DNA from: Taeniopygia guttata
Lineage: Eukaryota; Chordata; Aves; Passeriformes; Estrildidae
Direction of reading: 5' to 3'
NCBI RefSeq assembly: GCF_048771995.1
Contig: NC_133060.1
Span: 1,385,501 to 1,449,500 of the forward strand
Length of the DNA stretch: 64,000 nucleotides
Position 1 is the stretch's first letter; each line of letters opens with the position of its first letter. The notes under the pieces were generated by a model that was given only the letters and a program-made list of their open reading frames with translations, made no database searches and was not told the origin of the DNA. Below are positions 1 through 64,000 of the stretch, piece by piece. A program made the translations under genes and the position numbers.

Positions 1-740
1 AAAACTGACCCAAATTCAACCCAAAATCGACCCAAAAACTGACCCAAAAATCACCCAAAACTGACCCAAAATCAGCCCAAAATCACCCAAAAAATGACCC
101 AAAATCGACCCAAAAATCACCCAAAACTGACCCAAATTCAACCCAAAATCGACCCAAAAACTGACCCAAAATCGACCCAAAATCAGCCCAAAATCACCCA
201 AAACTGAGCTCCAAAAGTGACCCCAAAATTGATCCTGGGAGAGCCAAATTAGACCCAAAATCGGCCCAAAATCACCCAAAAATCACCCAAAATTGACCAA
301 AAAGTGACCCCAAACTGAGCTCTAAAAGTGATCCCAAAATTGATCCTGGGAGAGCAAAAAATGACCCAAAATGTCCTAAAATCACCCAAAAACTGACCCA
401 AAATCGACCCAAAATCACCCAAAATTGGCCAAAAACGTGACCCCAAAATTGATCCTGGGAGAGCCGAAACGGACCCAAAATCACCCAAAATCAGCCCAAA
501 ATCACCCAAAAACTGACCCAAAAATCACCCCAAAATCAGCCCAAAATCACCCAAAATTGTGCTCCTAAAGTGACCCCAAAATTGATCCTGGGAGAGCCAA
601 AATAGACCCAAAATCGGCCCAAAATCACCCAAAAACTGACCCAAAAATCACCCAAAATTGACCCAAAACTGTGCTCCAAAAGTGACCCAAAAATTCATCC
701 TGGGAGAGCCAAAATGGACCCAAAATTGACCCAAAATCAG
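1..740. repeat. 3' flank: ACCCAAAATC-type tandem array
   Basis: The flank is made of ACCCAAAATC/ACTGACCCAAA units. A longer block containing GATCCTGGGAGAGC recurs near 231, 342, 451, 584 and 696, giving a higher-order period of about 110-130 bp. No neighbouring gene is visible. Confidence 0.8.
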
Positions 741-759
741 CCAAAAACTGACCCAAACC

Positions 760-765
760 TTTATT
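760..765 (-). promoter_or_regulatory. VARS1: Poly(A) signal AATAAA of VARS1
   Basis: Plus-strand TTTATT reads AATAAA on the gene strand 34 bases after the stop codon. It implies a very short 3' UTR with cleavage around 735-750. It lies in sequence that is less repetitive than its surroundings. Confidence 0.75.
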
Positions 766-799
766 TGGGGAGGGGTCTCGGGGGGAATTTGGGGAGGGG

Positions 800-868
800 T
801 CACAGCATTTTCTTCATCAGCTCCTCGGCTTCCAGAACGTTCTGCAGCTCCGACTCCAGCTGGGCCAG
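800..868 (-). CDS. VARS1: VARS1 exon 28 of window: last exon and stop codon
   Basis: Encodes residues 1064-1085, LAQLESELQNVLEAEELMKK then ML, followed by TGA at 800-802. Human ends [22 protein letters not shown]. The acceptor is a run of C followed by AG at 869-870. The frame continues from exon 27 in phase 0. Confidence 0.94.
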   Translation of the reverse strand: MAQLESELQNVLEAEELMKKML

Positions 869-1440
869 CTGGGGGGGGGCAGGGGATGGGACCCCCCGAA
901 AAAACCCCAAAATCCACCCCAAAAAACCCCAAAATCCACCCCAAAAATGCCCCAAAATCCACCCCGAGACCCCCGAAAAAAACCCAAAATCCACCCCAAA
1001 AAACCCCAAAATCCACCCCGAGACCCCCCCCAAAAAACCCCAAAATCCACCCCAAAAAAACCCCAAAAATGCCCCAAAATCCACCCTGAGACCCCCAAAA
1101 AACCCCAAAATCCACCCCAAAAAAACCCAAAAATGCCCCAAAATCCACCCGAGACCTCCCCCAAAATCCACCCCGAGACCCCCCAAAAAAAAAACCCAAA
1201 AATGCCCCAAAATCCACCCCAAAAAACCCCAAAATCCACCCCGAGACCCCCCCAAAAAACCTCAAAAATGCCCCAAAATCCACCCTGAGACCCCCCCAAA
1301 AAAACCCACAAAAATGCCCCAAAATCCACCCCAAAAAACTCCAGAAATGCCCCAAAATCCACCCCGAGACCCCCCCAGAAAAACCCCAAAAATGCCCCAA
1401 AATCCACCCCGAGACCCCCCCCAAAATCCACCCCAAAATT
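869..1440 (-). repeat. Intron 27, exon-28-proximal: CCCCAAAATCCACCCCGAGAC array
   Basis: Units of 15-35 bp, CCCCAAAATCCACCCCGAGA plus CCCCCCAAAAAA. Confidence 0.87.
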
Positions 1441-2851
1441 CCCCAAAATCCCCCCAAATCCCCCCCAAATCCCCCCAAATCCCCCCAAAATCCCCCCAAA
1501 ATTCCCCAAATCCCCCCAAATCCCCCCAAAATCCCCCCAAATCCCTCCAAAATCCCCTGAGACCCCCAAACCCCCCCAAAAATCCCCCCCAAACCCCCCC
1601 AAAAATCCCCCCCAAATCCCCCCCAAATCTCCCCCAAAATCCCCCCAAATTTACCCAAATCCCCCCAAATCCCCCCAAATCCCCCCAAATCCCCCCAAAT
1701 CCCCCCAAATCCCCCCCAAATCCCCCCAAAATCCCCCCAAATCCCCCCCAAATCCCCCCAAATCCCCCAAATCCCCCCAAATCCCCCCAAATCCCCCCGA
1801 AATTCCCCCAAATCCCCCCAAATCCCTCCAGGACCCCCCAAATCCCCCCCAAATCCCCCCAAATCCCCCCAAATCCCCCCAAATCCCCCCCAAATCCCCC
1901 CTGTGACCCCCCAAATCCCCCCCAAATCCCCCCAAAATCCCCCAAAATCCCCCCCAAACAGCTCCTGGACCCCCCAAATCCCCCCAAATCCCCCCAAATC
2001 CCCCCCAAATCCCCCAAATCCCCCCAAATCCCCCCAAATCCCCCCCAAATCCCCCCAAATCCCCCCTGTGTCCCCCAAATCCCCCCAAATCCCCCCAAAT
2101 CCCCCCAAAATCCCCCAAATCCCCCCAAAATCCCCCCAAATCCCCCCAAAATCTCCCCCAAATCCCCCCAAATCCCCCCAAATCCCCCCAAATCCCCCCA
2201 AATCCCCCCAAATCCCCCCAAAATCCCCCCCAAAACCCCCCAAATCCCCCCAAATCCCCCCAAATCCCCCCCAAATCCCCCCAAATCCCCCTAAAATCCC
2301 CCCCAAATCCCCCCAAATTCCCCAAATCCCCCCCAAATCCCCCCCAAATCCCCCCAAATCCCCCTCAATCCCCCAAATCCCCCCCAAATCCCCCCAAATC
2401 CCCCCCAAATCCCCCCAAATCCCCCCAAATCCCCCCAAAAATCCCCCAAATCCCCCTTGTGACCCCCCAAATCCCCCAAAATCTCCCCCAAATCCCCCCA
2501 AATCCCCCCCAAATCCCCCCCAAATCCCCCCAAATCCCCCCAAAATCCCCAAAATCCCCCCAAATCCCCCCAAAAATCCCCCCAAATTCCCCCAAATCCC
2601 CCCAAAATCCCCCCAAATCCCCCCTAAATCCCCCAAATCCCCCCAAATCCCCCCAAATCCCCCCCAAATCCCCCCAAATCCCCCCAAATCCCCCCAAATC
2701 CCCCCCAAAATCCCCCCAAATCCCCCCAAATCCCCCCAAATCCCCCCCAAATCCCCCCTGTGACCCCCAAATCCCCCCAAATCCCCCCAAATCCCCCCCA
2801 AATCCCCCCAAATCCCCCCAAATCCCCCCAAAATCCCCCTCCCCCCCTCAC
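1441..2851 (-). repeat. Intron 27, exon-27-proximal: AAATCCCCCC 10-bp array
   Basis: About 1.4 kb of the 10-bp unit AAATCCCCCC with 9- and 11-bp variants. The gene strand reads GGGGGGATTT, so transcripts carry dozens of G6 tracts in a row. Confidence 0.92.
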
Positions 2852-3001
2852 CTTGGCCGCATCCGCCTCCTGCACTTGGGGGGGCACTTTTTGGGGGTAC
2901 CCGGGGCCCCCCCGCCGCTCCCGCAGCCGCTCCAGCGCCCCCCAAATCTCCCGGCGCCGAACCCCCAAACGGGAGAGCTCCGAGGGGGGGTCCACCACGC
3001 C
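2852..3001 (-). CDS. VARS1: VARS1 exon 27 of window: C-terminal coiled coil
   Basis: Encodes residues 1014-1063: GVVDPPSELSRLGVRRREIW, then LERLRERRGGPGYPQKVPP and QVQEADAAK. Human has [25 protein letters not shown]. In ValRS this tail helix contacts tRNA. Acceptor TCTCAG|GGC, donor AAG|GTGAGG. Confidence 0.95.
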
Positions 3002-3640
3002 CTGAGACCCCCCGGGGCACCCCAAAATTAGCGGGGGGTACCCCAAAATTGGATTGGGGCACCCCAAAATCGGATTGGGGCACCCCAAAATTAGATTGGG
3101 GCACCCCAAAATTAGACAGGGAACCCCAAAATCGGATTGGGATCCCCAAAATCGGATTGGGGAACCCCAAAATCGGATTGGGGCACCCCAAAATCGGATT
3201 GGGGCACCCAGAGACCCCCGGGGGCACCCCAAAATTAGACAGGGAACCCCAAAATTGGATTGGGACCCCCGGGGGCACCCCAAAATCAGACAGGGAACCC
3301 CAAAATTGGATTGGGGCACCTCAAAATTGGATTGGGGCACCCAGAGACCCCCGGGGGCACCCCAAAATCAGCCGGGGGCGCCCCAAAATTAGATTGGGGC
3401 ACCCCAAAATCGGATTGGGATCCCCAAAATCGGATTGGGGAACCCCAAAATCGGATAGGAACCCCCAGAGACCCCCGGGGACACCCCCAAAATTAGATTG
3501 GGAACCCCAAAATTGGATTGGGGCACCCAGAGACCCCCGGGGGCACCCCAAAATCAGACAGGGAACCCCAAAATCGGATTGGGGCACCCCAAAATCACAC
3601 AGGGAACCCCAAAATCGGATTGGGGCACCCCAAAATCAGA
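3002..3640 (-). repeat. Intron 26, exon-27-distal edge: CCCCAAAATCGGATTGGGGCA array
   Basis: Units of about 19-20 bp, CACCCCAAAATCGGATTGGG, starting immediately at the acceptor of exon 27. Each unit is partly self-complementary (CCCCAA...TTGGGG). Confidence 0.88.
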
Positions 3641-5251
3641 CTGAGACCCCCGGAGATCCCCAGAGACCCCCAAAAACCCCCCAAAAACCCCCCAAAAACC
3701 CCCAGGGAGACCCCCAGAGACCCCCAAACCCCCCTAAAACCCCCCCAAAGACCCCCAAACCCCCCTAAGAATAACACCCAGAGCCCCCCAGAGCCCCCCA
3801 AAACCCCCCCAAACCCCCCCCAAACCACCACCCAGAGACCCCCCAAACCCCCCAGCCCCCCCCAGACCCCCCCAAGCCCCCCAAAACCCCCCCCAAAACC
3901 CCCCCAAAAACCCCCAGGAAGACCCGCAGAGACCCCCAAAAGCCTCCCAAACACCCCCAAAACCCCCTCAAACCCCCCCAAAACCACCCAAAACCACCCA
4001 AGCCCCCCTAAAAACAACACCCACAGCCCCCAAAGACCCCCCAAACTCCCCCAAACCCCCCCAACCCCCCCAAAAACAACGCCCAGAGACCCCCAGAGAC
4101 CCCCAGCCCCCCAAAACCCCCCCAGAGGTCCCCAAAACCCCCCCAGATCCCAAAAAACCCCCCCAAATCCCCCCAAAAACAACACCCAGCCCCCCCCAAA
4201 CTTCCCCAAAGACCCCCCAGCCCCCCCAAACCCCCCTAAAACCAACACCCAGAGACCCCCAAAACTCCCCCAGACCCCCCCCAAAACCCCCCCAGAGCCC
4301 CCCAAAACCCCCCCAAACCCCCCAAAAACCCCCCAAACCACCACCCAGAGCCCCCCAAAGACCCCCCAGAGCCCCCCAGACCCCCCCAAGCCCACCAAAA
4401 CCCCCCCCAAACCCCCCAAAAACCCCCAGGGAGACCCGCAGAGACCCCCAAAAGCCTCCCAAACACCCCCAAAACAATACCCAGAAAACCCCAAAACCCC
4501 CCCAGTCCCCCAAAACTCCCCTAAAGCCCCCCAAAACCCCCCCCAGAGCCCCCCAAACCTCCCAAACCCTCCCACAGCCCCCCAAAGACCCCCCAGACCC
4601 CCCCAAAACCCCCCCAGAGCCCCCCAAAAACCCATCAAACCCCCCCCAGAACCCCCCAAACCCCCCCAGAGACCCCCAAAAACTGCCCCAAAACCCCTCC
4701 AGCCCCCCCAAAAACCCCCAGGGAGACCCCCAAACTCCCCCCAAAACCCCCCCAGAGCCCCCCAAATCCCCCCAAACCCCCCCAGTGACCCCCCAAAACC
4801 CCCTAAAAACACCCCCAGACCCCCCAAACCCCCCCCAGAGCCCCCCAAAAACAACACCCAGAGCCCTCCAAACCTCCCAAACCCTCCCACAGCCCCCCAA
4901 AAACACCCCAGACCCCCCCAAAACTCCCCCAGAGCCCCCCAAAAACCCATCAAAACCCCCCCAGACCCCCAAAGACCCCCCCCAAACCACCACCCAGACC
5001 CCCCCAAAGGCCCCCAAACCCCCCCCAAATCCCCCCAAAAACCCATCAAAATCCCCCCAAACAGCCCCAAAACCCCCCCAGACCCCCAAAGACCCCCCAC
5101 AAACCACCACCCAGACCCCCCCAAACTCCCTCAAAACCCCCCTACAGCCCCCCAACCCCCCCCAAAGACCCCCAAACTCCCCCAAAGCCCCCCAAAGCCC
5201 CCCAAACCCCCCCAGCCCCCCCCAAACCCCCCCAAGCCCCCCGGGTCCCAC
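3641..5251 (-). repeat. Intron 26, exon-26-proximal: CCCCCCAGAGCCCCCCAAAAC array
   Basis: Units CCCAGAGCCCCCCAAAACCC and CCCAAACCACCACCCAGAGA. No exon copies. Confidence 0.85.
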
Positions 5252-5427
5252 CTGCAGCCGCAGGTGCGCCGTGCAGCGCTCGGAGGCCACGGCCACGGCG
5301 CAGCCCTGGGGGGGCTCCTCCGAGACCCCCAAAATCCGCACCGAGCCCACCCCCCCCAAAACCCGCAGCAGAGCCGCCCCCCGGCAGGCGCGGGACCCCC
5401 AGAGCGGGTCCGGGCACTGCAGGAAAC
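5252..5427 (-). CDS. VARS1: VARS1 exon 26 of window: C-terminal domain, PQGCAVAVASERC
   Basis: Encodes the end of a split Cys codon and residues 956-1013: FLQCPDPLWGSRACRGAALL, then VRILGVSEEPPQGCAVAVAS and ERCTAHLRLQ. Human has [25 protein letters not shown]. Acceptor CCCCCAG|GT and donor CAG|GTGGGA. Six copies of its first ~35 bp with acceptor lie upstream in intron 25. Confidence 0.94.
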
Positions 5428-7590
5428 CTGGGGGGCAAAAAATGGGGGGGGTGAGGGTGGGACCCCCAAAATACCCTGAGATATGTAAAATATACACTGA
5501 GACCCCCAAAATTCACCCCAAAAAACACCCAGAGACCCCCAAAAAAACACCCTGAGACCCCCAAAAATCACCCTGAGACACCCAAAAAATACCCAAAAAC
5601 ACCCCAAAAAGAGCCAGGGACACCCAAAAAACACCCTTAGACCCCAAAAATTACCCAAAAATGCCCTGAGACACCCAAAAAATACCCAAAAATACCCAGA
5701 GACCCCTAAAAAACACCCAAAAAACACCCAGAGACGCCCAAAAAACACACTGAGACCCCCAAAAATCACCCTGAGACCCCCAAAATACACCGAGACCCCC
5801 AAAAACACCCCCAAAAACACCCAGGGACCCCCAGAGCGGGTCCGGGCACTGCAGGAAACCTGGGGGGGGAAATGGGGGGGGGGTTAGGGTGGGACCCCCA
5901 AAATTACACTGAGGTATGTAAAATATACACAGAGACCCCCAAAAATCACCCTGAGACCCCCAAAAAACACCCCAAAAAACACCCAGGGACCCCCAAAGTG
6001 GGTCCGGGCACTGCAGGAAACCTGGGGGGGGAAATGGGGGGGGGTTAGGGGGGGACCCCCAAAATTATACTGAGATATGTAAAATATACACAGAGACCCC
6101 CAAAAATCACCCCAAAAACACCCAGGGACCCCCAAAATTACACTGAGATACACTGAGACCCCCAAAAAATACCCCAAAATTACACTGAGACCCCCAAAAA
6201 TATACACAGAGACCCCCAAAAATCACCCCAAAATACCCTGAGACCCCCATAAAATACCCAGAGACCCCCAAAAAACACCCTGAGACCCCCAAATACACCC
6301 CAAAAATGCCCTGAGACCCCCAAAAAACACCCCCAAAATACCCAGAGACCCCCCCCAAAAAACACCCCAAAAATACACTGAGACCCCCCCAAATACAGCC
6401 CAAAAAAACATCCTGAGACACCCAAAAAATACCCCCAAAATACCCCGAGACCCCCAAAAAACACCCAAAAAGCAAACTGAGACCCCCAAAAATCACCCTG
6501 AGACCCCCAAAAATACACAGAGACCCCCAAAAACACCCCAAAAAACACCCAGAGACCCCCAAAGCGGGTCCGGGCACTGCAGGAAACCTGGGGGGGCAAA
6601 AAAAGGGGGGGTGAGGGTGGGATCCCCGAAATACACTGAGATATCCTGAGACCCCCAAAAATCACCCTGAGACCCCAAAAAAACCCCAAAAACCAACCTG
6701 AGACCCCCAAAAAATACCCCAAAAATCACCCTGAGACCCCCAAAAATACCCCAAAATACCCTGAGACCCCTAAAAAATACACTGAGACCCCCAAAAAATA
6801 CCCCAAAAATACACTGAGACCCCCAAAAAATAACCCAAAAATACCCAGAGACCCCCAAAAAACACCCCCAAAAAACACCCAGGGACCCCCAAAGTGGGTC
6901 CGGGCACTGCAGGAAACCTGGGGGGGCAAAAAAAGGGGGGGGGGGTTAGGGTGGGACCCCCAAAATTACCCCAAAAATACACTGAGATACCCTGAGACCC
7001 CCAAAAATTACCCCAAAAATACACTGAGATACCCTGAGACCCCCAAAAATACACCCCAAAATTACACTGAGACCCCCAAAAACACCCCCAAAAACACCCA
7101 GGGACCCCCAAAGTGGGTCCGGGCACTGCAGGAAACCTGGGGGGGAAATGGGGGGGGGGTTAGGGTGGGACCCCCAAAAATACCCCAAAATTACACTGAG
7201 ACATCCAAAAAATCACCCTGAGACCCCCAAATACACCCCAAAAATACACTGAGACCCCAAAAAAATACCCCAAAATTACACTGAGATATCCTGAGACCCC
7301 CAAAATCCCCGAGAGACCCCCAAAAAATACCCCAAAAGTACACTGAGACACCCAAAAAATACCCAAAAATATCCAGAGACCCCCAAAAAACACCCCCAAA
7401 AAACACCCAGGGACCCCCAGAGCGGGTCCGGGCACTGCAGGAAACCTGGGGGGGAAATGGGGGGGGGTTAGGGTGGGACCCCCAAATTACACTGAGACCC
7501 CCAAAAATACCCAGAGACCCCCAAAAAATACACTGAGATATCCTGAGACCCCCCAGAAACACCCAGAGACCCCCAAAAATACCCCAAAAA
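5428..7590 (-). repeat. Intron 25, exon-26-proximal: ACTGAGACCCCCAAAAATAC array with exon 26 copies
   Basis: Units ACACTGAGACCCCCAAAAAT and ACCCCAAAAATAC in higher-order blocks of about 160-570 bp, each ending in a copy of the exon 26 acceptor edge. Confidence 0.9.
5824..7445 (-). repeat. Six copies of the exon 26 5' edge plus acceptor
   Basis: Copies at about 5824-5859, 5986-6021, 6553-6587, 6883-6917, 7101-7136 and 7411-7445 hold 35-36 bp of exon 26 (FLQCPDPLWGS; three read FLQCPDPLWGS from GTGGGTCC variants) and the C-rich tract plus CCAG acceptor. Confidence 0.93.
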
Positions 7591-9484
7591 TCCCCATTTC
7601 AGCCCCCCCAAACCCCCATTTCACCCCCCCAACCCAATTTCAGCCCCCCAAGACCCCCCAAAACCCATGTCAGCCCCCCAAATCCCCATTTTAACCCCCC
7701 AAACCCCCATTTGACCCCCCCAAATCCCCATTTTTGCCCCATCTCAGCCCCCCAGGACCCCCCCAAACCCCATTTCAGCCCCCCAGGACCCCCCAAACCC
7801 CATTTTTGCCCCATTTGACCCCCCCAAATCCCCATTTTTGTCCCCCAAACCCCCGTGTGACCCCCCCAAACCCCCATTTGAGCCCCCCCAAACCCCATTT
7901 CAGCCCCCCAGGACCCCCAAATCCCCATTTCAGACCCCCAGGACCCCCCAAACCTCATTTCAGCCCCCCAGGACCCCCAACCCCCATTTGAGCCCCCCAA
8001 AGCCCCCCAAACCCCCATTTGACCCCCCCAGGACCCCCCCAAACCCCCCCAAATCCTCATTTTTTCCCCCCAAACCCCCATTTGACCCCCCAAACCCCCA
8101 TTTTATCCCCCCAGGACCCCCCAAACCCCATTTTTGCCCCATTTCAGCCCCCCAAATCCCCATTTTATCCCCCCAAACCCCCCCAAATTCCCATTTCAGC
8201 CCCCCAGGACCCCCAAATCCTTATTTTATCCCCCCAAATCCCCCCCCAAAACCCCCTTGTGACCCCCCCAAACCCCCATCTCAGCCCCCCAGGACCCCCC
8301 AAACCCCATTTCAGCCCCCCAAACCCCCCCAAACCCCATTTCACCCCCCCAACCCCCCCAAACCCCCATCTCAGCCCCCCAGGACCCCCCCAAACCCCAT
8401 TTTTGCCCCATTTGAGCCCCCCAGGACCCCCAAACCCCCATTTGAGCCCCCCAGGACCCCCCCAAACCCCATTTTTGCCCCATTTGAGCCCCCCAAAGCC
8501 TCCCCAAACCCCATTTGAGCCCCCCAGGACCCCCCAAACCCCATTTGAAGCCCCCCAAACCCCATCTCAGCCCCCCCAAACCCCCATTTCAGCCCCCCAG
8601 GACCCCCCAAATCCCCATTTCAACCCCCCAAACCCCATTTTTGCCCCATCTCAGCCCCCCAGGACCCCCCAGGACCCCCCTAAATCCCCATTTTATCCCC
8701 CCCAAGCCCCCCCAGGACCCCCCAAAGCCCATTTTTGCCCCATTTCAGCCCCCCAAACCCCCATTTGACCCCCCCAAACCCCATTTTTGCCCCATTTTTG
8801 CCCCATTTCAGCCCCCCAAATCCCCATTTCAGACCCCCAAACCCCATTTGAGCCCCCCAAAGCCCCCCCAAACCCCCGTGTGCCCCCCCCAAACCCCCGT
8901 GTGACCCCCCCCAAACCCCTATTTGAGCCCCCCAGGACCCCCCCAAACCCCATTTTTGCCCCATCTCAGCACCCCAACCCCCCCCCAAAACCCCATTTGA
9001 CCCCCCCAAATCCCCATTTTTGACCCCCAAATCCCCATTTTATCCCCCCAAAGCCCCCCCAAACCCCCGTGTGACCCCCCCAAACCCCCATCTCAGCCCC
9101 CCAGGACCCCCCAAGCCCCCCCAAACCCCCATCTCAGCCCCCCAAATCCCCATTTTTGCCCCCCAAACCCCCATTTTATTCCCCCAAAGCCCCCCCAAAC
9201 CCCCATTTGAGCCCCCAAACTCCCATGTGACCCCCCCAGGACCCCCCAAATCCCCATTTTTGCCCCCCAAACCCCCATTTTTGCCCCATTTCAGCACCCC
9301 AAACCCCATTTTTGCCCCATTTTTGCCCCCCAAACCCCCGTGTGACCCCCCCAAACCCCATTTTTGCCCCACTTCAGCCCCCCAGGACCCCCAAACCCCC
9401 ATTTGAGCCCCCCAGGACCCCCCCAAACCCCATTTCAGCCCCCCAGGACCCCCCAAAACCCCAATTTGAGCCCCCCGGGCGCAC
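7591..9484 (-). repeat. Intron 25, exon-25-proximal: CCCATTTCAGCCCCCCAGGA array
   Basis: Units of about 30-36 bp, CCCATTTCAGCCCCCCAGGA followed by CCCCCCAAACC, with CATTTTTGCCCCATTT variants. No exon copies. Confidence 0.87.
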
Positions 9485-9596
9485 AGGGGGGTCTCTGGCG
9501 GGTCAGGCCGTGCGCCCCCCGCAGCTGCCGCAGCGCTCGGCCGATGCTCAGCAGGAACTCCATGGAGCCTTCGGCCTCCTCATCCTCCCAGCAGAA
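9485..9596 (-). CDS. VARS1: VARS1 exon 25 of window: C-terminal region, IGRALRQLRGAHGLTR
   Basis: Encodes residues 918-954 and one base of Cys: FCWEDEEAEGSMEFLLSIGR, then ALRQLRGAHGLTRQRPP. Human has [28 protein letters not shown]. Acceptor CCCCAG|TTC. The donor T|GTGCGC is weak, but it is the one that joins in frame to exon 26 to give RPPC, as in human RPDC. Confidence 0.9.
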
Positions 9597-10639
9597 CTGG
9601 GGGGCACGGGGGGGTTTGGGGGGGCCGGGAGCCTCCAAAACCCTCCCAGGATCCCCCAAATCACCCCTGGGACCCCCCAAATCCTCCCAGCAGAACTGGG
9701 GGGCACGGGGGGGTTTGGGGGTGTCCAGGAGCCTCCAAATCCCCCCCAACCCCCCCCTGAGACCCCCAAAACCCCCCCAAATCCCCCTGGGACCCCCAAA
9801 TCCCTCCCAGGACCCCCCCAAATCCCCGGGGGACTCCCCAAATCCCTCCAAATCCCTCCTGGGACCCTCTAAATCCCCCCCAAATCCTCCCAAAACCCCC
9901 CCAAATCACCCCTGGAAATCCCAAAATGGCCCCAGGATCCCCCCAAATCACCCCTGGGATCCCACAAATCCCCCCAAATCCCCCCAAACCCCCCCTGAGC
10001 GCCCCAAATCCTCCCAAATCCTCCCTAAATCCCCCCAAAACCCCCCCAAATCCCTCCCAGGACCCCCCCAAATCCCCCCCAGGACCCCCCAAAGCCCTCC
10101 TGAGACCCCCCAAATCCCCCCAAAACCCCCCAAATCCCCCTGAAATCCCTCCCAGGACCCCCCCAAATCCCCGGGGACCCCCCAAATCAACCTGGGACTC
10201 CCCAAATCCCCCCAAATCCTCCCAAATCCCCCCCAAATCCCTCCTGAGACCCCAAAATCCCCCCAAAACCCCCCAAATCCCCCCTAAATCCCCCCAAATC
10301 CCCCCCAAATCCCTCCCAGGACCCCCCAAATCCCCCTGGGAGCCCCCAAATCCCCCCTGGGACCATAAAACCCCCCCTGGGACTCCCCAAATCCCCCCAA
10401 ATTCCCCCTGAGCCCCCAAATCCTCCCAAATCCCCCCAAATCCTCCCAAACCCCCCCAAAATCCCTCCAAAACCCACCCAAATCCCCCCTAAATCCCCCC
10501 AAATCCCTCCCAAAACCCCCCAAATGCCCCTTGGGACCCCAAAATTCCCCCTGAACCCCCTCCCAAACCCCCCCAAATCCCTCCCAGGACCCCCCAAATC
10601 CCCCCCAAATCCCCCCAAACCCCCGGGGGACCCCCGTAC
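9597..10639 (-). repeat. Intron 24: AAATCCCTCCCAGGACCCCC array
   Basis: Units of 20-30 bp, CCAAATCCCTCCCAGGACCC and CCCCAAATCCCCCC. One exon 25 edge copy is present near exon 25. Confidence 0.85.
9682..9695 (-). repeat. One short copy of the exon 25 5' edge plus acceptor
   Basis: Fourteen exon bases (TTCTGCTGGGAGGA, FCWE) with the acceptor and about 30 bp of intron (GGGGGGCACGGGGGGGTTTG on plus), 99 bp upstream of the real edge. Confidence 0.9.
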
Positions 10640-10806
10640 CTGGGGGGGCTCGGGGTAGGGGGCGAGGCAGATGCTGGGGGGCGCTTGGGGGGCGCGGGGG
10701 AGGCGCTGCCAAAGCTCCTCGGTCAGGAAGGGCATGAAGGGGGACAGGAGGCGCAGCCCGGCCTCCAGGCAGGTCAGCAGAGTGGCCCTGACGGCCTCCA
10801 GGTCAC
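10640..10806 (-). CDS. VARS1: VARS1 exon 24 of window: [18 protein letters not shown]
   Basis: Encodes the end of a split Gly codon and residues 863-917: [40 protein letters not shown], ending PYPEPPQ. The PFMPFxTEELxQRLP block is conserved at the end of the anticodon-binding domain. Acceptor CCCCCAG|GT, donor CAG|GTACGG. Confidence 0.95.
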
Positions 10807-11522
10807 CTGGGGGAGGGTGGCATCGTCACCATCGTCTTCAGCGCCCCCAAAAACCCCCCGGGGACCCCCAGAAATACCAAAAAACCCCCAAAAAAAACCC
10901 AAAAAACCTCAAAAAAACCACCCAAAAAACGCCAAAAACCACCAAAAATCCCCCAAAAACCGCTTCAATTTCGCCTGGGAGAGGGGACACTGTCACCATT
11001 GTATTCAGCGCCCCGAAAAACCCCCGGGGGACCCCCAAAAACCTCCCAGGAACCCCCAAAAACCCAAAAAAAACCCCAAAAAACCTAAAAAAGCTTCCAA
11101 AAACCTCCAAAAAAAATCCCAAAAAACCTCCTGGGACCCCCTAAAAACCCCAAAAACATAAAAAAAACCCCAAAAATCTCTGGGGATCCCAAAATCCCCC
11201 CTCAAAAACCACCTGGGACCCCCAAAACCTCTGGGGATCCCAAAATCCCCCCCAAAATCCCCCTGGGACCCCCAAAATCCCCCTGGGACCCCCAAAACCC
11301 CCCCCAAAAACCACATGGGATCCCCAAAATCCGCCAAAAACCCCATGGGACCCCAAAAATCCCCTGGGACCCCCAAAATCCCCCCCAAAACCATCCTGGG
11401 ACCCCAAAACCCCCCCAAAAACCTCCTGGGAGCCCCCAAAATCCCCCTGGGACCCCCAAAACCCCCTGGGACCCCCAAAATCCCCCTCAAATCCCCCCTG
11501 GGACCCCCAAAATCCCCCTCAC
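10807..11522 (-). repeat. Intron 23: CTGGGACCCCCAAAATCCCC array
   Basis: Mainly CTGGGACCCCCAAAATCCCC units. Next to exon 24 there is a duplicated ~50-bp segment (about 10824-10871 and 10988-11038, both with GTCACCAT and TTCAGCGCCCC), 165 bp apart. It is intronic and does not match VARS1 coding sequence. Confidence 0.85.
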
Positions 11523-11628
11523 CTTTCTCCTCCTCCTCCTCTTCCTCCTCATCGCCGCCGTCGGGACCCCCCGAGACCCCCTCAGGGTGGGTGGGGGTCC
11601 CCCGGGCCAGGATGGGCTTCACACACTC
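11523..11628 (-). CDS. VARS1: VARS1 exon 23 of window: ECVKPIL plus acidic insertion
   Basis: Encodes residues 827-861 and one base of Gly. It begins ECVKPILARGTPTHPEG, continues GGPDGGD and then runs through eight Glu codons (GAG/GAA) to Lys. Human goes from ECLKPVL to the next conserved block in about 13 residues; here it takes about 36, so the exon holds a Gly/Pro and poly-Glu insertion. Acceptor CTCCCCAG|GAG and donor AAAG|GTGAGG are good, and the frame joins exon 24 as EKGDLEAV. Confidence 0.88.
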
Positions 11629-12570
11629 CTGGGGAGGGGGCGGCGGCTCAGGGACCCCAAAAACCCCAAAAACCCCCCAAAAATACCCCAAAAACAGCTC
11701 CGGGGACCCCAAAAACCCCCAGAGACCCCAAAAATACCCCAAAAATACCCCCAGGGACCCCAAAAACCCCCAAAACACCCCAAAAACACCCCAAAAACAC
11801 CCCAAAAACACCCCAAAAACAGCCCCGGGGACCCCAAAAACCCCAAAAACCCCCCAAAAATACCCTAAAAACCCCCAAAACACCCCAAAAATAACCCCGG
11901 GGACCCTAAAAACCCCAAAAACACCCCAAAAACACCCCAAAAACACCCCAAAAATACCCCCAGGGACCCCAAACACCCCCCTGGGACCCCAAAAACCCCC
12001 TAAAAGTGCCCAAAAAATACCCAAAAAATACCCAAAAAATACACAAAAAACAGCCCAAAAACACCCCAAAAATACCCCCAGGGACCCCAAAAACCACCCA
12101 GGGACCCCAAAAACAGCCCCGGGGACCCCAAAAATACTCCAAAAATACCCCCAGGGACCCCAAAAACCCCAAAAACCCCCCAAAAATACCCCCAGGGACC
12201 CCAAAAACCCCAAAAACACCCCAAAAATACCCCAAAAATACCCCAAAAACCCCCCGGGCCAGGATGGGCTTCACACACTCCTGGGGAGGGGGAGGTGGCT
12301 CAGGGACCCCAAAAACCCCAAAAACACCCCAAAAACCCCCCAAAAACACCCCAAAAACACCCCAAAAACAGCCCAAAAATACCCCCAGGGACCCCAAAAA
12401 CAGGCAAGGATCCTAAATAACCCCAGGGACCCCAAAAACCCCAAAAACACCCCAAAAATACCCCCAGGGACCCCAAAAGCTCCCAGAGACCCCAAAAACC
12501 ACCCGGGGACCGAAAAAACCCCCAAAACACCCCAAAAAAACCCCAAAAAAACCCCAAAAATACCCCAAAA
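11629..12570 (-). repeat. Intron 22, exon-23-proximal: CCCCAAAAACACCCCAAAAA array
   Basis: Units CACCCCAAAAACACCCCAAA and ACCCCCAGGGACCCCAAAAA. One exon 23 edge copy is included. Confidence 0.88.
12251..12280 (-). repeat. One copy of the exon 23 5' edge plus acceptor
   Basis: A 30-bp copy of the start of exon 23 (ECVKPILARG) with its CTCCCCAG acceptor and about 20 bp of intron, 652 bp upstream of the real edge. Confidence 0.92.
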
Positions 12571-14290
12571 ACAGCCCAAATGTCCCCAATGTCCCCAATG
12601 TCCCCAATGCCCCCCCAATGCCCCCCCAATGTCCCCAATGTCCCCAATGTCCCCAATGTCCCCAATGTCCCCAATGACCCCTATGACCCCAATGCCCCCA
12701 ATGTCCCCAATGTCCCCCCAATGTCCCCAATGTCCCCAATGTCCCCAATGTCCCCAATGTCCCCAATGTCCCCAATGACCCCAATGACCCCAATGTCCCC
12801 AATGTCCCCCCAATGTCCCCAATGTCCCCAATGAGCCCAACACCCCCAATGTCCCCAATGTCCCCCCAATGCCCCCAATGTCCCCAATATCCCCAATCCC
12901 CCCAATGTCCCCCCAATGTCCCCAATGTCCCCCCAATGTCCCCAATATCCCCAATCCCCCCAACGCCCCCAAAGACCCCAATGACCCCAATGTCCCCAAT
13001 GTCCCCAATGTCCCCAATGTCCCCCCAATGTCCCCAATGTCCCCAATGTCCCCAATGTCCCCAATGACCCCAACGCCCCCAATGTCCCCCCAATGTCCCC
13101 AATGTCCCCAATGTCCCCAATGCCCCCAACGCCCCCAATGTCCCCAATGACCCCAATGTCCCCAATGACCCCAATGTCCCCAATGTCCCCAATGTCCCCC
13201 CAATGTCCCCAATGTCCCCAATGTCCCCAATGTCCCCAATGTCCCCAACGCCCCCAATGTCCCCCCAATGTCCCCAATGTCCCCAATGTCCCCAATGTCC
13301 CCCCAATGTCCCCAATGTCCCCAATCCCCCCAATGTCCCCCCAATGTCCCCAATCCCCCCAATGTCCCCAATGTCCCCAATCCCCCCAATGTCCCCAATG
13401 TCCCCAACGTCCCCAATGTCCCCAATGTCCCCAATGTCCCCAACGCCCCCAATGTCCCCCCAATGTCCCCAATGTCCCCAATGTCCCCAATGTCCCCCCA
13501 ATGTCCCCAATGTCCCCAATGTCCCCAATGTCCCCAATGTCCCCAATGTCCCCAATGTCCCCAATGTCCCCAATCCCCCCAATGTCCCCCCAATGTCCCC
13601 AATCCCCCCAATGTCCCCAATGTCCCCAATCCCCCCAATGTCCCCAATGTCCCCAATGTCCCCAATGTCCCCCCAATGTCCCCAATGTCCCCAATGTCCC
13701 CAATGTCCCCAATGTCCCCAATGTCCCCAGTGTCCCCAGTGTCCCCAGTGTCCCCTGGTGTCCCCAGTGTCCCCAATGTCCCCAGTGTCCCCAATGTCCC
13801 CAATGTCCCCGATGTCCCCAATGTCCCCCCAATGTCCCCAATGTCCCCAATGTCCCCAACGCCCCAACACCCCCAATGTCCCCCCAATGTCTCCAATGTC
13901 CCCCCAACGTCCCAAATCCCCCCAATGTCCCCAATGTCCCCAATGTCCCCAATGTCCCCAATGTCCCCCCAATGTCCCCAATGTCCCCAATGTCCCCAAT
14001 GTCCCCAATGTCCCCCCAATGTCCCCAATGTCCCCAATGTCCCCAATGTCCCCCCAATGTCCCCCCAATGTCCCCAATGTCCCCAACGCCCCCAATGTCC
14101 CCAATGTCCCCGATGTCCCCAATGTCCCCAATGTCCCCCCAATGCCCCCAATGTCCCCAATGTCCCCCAATCCCCCCAATGTCCCCAATGACCCCAATGT
14201 CCCCCCAATGTCCCCCCAATGCCCCCAATGTCCCCAATGTCCCCAATGTCCCCCCAATGTCCCCAATGTCCCCAATGTCCCCAATGTCCC

Positions 14291-15846
<1,556 letters not shown>

Positions 15847-15982
15847 CCAATGTCCCCAATGTCCCCAACGTCCCCAATGTCCCCAATGTCCCCAATGTCC
15901 CCGATGTCCCCAATGTCCCCAAATGTCCCCAATGTCCCCAACGTCCCCAATGTCCCCGATGTCCCCAAATGTCCCCAAGTAC

Positions 15983-16138
15983 CAGGTAGACGTCACACAG
16001 CTCGTACACCCAGAAGCTGTGCACGGCCGTGGTGGCCGCGGGGAAGTCAAATGTCCCCAAGGCGTCCCCACAGCTCCGCACGGCGCGGCTGAGGCGGCTC
16101 CGCACCCACCGCTCGGCCAGGGACAGGCGGGACACGGG
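15983..16138 (-). CDS. VARS1: VARS1 exon 22 of window: anticodon-binding domain, [10 protein letters not shown]
   Basis: Encodes residues 775-826: PVSRLSLAERWVRSRLSRAV, then [20 protein letters not shown] and VYL. Human has DRWIRSRLTEAVRLS and [23 protein letters not shown]. Acceptor TCCCCAG|CCC; donor CTG|GTACTT. The two flanking introns carry the same 9-bp array in opposite orientation. Confidence 0.95.
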
Positions 16139-16914
16139 CTGGGGACAGCGGGGACATTGGGGGGACATTGGGGACATTGGGGTCATTGGGGTCATTGGGG
16201 ACATCGGGGACATTGGGGACATTGGGGACATTGGGGACATTGGGGTCATTGGGGGGATTGGGGACATTGGGGACATTGGGGGTGTTGGGGACATTGGGGA
16301 CATTGGGGACATTGGGGACATTGGGGGGAGTGGGGACATTGGGGACATTGGGGGGACATTGGGGACATTGGGGACATTGGGGGGACATTGGGGGTGTTGG
16401 GGACATTGGGGACATTGGGGACATTGGGGACATTGGGGACATTGGGGGTGTTGGGGACATTGGGGGTGTTGGGGACATTGGGGACATTGGGGACGTTGGG
16501 GACATTGGGGACATTGGGATGTAGGGGGCATTGGGGACATTGGGGGGACATTGGGGACATTGGGGACATTGGGATGTAGGGGGCATTGGGGACATTGGGG
16601 GGACATTGGGGACATTGGGGACATTGGGGACGTTGGGGACATTGGGGGGACATTGGGGGGATGGGGGACATTGGGGGGACATTGGGGACATTGGGGACAT
16701 TGGGGACATTGGGGGGACATTGGGGACATTGGGGTCATTGGGGACATTGGGGGGACATTGGGGACATTGGGGACATTGGGGACATTGGGGACATTGGGGA
16801 CGTTGGGGTCATTGGGGACATTGGGGACATTGGGGACATTGGGGGCATTGGGGGGACATTGGGGACATTGGGGACATTGGGGACATTGGGGACATTGGGG
16901 GGACATTGGGGGGC
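16139..16914 (-). repeat. Intron 21, exon-22-proximal: ACATTGGGG 9-bp array
   Basis: 9-bp units GGGGACATT, with GGGGTCATT and GGGGGTGTT variants, on the plus strand. It is the reverse complement of the array on the other side of exon 22. Confidence 0.93.
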
Positions 16915-17745
16915 TCAGGAGGGTTCATGGAAGTTTTGGGAGTCTCAGGGGAATTTTGGGGGGTTTTGGGGGATTTTGGGGTACCTGTCCGTCGGCGGGG
17001 GGTGAGGGGATTTTTGGGGGCTCTCAGGGGATTTTGGGGGGATTTTGGGGGATTTTGGGGGTACCTGTCTGTCGGGAGGGGGTCAGGGTAATTTGGGGTG
17101 TCCTGGGGGTGGTCTCAGAGGAATTTTGGGGGTACCTGTCCGTCGGGGGGGGTGAGGGGATTTTGGGGGTGTCCTGGGGGGTCCCGGGGGATTTGGGGGT
17201 ACCTGTCCATCAGGGGGGGGGTGAGGGGATTTTGGGGGCTCTTGGGGAGGTTTGGGGGGTCCCAGGGTTTTTGGGGGGTCAGGGTAATTTGGGGTGTCCC
17301 AGGGGGGTCTCGGGGAGGTTTTGGGGGGTCTCGGGGGGGTTTTGGGGGGTCTCAGGGAATTTTGGGGGGTCTCGGGGAGGTTTTGGGGGGTCTCGGGGGG
17401 TACCTGTCCGTCAGGGGGGCGGTGGATTTTGGTGGGTCTCAGGGGATTTTGGAGGGTCCCGGGGGGATTTTTTGGGGGTACCTGTCCGTCGGGGGGGGTG
17501 AGGGGATTTTGGGGTGTCCTGGGGGGTCCCGGGGGGATTTTGGGGGTACCTGTCCGTCGGGGGGGTCCCAGAGGATTTTGGGGGGTCTCAGGGGAATTTT
17601 GGGGGTACCTGTCCGTCGGGGGGGGTGAGGGGATTTTGGGGTGTCCTGGGGGGGTTTTGGGGGATTTTGGGGGTACCTGTCCGTCGGGGGAGGTGAGGGG
17701 ATTTTGGGGTGTCCCGGGAGGATTTTGGGGATTTTTTGGGGGTAC
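16915..17745 (-). repeat. Intron 21, exon-21-proximal: array of exon 21 donor copies
   Basis: Units of about 60-80 bp made of GGGGATTTTGGGGGTACCTG, TCCGTCGGGGGG and GGTGAGGGGATTTTGGGG. Confidence 0.9.
16985..17690 (-). repeat. Nine copies of the exon 21 3' edge plus donor
   Basis: Copies beginning at 16985, 17065, 17136, 17203, 17404, 17482, 17550, 17609 and 17677 keep CCCGACGGACAG|GTACC (PDGQ and donor). Variants include CAGACAG, TGGACAG and TGACGGACAG. Confidence 0.9.
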
Positions 17746-17873
17746 CTGTCCGTCGGGGGGGGGCCGGTACCCCTCCCCCAGCGCCCTGAGCACGAAGCGC
17801 GCCCCGTTCCAGACCTTGTTACAGAAGTGGCGGTACCCCAAAACCCGCCCCACGTCCAGGTTGATGTCCCGCC
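17746..17873 (-). CDS. VARS1: VARS1 exon 21 of window: start of anticodon-binding domain
   Basis: Encodes residues 733-774: [20 protein letters not shown], then [15 protein letters not shown], ending PPPDGQ; human has [27 protein letters not shown]. Acceptor CCCCAG|GG, donor CAG|GTACC. Nine copies of its last ~12 bp plus donor lie downstream and two 73-bp copies of its first half lie upstream. Confidence 0.96.
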
Positions 17874-19800
17874 CTGGGGGCACACGGGGGGATTTGGGGT
17901 GATTTTGGGGGTTTTTTGGGGTGATTTTGGGGTTTTTTGGGGTTTTTTGGGGTTTTTTTGGGATTTTTTTGAAATTTTTTGGAGTTTTTTTGGGGCAGTT
18001 TTGGGGCGGTTTTGGATGATTTTAGGGTGGATTTGGGGTTTTTTTTTGGGTGGTTTTGGGGTTTTTAGGGGGATTTTGGGGTTTTTTGGGGTATTTTGGG
18101 GGTTTTTTTGGGGTATTTTGGGATTTTTCGGGTGTTTGTTTGGGGGGGTTTTGGGGCAGTTCTGGGGTGGATTTGGGTTCCTTGGTGTGTTCTGGGATGG
18201 TTTTAGGTCAGTTTTGGGGTGAATTTGGGGTTTTTTGGGGTTTTTTTGGGGTGATTTTGGGGTTTTGGGTTTTTTTTTGGGGTGATTTTGGGGTTTTTTG
18301 GGGGTTTTTTGGGGTTTTTTTGGGGCAGTTCTGGGATGGATTTGGGGTGGTTTTGGGGTGGATTTGGGGTGGTTTGGGGTGGTTTTGGAGAGATTTTGGG
18401 TTTTTTTGGGGTGATTTTGGGGTTTTGGGGGTTTTTTTGGGGTGATTTTGAGGCTTTTTTGGGGTTTTTTGGGGTTTTTTTGGGGCAGTTTTAGGGAGAT
18501 TCTGGAGCAGTTTTCGGCTGTTCTGGGATGGATTTGGGGTGGATTTGGGTTTTTTTGGGGTGATTTTGGGTTTTTTGGAATTTTTTGGAGTTCTTTTGGG
18601 GTTTTTTGGGGCGGTTTTGGGGAGATTCTGGAGCGGTTTTGGGCTGTTCTAGGATGGATTTGGGGTGGATTTGGGGTGGTTTTGGGGTTTTTTGGGGGCG
18701 ATTTGGGGGTTTTTGAAGTTTTTTGGGGTTTTTTGGGGTGATTTTGGGGTTTTTGGGGTATTTTTGGGGTGTTCTGGAGCCCCGTTCCAGACCTTATTGC
18801 AGAAGTGGCGGTACCCCAAAACCCGCCCCACGTCCAGGTTGATGTCCCGCCCTGGGGGCACACGGGGGGATTTGGGGTGATTTTGGGGTTTTTTTGGGGT
18901 GATTTTGGGGTTTTTTGGGTTTTTTCGGGTTTTTTGGGGATTTTTTTATGTTTTTTTGGGGATTTTTTGGGGCTTTTTTAAAGCTTTTTTGGGGTTTTTT
19001 TGGTGTTTTTTGGGGCAGTTATGGGACAGTTCTGGGATGGTTTTGGGTTCCTTGGTGTGTTCTGGGATGGATTTGGGGTGGTTTTGAGGTGATTTTGGGT
19101 TTTTTTGGGTTTTTTTGGGTTTTTTGGGGATTTTGGGGGGTTTTTTTGGAGTTTTTTTTGGGGCAGTTTTGGGGAGATTCTGGAGCGGTTTTGGGCTGTT
19201 CTGGGATGGATTTGGGGTGGATTTGGATGGTTTTAGGGTGAGTTTGGGTTTTTTTGGGGTGGTTTTGGGGTTTTTTTGGGGTGATTTTGGGGTATTTTGG
19301 GGTTTTTTGGGGTGTTTTTGGTGTTTATTTGGTGTTTTTTGGGGCAGTTTTGGGGAGATTCTGGAGCGGTTTTGGGCTGTTCTGGGATGGATTTGGGGTG
19401 GTTTTGGAGTGATTTTGGGGTTTTTTGGGGGCAATTTTGGGTTTTTGGAGTTTTTTGGGTTTTTTTGGGGTGATTTTGGGGTTTTTGGGGTATTTTTGGG
19501 GTGTTCTGGAGCCCCGTTCCAGACCTTGTTGCAGAAGTGGCGGTACCCCAAAACCCGCCCCACGTCCAGGTTGATGTCCCGCCCTGGGGGCACACGGGGA
19601 TTTGGGGTGATTTTGGGGTTTTTTGGGGGTTTTTTGGGGGGTTTTTTGGGGGGTTTTTTGGGAATTTTTGATGTTTTTTTGGGGCTTTTTTAAAGCTTTT
19701 TTGGGGTTTTTTTGGTGTTTTTTGGGGCAGTTATGGGGCAGTTCTGGGGTGGTTTTGGGTTCCTTGGTGTGTTCTGGGATGGATTTGGGGTGGTTTTGGA
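17874..19800 (-). repeat. Intron 20, exon-21-proximal: GGGGTGATTTTGGGGTTTTTT array with exon 21 copies
   Basis: Plus-strand units GGTGATTTTGGGGTTTTTTG and GTTCTGGGATGGATTTGGGG in higher-order blocks of about 730-900 bp, each ending in a 73-bp exon 21 copy. Confidence 0.88.
18779..19583 (-). repeat. Two 73-bp copies of the exon 21 5' half plus acceptor
   Basis: Copies at 18779-18851 and 19511-19583 encode [20 protein letters not shown] and VWNGA with the CCCCAG acceptor and about 30 bp of intron. They are 732 bp apart and the first differs by one synonymous base (AAT/AAC). These are the longest exon copies in the window. Confidence 0.95.
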
Positions 19801-20635
19801 TGGTTTTGGAGTGATTTTGGGTTTTTTGGGGGTGATTTTGGGTTTTTTTGGGGTATTTTGGGGTGGTTTTGGGGTATTTGGGTGTATTTGGGGGTATTTG
19901 AGGGGGTATTTTGGGGTGTTTGGGGATATTTTGGGGTGTTTTGGGGGTATTTTGGTGTATTTTAGGGGGTATTTTGGGGTGTTGGGGGTATTTTTGGGAT
20001 GGTTTTGGTGTATTTTGGGTTATTTTGGGGTGTTTGGGGGTATTTTGGTGTATTTTGGGGCAGTTTTGGGGTATTTTGGGGTGGACTTGGGGTATTTAGG
20101 GATGGTTTGGGGCATATTGGCGTGTTTGGGGGTATTTTGGGGTGTTTTGGGGCAGTTTTTAGGTGGTTTTGGGTTATTTTGGGGGTTTTGGGATATTTTG
20201 GGGTGTTATGGGGTATTTTGGGGGTATTTTCGGATGGTTTTGGTGTATTTTGGGGTATTTGGGGTGTTGGGGGTATTTTTGGGATGGTTTTGGGATATTT
20301 TGGTGTGTTTGGGGATATTTCGGCATGTTTTGGGGGTATTTTTGGATGGTTTTGGGGTATTTTGGGATATTTGGAGGCATGTTTTGGGGGTATTTGGGGT
20401 GTTAGGGGGTATTTTTGGGGGTATTTTGGGGTGGTTTGGGGTATTTGGGATGTTGGGGTTATTTTGGGGGGTATTTTTGGGGATATTTTCAGGTATTTGG
20501 GGGTATTTTGGGGTGTTTTGGGGCAGTTTTGGGGTTATTTTTGGGGGTATTTTGGGGGGTATTTTGGGATGGTTTTGGGGTTATTTTTGGGATGTTTTTG
20601 GGGATATTTTGGGGTGTTTGGGGTGTTTGGGGTAC
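19801..20635 (-). repeat. Intron 20, exon-20-proximal: GGGGTATTTTGGGGTGTTTGG array
   Basis: Plus-strand units TATTTTGGGGTGTTTGGGGG and TTTTGGGATGGTTTTGG up to the exon 20 donor. No exon copies. Confidence 0.85.
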
Positions 20636-20714
20636 CCTGGGCCGTGTAGGCGCAGAGGGCGAAGCGCAGCGCGTCCGTCCCACACTCGGGGATCCCCTCG
20701 GGGAAGTCGCGTTT
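20636..20714 (-). CDS. VARS1: VARS1 exon 20 of window: [15 protein letters not shown]
   Basis: Encodes residues 706-731 and one base of Gly: [20 protein letters not shown] then CAYTAQ. Human has [26 protein letters not shown]. Acceptor CCCACAG|AAA, donor CAGG|GTACCC. It is flanked by arrays of opposite strand composition. Confidence 0.95.
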
Positions 20715-21651
20715 CTGTGGGGCAGAGGGGATAAAGACCCCCCAAAAATCCAAATCCCCCCCAAAAAAAAACCCAATCCCCCCCCCAAAAAAAACCCCAA
20801 ATCCCACCAAAAAAAACCCAAATCCCCCCCAAAAAAAACCCAAATCCCCCCCCAAAAAAAACCTCAAATCCCACCCAAAAAACCCAAATCCCAAATCCAC
20901 CCCAAATCCCCCCCAAAAAAACCCCAAAATTCCCCCAAATCCCCCCAAAATCCTCCCCCCCAAAAAAACCCCAAATCCCAAATCCACCCCAAATCCCCCC
21001 CAAAAAACCCCAAATCCCCCCAAAATTCCCCCAAATCCCCCCAAAACCTCCCCAAATTCCCCAAAAACCCCCTCCAAAAAATCCCCTCAAAACCTCCCCA
21101 AATCCCCCAAAAATCCCCCTCAAATTCCCCCAAATTTCCACCCAAAATCCCCAAATTTCCCCCGAAATCACTAATTTTCCCCCAAAATCCCCAAATTTCC
21201 CCCAAACCCCCCCAAAATCAACCCAAAACCCCCCAAAATCCCCAAATTTCCCCCAAAATCCCGAAATTGCCCCGAAACCCCCCCAAATCCCCAAATTTTC
21301 CCCAAATTTCCCCCAAAACCCCCAAATTTCCCCCAAAACCCCCCAAAATACACTCAAATCCCCCAAAATCCCCAAATTTCCCCCAAAATCCCCCAAATCC
21401 CCTCCAAAAATCCCCTCAAAACCCCCCGAAATCCCCCAAAATCCCCCTCAAATTGCCCCAAATTCCCCCCAAACCCCCCAAAATCCCCCCAAAATCCCTG
21501 AATTTCCCCCAAAAAAACCCCAAATCCCCCCAAACCCCCCCCAAATCCCCCCAAATCCCCCCAAATTCCCCCAAATTCCCCCAAATTCCCCCAAATCCCC
21601 CAAAATCCCCAAATTTCCCCCAAATTCCCCCAAATCCCCCCAATTCCCCAC
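20715..21651 (-). repeat. Intron 19: CCCCCAAATCCCCAAATTTCC array
   Basis: Units CAAATCCCCCCAAAATCCCC and CCCAAATTTCC. A/C-rich on the plus strand, whereas the intron on the other side of exon 20 is T/G-rich. Confidence 0.85.
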
Positions 21652-21720
21652 CTGCCCCTCCCGGGCGCGCTCCAGCTCAGCCGGTTCCAGGTTACTGTTC
21701 TCCAACTGCAGGTGCAGCTC
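21652..21720 (-). CDS. VARS1: VARS1 exon 19 of window: NSNLEPAEL helix
   Basis: Encodes residues 683-705: ELHLQLENSNLEPAELERAR then EGQ; human has QLLNSNLDPSEVEKAKEGQ. Acceptor TCCCCAG|GAG, donor CAG|GTGGGG. The intron upstream begins at once with the 10-bp CAGGTGACCC-type array. Confidence 0.93.
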
Positions 21721-22995
21721 CTGGGGACACACCTGGGGTCACCTGGGGTCACCTGGGGTCACCCGAGGTCACCTGGGGTCACCCGGGGTCACCTGGGGTC
21801 ACCTGAGCACACCTGGGGTCACCTGGGGTCACCTGGGGTCACCTGGGGTCACCCAGGACACACTTGGGGTCACCTGGGACACACCTGGGGTCACCTGAGC
21901 ACACCTGAGGTCACCTGAGGTCACCTGGGGTCACCTGGGGTCACACCTGGGGTCACCTGGGGTCACACCTGGGGTCACCTGGGGTCACCTGGGACACACC
22001 TGGGGTCACCTGAGCACACCTGGGGTCACCCGGGGTCACCTGGGACACACCTGGGGTCACCTGAGCACACCTGGGGTCACCTGGGGTCACCTGGGGTCAC
22101 CCGGGGTCACCTGGACACACCTGGGGTCACCTGGGGTCACCGGGGGTCACCCGGGGTCACCTGAGCACACCTGGGGTCACCTGGGGTCACCTGAGGTCAC
22201 CTGGGGTAGCCTGGGGTCACCTGAGGTCACCCGGGGTCACCTGGGACACACCTGGGGTCACCTGGGGTCATCTGGGGTCACTTGGGGTCACCTGGGACAC
22301 ACCTGGGACACACCTGGGGTCACCTGAGGTCACACCTGAGGTCACACCTGGGGTCACCTGAGGTCACCTGGGGTCACCTGAGGTTACCTGGGCACACCTG
22401 GGGTCACCTGGGGTCACCTGGGGTCACCTGAGGTCAGCCGGGGTCACCCGGGGTCACCTGGGACACACCTGAGGTCACCTGGGGTCACCTGGGGTCACCT
22501 GGGGTCACCTGGGGTCACCTGGGATACACCTGGGGTCACCTGGGGTCACCCGGGGTCACCTGGGACACACCTGGGGTCACCTGAGGTCACCTGGGGTCAC
22601 CTGGGGTCATCTGGGGTGACCTGGGGTCACCTGGGGTCACCTGAGGTCACCTGGGACACACCTGGGCACACCTGGGGTCACCCTGGGGTCACCTGGGGTC
22701 ACACCTGGGGTCACCTGAGGTCACCTGAGGTCACCTGGGACACACCTGGGCACACCTGGGGTCACCTGAGGTCACCTGGGGTCACCTGGGACACACCTGG
22801 GCACACCTGGGCACACCTGGGGTCACCTGGGGTCACCTGGGACACACCTGAGCACACCCAGGGTCACCTGGGGTCATCTGGGGTCACACCTGGGGTCACC
22901 TGAGCACACCTGAGGTCACCTGGGGTCACCTGGGACTCATCTGGGATACACCTGGGGTGATCTGGGGTCACCTGAGGTCACCTGGGGTCACCTGG
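21721..22995 (-). repeat. Intron 18, exon-19-proximal: CTGGGGTCAC 10-bp array
   Basis: About 1.26 kb of a 10-bp unit CTGGGGTCAC with CTGAGGTCAC and CTGGGACACAC variants. On the gene strand each unit reads CAGGTGACCC, placing an AG and a GT side by side. It starts at the acceptor of exon 19, which has the same CCCCAG context. Confidence 0.92.
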
Positions 22996-24476
<1,481 letters not shown>

Positions 24477-25448
24477 GAGATTTTGGGCTATTTTTGGGTT
24501 ATTTTTTGGGGTGGTTTTGGGTTATTTTGGGGGTATTTTTTGGTAAATTTTGGGTTAATTTTGGGTTATTTTTTGGGATATTTAGGGTTATTTTTGGGGT
24601 GTTTTTTGGGGTGTTTTTTGGGGTGTTTTTTGGGGTGATTTTGGGGTGTTTTTCGGGTGATTTTGGGGTTATTTTTGGGTTGTTTTTTGGGATATTTGGG
24701 GTGATTTTGGGGTGATTTTGGGGGTACTTTTCAGATATTTTGGGTTATTTTTTGGGGTGATTTGCGGGTGATTTTTGGGGTGATTTTGGTATATTTTGGG
24801 TTATTTTTTGGGGTGGTTTTGGGTTATTTTTTGGGATATTTGGGATAACTTTTGGGGTGATTTTGGGGGTATTTTTCAGATATTTTGGGTTATTTTTTAG
24901 GGAGGTTTGGGGTTATTTTTGAGATTTTTTGGGGTGATTTTTGGGGTGATTTTTGGGGTGATTTTGGGTTGTTTTTTGGGATATTTAGGGTTATTTTTGG
25001 GGTGTTTTTTGGGAAGATTTTGGGTTATTTTTTGGGATATTTGGGGTGATTTTCGGGGTGATTTTTGGGGTGATTTTTGGGTTGATTTTGGGGTGATTTT
25101 GGGGTGATTTTTGGGATATGTGGGGTGATTTTTGGGGTGGTTTTGGGGTGATTTTTGGGGTGATTTTGGGGGTGATTTTTGGGCTGATTTTTGGGTTATT
25201 TTTGGAGGTATTTTGGTTTATTTTTGCGGTTATTTTTGGGATACTTGGGGTTATTTTTGGGTTATTTTTTGGGATATTTTGGGATAATTTCTGGGTTATT
25301 TTTTGGGATATTTTGGTTTATTTTGGGAGTATTTTTTGGTATATTTTGGGTTATTTTTTGGGATATTTTGGGGTTATTTTTGGGTTATTTTTAGGTTATT
25401 TTTTGGGTTATTTTTGGGTTATATTTTGGGTTATTTTTGGGTTCTCAC
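24477..25448 (-). repeat. Intron 17, exon-17-proximal: GGGTTATTTTTTGGGATATTT array
   Basis: Plus-strand units GGTTATTTTTTGGGATATTT and GGGGTGATTTTTG. Among the most A/T-rich stretches of the window. The array on the other side of exon 17 has the opposite strand composition. Confidence 0.85.
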
Positions 25449-25574
25449 CTGTCGGAAGGGCAGCTGCCCGGTCAGCGCCAGCCCCAGCATCACCATCCGC
25501 GCCACCCAGAAGAACAGAATGTCGTGGCCGGTCTCCAGCAGCGAGCCGGGGTAGAAACGCTCCAGGTCGGGGGT
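25449..25574 (-). CDS. VARS1: VARS1 exon 17 of window: [12 protein letters not shown] core motif
   Basis: Encodes residues 606-647: [20 protein letters not shown], then [20 protein letters not shown] and RQ. This is one of the most conserved class Ia segments. Acceptor CCCCCAG|ACC, donor CAG|GTGAGA; phase 0 at both ends. Confidence 0.96.
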
Positions 25575-28480
25575 CTGGGGGCGAGAACGGCACCGTCGGA
25601 CCCCCAAAATCGCCCCAAAACACCCCAAAAAACACCCCCAAAAAACCCACAAAAAACCGCCCCAAAATCCCCTAAAAAAAACCAAAAAAAGCAAAAAAAA
25701 CCAAAAAAAACCACCCCAAAACCCCCTAAAAAACCCAAAAACCCCACAAAAAAAACACCCCAAAACCCCCCAAAAAACACCCCCAAAACCCCAGAGCCAA
25801 AACCACCCCTAAATCCCACCAAAAAATACCAAAAACCCCGCAAAAAAACCCAAAAAAAAACCACAAAAAACCACCCCGAAACCTCCAAAAAATAGCAAAA
25901 ACCCCACAAAAAACCACCCCAAAACCCCCTAAAAAAACCCCAAAAACCCCACCAAAAACCAAAAAAAACCACAAAAAAAGCCCCCCAAAAACCCCCAAAA
26001 AACACCCCCAAAACCCCAGAGCCAAAACCGCCCCAAAATCCCGCAAAAAAATACCAAAAATCCCGCAAAAAAACAAAAAAAAACACAAAAAAACACCCCA
26101 AAACGCCCTAAAAAAAACCCAAAAACCCCACAAAAAAACATCCCAAAATCTCACGAAAAATACCAAAAACCCCACAAAAAACCCAAAAAAAACCACCGAA
26201 AACCACCCCAAAACCCCCTAAAAAACACCCTGAAAACCCCAGAGCCAAAACCACCCCAAAATCCCGCAAAAAAATACCAAAAAACCAAAAAAAAACCAAA
26301 AAACCACAAAAAAACACCCCGAAACCCCACAAAAAAATAACAAAAAAACCAAAAAAAAACCACAAAAAACCACCCCAAAACCCACTAAAAAAAACCCCAA
26401 AAACCCCACAAAAAAACCAAAAAAAAACCCACAAAAAACCACCCCAAAACCCACTAAAAAAAAACCCCAAAAACCCCACAAAAAAACACCCCAAAAACTC
26501 CACAAAAAAACACCCCGAAACCTCCGAAAAATAGCAAAAACCCCACAAAAAACCCAAAAAAACCCACAAAAAACCACCCCAAAACCCCCAAAAACACCCC
26601 CAAAACCCCCGAGCCGAAACCGCCCCAAAATCCCACAAAAAAATACCAAAAACTCCGCAAAAAACCAAAAAAAACCCACAAAAAACCACCGCAAAATCCC
26701 CTAAAACAAACCCAAAACCCCAGAGCCAAAACCGCCCCGAAATCCCGCAAAAAAATAGCAAAAACCCCACAAAAAAACAAAAAAAAAACCACAAAAAACC
26801 ACACCAAACCTCCCCAAAAAACACCCCCAAAACCCCCGAGCCAAAACCGCCCCAAAATCCCCTAAAAAAATACCAAAAAACCCACAAAAAAACACCCCGA
26901 AACCTCCGAAAAATAGCAAAAACCCCACAAAAAACCCAAAACCACACAAAAAAACCAAAACCACACAAAAAACCACCCCAAAACCCCCAAGAAAACCCAA
27001 AAAATCTCCCAAAAAACGCACCCAAAACACCCACAAAAACCCCAAAACCTCCCCAAAAACACCCCACAAAAAACCACCCCAAAACCCCCTAAAAAAAAAC
27101 CAAAACCCCCCAAAAAACACCCCCAAAACCCCAGAGCCAAAACCGCCCCAAAATCCCACAAAAAAAATACCAAAAACCCCACAAAAAAACCCAAAAAATC
27201 CACAAAAAACCACCCCAAAACCCCCTAAAAAAAAAAGCAAAAACCCCACAAAAAAACACCCTGAAACCCCACAAAAAAATACCAAAAACCCCACAAAAAA
27301 AACCAAAAAAAAACCACCCCAAAACCCCCTAAAAAAAACCCCAAAAACCCCACAAAAAAACCCAAAAAAAAACCCTCAAAAAACCACCCCAAAACCCCCC
27401 AAAAAACACCCCGAAAACCCCAGAGCCAAAACTGCCCCAAAACCCCACAAAAAAATACCAAAAACCCCATAAAAAACTAAAAAAAAACCACAAAAAACCC
27501 CCCCAAAACCCTCTAAAAAAACCCCCAAAAACCCCACAAAAAAACACCCCAAAATCCCACAAAAAAATACCAAAAACCCACAAAAAAACCCAAAAAAAAA
27601 CCCCAAAAAACCACCCCAAAACACCCTAAAAAAAACCCAAAAACCCCACAAAAAACACCCCCAAAAAACCCACAAAAAACCGCCCCGAAATCCCGCAAAA
27701 AAATAGCAAAAACCCCGCAAAAAAACCAAAAAAAACCACAAAAAACCACCCCAAAACCCCCAAAAAAACACCCCCAAAACCCCAGAGCCAAAACCGCCCC
27801 AAAATCCCGCAAAAAAATACCAAAAACCCCACAAAAAAACCAAAAAAAACACAAAAAAACGCCCCAAAAACCCCCAAAAAACACCCCGAAAACCTCAAGA
27901 AAAAGCACCCCGAAATCCCGCAAAAAAATAGCAAAAACCCCACAAAAAAACCAAAAAAAAACCACAAAAAACCACCCCAAAACCCCCTAAAAAAACCCCC
28001 AAAACTCCCCAAAAAAACCCAAAACCACACAAAAAATAGCAAAAACCCCACAAAAAAACCCAAAACCACACAAAAAAAACAAAACCACACAAAAAACCAC
28101 CCCAAAACCCCCAAGAAAACCCCAAAAAACTCCAAAAAACCCACCCCAAACACCCACAAAAACCCCAAAACCACCCCAAAAAACACCCCACAAAAAACCA
28201 CCCCAAAACCCCCTAAAAACACCCCAAAACCCCACAAAAAAAACCCAAAACCCTCAAAAAAACAACCCCAAAAAAATCCTAAAACCTCACAAAAAAAAAA
28301 CCCAAAAAAACCCCAAAACCTCCCCAAAAAAACCCCAAAAAAACCACCCCAAAACCTCCCCAAAAACCCCCAAGACCCCCCAAAAAACCATCCCAAAACC
28401 CCCCAAAAAACCCCAAAACTCCCAAAACACCCCAAAACCACCCCAAAACAACCCCAGGAACCCAAAATTCCCCAAAATTC
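25575..28480 (-). repeat. Intron 16, exon-17-proximal: CCACAAAAAACCACCCCAAAA array
   Basis: About 2.9 kb of units such as ACCCCACAAAAAAACCAAAA and ACCACCCCAAAACCCCCTAA. A variant CCCCAGAGCCAAAACCGCC recurs every few hundred bases. No exon copies seen. Confidence 0.85.
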
Positions 28481-29379
28481 CCCAAAATGCTCCAAAACTA
28501 CCCTAAAAAACCCAAAATAATTACCCAAGAAAACACCCCAAAATGGCCCCAAAATGGCCCCAAAATGACCCCAAAACCGCCCAAAAATCACCCAAAAATC
28601 ACTCCAAAAAACCCAAAATTGCCCAAAATTCCCCAAAATTGCCCAAAATTGCCCAAAATTCCCCAAAACGCCCCAAAATTCCCCTAAAAAACCAAAATAA
28701 TAACCAAAAAAACACCTGAAAACTGCCCCAAAACTGCCCCAAAACCGCCCAAAAATCACCCCAAAAACCCCAAAATGCCCCAAAATTCGCCAAAATTCAC
28801 CAAAATGCCCAAAATTCCCCAAAATGCCCCAAAAACCCCAAAATGCCCCAAAACCACCCCAAAAAAAACCAAAATATAGACCCAAAGAAACACCCCAAAA
28901 TGACCCCAAAACTGCCCCAAAACCGCCCAAAAATCACCCCAAAATGCCCCAAAATGCCCAAAATTCCCCAAAAACCCCAAAATTCCCCAAAATTACCTAA
29001 AATTTCCCAAAATTACCCAAAACCACCCCAAAAAATCCAAAATAATGACCCAAAAAAACACCCCAAAAATGACCCCAAAACTGCCCCAAAACCGCCCAAA
29101 AATCACCCCAAAAATCACCCCAAAAACCCAAAATTCCCCAAAATTCCCCAAAGTCCCCAAAATGCCCCAAAATGCCCCAAAATCACCCCAAAAAAACCCA
29201 AAATAATGACCCAAAAAAACACCCCAAAATGTCCCCAAAATGACCCCAAAACTGCCCCAAAACCGCCCAAAAATCACCCAAAAATCAGCCCAAAAAACCC
29301 AAAATTCCCCAAAATTGCCCAAAATGCCCCAAAATGCCCCAAATTGCCCAAATTGCCCAAAATGCCCCAAAATCCCGAC
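28481..29379 (-). repeat. Intron 16, exon-16-proximal: CCAAAATTCCCCAAAATGCCC array
   Basis: Units of about 10 bp, CCCCAAAATG and CCCAAAATTC, in blocks of 150-190 bp each containing an AATAATGACCCAAAAAAAC-type segment. Confidence 0.85.
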
Positions 29380-29450
29380 CTGTTCGGGCCAACCGAAGAT
29401 GGAGAACGGGAAAAGGCCGGAGGAGAACCAAGTGTCCAGCACGTCCTGGT
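29380..29450 (-). CDS. VARS1: VARS1 exon 16 of window: DVLDTWFSSGLFP core motif
   Basis: Encodes the end of a split Asp codon and residues 583-605: QDVLDTWFSSGLFPFSIFGW then PEQ. The DVLDTWFSSxLxP block lines the aminoacyl site in ValRS. Acceptor CTCTCAG|AC; donor CAG|GTCGGG. One 20-bp copy of its 5' edge is in intron 15. Confidence 0.96.
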
Positions 29451-29928
29451 CTGAGAGTGACCACTGAGTGACCAACTGACCACTGAGTGACCAACTGACC
29501 ACTGAGTGACCACTGAGTGACCACTGAGTGACCACTGACCACTGAGTGACCAACTGACCAACTGACCACTGAGTGACCACTGACCACTGAGTGACCAACT
29601 GACCACTGAGTGACCACTGAGTGACCACTGAGTGACCACTGAGTGACCAACTGACCACTGAGTGACCACTGAGTGACCAACTGACCACTGAGTGACCACT
29701 GAGAGACCACTGACCCATGGGAGTGACCACTGAGTGACCAACTGACCAACTGACCACTGAGTGACCACTGAGTGACCACTGAGTGACCAACTGACCAACT
29801 GACCACTGAGTGACCACTGAGTGACCAACTGACCACTGAGTGACCACTGAGAGACCACTGACCCATGGGAGTGACCACTGAGTGACCAACTGACCAACTG
29901 ACCACTGAGTGACCGCTGAGTGACCATC

Positions 29929-29948
29929 AGTGTCCAGCACGTCCTGGT
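29929..29948 (-). repeat. One copy of the exon 16 5' edge plus acceptor
   Basis: A 20-bp copy of the first bases of exon 16 (QDVLDT) with its TCTCAG acceptor, about 500 bp upstream of the real edge inside the GAGTGACCACT array. Confidence 0.88.
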
Positions 29949-30703
29949 CTGAGAGTGACCACTGAGTGACCAACTGACCAACTGACCTCTGAGTGACCAG
30001 TGACCAACTGACCACTGAGTGACCACTGAGAGACCACTGACCCATGGGAGTGACCACTGAGTGACCAACTGACCACTGAGTGACCACTGAGTGACCACTG
30101 AGTGACCACAGTGACCACTGAGTGACCACTGAGTGACCACAGTGACCACTGAGTGACCACTGAGTGACCAACTGACCCATGGGAGTGACCCTGAGTGACC
30201 ACTGAGTGACCACTGAGTGACCAACTGACCAACTGACCACTGAGTGACCACTGAGTGACCACTGAGTGACCAACTGACCACTGAGTGACCACTGAGTGAC
30301 CAACTGACCACTGAGTGACCCCTGAGTGACCACTGAGTGACCAACTGACCACTGACCACTGAGTGACCACTGAGTGACCACTGAGTGACCACTGAGTGAC
30401 CACTGACCACTGAGTGACCACTGAGTGACCACTGAGTGACCACTGACCCATGGGAGTGACCACTGAGTGACCACTGAGTGACCACTGAGTGACCACTGAG
30501 TGACCAACTGACCAACTGACTAACTGACCACTGAGTGACCACTGAGTGACCAACTGACCACTGAGTGACCCCTGAGTGACCAACTGACCCATGGGAGTGA
30601 CCACTGAGTGACCACTGACCCATGGGAGTGACCACTGAGTGACCACTGAGTGACCCGAGTGACCATGAATGACCCTGAGTGACCCCTGCTGACCCCGGCT
30701 GAC

Positions 30704-30858
30704 CTTGGCGCAGGCTGACCGCAGTGACCCCGAGTGACCAGTGAGTGACCCCTGAGTGACCACTGAGTGACCACTGAGTGACCCCTGCTGACCCCAGTGA
30801 CCCCGGCTGACCCTGAGTGACCCCGTGTGACCCCGGCTGACCTTGGCGCAGGCTGACC
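30704..30858 (-). repeat. Two copies of the exon 15 3' edge plus donor
   Basis: Copies at about 30704-30722 and 30842-30858 contain CAGCCTGCGCCAAG|GTCAGC (VSLRQ and donor), 138 bp apart. Confidence 0.88.
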
Positions 30859-31033
30859 CTGAGTGACCCTGAGTGACCAGTGAGTGACCAGTGAGTGACC
30901 AGTGACCACAGTGACCATGAATGACCCCAAATGACATCGAGTGACCCCGAGTGACCCCGAGTGACCCTGAGTGACCCTGAGTGACCCTGAGTGACCCCGA
31001 GTGACCCCGAGTGACCCCAGTGACCCCGCTGAC

Positions 31034-31139
31034 CTTGGCGCAGGCTGACCGCTGCCGGGGTCACGCTGAAGGTCGCGGCGGCCTTGCTGCGCGCCTCGTC
31101 CTCAGTGCGGCCGCTGACCCAGAACCGCTCGTCCTCCTC
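31034..31139 (-). CDS. VARS1: VARS1 exon 15 of window: WVSGR segment
   Basis: Encodes residues 547-581 and one base of Asp: EEDERFWVSGRTEDEARSKA, ending VSLRQ; human has RYWVSGRNEAEAREKA. Acceptor GGGGCAG|GAG; donor CAAG|GTCAGC. An AG three bases further in would remove one Glu. Two copies of its 3' edge lie in intron 15. Confidence 0.93.
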
Positions 31140-32880
<1,741 letters not shown>

Positions 32881-34395
32881 CTCACCTGATGTTGTCCATC
32901 CAGGTGAACCAGGTGCGGGCGTGGCCGGGCGGGTGCGGGGTCGCTATGGGGCAGTCTATAGGGTATCTATAGGGTCTCTATGGGGTCGCTATGGGGCAGG
33001 TGTGGGTCATGCTATGGGTCAGGCTATGGGGCAGATGTGGGGCAGGGACTCACCTGATGTTGTCCATCCAGGTGAACCAGGTGCGGGGTCGCTATGGGGT
33101 CACTATGGGGCAGTCTATAGGGTATCTATGGGGTCTCTATGGGGTATCTATGGGGCAGATGTGGGACAGGCTATGGGTCAGGCTCACCTGCTGTTGTCCA
33201 TCCAGGTGAACCAGGTGCGGGCGTGGCCGGGCGGGTGCGGGGTTGTTATAGGATCACTATGGGGTCACTATGGGGTCTCTATGGGGTCGCTATGGGTCAG
33301 GCTATGGGGCAGGGGCTCACCTGATGTTGTCCATCCAGGTGAACCAGGTGTGGGCGTGGCCGGGCGGGTGCGGGGTTGTTATAGGATCACTATAGGGTCA
33401 CTATGGGGTCTCTATGGGGTCGCTATGGGTCAGGCTATGGGGCAGGGGCTCACCTGATGTTGTCCATCCAGGTGAACCAGGTGTGGGCGTGGCCGGGCGG
33501 GTGCAGGGTCGCTATGGGGTCGCTATGGGGCAGTCTATAGGGTATCTATGGGGTCTCTATGGGGTATCTATGGGGCAGATGTGGGACAGGCTATGGGGCA
33601 GGTGTGGGGCAGGGACTCACCTGATGTTGTCCATCCAGGTGAACCAGGTGCGGGGTCGCTATGGGGTCACTATGGGGCAGTCTATAGGGTCTCTATAGGG
33701 TATCTATAGGATCTCTATAGGGTTTCTATGGGGTCGCTATGGGTCACGCTATGGGGCAGGCTATGGGTCAGGCTCACCTGATGTTGTCCATCCAGGTGAA
33801 CCAGGTGCGGGCGTGGCCGGGTGGGTGCGGGGTTGTTATAGGATCACTATGGGGTCACTATAGGGTATCTATAGGGTCGCTATAGGGTCGCTATGGGTCA
33901 CGCTATGGGTCAGGCTATGGGGCAGGGACTCACCTGATGTTGTCCATCCAGGTGAACCAGGTGCGGGCGTGGCTGGGCGGGTGCGGGGTCGCTATGGGGT
34001 CACTATAGGGTCACTAAAGGGTCACTATGCGGTCGCTATGGGGCAGTCTATGTGATCGCTATGGGTCACGCTATGGGTCAGGCTATGGGTCAGGCTCACC
34101 TGATGTTGTCCATCCAGGTGAACCAGGTGCGGGCGTGGCCGGGCGGGTGCAGGGTCACTATAGGGTTGCTATGGGGCAGTCTATGGGGTCTCTATAGTGT
34201 ATCTATAGGATCGCTATGGGGCAGGTGTGGGTCACGCTATGGGTCAGACTCACCTGATGTTGTCCATCCAGGTGAACCAGGTGCGGGCGTGGCCAGGTGG
34301 GTGCAGGGTCACTATAGGATCACTATAGGGTCTCTATAGGGCAATCTATGGGGTATCTATGGGGTCGCTATGGGGCAGATGTGGGTCAGGCTCAC
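32881..34395 (-). repeat. Intron 13, exon-13-proximal: array of exon 13 donor copies with GGGTCGCTATG units
   Basis: Blocks of 133-168 bp, each made of several GGGTCGCTAT/GGGTCACTAT/AGGGTATCTAT 11-bp units and one copy of the exon 13 3' edge. Confidence 0.9.
32886..34304 (-). repeat. Ten copies of the exon 13 3' edge plus donor
   Basis: Copies starting at 32886, 33054, 33188, 33321, 33454, 33621, 33778, 33934, 34100 and 34254 encode up to 17 codons (HPPGHARTWFTWMDNI and part of Arg) and keep a GTGAG donor. Those at 33054 and 33621 are truncated to the last ~9 codons. One (33188) reads AACAGCAG for AACATCAG. Confidence 0.94.
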
Positions 34396-34554
34396 CTGAT
34401 GTTGTCCATCCAGGTGAACCAGGTGCGGGCGTGGCCAGGTGGGTGCAGCCGCAGCTCCCCGCTCCTCACGGCGCCCGCGGCCGCCTCGGCCAGAGCCCCA
34501 CAGCGCACGAACCACTGGGGGACAGCCCGGGGCTCCAGGATGTCCTTGGAGCGG
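34396..34554 (-). CDS. VARS1: VARS1 exon 13 of window: return to catalytic core
   Basis: Encodes residues 464-515 and two bases of Arg: RSKDILEPRAVPQWFVRCG, then PGHARTWFTWMDNI, matching human RSKDVVEPLLRPQWYVRCG and TWHAWMDNIR. Acceptor CCACAG|C and donor CAG|GTGAGC. The exon sits between two arrays: six copies of its own 5' edge upstream and ten of its 3' edge downstream. Confidence 0.95.
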
Positions 34555-34627
34555 CTGTGGGGCAGGTAAAGTGACACCTGTGTGTCACCTGTGTCACACC
34601 TGTCACACCTGTGTCACACCTGTGTCA

Positions 34628-35487
34628 CCACTGGGGCACGGTGCGGGGCTCCAAAATGTCCTTGGAGCGGCTGTGGGGCAGGTAAAGTGTCACCTGTGTC
34701 ACCTGTCACACCTGTGTCACACCTGTGTCACACCTGTCACACCTGTGTCACCACTGGGGCACCGCCCGGGGCTCCAAAATGTCCTTGGAGCGGCTGGGGA
34801 CAGGTAAAGTGTCACCTGAGTCACCTGAGTGTCACCTGTCACACCTGTGTCACACCTGTGTCACACCTGTGTCACCACTGGGGCACGGCCCGGGGCTCCA
34901 GGATGTCCTTGGAGCGGCTGTGGGGCAGGTAAAGGGACACCTGTGTCACCTGTGTGTCACCTGTGTCACACCTGAGTCACACCTGTGTCATCTACAGTCA
35001 CCCACTGTCACCTGTGTCACACCTGTGTCACCACTGGGGCACCGCGCGGGGCTCCAAAATGTCCTTGGAGCGGCTGTGGGGACACCTGAGTGTCACCTGT
35101 GTCACCTGTGTGTCACCTGTGTTACACCTGTGTGTCACCTGTGTCACCTGTCACACCTGTGTCACACCTGTGTCCCACCTGTGTCACACCTGAGTCACCT
35201 ACAGTCACCCACTGTCACCTGTGTCACACCTGTCACACCTGTGTCACACCTGTGTCACCACTGGGGCACCGCGCGGGGCTCCAAAATGTCCTTGGAGCGG
35301 CTGTGGGGCAGGTAAAGTCACACCTGTGTCACCTGTGTCACCTGTGTCACACCTGTGTCACACCTGTCCCACCTGTGTCACACCTGTGTCACACCTGTGT
35401 CACCTGTGTCACACCTGTGTCACACCTGTGTCACACCTGTGTCACCACTGGGGCACGGCCCGGGGCTCCAAAATGTCCTTGGAGCGG
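34628..35487 (-). repeat. Six copies of the exon 13 5' edge plus acceptor
   Basis: Copies at 34628-34670, 34750-34793, 34874-34917, 35030-35073, 35258-35300 and 35444-35487 carry about 43 bp of exon 13 (RSKDILEPRAVPQW, then a TGA) with the CCACAG acceptor; in the 34793 copy the acceptor region is shortened to CCCCAG. Confidence 0.93.
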
Positions 35488-35677
35488 CTGTGGGGCAGGT
35501 AAAGGGACACCTGTGTGTCACCTGTGTGTCACCTGTCACACCTGTGTCACCTACAGTCACCCACTGTCACCTGTGTCACACCTGTGTCACACCTGTGTCA
35601 CACCTGTGTCCCCTCACCTGTCTCACCTGTGTCCCACCTGTGTCACACCTGTCCCACACCTGTCCCACCTGTCTCAC

Positions 35678-35832
35678 CTGCACACAGGTACCACCATGGG
35701 GTCACCATTGTCACACCTGTGTCACACCTGAGTCACACCTGAGTCACACCTGTCCCACCTGTGTCACACCTGTCCCACCTGTGTCACACCTGTCCCACCT
35801 GTCTCACCTGCACACAGGTACCACCATGGGGT
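35678..35832 (-). repeat. Two copies of the exon 12 3' edge plus donor
   Basis: Copies at about 35678-35702 and 35808-35832 encode PMVVPVC and change the donor from GTAAGG to GTGAGA. They are 130 bp apart. Confidence 0.9.
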
Positions 35833-35873
35833 CACACCTGTGTCACACCTGTGTCACACCTGTCCCCCCTTAC

Positions 35874-35977
35874 CTGCACACAGGTACCACCATGGGGTTC
35901 TCGGTGACCCCCCGGAACAGCCCCAGCGCCTTCAGAGTGTCCATCAGTGTCCGGCGGGCCTGGAACCGCGGCATGCC
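35874..35977 (-). CDS. VARS1: VARS1 exon 12 of window: end of CP1
   Basis: Encodes residues 429-462 and two bases of Ser: GMPRFQARRTLMDTLKALGL, then TENPMVVPVC, matching human GLPRFEARK and DNPMVVPLC. Acceptor TCTCAG|GGC; donor GCAG|GTAAGG. Eight copies of its 5' edge lie upstream and two of its 3' edge downstream. Confidence 0.95.
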
Positions 35978-37675
35978 CTGAGAGTGACCAGTGAGTGACC
36001 AGTGAGTGACCGCTGAGTGACCACTGAGTGACCACAGTGACCACTGAGTGACCACAGTGACCACTGAGTGACCACAGTGACACTGAGTGTCCATCAGTGT
36101 CCGGCGGGCCTGGAACCGCGGCATGCCCTGAGAGTGACCAGTGAGTGACCGCTGAGTGACCACTGAGTGACCACTGAGTGACCACAGTGACACTGAGTGT
36201 CCATCAGCGCCCGGCGGGCCTGGAACCGCGGCATGCCCTGAGAGTGACCAGTGAGTGACCGCTGAGTGACCACTGAGTGACCACAGTGACCCTGAGTGAC
36301 CACTGAGTGACCACTGAGTGACCACAGTGACACTGAGTGTCCATCAGTGTCCGGCGGGCCTGGAACCGCGGCATGCCCTGGGAGTGACCAGTGAGTGACC
36401 GCTGAGTGACCACTGACCCATGGGAGTGACCACAGTGACCACAGTGACCCATGGGAGTGACCACTGAGTGACCACTGAGTGACCACTGACCCATGGGAGT
36501 GACCACTGAGTGACCACACTGACACTGAGTGACCATCAGTGTCCGGCGGGCCTGGAACCGCGGCATGCCCTGAGAGTGACCAGTGAGTGACCAGTGAGTG
36601 ACCGCTGAGTGACCAGTGAGTGACCACTGAGTGACCACTGAGTGACCACAGTGACACTGAGTGACCATCAGTGTCCGGCGGGCCTGGAACCGCGGCATGC
36701 CCTGCGAGTGACCAGTGAGTGACCAGTGAGTGACCAGTGAGTGACCACTGAGTGACCACAGTGACCACTGACCCATGGGAGTGACCACAGTGACCACTGA
36801 CCCATGGGAGTGACCACAGTGACCACAGTGACCACAGTGACCACTGAGTGTCCATCAGCGCCCGGCGGGCCTGGAACCGCGGCATGCCCTGGGAGTGACC
36901 AGTGAGTGACCACTGAGTGACCACTGAGTGACCACAGTGACACTGAGTGTCCATCAGTGTCCGGCGGGCCTGGAACCGCGGCATGCCCTGAGAGTGACCA
37001 GTGAGTGACCACTGAGTGACCACTGAGTGACCAACTGACCACTGAGTGACCACTGAGTGACCACAGTGACCACTGACCCATGGGAGTGACCACTGAGTGA
37101 CCACAGTGACACTGAGTGTCCATCAGCGTCCGGTGGGCCTGGAACCGCGGCATGCCCTGAGAGTGACCAGTGAGTGACCGCTGAGTGACCACTGAGTCAC
37201 CATTGACCCATGGGAGTGACCACAGTGACCACTGAGTGACACTGAGTGACACTGAGTGACCACTGAGTGACCAGTGAGTAGCCATTGAGTGACCCTGAGT
37301 GACCCTGAGTGACCACTGCCCCCTAAGTGACCATTGAGTGTCCAGTGAGTGACCCTGAGTGACCACTGAGTGACCACTGAGTGACCACTGAGTGACCACA
37401 GTGACCACTGACCCATGGGAGTGACCACTGAGTGACCACTGAGTGACCACAGTGACCACTGACCCATGGGAGTGACCACTGAGTGACCACTGAGTGACCA
37501 GAGTGACCACTGACATATGGGAGTGACTGCTGAGTGACCAAAGTGACCTGAGTGACCACTGCCCTCCGAGTGACACTGAGTGACCACAGTGACCACTGAG
37601 TGACCGCTGAGTGACCACTGAAGGACCACTGACATATGGGAGTGACCCGAGTGACCACTAAATGACCCCAGTGAC
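35978..37675 (-). repeat. Intron 11, exon-12-proximal: GAGTGACCACT array
   Basis: Units of 10-11 bp, GAGTGACCACT, with variants containing GACCCATGGGAGTGACCAC. The same unit family fills intron 15, 6 kb away. Eight exon 12 copies are embedded. Confidence 0.9.
36085..37156 (-). repeat. Eight copies of the exon 12 5' edge plus acceptor
   Basis: Copies with exon edge at 36127, 36237, 36377, 36569, 36701, 36888, 36987 and 37156 carry 36-43 bp of exon 12 (GMPRFQARRTLMDT) and the CCAG/TCAG acceptor. Sequence variants include CAGCGCCCGG and CGGTGG, so the copies have begun to diverge. Confidence 0.93.
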
Positions 37676-38655
37676 CCCTGATACAAACCAAAACCCCCCG
37701 AAACTGCCCTAAACCGCCCAACCCCCCCCAAATCTCACCCAAATCTCCCCCCAAACCCCCCAAAATGGCCCACCTGGAAGGGGGGTGGCACGTTGACCCC
37801 CAAACCACCCAAACCCCCCAAATCTCACCCAAAACCGCCCAAATCTCACCCAAAACGACCCAAACCCCCCCAAAACCCCCCAAATCTCCCCCAAACGCCC
37901 CCCAAATCCCCCCCAAATCTCCCCAAAATGCCCCACCTGGAAGGGGGACGGCACGTTGAACCCCCAAATCCCCCAAATCCCCCCAGATCTCCCCCAAAAT
38001 GACCCAAAATCCCCCAAAACCCCCCAAATCCCCCCAAATCTCCCCGAAAATGACCCAAATCTCCCCCAAAATGACCCAAAATCCCCCAAAATCCCCCAAA
38101 TCTCACCCAAATCTCCCTCAAATCTCCCCAAATCCCCCAAATCTCCCCCAAACCCCCCAAATCTCCCCCAAATCCCCCCCGAATCTCCCCCCAAATGACC
38201 CAAATCTCCCCCAAATCTCCCCCAAACTCCCGAAATCTCACCCAAAATGACCCAAAATCCCCCAAATCTCACCTAGATCTCCCCCAAACCCTCCAAATCT
38301 CCCCCCAAATCCCCCAAATCTCCCCAAAACCCCCCAAATCCCCCCAAAATGCCCCACCTGGAAGGGGGGCGGCACGTTGACCCCCAAATCCCCCCAAATC
38401 TCCCCCAAAATGACCCTAATCCCCCCAGACCCACCTGGAAGGGGGGCGGCACGTTGACCCCCCAAATCCCCCCCAAATCCCCCAAATCTCCCCCAAATCC
38501 CCCCCAAATCCCCCCAAAATGCCCAAATCTCACCCAAAATGACCGAAAATGACCCAAAACCCCCCAAATCTCACCCTCAGACACCCCAAATCTCACCCAA
38601 ACCCCCCAAACCCCCCAAATCCCCCCAAAATGACCCCAAACCCCCCCAGACCCAC
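37676..38655 (-). repeat. Intron 11, exon-11-proximal: CAAATCTCCCCCAAAATGACC array
   Basis: Units of about 10-20 bp, CCCAAATCTCCCCCAAAATG, with exon 11 edge copies embedded. Confidence 0.88.
37774..38458 (-). repeat. Four copies of the exon 11 3' edge plus donor
   Basis: Copies at about 37774-37796, 37937-37959, 38358-38381 and 38435-38458 encode VNVPPPFQ with a CAG|GTGGG donor. The first has one substitution (GGTGGC for GGCGGC) and the second one (GGGACG). Confidence 0.9.
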
Positions 38656-38780
38656 CTGGAAGGGGGGCGGCACGTTGACCATGGTCCCGTCCTCCCCGAT
38701 GACCTCGCTGACGCTCAGCCCGTGGCGCCGCCCCACCTCGAAATCCGCCGCGTCGTGGGCGGGGGTGATCTTCACTGCGC
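38656..38780 (-). CDS. VARS1: VARS1 exon 11 of window: CP1 editing site, KITPAHD
   Basis: Encodes residues 388-428: [20 protein letters not shown], then NVPPPFQ at the end. [23 protein letters not shown] is the hallmark of the editing site; the second Asp is known in the family to contact the mischarged amino group. Acceptor CCCCAG|GC; donor CAG|GTGGGT. Four copies of the last ~23 bp plus donor are in intron 11. Confidence 0.95.
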
Positions 38781-39985
38781 CTGGGGGCGGGGCCAGTGCG
38801 GACACGCCCACCGGGGACACACCCAGAAAAGCCACGCCCACCCGGACACGCCCACCCCAAGACACACCCACCATAGCCACGCCCACCGAGGCCACGCCCA
38901 CTTTAAACCACATTTAGGATTGCCCCGCCCATCCGGGACACGCCCATCCGGGACACGCCCATCCGGGACACGCCCACCGGGACACGCCCACCCCGGGACA
39001 CGCCCACCACCGGGGACACACCCACCGGGACACACCCACCGGGACACGCCCACCGGGACACGCCCACCCCCAGCCACACCCACCCCGGCCACGCCCATGT
39101 TGGCCACACCCACTTAAAGTCACGTATAGGTTGGCCACACCCACTTTAAACCATGCCCAGGTTGGCCACACCCACTTAAAGTCACGTATAGGTTGGCCAC
39201 GCCCACTTTAAACCACATTTCGGTTGGCCACGCCCAACCCTGGCCACGCCCAGATTGACCACGCCCATCCCAGGACGCGCCCACCGAGGACACGCCCACC
39301 GAGGACACACCCACCGGGGACACACCCACACCGGACACGCCCACCAAAGACACGCCCACCAAGGACACACCCAGAAAAGCCACGCCCACCCCCCAGCCAC
39401 ACCCAAGCCGGCCACGCCCACTTTAAGCCACGTCTGGGTTGGCCACGCCCACTTTACACCACGCCCAGGTTGGCCCCGCCCACCCCTGGACACGCCCACC
39501 AAGGACACGCCCAGGTTAGCCACGCCCACTTTAAACCACATTTAGGTTGGCCACGCCCACCGGGGGCACACCCACCCTAGACACGCCCACCAGGGACACG
39601 CCCATCCCAGGACACGCCCAGATTAGCCACGCCCACCACAGCCAATCCAATCCCGGACATGCCCATCCCCGGACACACCCACCCCCTGGACACGCCCAGG
39701 TTGGCCACGCCCACCCCCTGGACACGCCCACCGTAGCCACACCCACCCCGGACACACCCAGGTTGGCCACACCCACTTTAAACCACATTTAGGTTGGCCA
39801 CACCCACACATGGCCACGCCCAGATTAGCCAGACCCACTCCCGGACACGCCCATCGAGGACACGCCCGCCCTGGCCACGCCTAGGTTGGCCACGCCCAAT
39901 TCAAACCACATTTAGGTTGGCCACGTCCAGATTAGCCACGCCCACCCCGGACATGCCCACCTATGACACACCCACCCCCAAAAGT
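38781..39985 (-). repeat. Intron 10, exon-11-proximal: GACACGCCCACC array
   Basis: Units of 11-13 bp such as GACACGCCCACC and GCCACGCCCACTTTAAACC. The CACGCCCAC core recurs on the order of a hundred times. Confidence 0.88.
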
Positions 39986-40582
39986 TTGGTGCCACACCCA
40001 TTTATGCCACGCCCCATTCAAACCATGCCCCTTTAAGCCACGCCCTAAGGGCCACACCCCTGAATAGCCACGCCCCTAAATAACCACACCCATCCAGGCC
40101 ATGCCCCATAAATAATCACACCCAATCAAGCCACGCCCCTAAATCGCCACACCCAAACCACACCCCTAAATGGCCACGCCCCAATGGCCACACCCCTTTA
40201 AGCCACGCCCCTAAACCACCACAACCAATCAGGTCACACACCTAGATAGCCACACCCAATTAGGCCACGCCCCCAAATAACCACACCCAAACAGGCCACA
40301 CCCCCTAAATAACCCAATTAAATTAACCACACCCCCTAAATAACCACGCCCCCAAATAACCACACCCAAATTAAACCACGCCCCTAAATAACCACACCCA
40401 ATCAGACCACACCCCTAAATATCCACACCCAATAAAGCCACGCCCCCCAAAACCACCCCCAAATTAAACCACGCCCCCAAAATAACCGAACCCAATCAGG
40501 CCACGCCCCCAAATAACCACACCCATCAATAACCACGCCCCCAAACGGCCCCGCCCCGCCCCCTGTGGCCCCGCCCCCTCAC
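39986..40582 (-). repeat. Intron 10, exon-10-proximal: AAATAACCACACCCAATCA array
   Basis: A more diverged array of CCACGCCCCTAAATAACCAC and ACCCAATCAGG units, grading into the CACGCCCAC array. It has more A/T than most introns here. Confidence 0.8.
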
Positions 40583-40673
40583 CTGTGCCGAATTGGGGGT
40601 CCACGAAGGGGTCGTGCAGCACCGGGAGGCGCCGCCCCGTCAGCGGGTGCAGCACGTAACGGCCCCGCAGGTG
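40583..40673 (-). CDS. VARS1: VARS1 exon 10 of window: CP1 editing domain, middle
   Basis: Encodes residues 357-386 and one base of Gly: HLRGRYVLHPLTGRRLPVLH then DPFVDPQFGT, aligned to human [20 protein letters not shown]. Acceptor CCTGCAG|CAC and donor ACAG|GTGAGG. Confidence 0.94.
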
Positions 40674-42526
40674 CTGCAGGTGAGAGAGAGGGCGGGGCTG
40701 TGGGGCGGGGCCGTGGGGCGGGGCCGTGGGGCGGGGCCGTGGGGCGGGGCCGTGGGGCCGGACACGCCCACCTGGCTCACCTGGCCCGGCCACGCCCCAC
40801 ACCGGGACCCCCCCCTTGGTGGGGATTTAGGGGCTCAGGTGGGGGTGGACACGCCCCACAGGTGTATAAGCCACGCCCACAGGTGTGTTAGCCCCGCCCC
40901 CAGGTGAGTTAGCCCCGCCCCCAGGTGTGTAAGCCACGCCCACAGGTGTGTTAGCCCCGCCCCCAGGTGTGTTAGCCCCGCCCCCAGGTGTGTTAACCAC
41001 GCCCCCAGGTGTGTTAGCCATGCCCCACAGGTGTGTTAGCCCCGCCCCCAGGTGTGTTAGCCCCGCCCACAGGTGTGTGTTAGCCCCGCCCACAGGTGTG
41101 TTTAGCCCCGCCCCCAGGTGTGTGTAACCACGCCCCCAGGTGTGTTAGCCCCGCCCACAGGTGTGTTTAGCCCCGCCCCCAGGTGTGTTACCTGGTACCG
41201 GGGGTCCTCGGGGTGCACGGCCACGCCCCCAGGTGTGTTAGCCACGCCCCCAGGTGTGTTAGCCCCGCCCCCAGGTGTGTTAGCCCCGCCCCAGGTGTGT
41301 TTAGCCCCGCCCCCAGGTGTGTAACCACGCCCACATGTGTGTTAGCCCCGCCCCCAGGTGTGTTTTAGACACGCCCCCAAGTGTGTTAGCCACGCCCCCA
41401 GGTGTGTTAGCCCCGCCCACAGGTGTGTAACCCCTACAGGTGTGTTTAGCCCCGCCCCCAGGTGTGTTAGCCCCGCCCCCAGGTGTGTAAGCCACGCCCC
41501 AGGTGTGTTTAGCCACGCCCATAGGTGTGTTAGCCACGCCCACAGGTGTGTTAGCCCCGCCCCCAGGTGTGTTAGCCCCGCCCCCAGGTGTGTTAGCCCC
41601 GCCCCCAGGTGTGTTAGCCCCGCCCCCAGGTGTGTAAGCCCCGCCCCCCAGGTGAGTTACCTGGTACCGGGGGTCCTCGGGGTGCACGGCCACGCCCACA
41701 GGTGTGTTTAGCCCCGCCCACAGGTGTGTAACCACGCCCACAGGTGTGTTAGCCCCGCCCCCAGGTGTGTTTAGCCCCGCCCACAGGTGTGTTAGCCCCG
41801 CCCCCAGGTGTGTTAGCCCCACCCACAGGTGTGTTAGCCCCGCCCCCAGGTGTGTAACCACGCCCCCCAGGTGAGCTCACCTGGTACCGGGGGTCCTCGG
41901 GGTGCACGGCCACGCCCCCAGGTGTGTTAACCACGCCCCCAGGTGTGTTTAACCCCACAGGTGTGTAACCACGCCCCCCAGGTGAGTTACCTGGTACCGG
42001 GGGTCCTCGGGGTGCACGGCCACGCCCCCAGGTGTGTTTAGCCCCGCCCCCAGGTGTGTTTAGCCACGCCCCCAGGTGTGTTAGCCCCGCCCCCAGGTGT
42101 GTTAGCCACACCCCCAGGTGTGTAACCACGCCCCCAGGTGTGTTAGCCACGCCCCCAGGTGTGTTACCTGGTACCGGGGGTCCTCGGGGTGCACGGCCAC
42201 GCCCCCAGGTGTGTTAGCCCCGCCCCCAGATGTGTAACCACGCCCCCCAGGTGAGCTCACCTGGTACCGGGGGTCCTCGGGGTGCACGGCCACGCCCCCA
42301 GGTGTGTTAGCCACGCCCCCAGGTGTGTAACCACGCCCCCAGGTGTGTTACCTGGTACCGGGGGTCCTCGGGGTGCACGGCCACGCCCACAGGTGTGTTA
42401 GCCCCGCCCTCACCTGGTACCGGGGGTCCTCGGGGTGCACGGCCACGCCCCCAGGTGTGTTAGCCCCGCCCCCAGGTGTGTTAGCCCCGCCCCCAGGTGT
42501 GTAACCACGCCCCCCAGGTGTGTTAC
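40674..42526 (-). repeat. Intron 9: CAGGTGTGTTAGCCCCGCCC array
   Basis: Units of 20-22 bp, CAGGTGTGTTAGCCCCGCCC with ACGCCC variants, from about 40850 to the exon 9 donor. Exon 9 edge copies become denser towards exon 9. The first ~170 bp beside exon 10 is a separate GGGGCGGGGCCGT array. Confidence 0.9.
41192..42451 (-). repeat. Eight copies of the exon 9 3' edge plus donor
   Basis: Copies starting at 41192, 41661, 41881, 41991, 42168, 42261, 42352 and 42414 hold about 33-38 bp encoding [11 protein letters not shown]. Their donors differ: GTAACA or GTAACT in five, GTGAGC at 41881 and 42261, and GTGAGG at 42414. The real donor is GTAACA. Confidence 0.92.
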
Positions 42527-42627
42527 CTGGTACCGGGGGTCCTCGGGGTGCACGGCCACGCCCTCGTCCCCCAACATCGTCTCCAGACGCGTCGTGGCCA
42601 CCACGACCTCGGGGGGCTCACCTGGGC
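42527..42627 (-). CDS. VARS1: VARS1 exon 9 of window: CP1 editing domain, [11 protein letters not shown]
   Basis: Encodes residues 324-356, including [20 protein letters not shown] and HPEDPRYQ. The TTRxETxxGD stretch is part of the editing pocket in ValRS, IleRS and LeuRS. The donor is CAG|GTAACA, weaker than several downstream decoys. Two in-frame acceptors lie 6 nt apart (CAG|GCCCAG|GT); the first is used here, and the second would drop Pro-Gly. Confidence 0.94.
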
Positions 42628-45380
42628 CTGGGGGGGACCCCAGACCCATTTAGGGGACCCATGGACAGACCCCAGACCCACAGAGACCCCAAAAGGACTC
42701 TCTGGGACCCCCCAGGACCCCCCAAACCCCACAGAGACCCCAAAGTGACCCCAAAAACCCCCAAAGAGACCCCAAAGAGACCCCCTGGGACCCCCCAACC
42801 CCACAGAGACCCCAAAGAGACCCCCCCAGGATCCCCCAAACTCCACAGAGACCCCCAAAATGACCTCAAAAACCCCACAGAGACCCCCTGGGACCCCCAA
42901 AATGACCCCCCAAACCCCACAGAGACCCCAAAGAGACCCCCTGGGACCCCCAAACCCCACAGAGACCCCCTGGGACCCCCAAAGGGACCCCCCAAACCCC
43001 ACAGAGACCCCCTGGGACCCCCCAAACCCCACAGAGACCCCCTGGGACCCCCCAAACCCCACAAAGACCCCACAGAGACCCCCAAAAAGACCCCAAAACC
43101 CCACAGAGACCCCCTGGGACCCCCAAAGAGACCCCCAAACCCCCCAGAGACCCCACAGAGACCCCCTAGGATCCCCCAAACCCCACAGAGACCCCAAAAC
43201 CTCACAGAGACCCCCTGGGACCCCCAAAGTGACCCCACAGAGACCCCCCTGGGACCCCCAAAATGACCCCTAAACCCCCCAAAGATCCCCTGGGACCCCC
43301 GAAGTCACCCCCCAAACCCCACAGAGACCCCAAAGAGACCCCCAGAGACCCCCTGGGAGCCCCTAAAACAGCACAAAGACCCCAAAGAGACCCCCCAGGA
43401 CCCCCCAAACCCCACAGAGACCCCCTGGGACCCCAAAAATGACCCCAAAAACCCCCCAGAGACCCCCTGGGACCCCCCAAACCCCACAGAGACCCCAAAG
43501 ATACCCCCTGGGACCCCCAAAGTGACCCCCCAAACCCCACAGAGACACCGTGGGACCCCCAAAGAGACCCCCCAGGACCCCCCAAACCCACCAGAGACCC
43601 CAAAGAGACCCCCTGGGACCCCCCAAACCCCACAGAGACCCCCTGGGACCCCCAAAGTGACCCCCCAAACCCCACAGAGACCCCACAGAGACCCCCGGGA
43701 CCCCCAAAGTCACCCCCCAAACCCCCCTGGGACCCCCTGGGACCCCCAAAATGACCCCAAAACCCCACAGAGACCCCCTGGGACCCCCACAGTGACCCCA
43801 AAGAGACCCACAGAGACCCCACAGAGACCCCCTGGGAGCCCCTAAAACAGCACAAAGACCCCACAGAGACCCCCTGAGACCCCCCAAACCCCACAGAGAC
43901 CCCCTGGGACCCCCAAAGTGACCCCAAAACCCCACAGAGACCCCACAGAGACCCCCAAAATGACCCCAAAAACCCCACAGAGACCCCCTGGGACCCCCAA
44001 AGAGACCCCCAAACCCCACAGGGACCCCAAAAGGACTCTCTGGGACCCCCCAGGATCCCCCAAACCCCCCAAAGACCCCCTGGGACCCCAAAAATGACCC
44101 CAAAAACCCCCCAGAGACCCCAAAGAGACCCCCTGAGACCCCCAAAAAGACCCCAAAACCCCACAGAAACCCCCTGGGACCCCAAAAACCCCGCAGAGAC
44201 CCCAAAAGGACCCCCTGGGACCCCAAAAATGACCCCAAAAACCCCACAGAGACCCCACAGAGACCCCCTGGGACCCCCCCCAAACCCCCCAGAGACCCCA
44301 AAGAGACCCCCAGAGACCCCCTGGGAGCCCCTAAAACAGCACAAAGACCCCAAAGAGACCCCCAGGGACCCCCCAAAAAGACCCCCCAGGATCCCCCAAA
44401 CCCCCCTGGGACCCCCTGGGACCCCAAAAATGACCCCAAAACCCCACAGAGACCCCACAGAGACCCCCTGGGATCTCCCAAACCCCCCTGGGACCCCCTG
44501 GGACCCCAAAACCCCCACAGAGACCCCACAGAGACCCCCTGGGACCCCCAAAGTGACCCCCCAAACCCCACAGAGACCCCAAAGAGACCCCCTGGGACCC
44601 CCCAGACCCCACAGAGACCCCCGGGACCCCCTCCAAGCCCACAGAGACCCCCTGGGACCCCCCCCAAACCCCACAAATACCCCAAAGAGACCTCCAGAGA
44701 CCCCCTGGGAGCCCCTAAAACAGCACAAAGACCCCAAAGAGACCCCCTGGGACCCCCCAAACCCCAAAGAGACCCCCTGGGACCCCCCAAACCCCAAAGA
44801 GACCCCCTGGGACCCCCAAATAGACTCCCCAGGATCCCCAAACCCCACAGGGACCCCACAGAGACCCTCTGGGACCCCCCCAAACCCCACAAAGACCCCC
44901 TGGGACCCCCAAAGTGACCCCCCAAACCCCACAGAGACCCCCTGGGACCCCAAAAATGACCCCAAAAACCCCACAGAGACCCCAAAGAGACCCCCTGGGA
45001 CCCCCAAAGAGACCCCAAAACTCCACAGAGACCTCCTGGGACCCCCAAACCCCCCTGGGACCCCAAAAGTGACCCCAAAAACCCCCCAGAGACTCCACAG
45101 AGACCCCCTGGGACCCCCAAAGAGACCCCAAAACTCCACAGAGACCTCCTGGGACCCCCAAACCCCCCTGGGACCCCCTGGGACCCCCAAAATGACCCCA
45201 AAAACCCTACAGAGACCCCACAGAGACCCCCTGGGACCCCAAAAAGACCCCAAAACCCCACAGAGACCCCCTGGAACCCCCAAAGTCACCCCCCAAACCC
45301 CACAGAGACCCCCTGGGACCCCCCAAAAGACCCCCAAACCCACCAGAGACCCCCTGGGACCCCCCGAGCCCCCCACTCAC
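42628..45380 (-). repeat. Intron 8: CCCACAGAGACCCCCTGGGACC array
   Basis: About 2.75 kb of 28-32 bp units CCAAACCCCACAGAGACCCC and CTGGGACCCC. A rarer variant, CTAAAACAGCACAAAGACC, recurs near 43362, 43841, 44330 and 44714, marking a higher-order block of about 380-490 bp. Confidence 0.88.
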
Positions 45381-45489
45381 CGGCCCCCTCCAGGGGGTAG
45401 GCGAAGGACACCAACACCCCAAATTCCACCGGCTCCTCGTAACCGGGGACCCGCAGGAGGGTGCGGCCCCCCAACTCCTTCTTCTCCAC
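45381..45489 (-). CDS. VARS1: VARS1 exon 8 of window: CP1 editing domain, first part
   Basis: Encodes residues 287-322 and one base of Gly: [17 protein letters not shown], then [17 protein letters not shown]1 hydrolyses threonine mistakenly attached to tRNA-Val. Acceptor CCCCAG|GTG, donor GCCG|GTGAGT. Nine short copies of its 5' edge with acceptor lie in intron 7. Confidence 0.94.
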
Positions 45490-46360
45490 CTGGGGACCCC
45501 CAAAAACCCCTCAGGGACCCCCAAAAACCCCCCAAAAATCCCCCAAAAATACCCCAAAAAAACCAACTCCTTCTTCTCCACCTGGGGACCCCCAAAAACC
45601 CCTGAAAGACCCCCAAAAACACCCCAAAAATATCCCAAAAAAACCAACTCCTTCTTCTCCACCTGGGGACCCCCAAAAACCCCTGAGAGACCCCCAAAAA
45701 CACCCCAAAAATACCCAAAAATCCCCCAAAAAAACCAACTCCCCCTTCTCCACCTGGGGACCCCCAAAAACCCCTGAGAGACCCCCAAAAACACCCCAAA
45801 AATACCCCAAAAATACCCCAAAAAAACCAACTCCTTCTTCTCCACCTGGGGACCCCCAAAAACCCCTCAGGGACCCCCAAAAACACCCCAAAAATACCCA
45901 AAAATCCCCCAAAAAAACCAACTCCTTCTTCTCCACCTGGGGACCCCCAAAAACCCCTCAGGGACCCCCAAAAACACCCCAAAAATACCCCAAAAATCCC
46001 CAAAAAAAACCAACTCCTTCTTCTCCACCTGGGACCCCCAAAAACCCCTCAGGGACCCCCAAAACACCCCAAAAATACCCCAAAAAAACCAACTCCCCCT
46101 TCTCCACCTGGGGACCCCCAAAAACCCCTCAGGGACCCCCAAAAACACCCCAAAAACACCCCAAAAAAACCAACTCCTTCTTCTCCACCTGGGGACCCCC
46201 AAAAACCCCACAGAGACCCCCAAAAATACCCCAAAAATACCCCAAAAAAAACCCAAAAATACCCCCAAAAAACCAACTCCTTCTTCTCCACCTGGGAACC
46301 CCCAAAAACCCCTCAGGGACCCCCAAAAACACCCCAAAACACCCCAAAAATCCCCAAATT
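45490..46360 (-). repeat. Intron 7, exon-8-proximal: array of exon 8 acceptor copies
   Basis: About 90-bp units made of CCCCAAAAATACCCC, a piece of exon 8 and ACCTGGGGACCCCCAAAAAC. Confidence 0.9.
45563..46291 (-). repeat. Nine copies of the exon 8 5' edge plus acceptor
   Basis: Copies whose exon edge falls at 45581, 45662, 45753, 45845, 45936, 46028, 46107, 46198 and 46291 keep about 18 bp of exon 8 (VEKKEL; two read VEKGEL) and the CCCAG acceptor. Spacing is about 80-93 bp. Confidence 0.9.
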
Positions 46361-48451
46361 TTTAAGGGGTTTTTAGGGGTTGGTTCTGGATGTGTTTTTG
46401 GGGGATTTTTGGGGCTTTTTTGGGTCTGATTTTGAGTTGTTTTGGGGTGATTTTGGGGGTGTTTTGGGGGGATTTTTGGGGTGTTTTTGGGGAATGTTTT
46501 AGGGGGATTTTTGGGGGATTTTTGGGGGTTTTTAGGTGTTGGTTTTGGGGGTGTTTTGGGCTGGTTTGGGGTGATTTTGGGGGATTTTTGGGGGCTGATT
46601 TTGGGAGCTGCTTTAGGGAATTTTGGGATGTTTTTGGGGGTGTTTTGAGCTGTTTTTGGGGTGTTTTTGGAGGGATTTTTGGGGCTTTTTTTGGTCTGGT
46701 TTTTGAGCTGTTTTTGGGATATTTTTGGGGGTGATTTTGGGATATTTTTGGGGGTGTTTTTGGGGGCTGATTTTGGGAGCTGTTTTAGGGAATTTTAGGG
46801 TGATTTTGGGGCTGTTTTTGGACTGTTTTTGGGGGATATTTTAGGGGGATTTTTGGGTGTTTTTGGGGCTGTTTTTGGAGCGTTTTGGGGTGTTTTTGAG
46901 GGGGATGTTTTAAAGGGATTTTTGGGTGTTTTTGGGGTGGTTTGGGGACATTTTTAGGCGCTGGTTTTAGGCTGTTTTTGGGATATTTTTGTGCTGTTTT
47001 TGGGATATTTTTGGGGTGATTTTGGGATATTTTTGGGGTAATTTTGTGATATTTTTGGGGTGATTTTGGGATATTTTTGGGGATGTTTTTGGGATATTTT
47101 TGGGGAGATTTTGGGGCTGGTTTTGGGGCTGTTTTTGGAGTGTTTTGGGGTGTTTTGGGGGGATGTTTTAGGGGGATTTTGGGGTGTTTTTGGGGGATTT
47201 TTGGGGGGATTTTTGGGGTAATTTTGGGGTGTTTTTGGGGTGATTTTGGGTGTTTTTGGGTACCTCAATGTCCGAGATGGCCGAGCGCAGGGCGCAGCTC
47301 CAGTGCCCCGATCCCGGGGGTTTGGGGGCGATTTTGGGGGATTTTTGGGGGCTGATTTTGGGAGCTATTTGGGATATTTTGGGGCTGATCTTGGGGTGAT
47401 TTTGGCGTGGTTTTGGGGGTGATTTTGGGATATTTTTGGGATGATTTTGGGAGATTTTTGGGGTGATTTTGGGGCTGTTTCTGGGGCTGTTTTTCGAGTG
47501 TTTTGGGGCCGTTTTTGGAGTGTTTTGGGGTGTTTTGGGGGGATGTTTTAGGGGGATTTTTGGGTGTTTTTGGGGGATTTTTGGGGGATTTTTGGGGTGG
47601 TTTGGGGACATTTTTAGGCGCTGTTTCTGGGATATTTTTGGGGTAATTTTGGGATATTTTTGGGGTAATTTTGGGATATTTTTGGGGTGATTTGGGTACC
47701 TCAATGTCGGAGATGGCCGAGCGCAGGGCGCAGCTCCAGTGCCCCGATCCCGGGGGTTTGGGGGCGATTTTGGGGGATTTTTGGGGTGGTTTAGGGACAT
47801 TTTTATGCGCTGTTTCTGGGATATTTTGGGGCTGATTTTGGGATCTTTTTGGGGTGATTTCGGGTGTTTTTGGGTACCTCAATATCGGAGATGGCCGAGC
47901 GCAGGGCGCAGCTCCAGTGCCCCGATCCCGGGGGTTTGGGGGCGATTTTGGGGATTTTTGGGGTTTTTTTTGGTCTGGTTTTTGAGCTGTTTCTGGGATA
48001 TTTTGGGGTGATTTGGGGATATTTTTGGGGTGTTCTTGGGGGCTGTTTTTGGGAGCTACTTTAGGGAACATTGGGATGTTTTTGGGGGTGTTTTTGGGGT
48101 GATTTTGAGCTGTTTTTGGGATATTTTTGGGGAGATTTTGGGGCTGTTTTTGGGTCTGTTTTTGAGCGGGTTTTGGGGTCATTTTGGGGGTGGTTTTGGG
48201 GTGATTTTGGGGGCTGGTTTTAGGCTGTTTTTGGGGTAATTTTGGGCTATTTTTGGGGTAGTTTTGGAACGTTTTTAGGTGCTGGTTCTGGGATATTTTT
48301 GGGATGATTTTGGGATATTTTTGGGATGATTTTGGGATATTTTTGGGGTATTTTTGGGACATTTTTAGGCGCTGGTTCTGGGATATTTTAGGCGCTGGTT
48401 TTGGGATATTTTTGGGCTGGTTTTGGGGTGTTTTTGGGGTGATTTGGGTAC
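46361..48451 (-). repeat. Intron 7, exon-7-proximal: GGGATATTTTTGGGGTGATTTT array
   Basis: Plus-strand units GATTTTGGGATATTTTTGGG and GGCTGTTTTTGGGGTG. The strand composition is opposite to the other half of the same intron, switching at about 46360. Confidence 0.85.
47264..47920 (-). repeat. Three copies of the exon 7 3' edge plus donor
   Basis: 43-bp copies at 47264-47306, 47700-47742 and 47878-47920 encode [14 protein letters not shown] and keep the GAG|GTACCC donor. Upstream of each the sequence is ATCGGGGC instead of exon 7, with a shared CCCCGATCCCGGGGG block. Confidence 0.92.
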
Positions 48452-48571
48452 CTCAATGTCGGAGATGGCCGAGCGCAGGGCGCAGCTCCAGTGCACGATG
48501 CGGCGGCTGCGGTAGATCAGCCCCTTCTCGTGCAGCCTCACGAAGGCCTCGGTCACCGCCCGACTCATTTT
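48452..48571 (-). CDS. VARS1: VARS1 exon 7 of window: entry to CP1 editing insertion
   Basis: Encodes residues 247-286, starting [20 protein letters not shown] and ending [14 protein letters not shown], matching human VNWSCTLNSAISDIE. Acceptor CCCCAG|AAA and donor GAG|GTACCC, in phase 0 at both ends. The KMSR at the start is not the KMSKS loop, which is in exon 18. Three copies of its last 43 bp plus donor are in intron 7. Confidence 0.95.
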
Positions 48572-48649
48572 CTGGGGGTCCGGGCGGGTTTTAGGGGGGG
48601 CTCCGAGACCCCCGGGACCCCCCAGACCCACCCCAAGCCCCCCACTCAC
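48572..48649 (-). other. Intron 6: 78-bp intron, not expanded
   Basis: The only intron in the window without a tandem array. It runs from GTGAGT to CCCCAG and contains a possible branch site CCCTAAAAC about 25 bases before the acceptor. It shows what the compact introns of this gene may once have looked like. Confidence 0.92.
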
Positions 48650-48731
48650 GGGGTCCATGGTGAAACAGGCGCGGTCCCAGTCCATGGAGGCGCCCAAGCG
48701 CCGCAGCTGCTGGTAAATGCGGTCGCCTTTC
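48650..48731 (-). CDS. VARS1: VARS1 exon 6 of window: catalytic core, LGASMDWDR motif
   Basis: Encodes residues 220-246: [20 protein letters not shown] followed by ACFTMDP, the segment just before the CP1 insertion. Acceptor CTGCCCAG|G and donor CCC|GTGAGT. It is separated from exon 7 by the only short intron in the window (78 bp). Confidence 0.95.
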
Positions 48732-49605
48732 CTGGGCAGGGGGGAGATGTGGGGCTGGGTGGGGGGCTCGGGGTGGGGAGGGGGATTGGGAGGGGTTGAG
48801 GGGGTGTGGGGCGCTTTGGGGGCACTTTGGGGGCGTTTTGGGGGGGCTATGGGGCGCTTTGGGGTCATTTAGGGGGGCTATGGGGCACTTTGGGGTTATT
48901 TAGGGGGGCTATGGGGCACTTTGGGGTCATTCAGGGGGGCTATGGGGCACTTTGGGGTCATTTAGGGGTGCTATGGGGCACTTTGGGGTCATTAAGGGGG
49001 GCTATGGGGCACTTTGGGGGCGCTTTGGGGTCATTCAGGGGTGCTATGGGTCACTTTGGGGTCATTTAGAGGTGCCATAGGTCACTTTGGGGTCACTTTG
49101 GGGTCAATCTGGGGTCATTCAGGGGTGCTATGGGGCACTTTGGGGTCATTTAGGGGGGCTATGGGTCACTCTGGGGTCACTTTGGGGTCATTCAGGGGGG
49201 CTATGGGGCGCTTTGGGGGCGCTTTGGGGGCGCTTTGGGGGCGCTTTGGGGTCATTTAGGGGTGCCATGGGTCACTTTGGGGTCACTTTGGGGTCACTTT
49301 GGGGTCATTTAGGGGGGCTATGGGGCACTTTGGGGTCACTTTGGGGTCATTTAGGGGTGCAATGGGTCACTTTGGGGTCACTTTGGGGTCAATCTGGGGT
49401 CATTTAGGGGCGCTATGGGTCACTTTGGGGTCACTTTGGGGTAAATCTGGGGTCACTTAGGAGTGCCATAGGTCACTTTGGGGTCACTCTGGGGTCATTT
49501 AGGGGTCATTTAGGAGTGCCATGGGTCACTTTGGGGTCATTTAGGGGTGCCATGGGTCACTTTGGAGTCACTTTGGGGTCTTTTCGAGGTCATTTAAGGG
49601 TGCCA
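48732..49605 (-). repeat. Intron 5, exon-6-proximal: GGGGCACTTTGGGGTCATTTA array
   Basis: Units of about 31 bp reading GGGGGGCTATGGGGCACTTT and GGGGTCATTTA on the plus strand, so the gene strand is C-rich here. No exon copies seen. Confidence 0.85.
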
Positions 49606-51548
49606 TGGTCACTCTGTGGTCACTGTGGTCACTCTGTGGTCACCACAGGCCCCTCTCCCCCCCCCGGGGTCAGAGGTCACTGTGGTCACTGTGGTCACTC
49701 TGTGGTCACTGCGGGCCCCTCTCCCGGCCCCCCCCCGGGGTCAGAGGTCACTCTGTGGTCACTGTGGCCACTCTCTGGCCACTCTGTGGTCACTGTGGTC
49801 ACCATGGGCCCCTCTCCCGCCCCCCCCCCGGGGTCAGAGGTCACTCTGTGGTCACTGTGGCCACTCTCTGGCCACTCTGTGGTCACTGTGGTCACCATGG
49901 GCCCCTCTCCCACCCCCCCGGGGTCAGAGGTCACTGTGGTCACTGTGGTCACTGTGGTCACCGTGGGCCCTGCCCCCGGGGTCAGAGGTAACTGTGGTCA
50001 CTCTAGGATCACTCTTGTCACCCTGTGGTCACTCTGGTCACTCTGTGGTCACCACGGGCCCCTCTCCCGCCCCCCCCGGGGTCAGAGGTCACTGTGGTCA
50101 CAGTGGCCACTCTCTGGTCACTCTGTGGTCACCCTGTGGTCACTGTGGTCACTCTGGGACCACTCTGGTCACAATGGTCACCCTGTGGTCACTGTGGTCA
50201 CTCTGGTATCATTCTGGTCACTGTGGTCACTCTGGTCACTCTGGGGTCACTCTGATCACCCTGTGGTCACTGTGGCCACTCTGTGGTCACTCTGGTATCA
50301 CTCTGGTCACTCTGGGGTCACTCTGGTCACTCTGGGGTCACTCTGGTCACCCTGTGGTCACTGTGGCCACTCTGTGGTCACTCTGGTATCACTCTGGTCA
50401 CTCTGGGGTCACCCTGGTCACCCTGTGGCCACTCTGGTCACCCTGTGGTCACCGCGGGCCCCTCTCCCGCCCCCCCGGGGTCAGAGGTCACTGTGGTCAC
50501 AGTGGCCACTCTCTGGTCACCCTGTGGTCACTGTGGTCACAGTGGTCACTCTGGGATCACTCTGGTCACCCTGTGGTCACTGTGGCCACTCTGTGCTCAC
50601 TCTGGTCACCCTGTGGTCACCACAGGCCCCTCTCCCACCCCACCCCCGGGGTCAGAGGTCACCCTGTGGTCACTGTGGCCACTCTGTGCTCACTCTGGTC
50701 ACCCTGTGGTCACTCTGGTCACTCTGTGGTCACTGTGGCCGCTCTGGTATCACTGTGGCCACTCTGGTATCACTCTGGTCACTCTGGGGTCACTCTGGTC
50801 ACCCTGTGGTCATTGTGGCCACTCTGTGGTCACTGTGGCCACTCTGTGGTCACTCTGGTATCACTCTGGTCACTCTGGGGTCACTTTGGTCACCCTGTGG
50901 TCACTGTGGTCACTCTGTGGTCACCACAGGCCCCTCTCCCACCCCCCCGGGGTCAGAGGTCACTGTGGTCACTCTGTGGTCACCACGGGCCCGTCTCCCG
51001 CCCCAACCCGGGGTCAGAGATCACTCTGTGGTCACTGTGGCCACCCTGGTATCACTCTGGTCACTCTGGGACCACTCTGGTCACTCTAGGATCATTCTGG
51101 TCACCCTGTGGTCACCACGGGCCCCACTCCTGCCCCGGGGTCAGAGGTCACGCCGGTCACTGCGGGCCCCTCTCCCACCCCCCCCGGGGTCAGAGGTAAC
51201 TGTGGTCACTGTGGCCACTCTGTGGTCACTGTGGTCACTCTGTGGTCACTGTGGGCCCCTCTCCTGCCCCACCCTGGGGTCAGAGGTCACTGTGGTCACA
51301 CAGTGGTCGCTCTGGTCACCCTGGGGTCACCACGGGCCCCTCTCCTGCCCCAGGGTCAGAGGTCACCCTGTGGTCACCGCGGGTCCCGCCTCTGGGGTCA
51401 GAGGTCACTGTGGTCACGGTGGTCACTGCGGGCCCCCCCCTGGGGTAAGAGGTCACTGTGGTCACTCTGGTCACCGCAGGCCCCGCCCCCAGGGTCAGAG
51501 GTCACCCTGTGGTCACCGCGGGTCCCCCCGGGGTCAGAGGTCACTCAC
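49606..51548 (-). repeat. Intron 5, exon-5-proximal: GGTCACTGTGGTCACTCTG array with GGGGTCAGAGGTCA blocks
   Basis: 9-10 bp units GGTCACTCT/GTGGTCACT are interrupted about every 50-250 bp by a block of the type GGGCCCCTCTCCC...GGGGTCAGAGGTCAC. The GGGGTCAGAGGTCAC segment matches the sequence right next to both splice sites of exon 5, so the array probably grew from the donor side. Confidence 0.85.
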
Positions 51549-51713
51549 TCCTCCTTCCAGCGCCACACCTCGGCCAGGAAGGCCTCGCGGCCGAGCTGGT
51601 GCCGAGTGACCCCCCGTGAGCGCTGCAGCCGCCGCTCCACCACCACCTGCGTGGCGATGCCGGCGTGGTCACAGCCCGGCGCCCACAGCGTGGTCAGCCC
51701 CCGCATCCGGTGC
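51549..51713 (-). CDS. VARS1: VARS1 exon 5 of window: catalytic core, [10 protein letters not shown] motif
   Basis: Encodes the end of a split Trp codon, residues 165-218 and two bases of Glu. It carries [39 protein letters not shown] and VWRWKE, the conserved block that follows HIGH in ValRS and IleRS. Acceptor CCCCAG|GCA; donor GAGGA|GTGAGT. Two copies of its first 30 bp lie upstream in intron 4. Confidence 0.96.
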
Positions 51714-52430
51714 CTGGGGTCAGAGGTCACGGGGTCAGTGGGGTCATTCAGGGGATTGGGGTCATTCAGGGGATTTGGGACATTGGGGTCATTGGGGGCA
51801 TTGGGGGTGTTGGGGTCATTGGGGTCATTAGGGGCATTGGGGACATTGGGGGCATTGGGGGCATTGGGGTCACTGGGGACATTGGGGACATTGGGGTCAT
51901 TGGGGTCATTGGGGACATTGGGGACATTGGGGTCATTGGGGTCATTGGGGTCATTGGGGGCATTGGGGTCATTGGGGTCATTGGGGTCACAGCGTGGTCA
52001 GCCCCCGCATCCGGTGCCTGCGGGTCACAGAGGTCACGGGGTCATTGGGGGTGTTGGGGACATTGGGGTCATTGGGGTCATTCACAGGATAGGGGTCACT
52101 GGGGGCGTTGGTGTCAATGGGGGCAATGGGGTCATTGGGGTCATTGGGGGGATTGGGGACATTGGGGGCGTTGGGGTCAATGGGGGGATTTGGGTCATTC
52201 AGGGGATTGGGGACATTGGGGGGACATTGGGGTCATTGGGGTCATTGGGGACATTGGGGACATTGGGGACATTGGGGGCATTGGGGTCACAGCGTGGTCA
52301 GCCCCCGCATCCGGTGCCTGGGGGTCACAAGGGTCACGGGGGTCAGTGGGGGGATTGGGGGGATTGGGGTCATTGGGGACATTGGGGTCATTTGGGGTCA
52401 TTGGGGATACTGCGGTCACTGGGATGGCCA
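51714..52430 (-). repeat. Intron 4, exon-5-proximal: GGGGTCATT/GGGGACATT 9-bp array
   Basis: 9-bp units GGGGTCATT and GGGGACATT, the same unit family as introns 21 and 22. Two exon 5 edge copies are embedded about 300 bp apart. Confidence 0.88.
51988..52317 (-). repeat. Two copies of the exon 5 5' edge plus acceptor
   Basis: 30-bp copies at 51988-52017 and 52288-52317 match the first 30 bases of exon 5 (HRMRGLTTL) and keep the CAG acceptor beside them. They lie 300 bp apart and 304 bp from the real edge. Confidence 0.9.
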
Positions 52431-53430
52431 CGCCCTGACCCCAGTGGTCATTCCAGACCCCAATGGTCACTCCCTGACCCCAGTGGTCACTCTGGTCACC
52501 CCCTGACCCCAGTGGTCACTCTGGTCACCCCCTGAGCCCAGTGGTCACTCTGGTCACTCACCAGCGGGTCAGCGTGTCCTGGATGGCCGCGGTCAGGGCG
52601 TGACCCAGGTGGAGGGTCCCAGTGGTCACTCTGGTCACCCCCTGAGCCCAGTGGTCACTCTGGTCACCCCCTGAGCCCAGTGGTCACTCTGGTCACCCCC
52701 TGAGCCCAGTGGTCACTCTGGTCACTCACCAGCGGGTCAGCGTGTCCTGGATGGCCGCGGTCAGGGCGTGACCCAGGTGGAGGGTCCCAGTGGTCACTCT
52801 GGTCACCCCCTGAGCCCAGTGGTCACTCTGGTCACCCCCTGAGCCCAGTGGTCACTCTGGTCACCCCCTGAGCCCAGTGGTCACTCTGGTCACTCACCAG
52901 CGGGTCAGCGTGTCCTGGATGGCCGCGGTCAGGGCGTGGCCCAGGTGGAGGGTCCCAGTGGTCACTCTGGTCACCCCCTGACCCCAGTGGTCACTCTGGT
53001 CACCCCCTGAGCCCAGTGGTCACTCTGGTCACCCCCTGAGCCCAGTGGTCACTCTGGTCACCCCCTGAGCCCAGTGGTCACTCTGGTCACTCACCAGCGG
53101 GTCAGCGTGTCCTGGATGGCCGCGGTCAGGGCGTGGCCCAGGTGGAGGGTCCCAGTGGTCACTCTGGTCACCCCCTGACCCCAGTGGTCACTCTGGTCAC
53201 CCCCTGACCCCAGTGGTCACTCTGGTCACCCCCTGAGCCCAGTGGTCACTCTGGTCACTCACCAGCGGGTCAGCGTGTCCTGGATGGCCGCGGTCAGGGC
53301 ATGGCCCAGGTGGAGGGTCCCAGTGGTCACTCTGGTCACCCCCTGAGCCCAGTGGTCACTCTGGTCACCCCCTGAGCCCAGTGGTCACTCTGGTCACCCC
53401 CTGAGCCCAGTGGTCACTCTGGTCACTCAC
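52431..53430 (-). repeat. Intron 4, exon-4-proximal: 168-bp higher-order array
   Basis: A 29-bp unit (CAGTGGTCACTCTGGTCACC plus CCTGAGCC) alternates with copies of the exon 4 3' edge. The higher-order period is 168 bp, with one 197-bp period equal to one extra 29-bp unit. Confidence 0.92.
52562..53321 (-). repeat. Five copies of the exon 4 3' edge, with HLGH motif and donor
   Basis: 59-bp copies at 52562, 52730, 52898, 53095 and 53263 each encode [19 protein letters not shown] and the start of Trp, followed by GTGAGTGACC. They differ from exon 4 by one or two bases, for example GGTCAC for GGCCAC in HLGH of the two most distal copies. Confidence 0.94.
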
Positions 53431-53555
53431 CAGCGGGTCAGCGTGTCCTGGATGGCCGCGGTCAGGGCGTGGCCCAGGTGGAGGGTCCCGGTCACGTTGG
53501 GGGGGGGGAGGCACATCACGAACACCCCCCGGGGGTTGGGGGTCTCCAGGGAGCG
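53431..53555 (-). CDS. VARS1: VARS1 exon 4 of window: HIGH-type ATP-binding signature
   Basis: Encodes residues 123-163 and two bases of a Trp codon. It contains [20 protein letters not shown]; the class I HIGH signature appears as HLGH (residues 148-151, bases 53469-53480), which binds ATP in the Rossmann fold. Acceptor CCCCAG|CGC, donor CTG|GTGAGT. Five copies of the last 59 bp, including HLGH and the donor, are repeated downstream, but only this copy extends into the 5' half of the exon. Confidence 0.96.
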
Positions 53556-54560
53556 CTGGGGGGGGACAGAGGGGTCAGTGACCCCTGAGACCCCCAAGGA
53601 CCCCCCTGAGACCCCCAAAACCCACCCAGAGACCCCCAAAGATCCCCAGAGACCCCCAAAGAAGCCCTCAAAGACCCCCCAAAACCCCCCAAATCCCCCC
53701 AGAACTGCCCCAAATCTCCACAGGACCCCCCAAAGAAGCCCCCAGACCCCCAAGGACCCCCTAAAACCCACCCAGAGACCCCCAAAACCCCCAGAGAGTC
53801 CCAAGAGACCCCCAAAGACCCCCCAGGACCCCCAAAGACCCCCAAAGACCCTCAAGGACCCCTCAGAGACCCCCAGAGACCCCCCAAAACTTCCCCAGAG
53901 ACCCCCAAAACCCCCTCAGAGACCCCCAAAAACCCCCAAATATCCCCCAAACCCCTCCAAATACCCTCAAGGACCCCCAAATACCCCCAAGGACCCCCCG
54001 AGAGACCCCCCAAATACCCCCAGAGACCCCCCCAAAGATCCCCAAAGAGCCCCCAAGGACGCCCCCAGACCCCCTCAGAGACCTCCAAGGACCCCCCAGA
54101 CCCACCAGGACCTCCCAAGGAGACCCCAGAGACCACCAAGGACCCCCAAAGACCCACCCAAATATCCCCAAGGACCCCCGAAAGATCCCCAAGGAGCCCC
54201 CAGAGAGTCCCCAAAGACCCCCAAATACCCCCAAAGACCCCCCCAAGGACTCCTCAGAGATCCCCAGACCCCCCCAAAGAACTCCCAGAGACCCCCAAGG
54301 AGACCCCAAAGTTCCCCCAAAGACCCCCATGGACCCCAAAGATCCCCAAGAGACCCCCAGAGACCCCCCAAGGACCCCCCAAAGACCCCCCAAAACCCCC
54401 CAGAGACCCCTCAAAACCCACCCAAGGACCCCCCAGGACCCCACCAAGGAGCCCCAGAGACCCCCAAGGACCCCAAAAGACCCTCCAGACTCCCCCAAAA
54501 ACCCCCAAATATCCCCCAGACCCCCCAAAGAAGCCCCCAGACCCCCCAAAACCCCCCCAA
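53556..54560 (-). repeat. Intron 3, exon-4-proximal half: GACCCCCAAAGACCCCC array
   Basis: Array of 10-17 bp units AGACCCCCAAAGACCCCC and AAGGACCCCC, very like the array upstream of exon 1. Confidence 0.85.
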
Positions 54561-56561
54561 GCCCCCCACTCACCCCGAATTCGGGGCGGAAGAACCCCTC
54601 CTTCTCCCACCAGCTGTACCAGCACCCCCAAAAGCCCCCCAGGACCCCCCAAAACTGCCCCAAATCCCCCCAGGACCCCCCAAAACTGCCCCAAATCCCC
54701 CCAAAACCGCCCCAAATCCCCCCAGGACCCCCCAAAGAAGCCCCCAGACCCCCCAAAACCCCACCAGGACCCCCCAAATCCCCCCAGATCTCCCCAACCC
54801 CCCCCCAAAACCGCCCCAAATCCCACCCAAATCCCCCCAGAACTGCCCCAAATCCCCCCAGGACCCCCCAAAGAAGCCCCCAGACCCCCCAAAGAAGCCC
54901 CCAGACCCCCCAAAAAAGTCCCCAGACCCTCCAAAACCCCCCCAGGACTGCCCCAAATCCCCCCCCAAATCCCCCCAAATCTCCACAGGACCCCCCAAAG
55001 AAGCCCCCAGACCCCCCAAAGAAGCCCCCAGACCCCCCAAAGAAGCCCCCAGACCCCCCAAATCCCCCCAGATCTCCCCTCAAATCCCCCCAGGACCCCC
55101 CAAATCCCACCCAAATCCCCCCAAATATCCCCAGGACCCCCCAAAGAAGCCCCCAGGACCCCCCAAATCCCCCCAGAACTGCCCCAAATCTCCCCAGGAC
55201 CCCCCAAAGAAGCCCCCAGACCCCCCAAGGAAGCCCCCAGACCCCCCAGGACCCCCACTCACCCCGAATTCGGGCCGGAAGAACCCCTCCTTCTCCCACC
55301 AGCTGTACCAGCACCCCCAAAACCCCCCCCAGGACCCCCCAAAGACCCCCCAAATCCCCCCAGAACTGCCCCAAATCCCCCCAGAACTGCCCCAAATCCC
55401 CCCAGGACCCCCCAAAACTGCCCAAAATCCCCCCAGAACTGCCCCAAATCTCCACAGGACCCCCCAAAGAAGCCCCCAGACCCCCCAAAGAAGCCCCCAG
55501 ACCCACTAAAACCCCCCCAAAACGCCCCAAACCCCCCAGATCTCCCCACAACCCCTCCAGAACTGCCCCAAAGACCCCCCAGGACCCCCCAAAACTGCCC
55601 CAAATCCCCCCAGAACTGCCCCAAATCTCCACAGGACCCCCCAAAGAAGCCCCCAGACCCCCCAAACCCCCCCCCAGGACCCCCCAAAGACCCCCCAAAA
55701 CCCCCCAACCCCCCCCAGATCTCCCCAAAACCCCCCCAAAACTGCCCCAAATCACCCCAGAACTGCCCCAAATCCCCCCAAAACTGCCCAAATCCCCCCC
55801 AAATCCCCCCAAAATCCCCCAAAATCCCCCCAGGACCCCCCAAAGAAGCCCCCAGACCCCCCAAAGAAGCCCCCAGACCCCCCAGGACCCCCACTCACCC
55901 CGAATTCGGGGCGGAAGAACCCCTCCTTCTCCCACCAGCTGTACCAGCACCCCCAAAACCCCCCCAGGACCCCCCAGAACTGCCCCAAATCCCCCCAGAA
56001 CTGCCCCAAATCCCCCCAGGACCCCCCAAAGAAGCCCCCAGACCCCCCAAAGAAGCCCCCAGACCCCCCAAAGAAGCCCCCAGACCCCCCAAAGAAGCCC
56101 CCAGACCCACTAAAACCCCCCCAGGACCCCCCAAATCCCCCCAGATCTCCCCGAACTCCCCCCAAATCCCCCCAGGACCCCCCAAATCCCCCCCAAATCC
56201 CCTCAAATCTCCACAGGACCCCCCAAAGAAGCCCCCAGACCCCCCAAAGAAGCCCCCAGACCCCCCAAATCTCCACAGGACCCCCCAAAACCCCCCCAGG
56301 ACCCCCCAAATCCTCCCCAAATCCCCCCAATTTTCCCCCAAAACCCCCCAAATCGCCCCCAAATCCCCCCAGATCTCCCCAAATCCCCCCAGAACTGCCC
56401 CAAACCCCCCCAGGACCCCCCAAATCCCCCCCAAATCCCCTCAAATCCCCCCAGGACCCCCCAAATCCCACCCAAATCCCCCCAAATCTCCACAGGACCC
56501 CCCAAAGAAGCCCCCAGACCCCCCAAAGAAGCCCCCAGACCCCCCAAAGCCCCCCACTCAC
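54561..56561 (-). repeat. Intron 3, exon-3-proximal half: higher-order array with exon 3 copies
   Basis: Units such as AAGAAGCCCCCAGACCCCCC and CAGAACTGCCCCAAATC are organised in blocks of about 640-690 bp, each ending in a copy of the 3' edge of exon 3. Confidence 0.85.
54574..55947 (-). repeat. Three copies of the exon 3 3' edge plus donor
   Basis: Copies at 54574-54622, 55263-55311 and 55899-55947 are 49 bp each and encode [16 protein letters not shown] followed by an intact GGG|GTGAGT donor. Spacings are 689, 636 and (to the real exon) 663 bp. All stop upstream at the same point, where real exon 3 continues with GCGGCC. Confidence 0.92.
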
Positions 56562-56662
56562 CCCGAATTCGGGCCGGAAGAACCCCTCCTTCTCCCACCA
56601 GCTGTACCAGGCCGCCTCCACGTAGCCGGGGCTGTAACTCTCGGGGAGGGGTCCCCCCACAT
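56562..56662 (-). CDS. VARS1: VARS1 exon 3 of window: start of catalytic core
   Basis: Encodes residues 90-122, [20 protein letters not shown] through [10 protein letters not shown], the conserved ValRS segment in which YxEAxWYxWWE precedes the HIGH region. The acceptor is CCCCAG|AT and the donor GGG|GTGAGT. Three copies of its last 49 bp with the donor lie in the downstream intron at 54574, 55263 and 55899. This is the complete exon because only here does the frame continue back through VEAAW. Confidence 0.95.
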
Positions 56663-59631
56663 CTGGGGAGGGGTCCCGGGGGTCACACCCCCACCCCCCA
56701 AATTCCCAGAGACCCCCCACAGCAAAAGACCCCAAACCCACCCACTCAAAACCCACACTGAGCCCCCAAAAACCCACCCAAGACCCCCCAAAATCCCCCC
56801 AAAACCCCCCCAGACCCCCAAAATCCACACTGAGCACCCCCCAAACCCCCCAAGACCCCCCAAACGCCCCCAAGACCCCCCAAAAACCCTCCCAAGACCC
56901 CCAAAACCCCCCCAGACCCCACATAAACCCCCCCAAGACCCCCCAAGACCCCCCAAACCCTCCCAAGACCCCCCAAAAACCCCCCAAGCGCCCCCCAAAT
57001 CCCCCCAAAACCCCCCCAGACCCCCCCAAACCCACTCTGAGCCCCCCCAAACCCTCCCAAAACCCCCCAGACCCCCTGAGCCCCACCTAAAGGCCCCAAA
57101 AACCCCCCCAAGACCCTCAAAAACTCCCCCAAGACCCCCCAAGCGCCCCCCAACAGCCCCAAAACCCCCCCAAGACCCCCCAGGACACCCCCAAAACCCC
57201 CCCAGACCCCCTGAGCCCCACCCAAAAACCCCCTATAGCCCTCCAAAACCCCCCAAAATCCCCCCAGACCCCCCCAAATCCCCCCAAACCCTCCCAAGAC
57301 CCCCAAAATCCCCCCAAGACGCCCCAAAATCCCCCCAAACCCACACTGAGCCCCCCCCAAACCCCCCCAAGCCCCCCCAAGACCCCCAAAATCCCCCCAA
57401 ACCCTCCCAAAACCCTCCCAAGACCCCCCAAAAACCCCTCCAAGACCCCCCAAACCCACTCCCAAGACACCCCAAACCCCCCACAAGACCCCCAAACCCA
57501 CTCTGAGCCCCCCCAAACCCTCCCAAGACCCCCCAAAAACCCCCCCAGACCCACTCCCAAGACCCCCCAGGACCCCCCAAGACCCCCCAAAAACCTCCCC
57601 AAGACCCCCCAGGACCCACCCAAGACCCCCCAAACCCACTCTGAGCCCCCCCCAAACCCTCCCAAGACCCCTCAAGACCCCCCAAAACCCCTCCAAGACC
57701 CCCCAAGACCCCCTAAAACCCCCCCAGACCCCACATAAACCCCCCAAACCCTCCCAAAACCCTCCCAAGACCCCCCAAAACCCCCCCAAGACCCCCCAAA
57801 ATCTCCCCAAACCCTCCCATAACCCCCCCAGACCCCCCAAACCCACTCTGAGCCCCCCCCAAATGCTCCCAAGACCCCCCAGGACCCCCCAAATCCCCCC
57901 AAAACCCCCCCCAGACCCCCTGAGCTCCACCTAAAGGCCCCAAAACCCCCCCAGACCCACTCCCAAGACCCCCCAAAACCCCCCTAGACTCCTCAAAAAC
58001 CCCCCCCAGACCCCACATAAACCCCCCCAGCCCCCCCAAAACCCCCCAAACCCCCCTGAGCCCCACCTAAAGGCCCCAAAAACCCCCCCAAGACCCCCTA
58101 AAACCCCCCAAACCCAAGACCCCCCAAAACCCCCCCAAGACCCACTCCCAAGACCCCCCAAACCCCCCAAACCCAGTCTGAGACTCCCCAAACCCTCCCA
58201 AGACCCCCCAAGACCCCCAAAACTTCCCCCAAAAACCCCCCAAACCCTCCCAAGACCCCCCAAAAAACCCTTGCAAGACCCCCCAAGACCCCCAGACCCC
58301 CCAAGACCCCCCAAAAACCCCCCAAAGCCACTCTGAGTCCCCCCAAGACCCCCAAAACTCCCCCCAAAAACCCCCTAAACCCACTCTGAGTCTCCCCAAG
58401 ACCCCCTAAACCCCCCAAAAACGCCCCCAAGACCCCCCAAGACCTCCCCCAAACCCACTCTGAGCCCCCCCCAAATGCTCTCAAGACCCCCCAAGACCCC
58501 CCAAAATCTCCCCAGACCCACTCCCAACACCCCCCAAGACCCCCCCAAAAACCCCAAAACCCCCCAAACCCACTCCCAAGACCCCCCAAAAACCCCCCAA
58601 ACCCACTCTGAGCCCCCAAAAACCGCCCAAGACCCCCAAAACCCCAAGACCCCACAAAACCCCCCCAAGACCCCCCAAACGCCCCCCAAACCCACCCTGA
58701 GCTCCCCAAAACCCCCCCAAACCATCCCAAGACCCCCCAAGACCCCCCAAAATCCCCCCCAAACCCTCCTGACACCCCCCAAAACCCATCAAGAGCCCCC
58801 CAGACCCACTCTTGAGACCCCCGAAGACCCCCCAAATGCTCCCCAGACCCCCCAAAATCCCCCCAGACTCCCCCAAATCCACACTGAGCACCCCCCAAAT
58901 GCCCCAAAACCCCCCAAAAATCCCTCTAAGAACCCCCAAACCCCCCCAGACCCCCCAAAAACCCCCCAAACCCACACTGAGCACCCCCCAAATGCTCCCA
59001 AGACCCCCCAAGTGCCCCCCAAACCCCCCAAAAACGCCTCCAAGACCCCCCCAAAATCCCCCCAAAACCCCCCCAAACCCACTCCCAAGACCCCCCAAAC
59101 CCCCCAAGACCCCCCAAAAACCCCTCCAAGACCCCCCAAACCCTCCCAAGAACCCCCAAGACCCCCAAAACTCTCCCCAAAAACCCCCCAAACCCACTCT
59201 GAGTCTCCCCAAGACCCCCCAAAAATCCCCCCAGACCCCCTGAGCCCCACCCAAAACCCCCTATAGCCCCCCAAAACCCCCCAAAACCCCCCCAAGACCC
59301 CCCAAAACCCCCCCAAAAACCCCTCCAAGAGCCCCCAAACCCTCCCATAACCCCTCCAGACCCTCCCATAACCCCTCCAGACCCCCCAAAAACCCCCCCA
59401 AGACCCCCCAAAACCCCCCAAGACCCCCCCAGACCCCCCCAAATCCCCCTAAGACCCCCTAAAACCCCCCCAAAATCCCCCCAAAACCCCCCCAAACCCA
59501 CTCCCAAGACCCCCCCAATGCCCCCAAGACCCCCCAAAATCCCCCCAAGACCCCCCAAATGCCCCCAAAACTCCCCCAAACCCTCCTGACACCCCCCAAA
59601 AGCCCCCCAAGACCCCCCAGACCCCCCTCAC
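56663..59631 (-). repeat. Intron 2: CAAGACCCCCCAAAACCCCC array
   Basis: About 3 kb of CCCAAGACCCCCCAAAA and CCCACTCTGAGCCCCCC units. The gene strand is G-rich and rich in GGGGGTCTTGGGG. No exon edge copies seen. Confidence 0.85.
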
Positions 59632-59719
59632 CCTTCTTGCAGCCGGGGGGGGTGGGGGTCTCGTAGCTCAGCCCCCTCAGCTCCCGCCGGGCCCGGCCGG
59701 CCTTGACCTTGACCTGAGC
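59632..59719 (-). CDS. VARS1: VARS1 exon 2 of window: linker to catalytic core
   Basis: Encodes residues 60-88 and the first base of an Asp codon. It begins AQVKVKAGRARREL and ends LSYETPTPPGCKK, matching human ITYDLPTPPGEKK. Acceptor CCCCCAG|GCT and donor AAGG|GTGAGG. The phase-1 end joins the AT at the start of the next exon to restore Asp, as in human KKDVSGP. Confidence 0.93.
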
Positions 59720-60412
59720 CTGGGGGGGGCAAAAAGGGGTTCAGGACCCCCCAAAACCCCCCCGGGACCCCCAAACCCACCCAGGACCCCCCAAACCCCC
59801 CCCGGGACCCCCCAAATCCCCCCCAGGACCCCCCAAACCCCTCTGGGGACCCCCCAAACCCCCCCAGAGACCCCCAAAACCCCCCCCAGGACCCCCAAAA
59901 ACCCCCCCAGGACCCCCCAAAACCCCCCAGGACCCCCCAAAACTCCCCTGGGACCCCCCAAAACCCCCCCAGGACCCCCCAAACCCCCCCAGGACCCCCC
60001 AAACCCCCCCCAGGATCCCCCAAAACTCCCCTGGGAACCCCAAAACTCCCCTGGGGACCCCTCAAATCTCCCCCAAGACCCCCCAAAACTCCCCTGGGAC
60101 CCCCCAAACCCCACCCAGGGACCCCCAAAACCCCCCTGGGACCCCCAAAACCCCCCCTGGGACCCCCACAACTCCCCTGGGACCCCCCAAAACTCCCCAG
60201 GACCCCCCAAAACTCCCCCCAGGACCCCCCAAACCCCCCCCAGGACCCCCCAAAACTCCCCTGGGGACCCCCAAAACCCCCCTGGGACCCCCAAAATCCC
60301 CCCTGGGACCCCCAAAACTCCCCTGGGGACCCCTCAAATCTCCCCCAGGACCCCCCAAACCCCCCCAGGACCCCCCAAACCCCCCCAGGGACCCCCCAAA
60401 GCCCCCCCGGAC
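59720..60412 (-). repeat. Intron 1: GGACCCCCCAAAACCCCCCT array
   Basis: A 693-bp intron made of roughly 20-bp units of the type CCAGGACCCCCCAAACCCCC and CTGGGACCCCCAAAAC. No exon fragments are visible in it. Confidence 0.85.
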
Positions 60413-60591
60413 CTGCAGCTCGCGGTTTTTTTCCTGTTTTTGCTGGAATTTTTCCATTTTTTCCCGTTTTTTCGCCTCTTTCTTCAGTTGTGCCGCGCTC
60501 TTGGGGGGGGCGGGGGGCTCGGGACCCCCCGGGACCCCCAAATCGGGGCCCCCCGGGACCCCCAATTCGGGACCACCCTGGGGGTGACCCA
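60413..60591 (-). CDS. VARS1: VARS1 exon 1 of window: Pro/Gly-rich spacer and lysine-rich linker
   Basis: The exon encodes local residues 1-59. After a spacer it reads KSAAQLKKEAKKREKMEKF, the lysine-rich segment that joins the GST-like domain to the catalytic core in animal VARS1. The spacer contains an eight-residue tandem repeat (GGPELGVP, GGPDLGVP, GGPEPPAP). The donor is CAG|GTCCGG. The acceptor chosen is CCCCTCAG at 60592-60593 behind a strong pyrimidine tract; a second AG 14 nt further in would also be possible because the previous exon's phase is unknown. Two bases complete a codon from the missing upstream exon. Confidence 0.9.
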
Positions 60592-63500
60592 CTGAGGGGT
60601 GGAAAAAAGGGGAGAGGGGTCAGAATGTGTGGAGACCCCCACCCAAATAACCCCCAGAGCACCCCGAAGACCCCCAAAAAATCCCAAAATACCCCCAAGA
60701 CCCTCCCCCAAAAATCGCAAAGACCCCCCAGACCCCCCCAAACCCTTCCAAAGACCCCCAAAAATCCCCCAAGGACCCCCAAAAACCGCCCAGACCCCTC
60801 CAAAGACCCCCAAAGACCCCCCAAAGTTCCCCAAGGACCACCCAGAGACCCCCAAAGACCCCCAAGGATCCCCCAGACCCCTCAAATACCCCCAAAGACC
60901 CCCAAGGACCCCCCAAAGACCCCCCAGACCCCCCAGATCCCCCCAAAGACCCCCCAGACACCCCCAAGACCCCCCAGACCCACCCAAAGACCCCTAAAGA
61001 CCCCCAAAGACCCCCCAGACCCCCAAGGACCCCCAAGGACTCCCCTAAAGACCCTCAAAGACCCCCAAAGAGTCCCCAAATACCCCCCAGACCCTCCCCA
61101 AAGTCCCCCAAAGACCCCCAAGGACCCCCCAGAGCCCCCCAAGGACCCCCCAGACCCCCCAAATACCCCCAAAGACCCGCAAGGACCCCCAAAGACCCCC
61201 AAGGACCCCCAAAGACCCCCCAGACCCCCCTAAAGACCCCCAAAGACCCCCCAGATCCCCCCAAATACCCCCCAGACCCCCCTAAAGACCAACCAGACCC
61301 CCCTAAAAACCCCCAAGACCCACCCAAAGACCCCCCAAAAAACCCAAGGACCCCCCAGACTCCCCCCAAAGATCCCCAGACCCCTCCAAAAACCCCCAAA
61401 GACCCCCCAAACCCCCCCAAGGACCCCCAAAGAGTCCCCCAGACCCCTCCAAAAAACACCAAGGACCCCCCAAAAGACCCCCCAGACCCCTCCAAAGACC
61501 CCCCAAAGATCCCAAAAGACCCCCAAAGACCCCCAAAGACCCCAAATATCCCCCCCAGACCCCTCTAAAAATCCCAAAGACCCCCAAAGAGTCCCCAGAG
61601 ACCCCCAAGGACCCCCCCAAAATCCCAAAGACCCCCCAGACCCACCCAAGGACCCCCAAAGACCCCCAAGGACCCCTAAAGACCCCCCAGACCCCTCCAA
61701 AGACCCCCAAAGACCCCCAAAGACCCCCAAAGACCCCCCCAGACCCACCCAAAGACCCCCCAAGGACCCCTAAAGACCCCCAAATACCCCAGGGACTCCC
61801 CCCAAAGACCCCCAAAGACCCCCCAAAAGACCCCCAGGACCCCCCAATGACCCCCAAGGACCTCCCAGATCCCCCAAAGACCCCCAATGACCCCCTCAAA
61901 GACCCCCAAAAAGTCCCCAAATACCCCCCAGACCCCACCAAGGACCCCCAAAGACCACCCAGACCCCCCCAAATACCCCCAAATACCCCCCAAAGACCCC
62001 CAAAGAGTCCCCAAAGATCCCCCAAAGACCCCCAAGGACCCCCCAAATACCCACAGGACCCCGCAGAGAGTCCCCAAAGACCCCCAAATACCCCCCAGAC
62101 CCCCCCAATGACCCCAAATACCCCCCCCAGACCCCCCAGACTCCCCCAAATACCCCCAAAAGCCCCCAAGGAGTCCCCAAATAACCCCCAGACCCCCCCA
62201 AATACCCCCAATGACCCCCCCAGATCCCTCCAAAGACCCCCAAAGACCCCCCAGACCACCCAAGGACCCCCAAAGACCCCCAAGGACCCCCCAAAAAGTC
62301 CCCAAATACCCCCAAAGACCCCCAAGGAGCCCTGAGACCCCTCCAAAGACCCCCAAAAAGTCCCCAAATACCCCCAAAGTGTCCCCAAATACCCCCCAGA
62401 TACCCCAAAGACCCCCAAGGACCCCCCAAAGACCCCCAAGGAGTCCCCAAAGACCCCCAAAGACCCCCAAGGATCCCTAAAGACCCCCAAGGACCCCCCA
62501 AAGACCCCCAAATACCCCCAAAGACCCCCAAGGACCACCCAGACCCCCCCAAAGACCCCCAAAGATCCCCCAAAACCCCCAAAGAGTCCCAAAATACCCC
62601 CCAGACCCCCCCAAGGACCCCCAAAGACCCCCCAGACCCACCCAAGGACCCCCCAGAGCCCCCCAAAGACCCCAAATATCCCCCCAGAGCCCCCCCAAAG
62701 ACCCCCCAGAGACCCCCAAAGATTCCCCAGACCCCCCCAAAAAATCCTAAAAACCACCCAGACCCCCTCAAATACCCCCAAATACCCCCCAAACCCTTCC
62801 AAAGACCCCCCAAAGACCCCCTAGGACCCCCCAAAGACCCCCAAGAAACCCCCAAAGACCCCACCAGACTCCCAAGGAGTCCCCAAATACCCCCCAGACC
62901 CCCCTAAAAACCCCCAAAATACCCCCAAAGACCCCCCCAGACCCCCAAGGAGGCCCCAGACCCCCCTAAAAACCCCCAAAGACCCCTCCAAAAACCCCCC
63001 AGACCCCCCCAAAGACCCCCAAGAACCCCCCAGAGACCCCCAAGGACCCCCCAATGACCCCCCAGACCCCTCCAAAGACCCCCAAGGACCCCTAAAGACC
63101 CCCAAAGACCCCCCAGATCCCCCCAAAGACCCCCAGAGCCCCCTAAAAACCCCCAAAGACCCCCAAGTACCCCCCAGACTCCCCTAAAGACCCCCAAGGA
63201 GCCCCCCAAAGACCACCTAAGACCCCCAAGGATCCCTAAAGACCCCCCAAACCCCTCCAAAGACCCCCCAAAGACCCCCAAAGAGTCCCCAAATAACCCC
63301 CAGACCCACCCAAAGACCCCCAAGGACCTCCCAGATTCCCCCAAAGACCCCCAAGGACTCCCCAGACCCCCCCAAAAACCCCCAAGACCCCCCCCAAAAT
63401 CGCAAAGACCCCCCAGACACCCCCAAAGACCCCAAATATCCCCCCCAGACCCTCCCCAAAGTCCCCCAAAGACCCCCCAAGGACCCCCAAAGACCCCCAA

Positions 63501-64000
63501 ATACCCCCCAGACTCACCCAAGGACCCCCAAGGACCCCCCAGATCCCCCCAAGTTCCCCCAAAGACCCCAAGACCCCCCAAAAACCCCCCAGACCCCCCA
63601 AACACTTCCAAAGACCCCCAAGGACCCCCCAAAGACCCCCAAGGACCCCCCAGACCCCTCCAAAGACCCCCAGAGACCCCCCAGACCCCCCCAATGACCC
63701 CAAGACCCCCTCAAAAACCCCCAAGGAGCCCCCAGACCCCCCCAAATACCCCCAAAGACCCCCAAGGACTCCTAAAGACCCCCAAGGACCCCCCAGAGAC
63801 CCCCAAATAACCCCAAATACCCCCCAGACCCCCTCAAAAACCCCCAAGACCCCCCCCAAAAATCCTAAAGACCCCCCAGACCCCCCCAAATACACCCAAA
63901 ACCCCCCAGATCCCCCCAAATACTCCCCCCGACCCCCCAGACCCCCCAAAGACCCCCAAAGACCCCCAAAGAATCCCCAAATACCCCCAAGGACTCCCCA
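60592..64000 (-). repeat. Upstream intron (partial): GACCCCCAAAGACCCCC array
   Basis: Beyond a short unique stretch next to exon 1 (to about 60650), the sequence is an array of ACCCCCAAAG/ACCCCCCAG units to the end of the window. I found no match to the GST-like N-terminal exons here on either strand. Confidence 0.85.

Follow-up and report, generated by a model that had tools for sequence, protein, structure and literature searches.

Intronic minisatellites (VNTRs) consist of head-to-tail arrays of variable units. On the dot chromosomes of chicken, partial exon copies within introns have been described as exon stuttering or sequence stuttering, which affects 115 genes and 236 introns (Hron et al., 2026; PMC12954441). 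According to sections of that paper, the copied exon part takes in the adjacent donor or acceptor site, is 20–187 bp long with a median of 36, and occurs in 1–44 copies per expansion with a median of 4. A related event is reported in part of a 2016 paper (PMC4974935), in which tandem duplication across an intron-exon boundary gives rise to a new intron.

Here we analyzed a window, by which we mean the whole 64,000-nucleotide stretch of the zebra finch (Taeniopygia guttata) genome. It contains the gene for valyl-tRNA synthetase (VARS1) on the minus strand at 800-60591. The gene has 28 exons and 27 GT-AG introns, with a single GT-AG solution at each of the 27 exon-exon junctions. The joined translation equals residues 119-1203 of the annotated protein (P0001, Taeniopygia guttata valine--tRNA ligase X5) letter for letter, and the coding exons are thus intact. 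Based on this exact match and the 27 junctions, exons 1-7 were placed, from high to low positions on the minus strand, at 60591-60413, 59719-59632, 56662-56562, 53555-53431, 51713-51549, 48731-48650 and 48571-48452. Exons 8-14 lie at 45489-45381, 42627-42527, 40673-40583, 38780-38656, 35977-35874, 34554-34396 and 32467-32377, exons 15-21 at 31139-31034, 29450-29380, 25574-25449, 23557-23453, 21720-21652, 20714-20636 and 17873-17746, and exons 22-28 at 16138-15983, 11628-11523, 10806-10640, 9596-9485, 5427-5252, 3001-2852 and 868-800, the last including the stop codon. Coding exons for residues 1-117 of P0001 were not found within the window. An initial annotation of this DNA had already counted 28 exons, as the model now bears out, but its gene span of 5252-56662 was too short, covering exons 3-26 and missing exons 1, 2, 27 and 28. 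Exon 1 holds a short coding repeat, so exon-internal duplication is not wholly absent.

Tandem arrays detected by TRF cover 97.6% of the intron bases of VARS1 versus 19.7% of its exon bases. The coverage is 92-100% in 26 of the 27 introns and 0% in intron 6 (78 bp), and the sequence past the stop codon (7-757) is array-filled as well. With regard to a possible dot-chromosome location, the longest record carrying the annotated zebra finch protein is 4.88 Mb.

To find exon copies we modelled a screen on that of Hron et al. (2026) and compared the VARS1 exons with all introns of the gene by blastn-short without dust. At 42.1 bits or more, all 60 matches were in sense orientation in adjacent introns, with none in other introns and none antisense, which supports the local tandem duplication proposed in the initial annotation. 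At 36 bits or more there were 72 adjacent sense, 1 adjacent antisense, 2 distant sense and 2 distant antisense matches, and at 30 bits or more 89, 3, 37 and 6, respectively. Five dinucleotide-preserving shuffles of the introns gave no match at 42.1 bits and two in total at 36 bits, the highest scoring 38.2. The 72 adjacent sense matches comprised 37 of 3′ edges downstream and 33 of 5′ edges upstream, plus a G-rich match in exon 1 and a 3′-edge copy stopping 4 nt short. The exon border was at most 2 nt away in 70 of the 72. Perfect matches of 14 nt or longer between an exon and its adjacent intron that touch the exon edge were divided likewise (37 of 3′ edges, all downstream; 34 of 5′ edges, all upstream), and none of them covered a whole exon.

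A junction-anchored scan, in which each of the 27 donors and each of the 27 acceptors was compared with every VARS1 intron, detected 84 partial exon copies, 48 of donor and 36 of acceptor edges, from 19 edges of 16 exons. The observation in the initial annotation is confirmed, although its counts, about 90 copies from 17 exons, need correction. Donor-edge copies lie solely downstream of their own exon and acceptor-edge copies solely upstream, as the annotation had stated, and no copy was found on the opposite adjacent side in any of the 27 introns. Four distal matches of 14-16 nt were all to a CAGGTGA-like array. The splice dinucleotide is kept in every copy (GT in 48 of 48, AG in 36 of 36). 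The exon part is 14-73 nt long with a median of 37, close to the 13-73 bp first given, and a family has 1-10 copies with a median of 3. In most families, though not all, the inner breakpoint is nearly identical, so the common starting point noted earlier holds for the majority. The stretches from the real junction to the farthest copy total 19,076 of 56,532 intron bases (34%), and 35 of the 54 edges had no copy at the scan threshold; the earlier description of decoys around nearly every exon was therefore overstated.

The families are distributed along the minus strand. Donor-edge families belong to exon 3 (3 copies, 54574-55947), exon 4 (5 copies, 52562-53321, with a period of mostly 168 bp), exon 7 (3 copies, 47264-47920), exon 9 (8 copies, 41192-42450, each identical to the exon at 37/37 positions), exon 11 (4 copies, 37774-38459), exon 12 (2 copies, 35678-35832), exon 13 (10 copies, 32886-34306) and exon 22 (2 copies, 14461-15846). 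Two further donor families belong to exon 15 (2 copies, 30704-30858) and exon 21 (9 copies, 16985-17690, with an exon part of 14-18 nt). Acceptor-edge families belong to exon 5 (2 copies, 51988-52317), exon 16 (1 copy, 29929-29948), exon 21 (2 copies, 18779-19583, with a 73-nt exon part), exon 23 (1 copy, 12251-12280) and exon 26 (6 copies, 5824-7445). Further acceptor families are those of exon 8 (9 copies, 45563-46291), exon 12 (8 copies, 36085-37156), exon 13 (6 copies, 34627-35487) and exon 25 (1 short copy of 15 nt, 9681-9695).

At 19 exon edges, then, the repeated unit crosses the splice junction into the exon. VARS1 displays the following features of stuttering: repeat-dominated introns, copies in adjacent introns only and above the level of shuffles, a source at the exon border that includes the splice site, and intact exons. 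The edge copies with a donor or acceptor, their arrangement as imperfect tandem arrays within the neighbouring intron, the intact coding exons and the border source are common to VARS1 and the chicken cases as described in sections of Hron et al. (PMC12954441), and the exon-part lengths and copies per expansion are similar. The kind of phenomenon is therefore already known, contrary to the initial annotation. The VARS1 case differs from those described there in being from zebra finch and in having 19 families in a single gene. We add the homology at breakpoints, the order of donor before acceptor decoys, and copy differences that are mostly synonymous and include older codons. In the main text of Hron et al. 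the terms "microhomolog", "synonymous" and "VARS" are absent, the gene list being supplementary, and its sections 7, 8, 9 and 16 hold no account of the decoy order or the older codons. The MicroFinder paper (PMC13192246) contains neither "VARS" nor "intron". VARS1 resembles the system of PMC4974935, so far as part of that paper describes it, in boundary-crossing tandem duplication that carries splice signals; that system gains an intron, whereas VARS1 keeps the 28 coding exons and junctions of the annotated protein. With intronic VNTRs VARS1 shares head-to-tail arrays of variable units. Unlike an ordinary intronic minisatellite, whose unit is wholly intronic, it has 19 families that include 14-73 nt of exon plus a splice junction. 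The arrays without exon sequence make up the larger share and fit ordinary intronic minisatellites.

We consider it very probable that the VARS1 copies are exon stuttering in a songbird, i.e. local duplications over one junction that were kept because they leave the mRNA unchanged. A family would be founded by a local tandem duplication bounded on one side within the intron and on the other within the exon. A few bases shared by exon and array would often set its position, and the family would afterwards expand together with the array. An array parent could be traced for 15 of the 19 families; measured on the best copy of each, their inner-breakpoint homology had a mean of 4.6 and a median of 3 nt versus a null mean of 0.58 nt. 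It was significant (p<0.05) in 8 of the 15; of the other 7, 5 had p>0.1, and one of the 15 families had no homology. Short homology to the intron arrays thus tends to occur at founding breakpoints. Selection on the mRNA would then act as a filter. Of the duplications that touch an exon, those over a single junction spare the mRNA; the survivors must therefore span junctions, and exon-edge duplications would persist because the mRNA does not show them. Whole-exon duplications, which would change the protein, are absent, as expected if selection removes them. Random placement on the exons of units with the observed spacings, which are present copy spacings and not founding units, predicts 68% partial, 23% whole and 9% internal cases, and the lack of whole-exon cases among 19 families has a P of 0.0015 under this model. 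We used this value in place of a P of 2e-4 for "all 19 partial", which is too strict given the coding repeat in exon 1.

The initial annotation had proposed instead that splice junctions seed minisatellite growth, a reading under which the splice signal itself, its chromatin or its RNA structure would set an array off. The presence of families at 19 of 54 exon edges would agree with this, and many separate families are indeed seen. However, arrays fill the introns throughout and continue beyond the stop codon, and an array can therefore start without a junction; the 35 edges without a detectable copy also argue against it. Growth from splice signals predicts donor ends that are G-richer than acceptor ends, but in the 25 introns of 700 bp or more the GC skew of the first and last ~300 bp did not differ clearly (first higher in 16/25; Wilcoxon P 0.11). 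We therefore regard junction seeding as unlikely; local duplication with selection on the mRNA as a filter is enough to account for the families.

Next, we compared the copies with their exons. The distinct differences comprised 23 synonymous and 12 nonsynonymous changes, whereas 10.3 synonymous ones were expected with base change and CpG context matched. The exon 13 acceptor family contributes 6 synonymous and 1 nonsynonymous; without it 17 of 28 were synonymous versus 8.1 expected (P 4e-5). One of them, from D to V at P0001 residue 559, is carried by two copies of exon 12 and looks more like a shifted breakpoint than a point mutation, although it is still included in the 12 nonsynonymous differences. 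At residue 556 the exon has ACA (Thr), while the eight exon 12 acceptor copies have ACA in five, ACG in one and GCG (Ala) in two. The residue is Ala in 22 of 23 other aligned sequences, making this codon likely ancestral. Judged from the aligned sequences, these two copies look as if they keep an amino acid since lost from the exon, like a snapshot. Because the copies reflect different states of the exon, exon-to-intron copying or exchange appears to have happened more than once. Most copies carry the present sequence of the exon: among eight zebra-finch-derived residues in copied edges, seven have the new residue in every covering copy. One possible reading, which we advance tentatively, is that exon edges and intronic copies exchange sequence continually, which would turn the introns into an ongoing archive of the exon's coding history. 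Increased protein change at copied edges through array-to-exon write-back was not found between zebra finch and Lonchura: residues outside gaps and poorly aligned stretches differed at 19 of 207 positions in copied edges and 83 of 790 elsewhere (Fisher P 0.70), the latter comprising 51 of 516 other edge residues and 32 of 274 remaining ones. For derived changes alone P was 0.84.

We then considered how the copies may affect splicing. In all six introns holding both kinds, donor decoys precede acceptor decoys, and the decoys alone therefore cannot frame a pseudoexon. Two observations count against our explanation. By consensus match, 45 of 48 decoy donors are at least equal to the real site, 10 of them better, in line with their earlier description as decoys. 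Use of the nearest decoy would give an exon of a workable 170-301 nt in 10 of 19 families, among them families of exons 9, 12, 13 and 21. These extensions are in frame and stop-free in 6 of 19 families, hit a stop codon in 10 and shift the frame in 9. The full exon would retain both splice sites and every extra copy just one, and we infer that the spliceosome picks the intact exon over the decoys through exon definition. At the protein level, the annotated zebra finch protein uses the 28 real exons, with no additional junctions at intron copies. If the archive reading is true, the arrays would also amount to a competition assay set up by nature, since an exon has as many as ten additional, almost identical splice sites, which differ mainly in position and exon context. 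How splicing chooses one site among many near-identical ones is a testable question, as is the exchange of sequence between coding exons and intron arrays on such chromosomes. Exon stuttering is hereby extended from chicken to a songbird and to a housekeeping enzyme gene.

Alternatively, the copies could be functional splice elements under selection, with a role in recursive splicing, in alternative exon ends or in unproductive isoforms that control the protein level. GT or AG is kept in 84 of 84 copies despite 81 differences in 3,058 exon-part positions (P 0.011 if independent, although copies within a family are related and counts over copies are not independent), and the excess of synonymous differences points the same way. 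Both observations would also follow if the copies are snapshots of an exon under constraint. The predicted VARS1 of Savannah sparrow contains exon extensions of the nearest-decoy type, but the irregular copy number and spacing, the stop codons and frameshifts in the zebra finch extensions and the exon usage of its annotated protein make selected function very unlikely. That the assembler stuttered the repeats is barely credible even for such a highly repetitive, strongly skewed sequence that is difficult to assemble, as copies within families differ in point changes and spacing, three codon states coexist in one array at a single residue, and a similar structure in chicken PHF8 was checked in raw nanopore reads, as a section of Hron et al. 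(PMC12954441) describes.

Finally, we inspected VARS1 models of other species. Internal repeats were present in 7 of 23 bird proteins (19 names, two possibly one species) and in 2 of 97 others, which may include a bird. Most of the bird models are automatic predictions, and four of them, from Ammospiza, Cuculus, Camarhynchus and Ara, are marked as low quality. One more named bird record, from Coturnix, was added by a search with the C-terminal region and was left out of the comparison. Clear exon-edge repeats occurred solely in Savannah sparrow (5 segments) and Ammospiza (1); an exon 27 repeat in Lonchura is uncertain, and the others are short or of low complexity. An exon 23 breakpoint common to Ammospiza and zebra finch was rejected, as the Ammospiza copy continues past it. 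The exon 22 donor breakpoints of Savannah sparrow and zebra finch lie within about one codon, a single coincidence to which we give no weight. The Savannah sparrow model suggests that automatic annotation can put repeated exon edges into predicted proteins.

Translation of the non-repetitive islands on the minus strand of the window yielded fragments of a class I tRNA synthetase. The protein search returned valine--tRNA ligase X5 (P0001), an annotated Taeniopygia guttata protein, as the best match among the best 120 of 7,990 matches. When joined, 28 exons reproduce residues 119–1203 of P0001 letter for letter, and a single GT-AG solution exists for each of the 27 exon-exon junctions. Because of this exact match and the unique junctions, the gene is zebra finch VARS1, or indistinguishable from VARS1 over residues 119–1203. 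The span proposed in the initial annotation (5252–56662) covers exons 3 to 26, but the gene reaches 800 in one direction and beyond 60591 in the other.

To locate exon copies, the published screen for exon stuttering (Hron et al., 2026; PMC12954441) was rerun on the VARS1 exons against the introns, with five shuffles as a control. The screen detected 60 sense matches of at least 42.1 bits in adjacent introns and, across all VARS1 introns, none at this score in distant introns or in antisense; the best score among the shuffles was 38.2 bits. Lowering the cut-off to 36 bits brought in 2 distant sense matches, and a cut-off of 30 bits gave 37; judged by the shuffles, those below 42.1 bits are mostly noise. 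The expected exon edge was touched by 70 of the 72 adjacent sense matches of at least 36 bits. A scan anchored on every real junction resulted in 84 copies from 19 edges of 16 exons, with GT or AG in place in all 84 and 81 of 3,058 exon-part positions differing from the exon. Exact exon-intron matches of 14 nt or more included 71 edge matches in adjacent introns, every one on the expected side, and no whole-exon copy. Adjacent introns also gave 22 interior sense matches, of which 11 were pieces of the same edge copies and 11 were array-like words located in exons 1, 22, 26 and 27. Distant introns contained 36 sense and 13 antisense matches and adjacent introns 2 antisense ones, all of 14–18 nt and mostly array-like words, with 3 at the exon 9 acceptor edge. 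Thus, the copies keep the splice site and lie on the side expected for local tandem duplication, as initially proposed: in the junction-anchored scan none was on the wrong side of its own exon.

This side rule follows from the geometry of tandem duplication over one junction. Duplication across a donor would leave the full exon first, then the exon tail with a second donor, and duplication across an acceptor would place a partial copy ahead of the full exon. Inner ends are identical or nearly so within most families, in agreement with the common exon start point noted earlier; in the exon 13 donor family there are two or more. In the 15 of 19 families with a traceable array side of the breakpoint, homology between that side and the exon averaged 4.6 nt against a null of 0.58, with p below 0.05 in 8 of the 15; exon 9 (GGGCGTGG) and exon 12 (CACTC) offer clear examples. 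With units of the observed spacings placed at random on the exons, 23% of duplications would be whole-exon and 9% internal. Whole-exon duplications were found in 0 of 19 families (P 0.0015), an absence most simply explained by selection on the mRNA, and the one possible internal duplication is a short coding repeat of exon 1. Our confidence in exon stuttering as the explanation comes from the side rule, the locality of the copies and the published parallel.

Array-like sequence also occurs in and around exons. In exon 1 (60413–60591) the repeat encodes LGVPGGPD-LGVPGGP in tandem, possibly stuttering inside coding sequence, and TRF arrays span exons 1, 2 and 3 entirely. The interiors of exon 26 (5252–5427) and exon 27 (2852–3001) contain short words identical to the intron array motifs GGATTTTGGGGGTCT and GGGAGATTTGGGGGG, which are found in distant introns too. 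Either array-like drift or conversion within the coding sequence could account for these words.

The copies show 23 distinct synonymous differences from their exons (unpolarised; 10.3 expected) and 12 distinct nonsynonymous ones. This synonymous excess is at odds with free decay, since freely decaying intron copies should ignore codons. Most of the nonsynonymous changes seem to be confined to copies, the pattern that neutral decay would produce. On the simplest reading of the sequences, many differences would have arisen in the exon under selection, and the copies would have been made, or overwritten, at various times. The exon codon for P0001 residue 556 is ACA (Thr); Ala stands at this position in 22 of 23 other sequences, and the array copies carry GCG (2), ACG (1) and ACA (5). 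Copied edges contain 8 zebra-finch-derived residues, and for the remaining 7 the new residue is present in every copy covering the site, which indicates that most copies are younger than the Lonchura split, or were overwritten.

By consensus count, 45 of 48 decoy donors equal or exceed the real donor, 10 being above it. Donor and acceptor decoys occur together in 6 introns, and in 6 of 6 every donor decoy lies ahead of every acceptor decoy; pairing between decoys therefore cannot create a pseudoexon. The remaining splicing risk from decoys is exon extension. With the nearest extension, exon size would be 170–301 nt in 10 of 19 families and 346–1106 nt in the other 9; among these extensions 9 shift the frame, 10 meet a stop and 6 are in frame and open. 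The public predicted VARS1 protein of the Savannah sparrow, Passerculus sandwichensis (P0002), includes extension products of this kind in its five repeated exon-edge segments, for example a repeated exon 18 end joined via four residues resembling donor read-through. In this predicted protein, the segments are probably annotated stuttered decoys. Over exon 9 and its donor copies (41192–42627), the real donor is GTAACA, versus GTGAG in 3 of 8 copies, and the flank of the real donor resembles the adjoining array unit, as though array sequence had replaced the junction as far as the GT.

Hron et al. (2026; PMC12954441) describe exon stuttering in 115 chicken genes and 236 introns, of which 190 lie on dot chromosomes. 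Exon borders are copied there together with the splice site, as in VARS1, introns vary between birds, and repeat expansions are seen in some other birds and, by the authors' account, gerbils. No other report of exon or sequence stuttering in introns, or of intronic tandem repeats on zebra finch dot chromosomes, was found in open-licence PubMed Central, where wider searches returned that paper alone or ranked first. The process, initially not known to be described for a whole gene, is of a kind already known in chicken; added here are the details of breakpoints, decoy order and codon history, on the basis of one gene.

Tandem arrays make up 97.6% of intron sequence. The stretches from junction to farthest copy total 19,076 of 56,532 intron bases, and 35 of 54 exon edges have no copy at the scan threshold. 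Describing the introns as built from copies of their own splice junctions was therefore too strong, as arrays without an exon part account for the larger share. Intron 18 (21721–23452) consists mostly of arrayed CAGGTGACC-like units, all of them donor-like and without exon sequence. Intron 6 (48572–48649), only 78 bp long, is the sole intron without tandem arrays and has no copies of either junction. Across the window (1–64000), GC skew changes sign from intron to intron, and some introns have their G4-like motifs on the coding strand, others on the opposite one.
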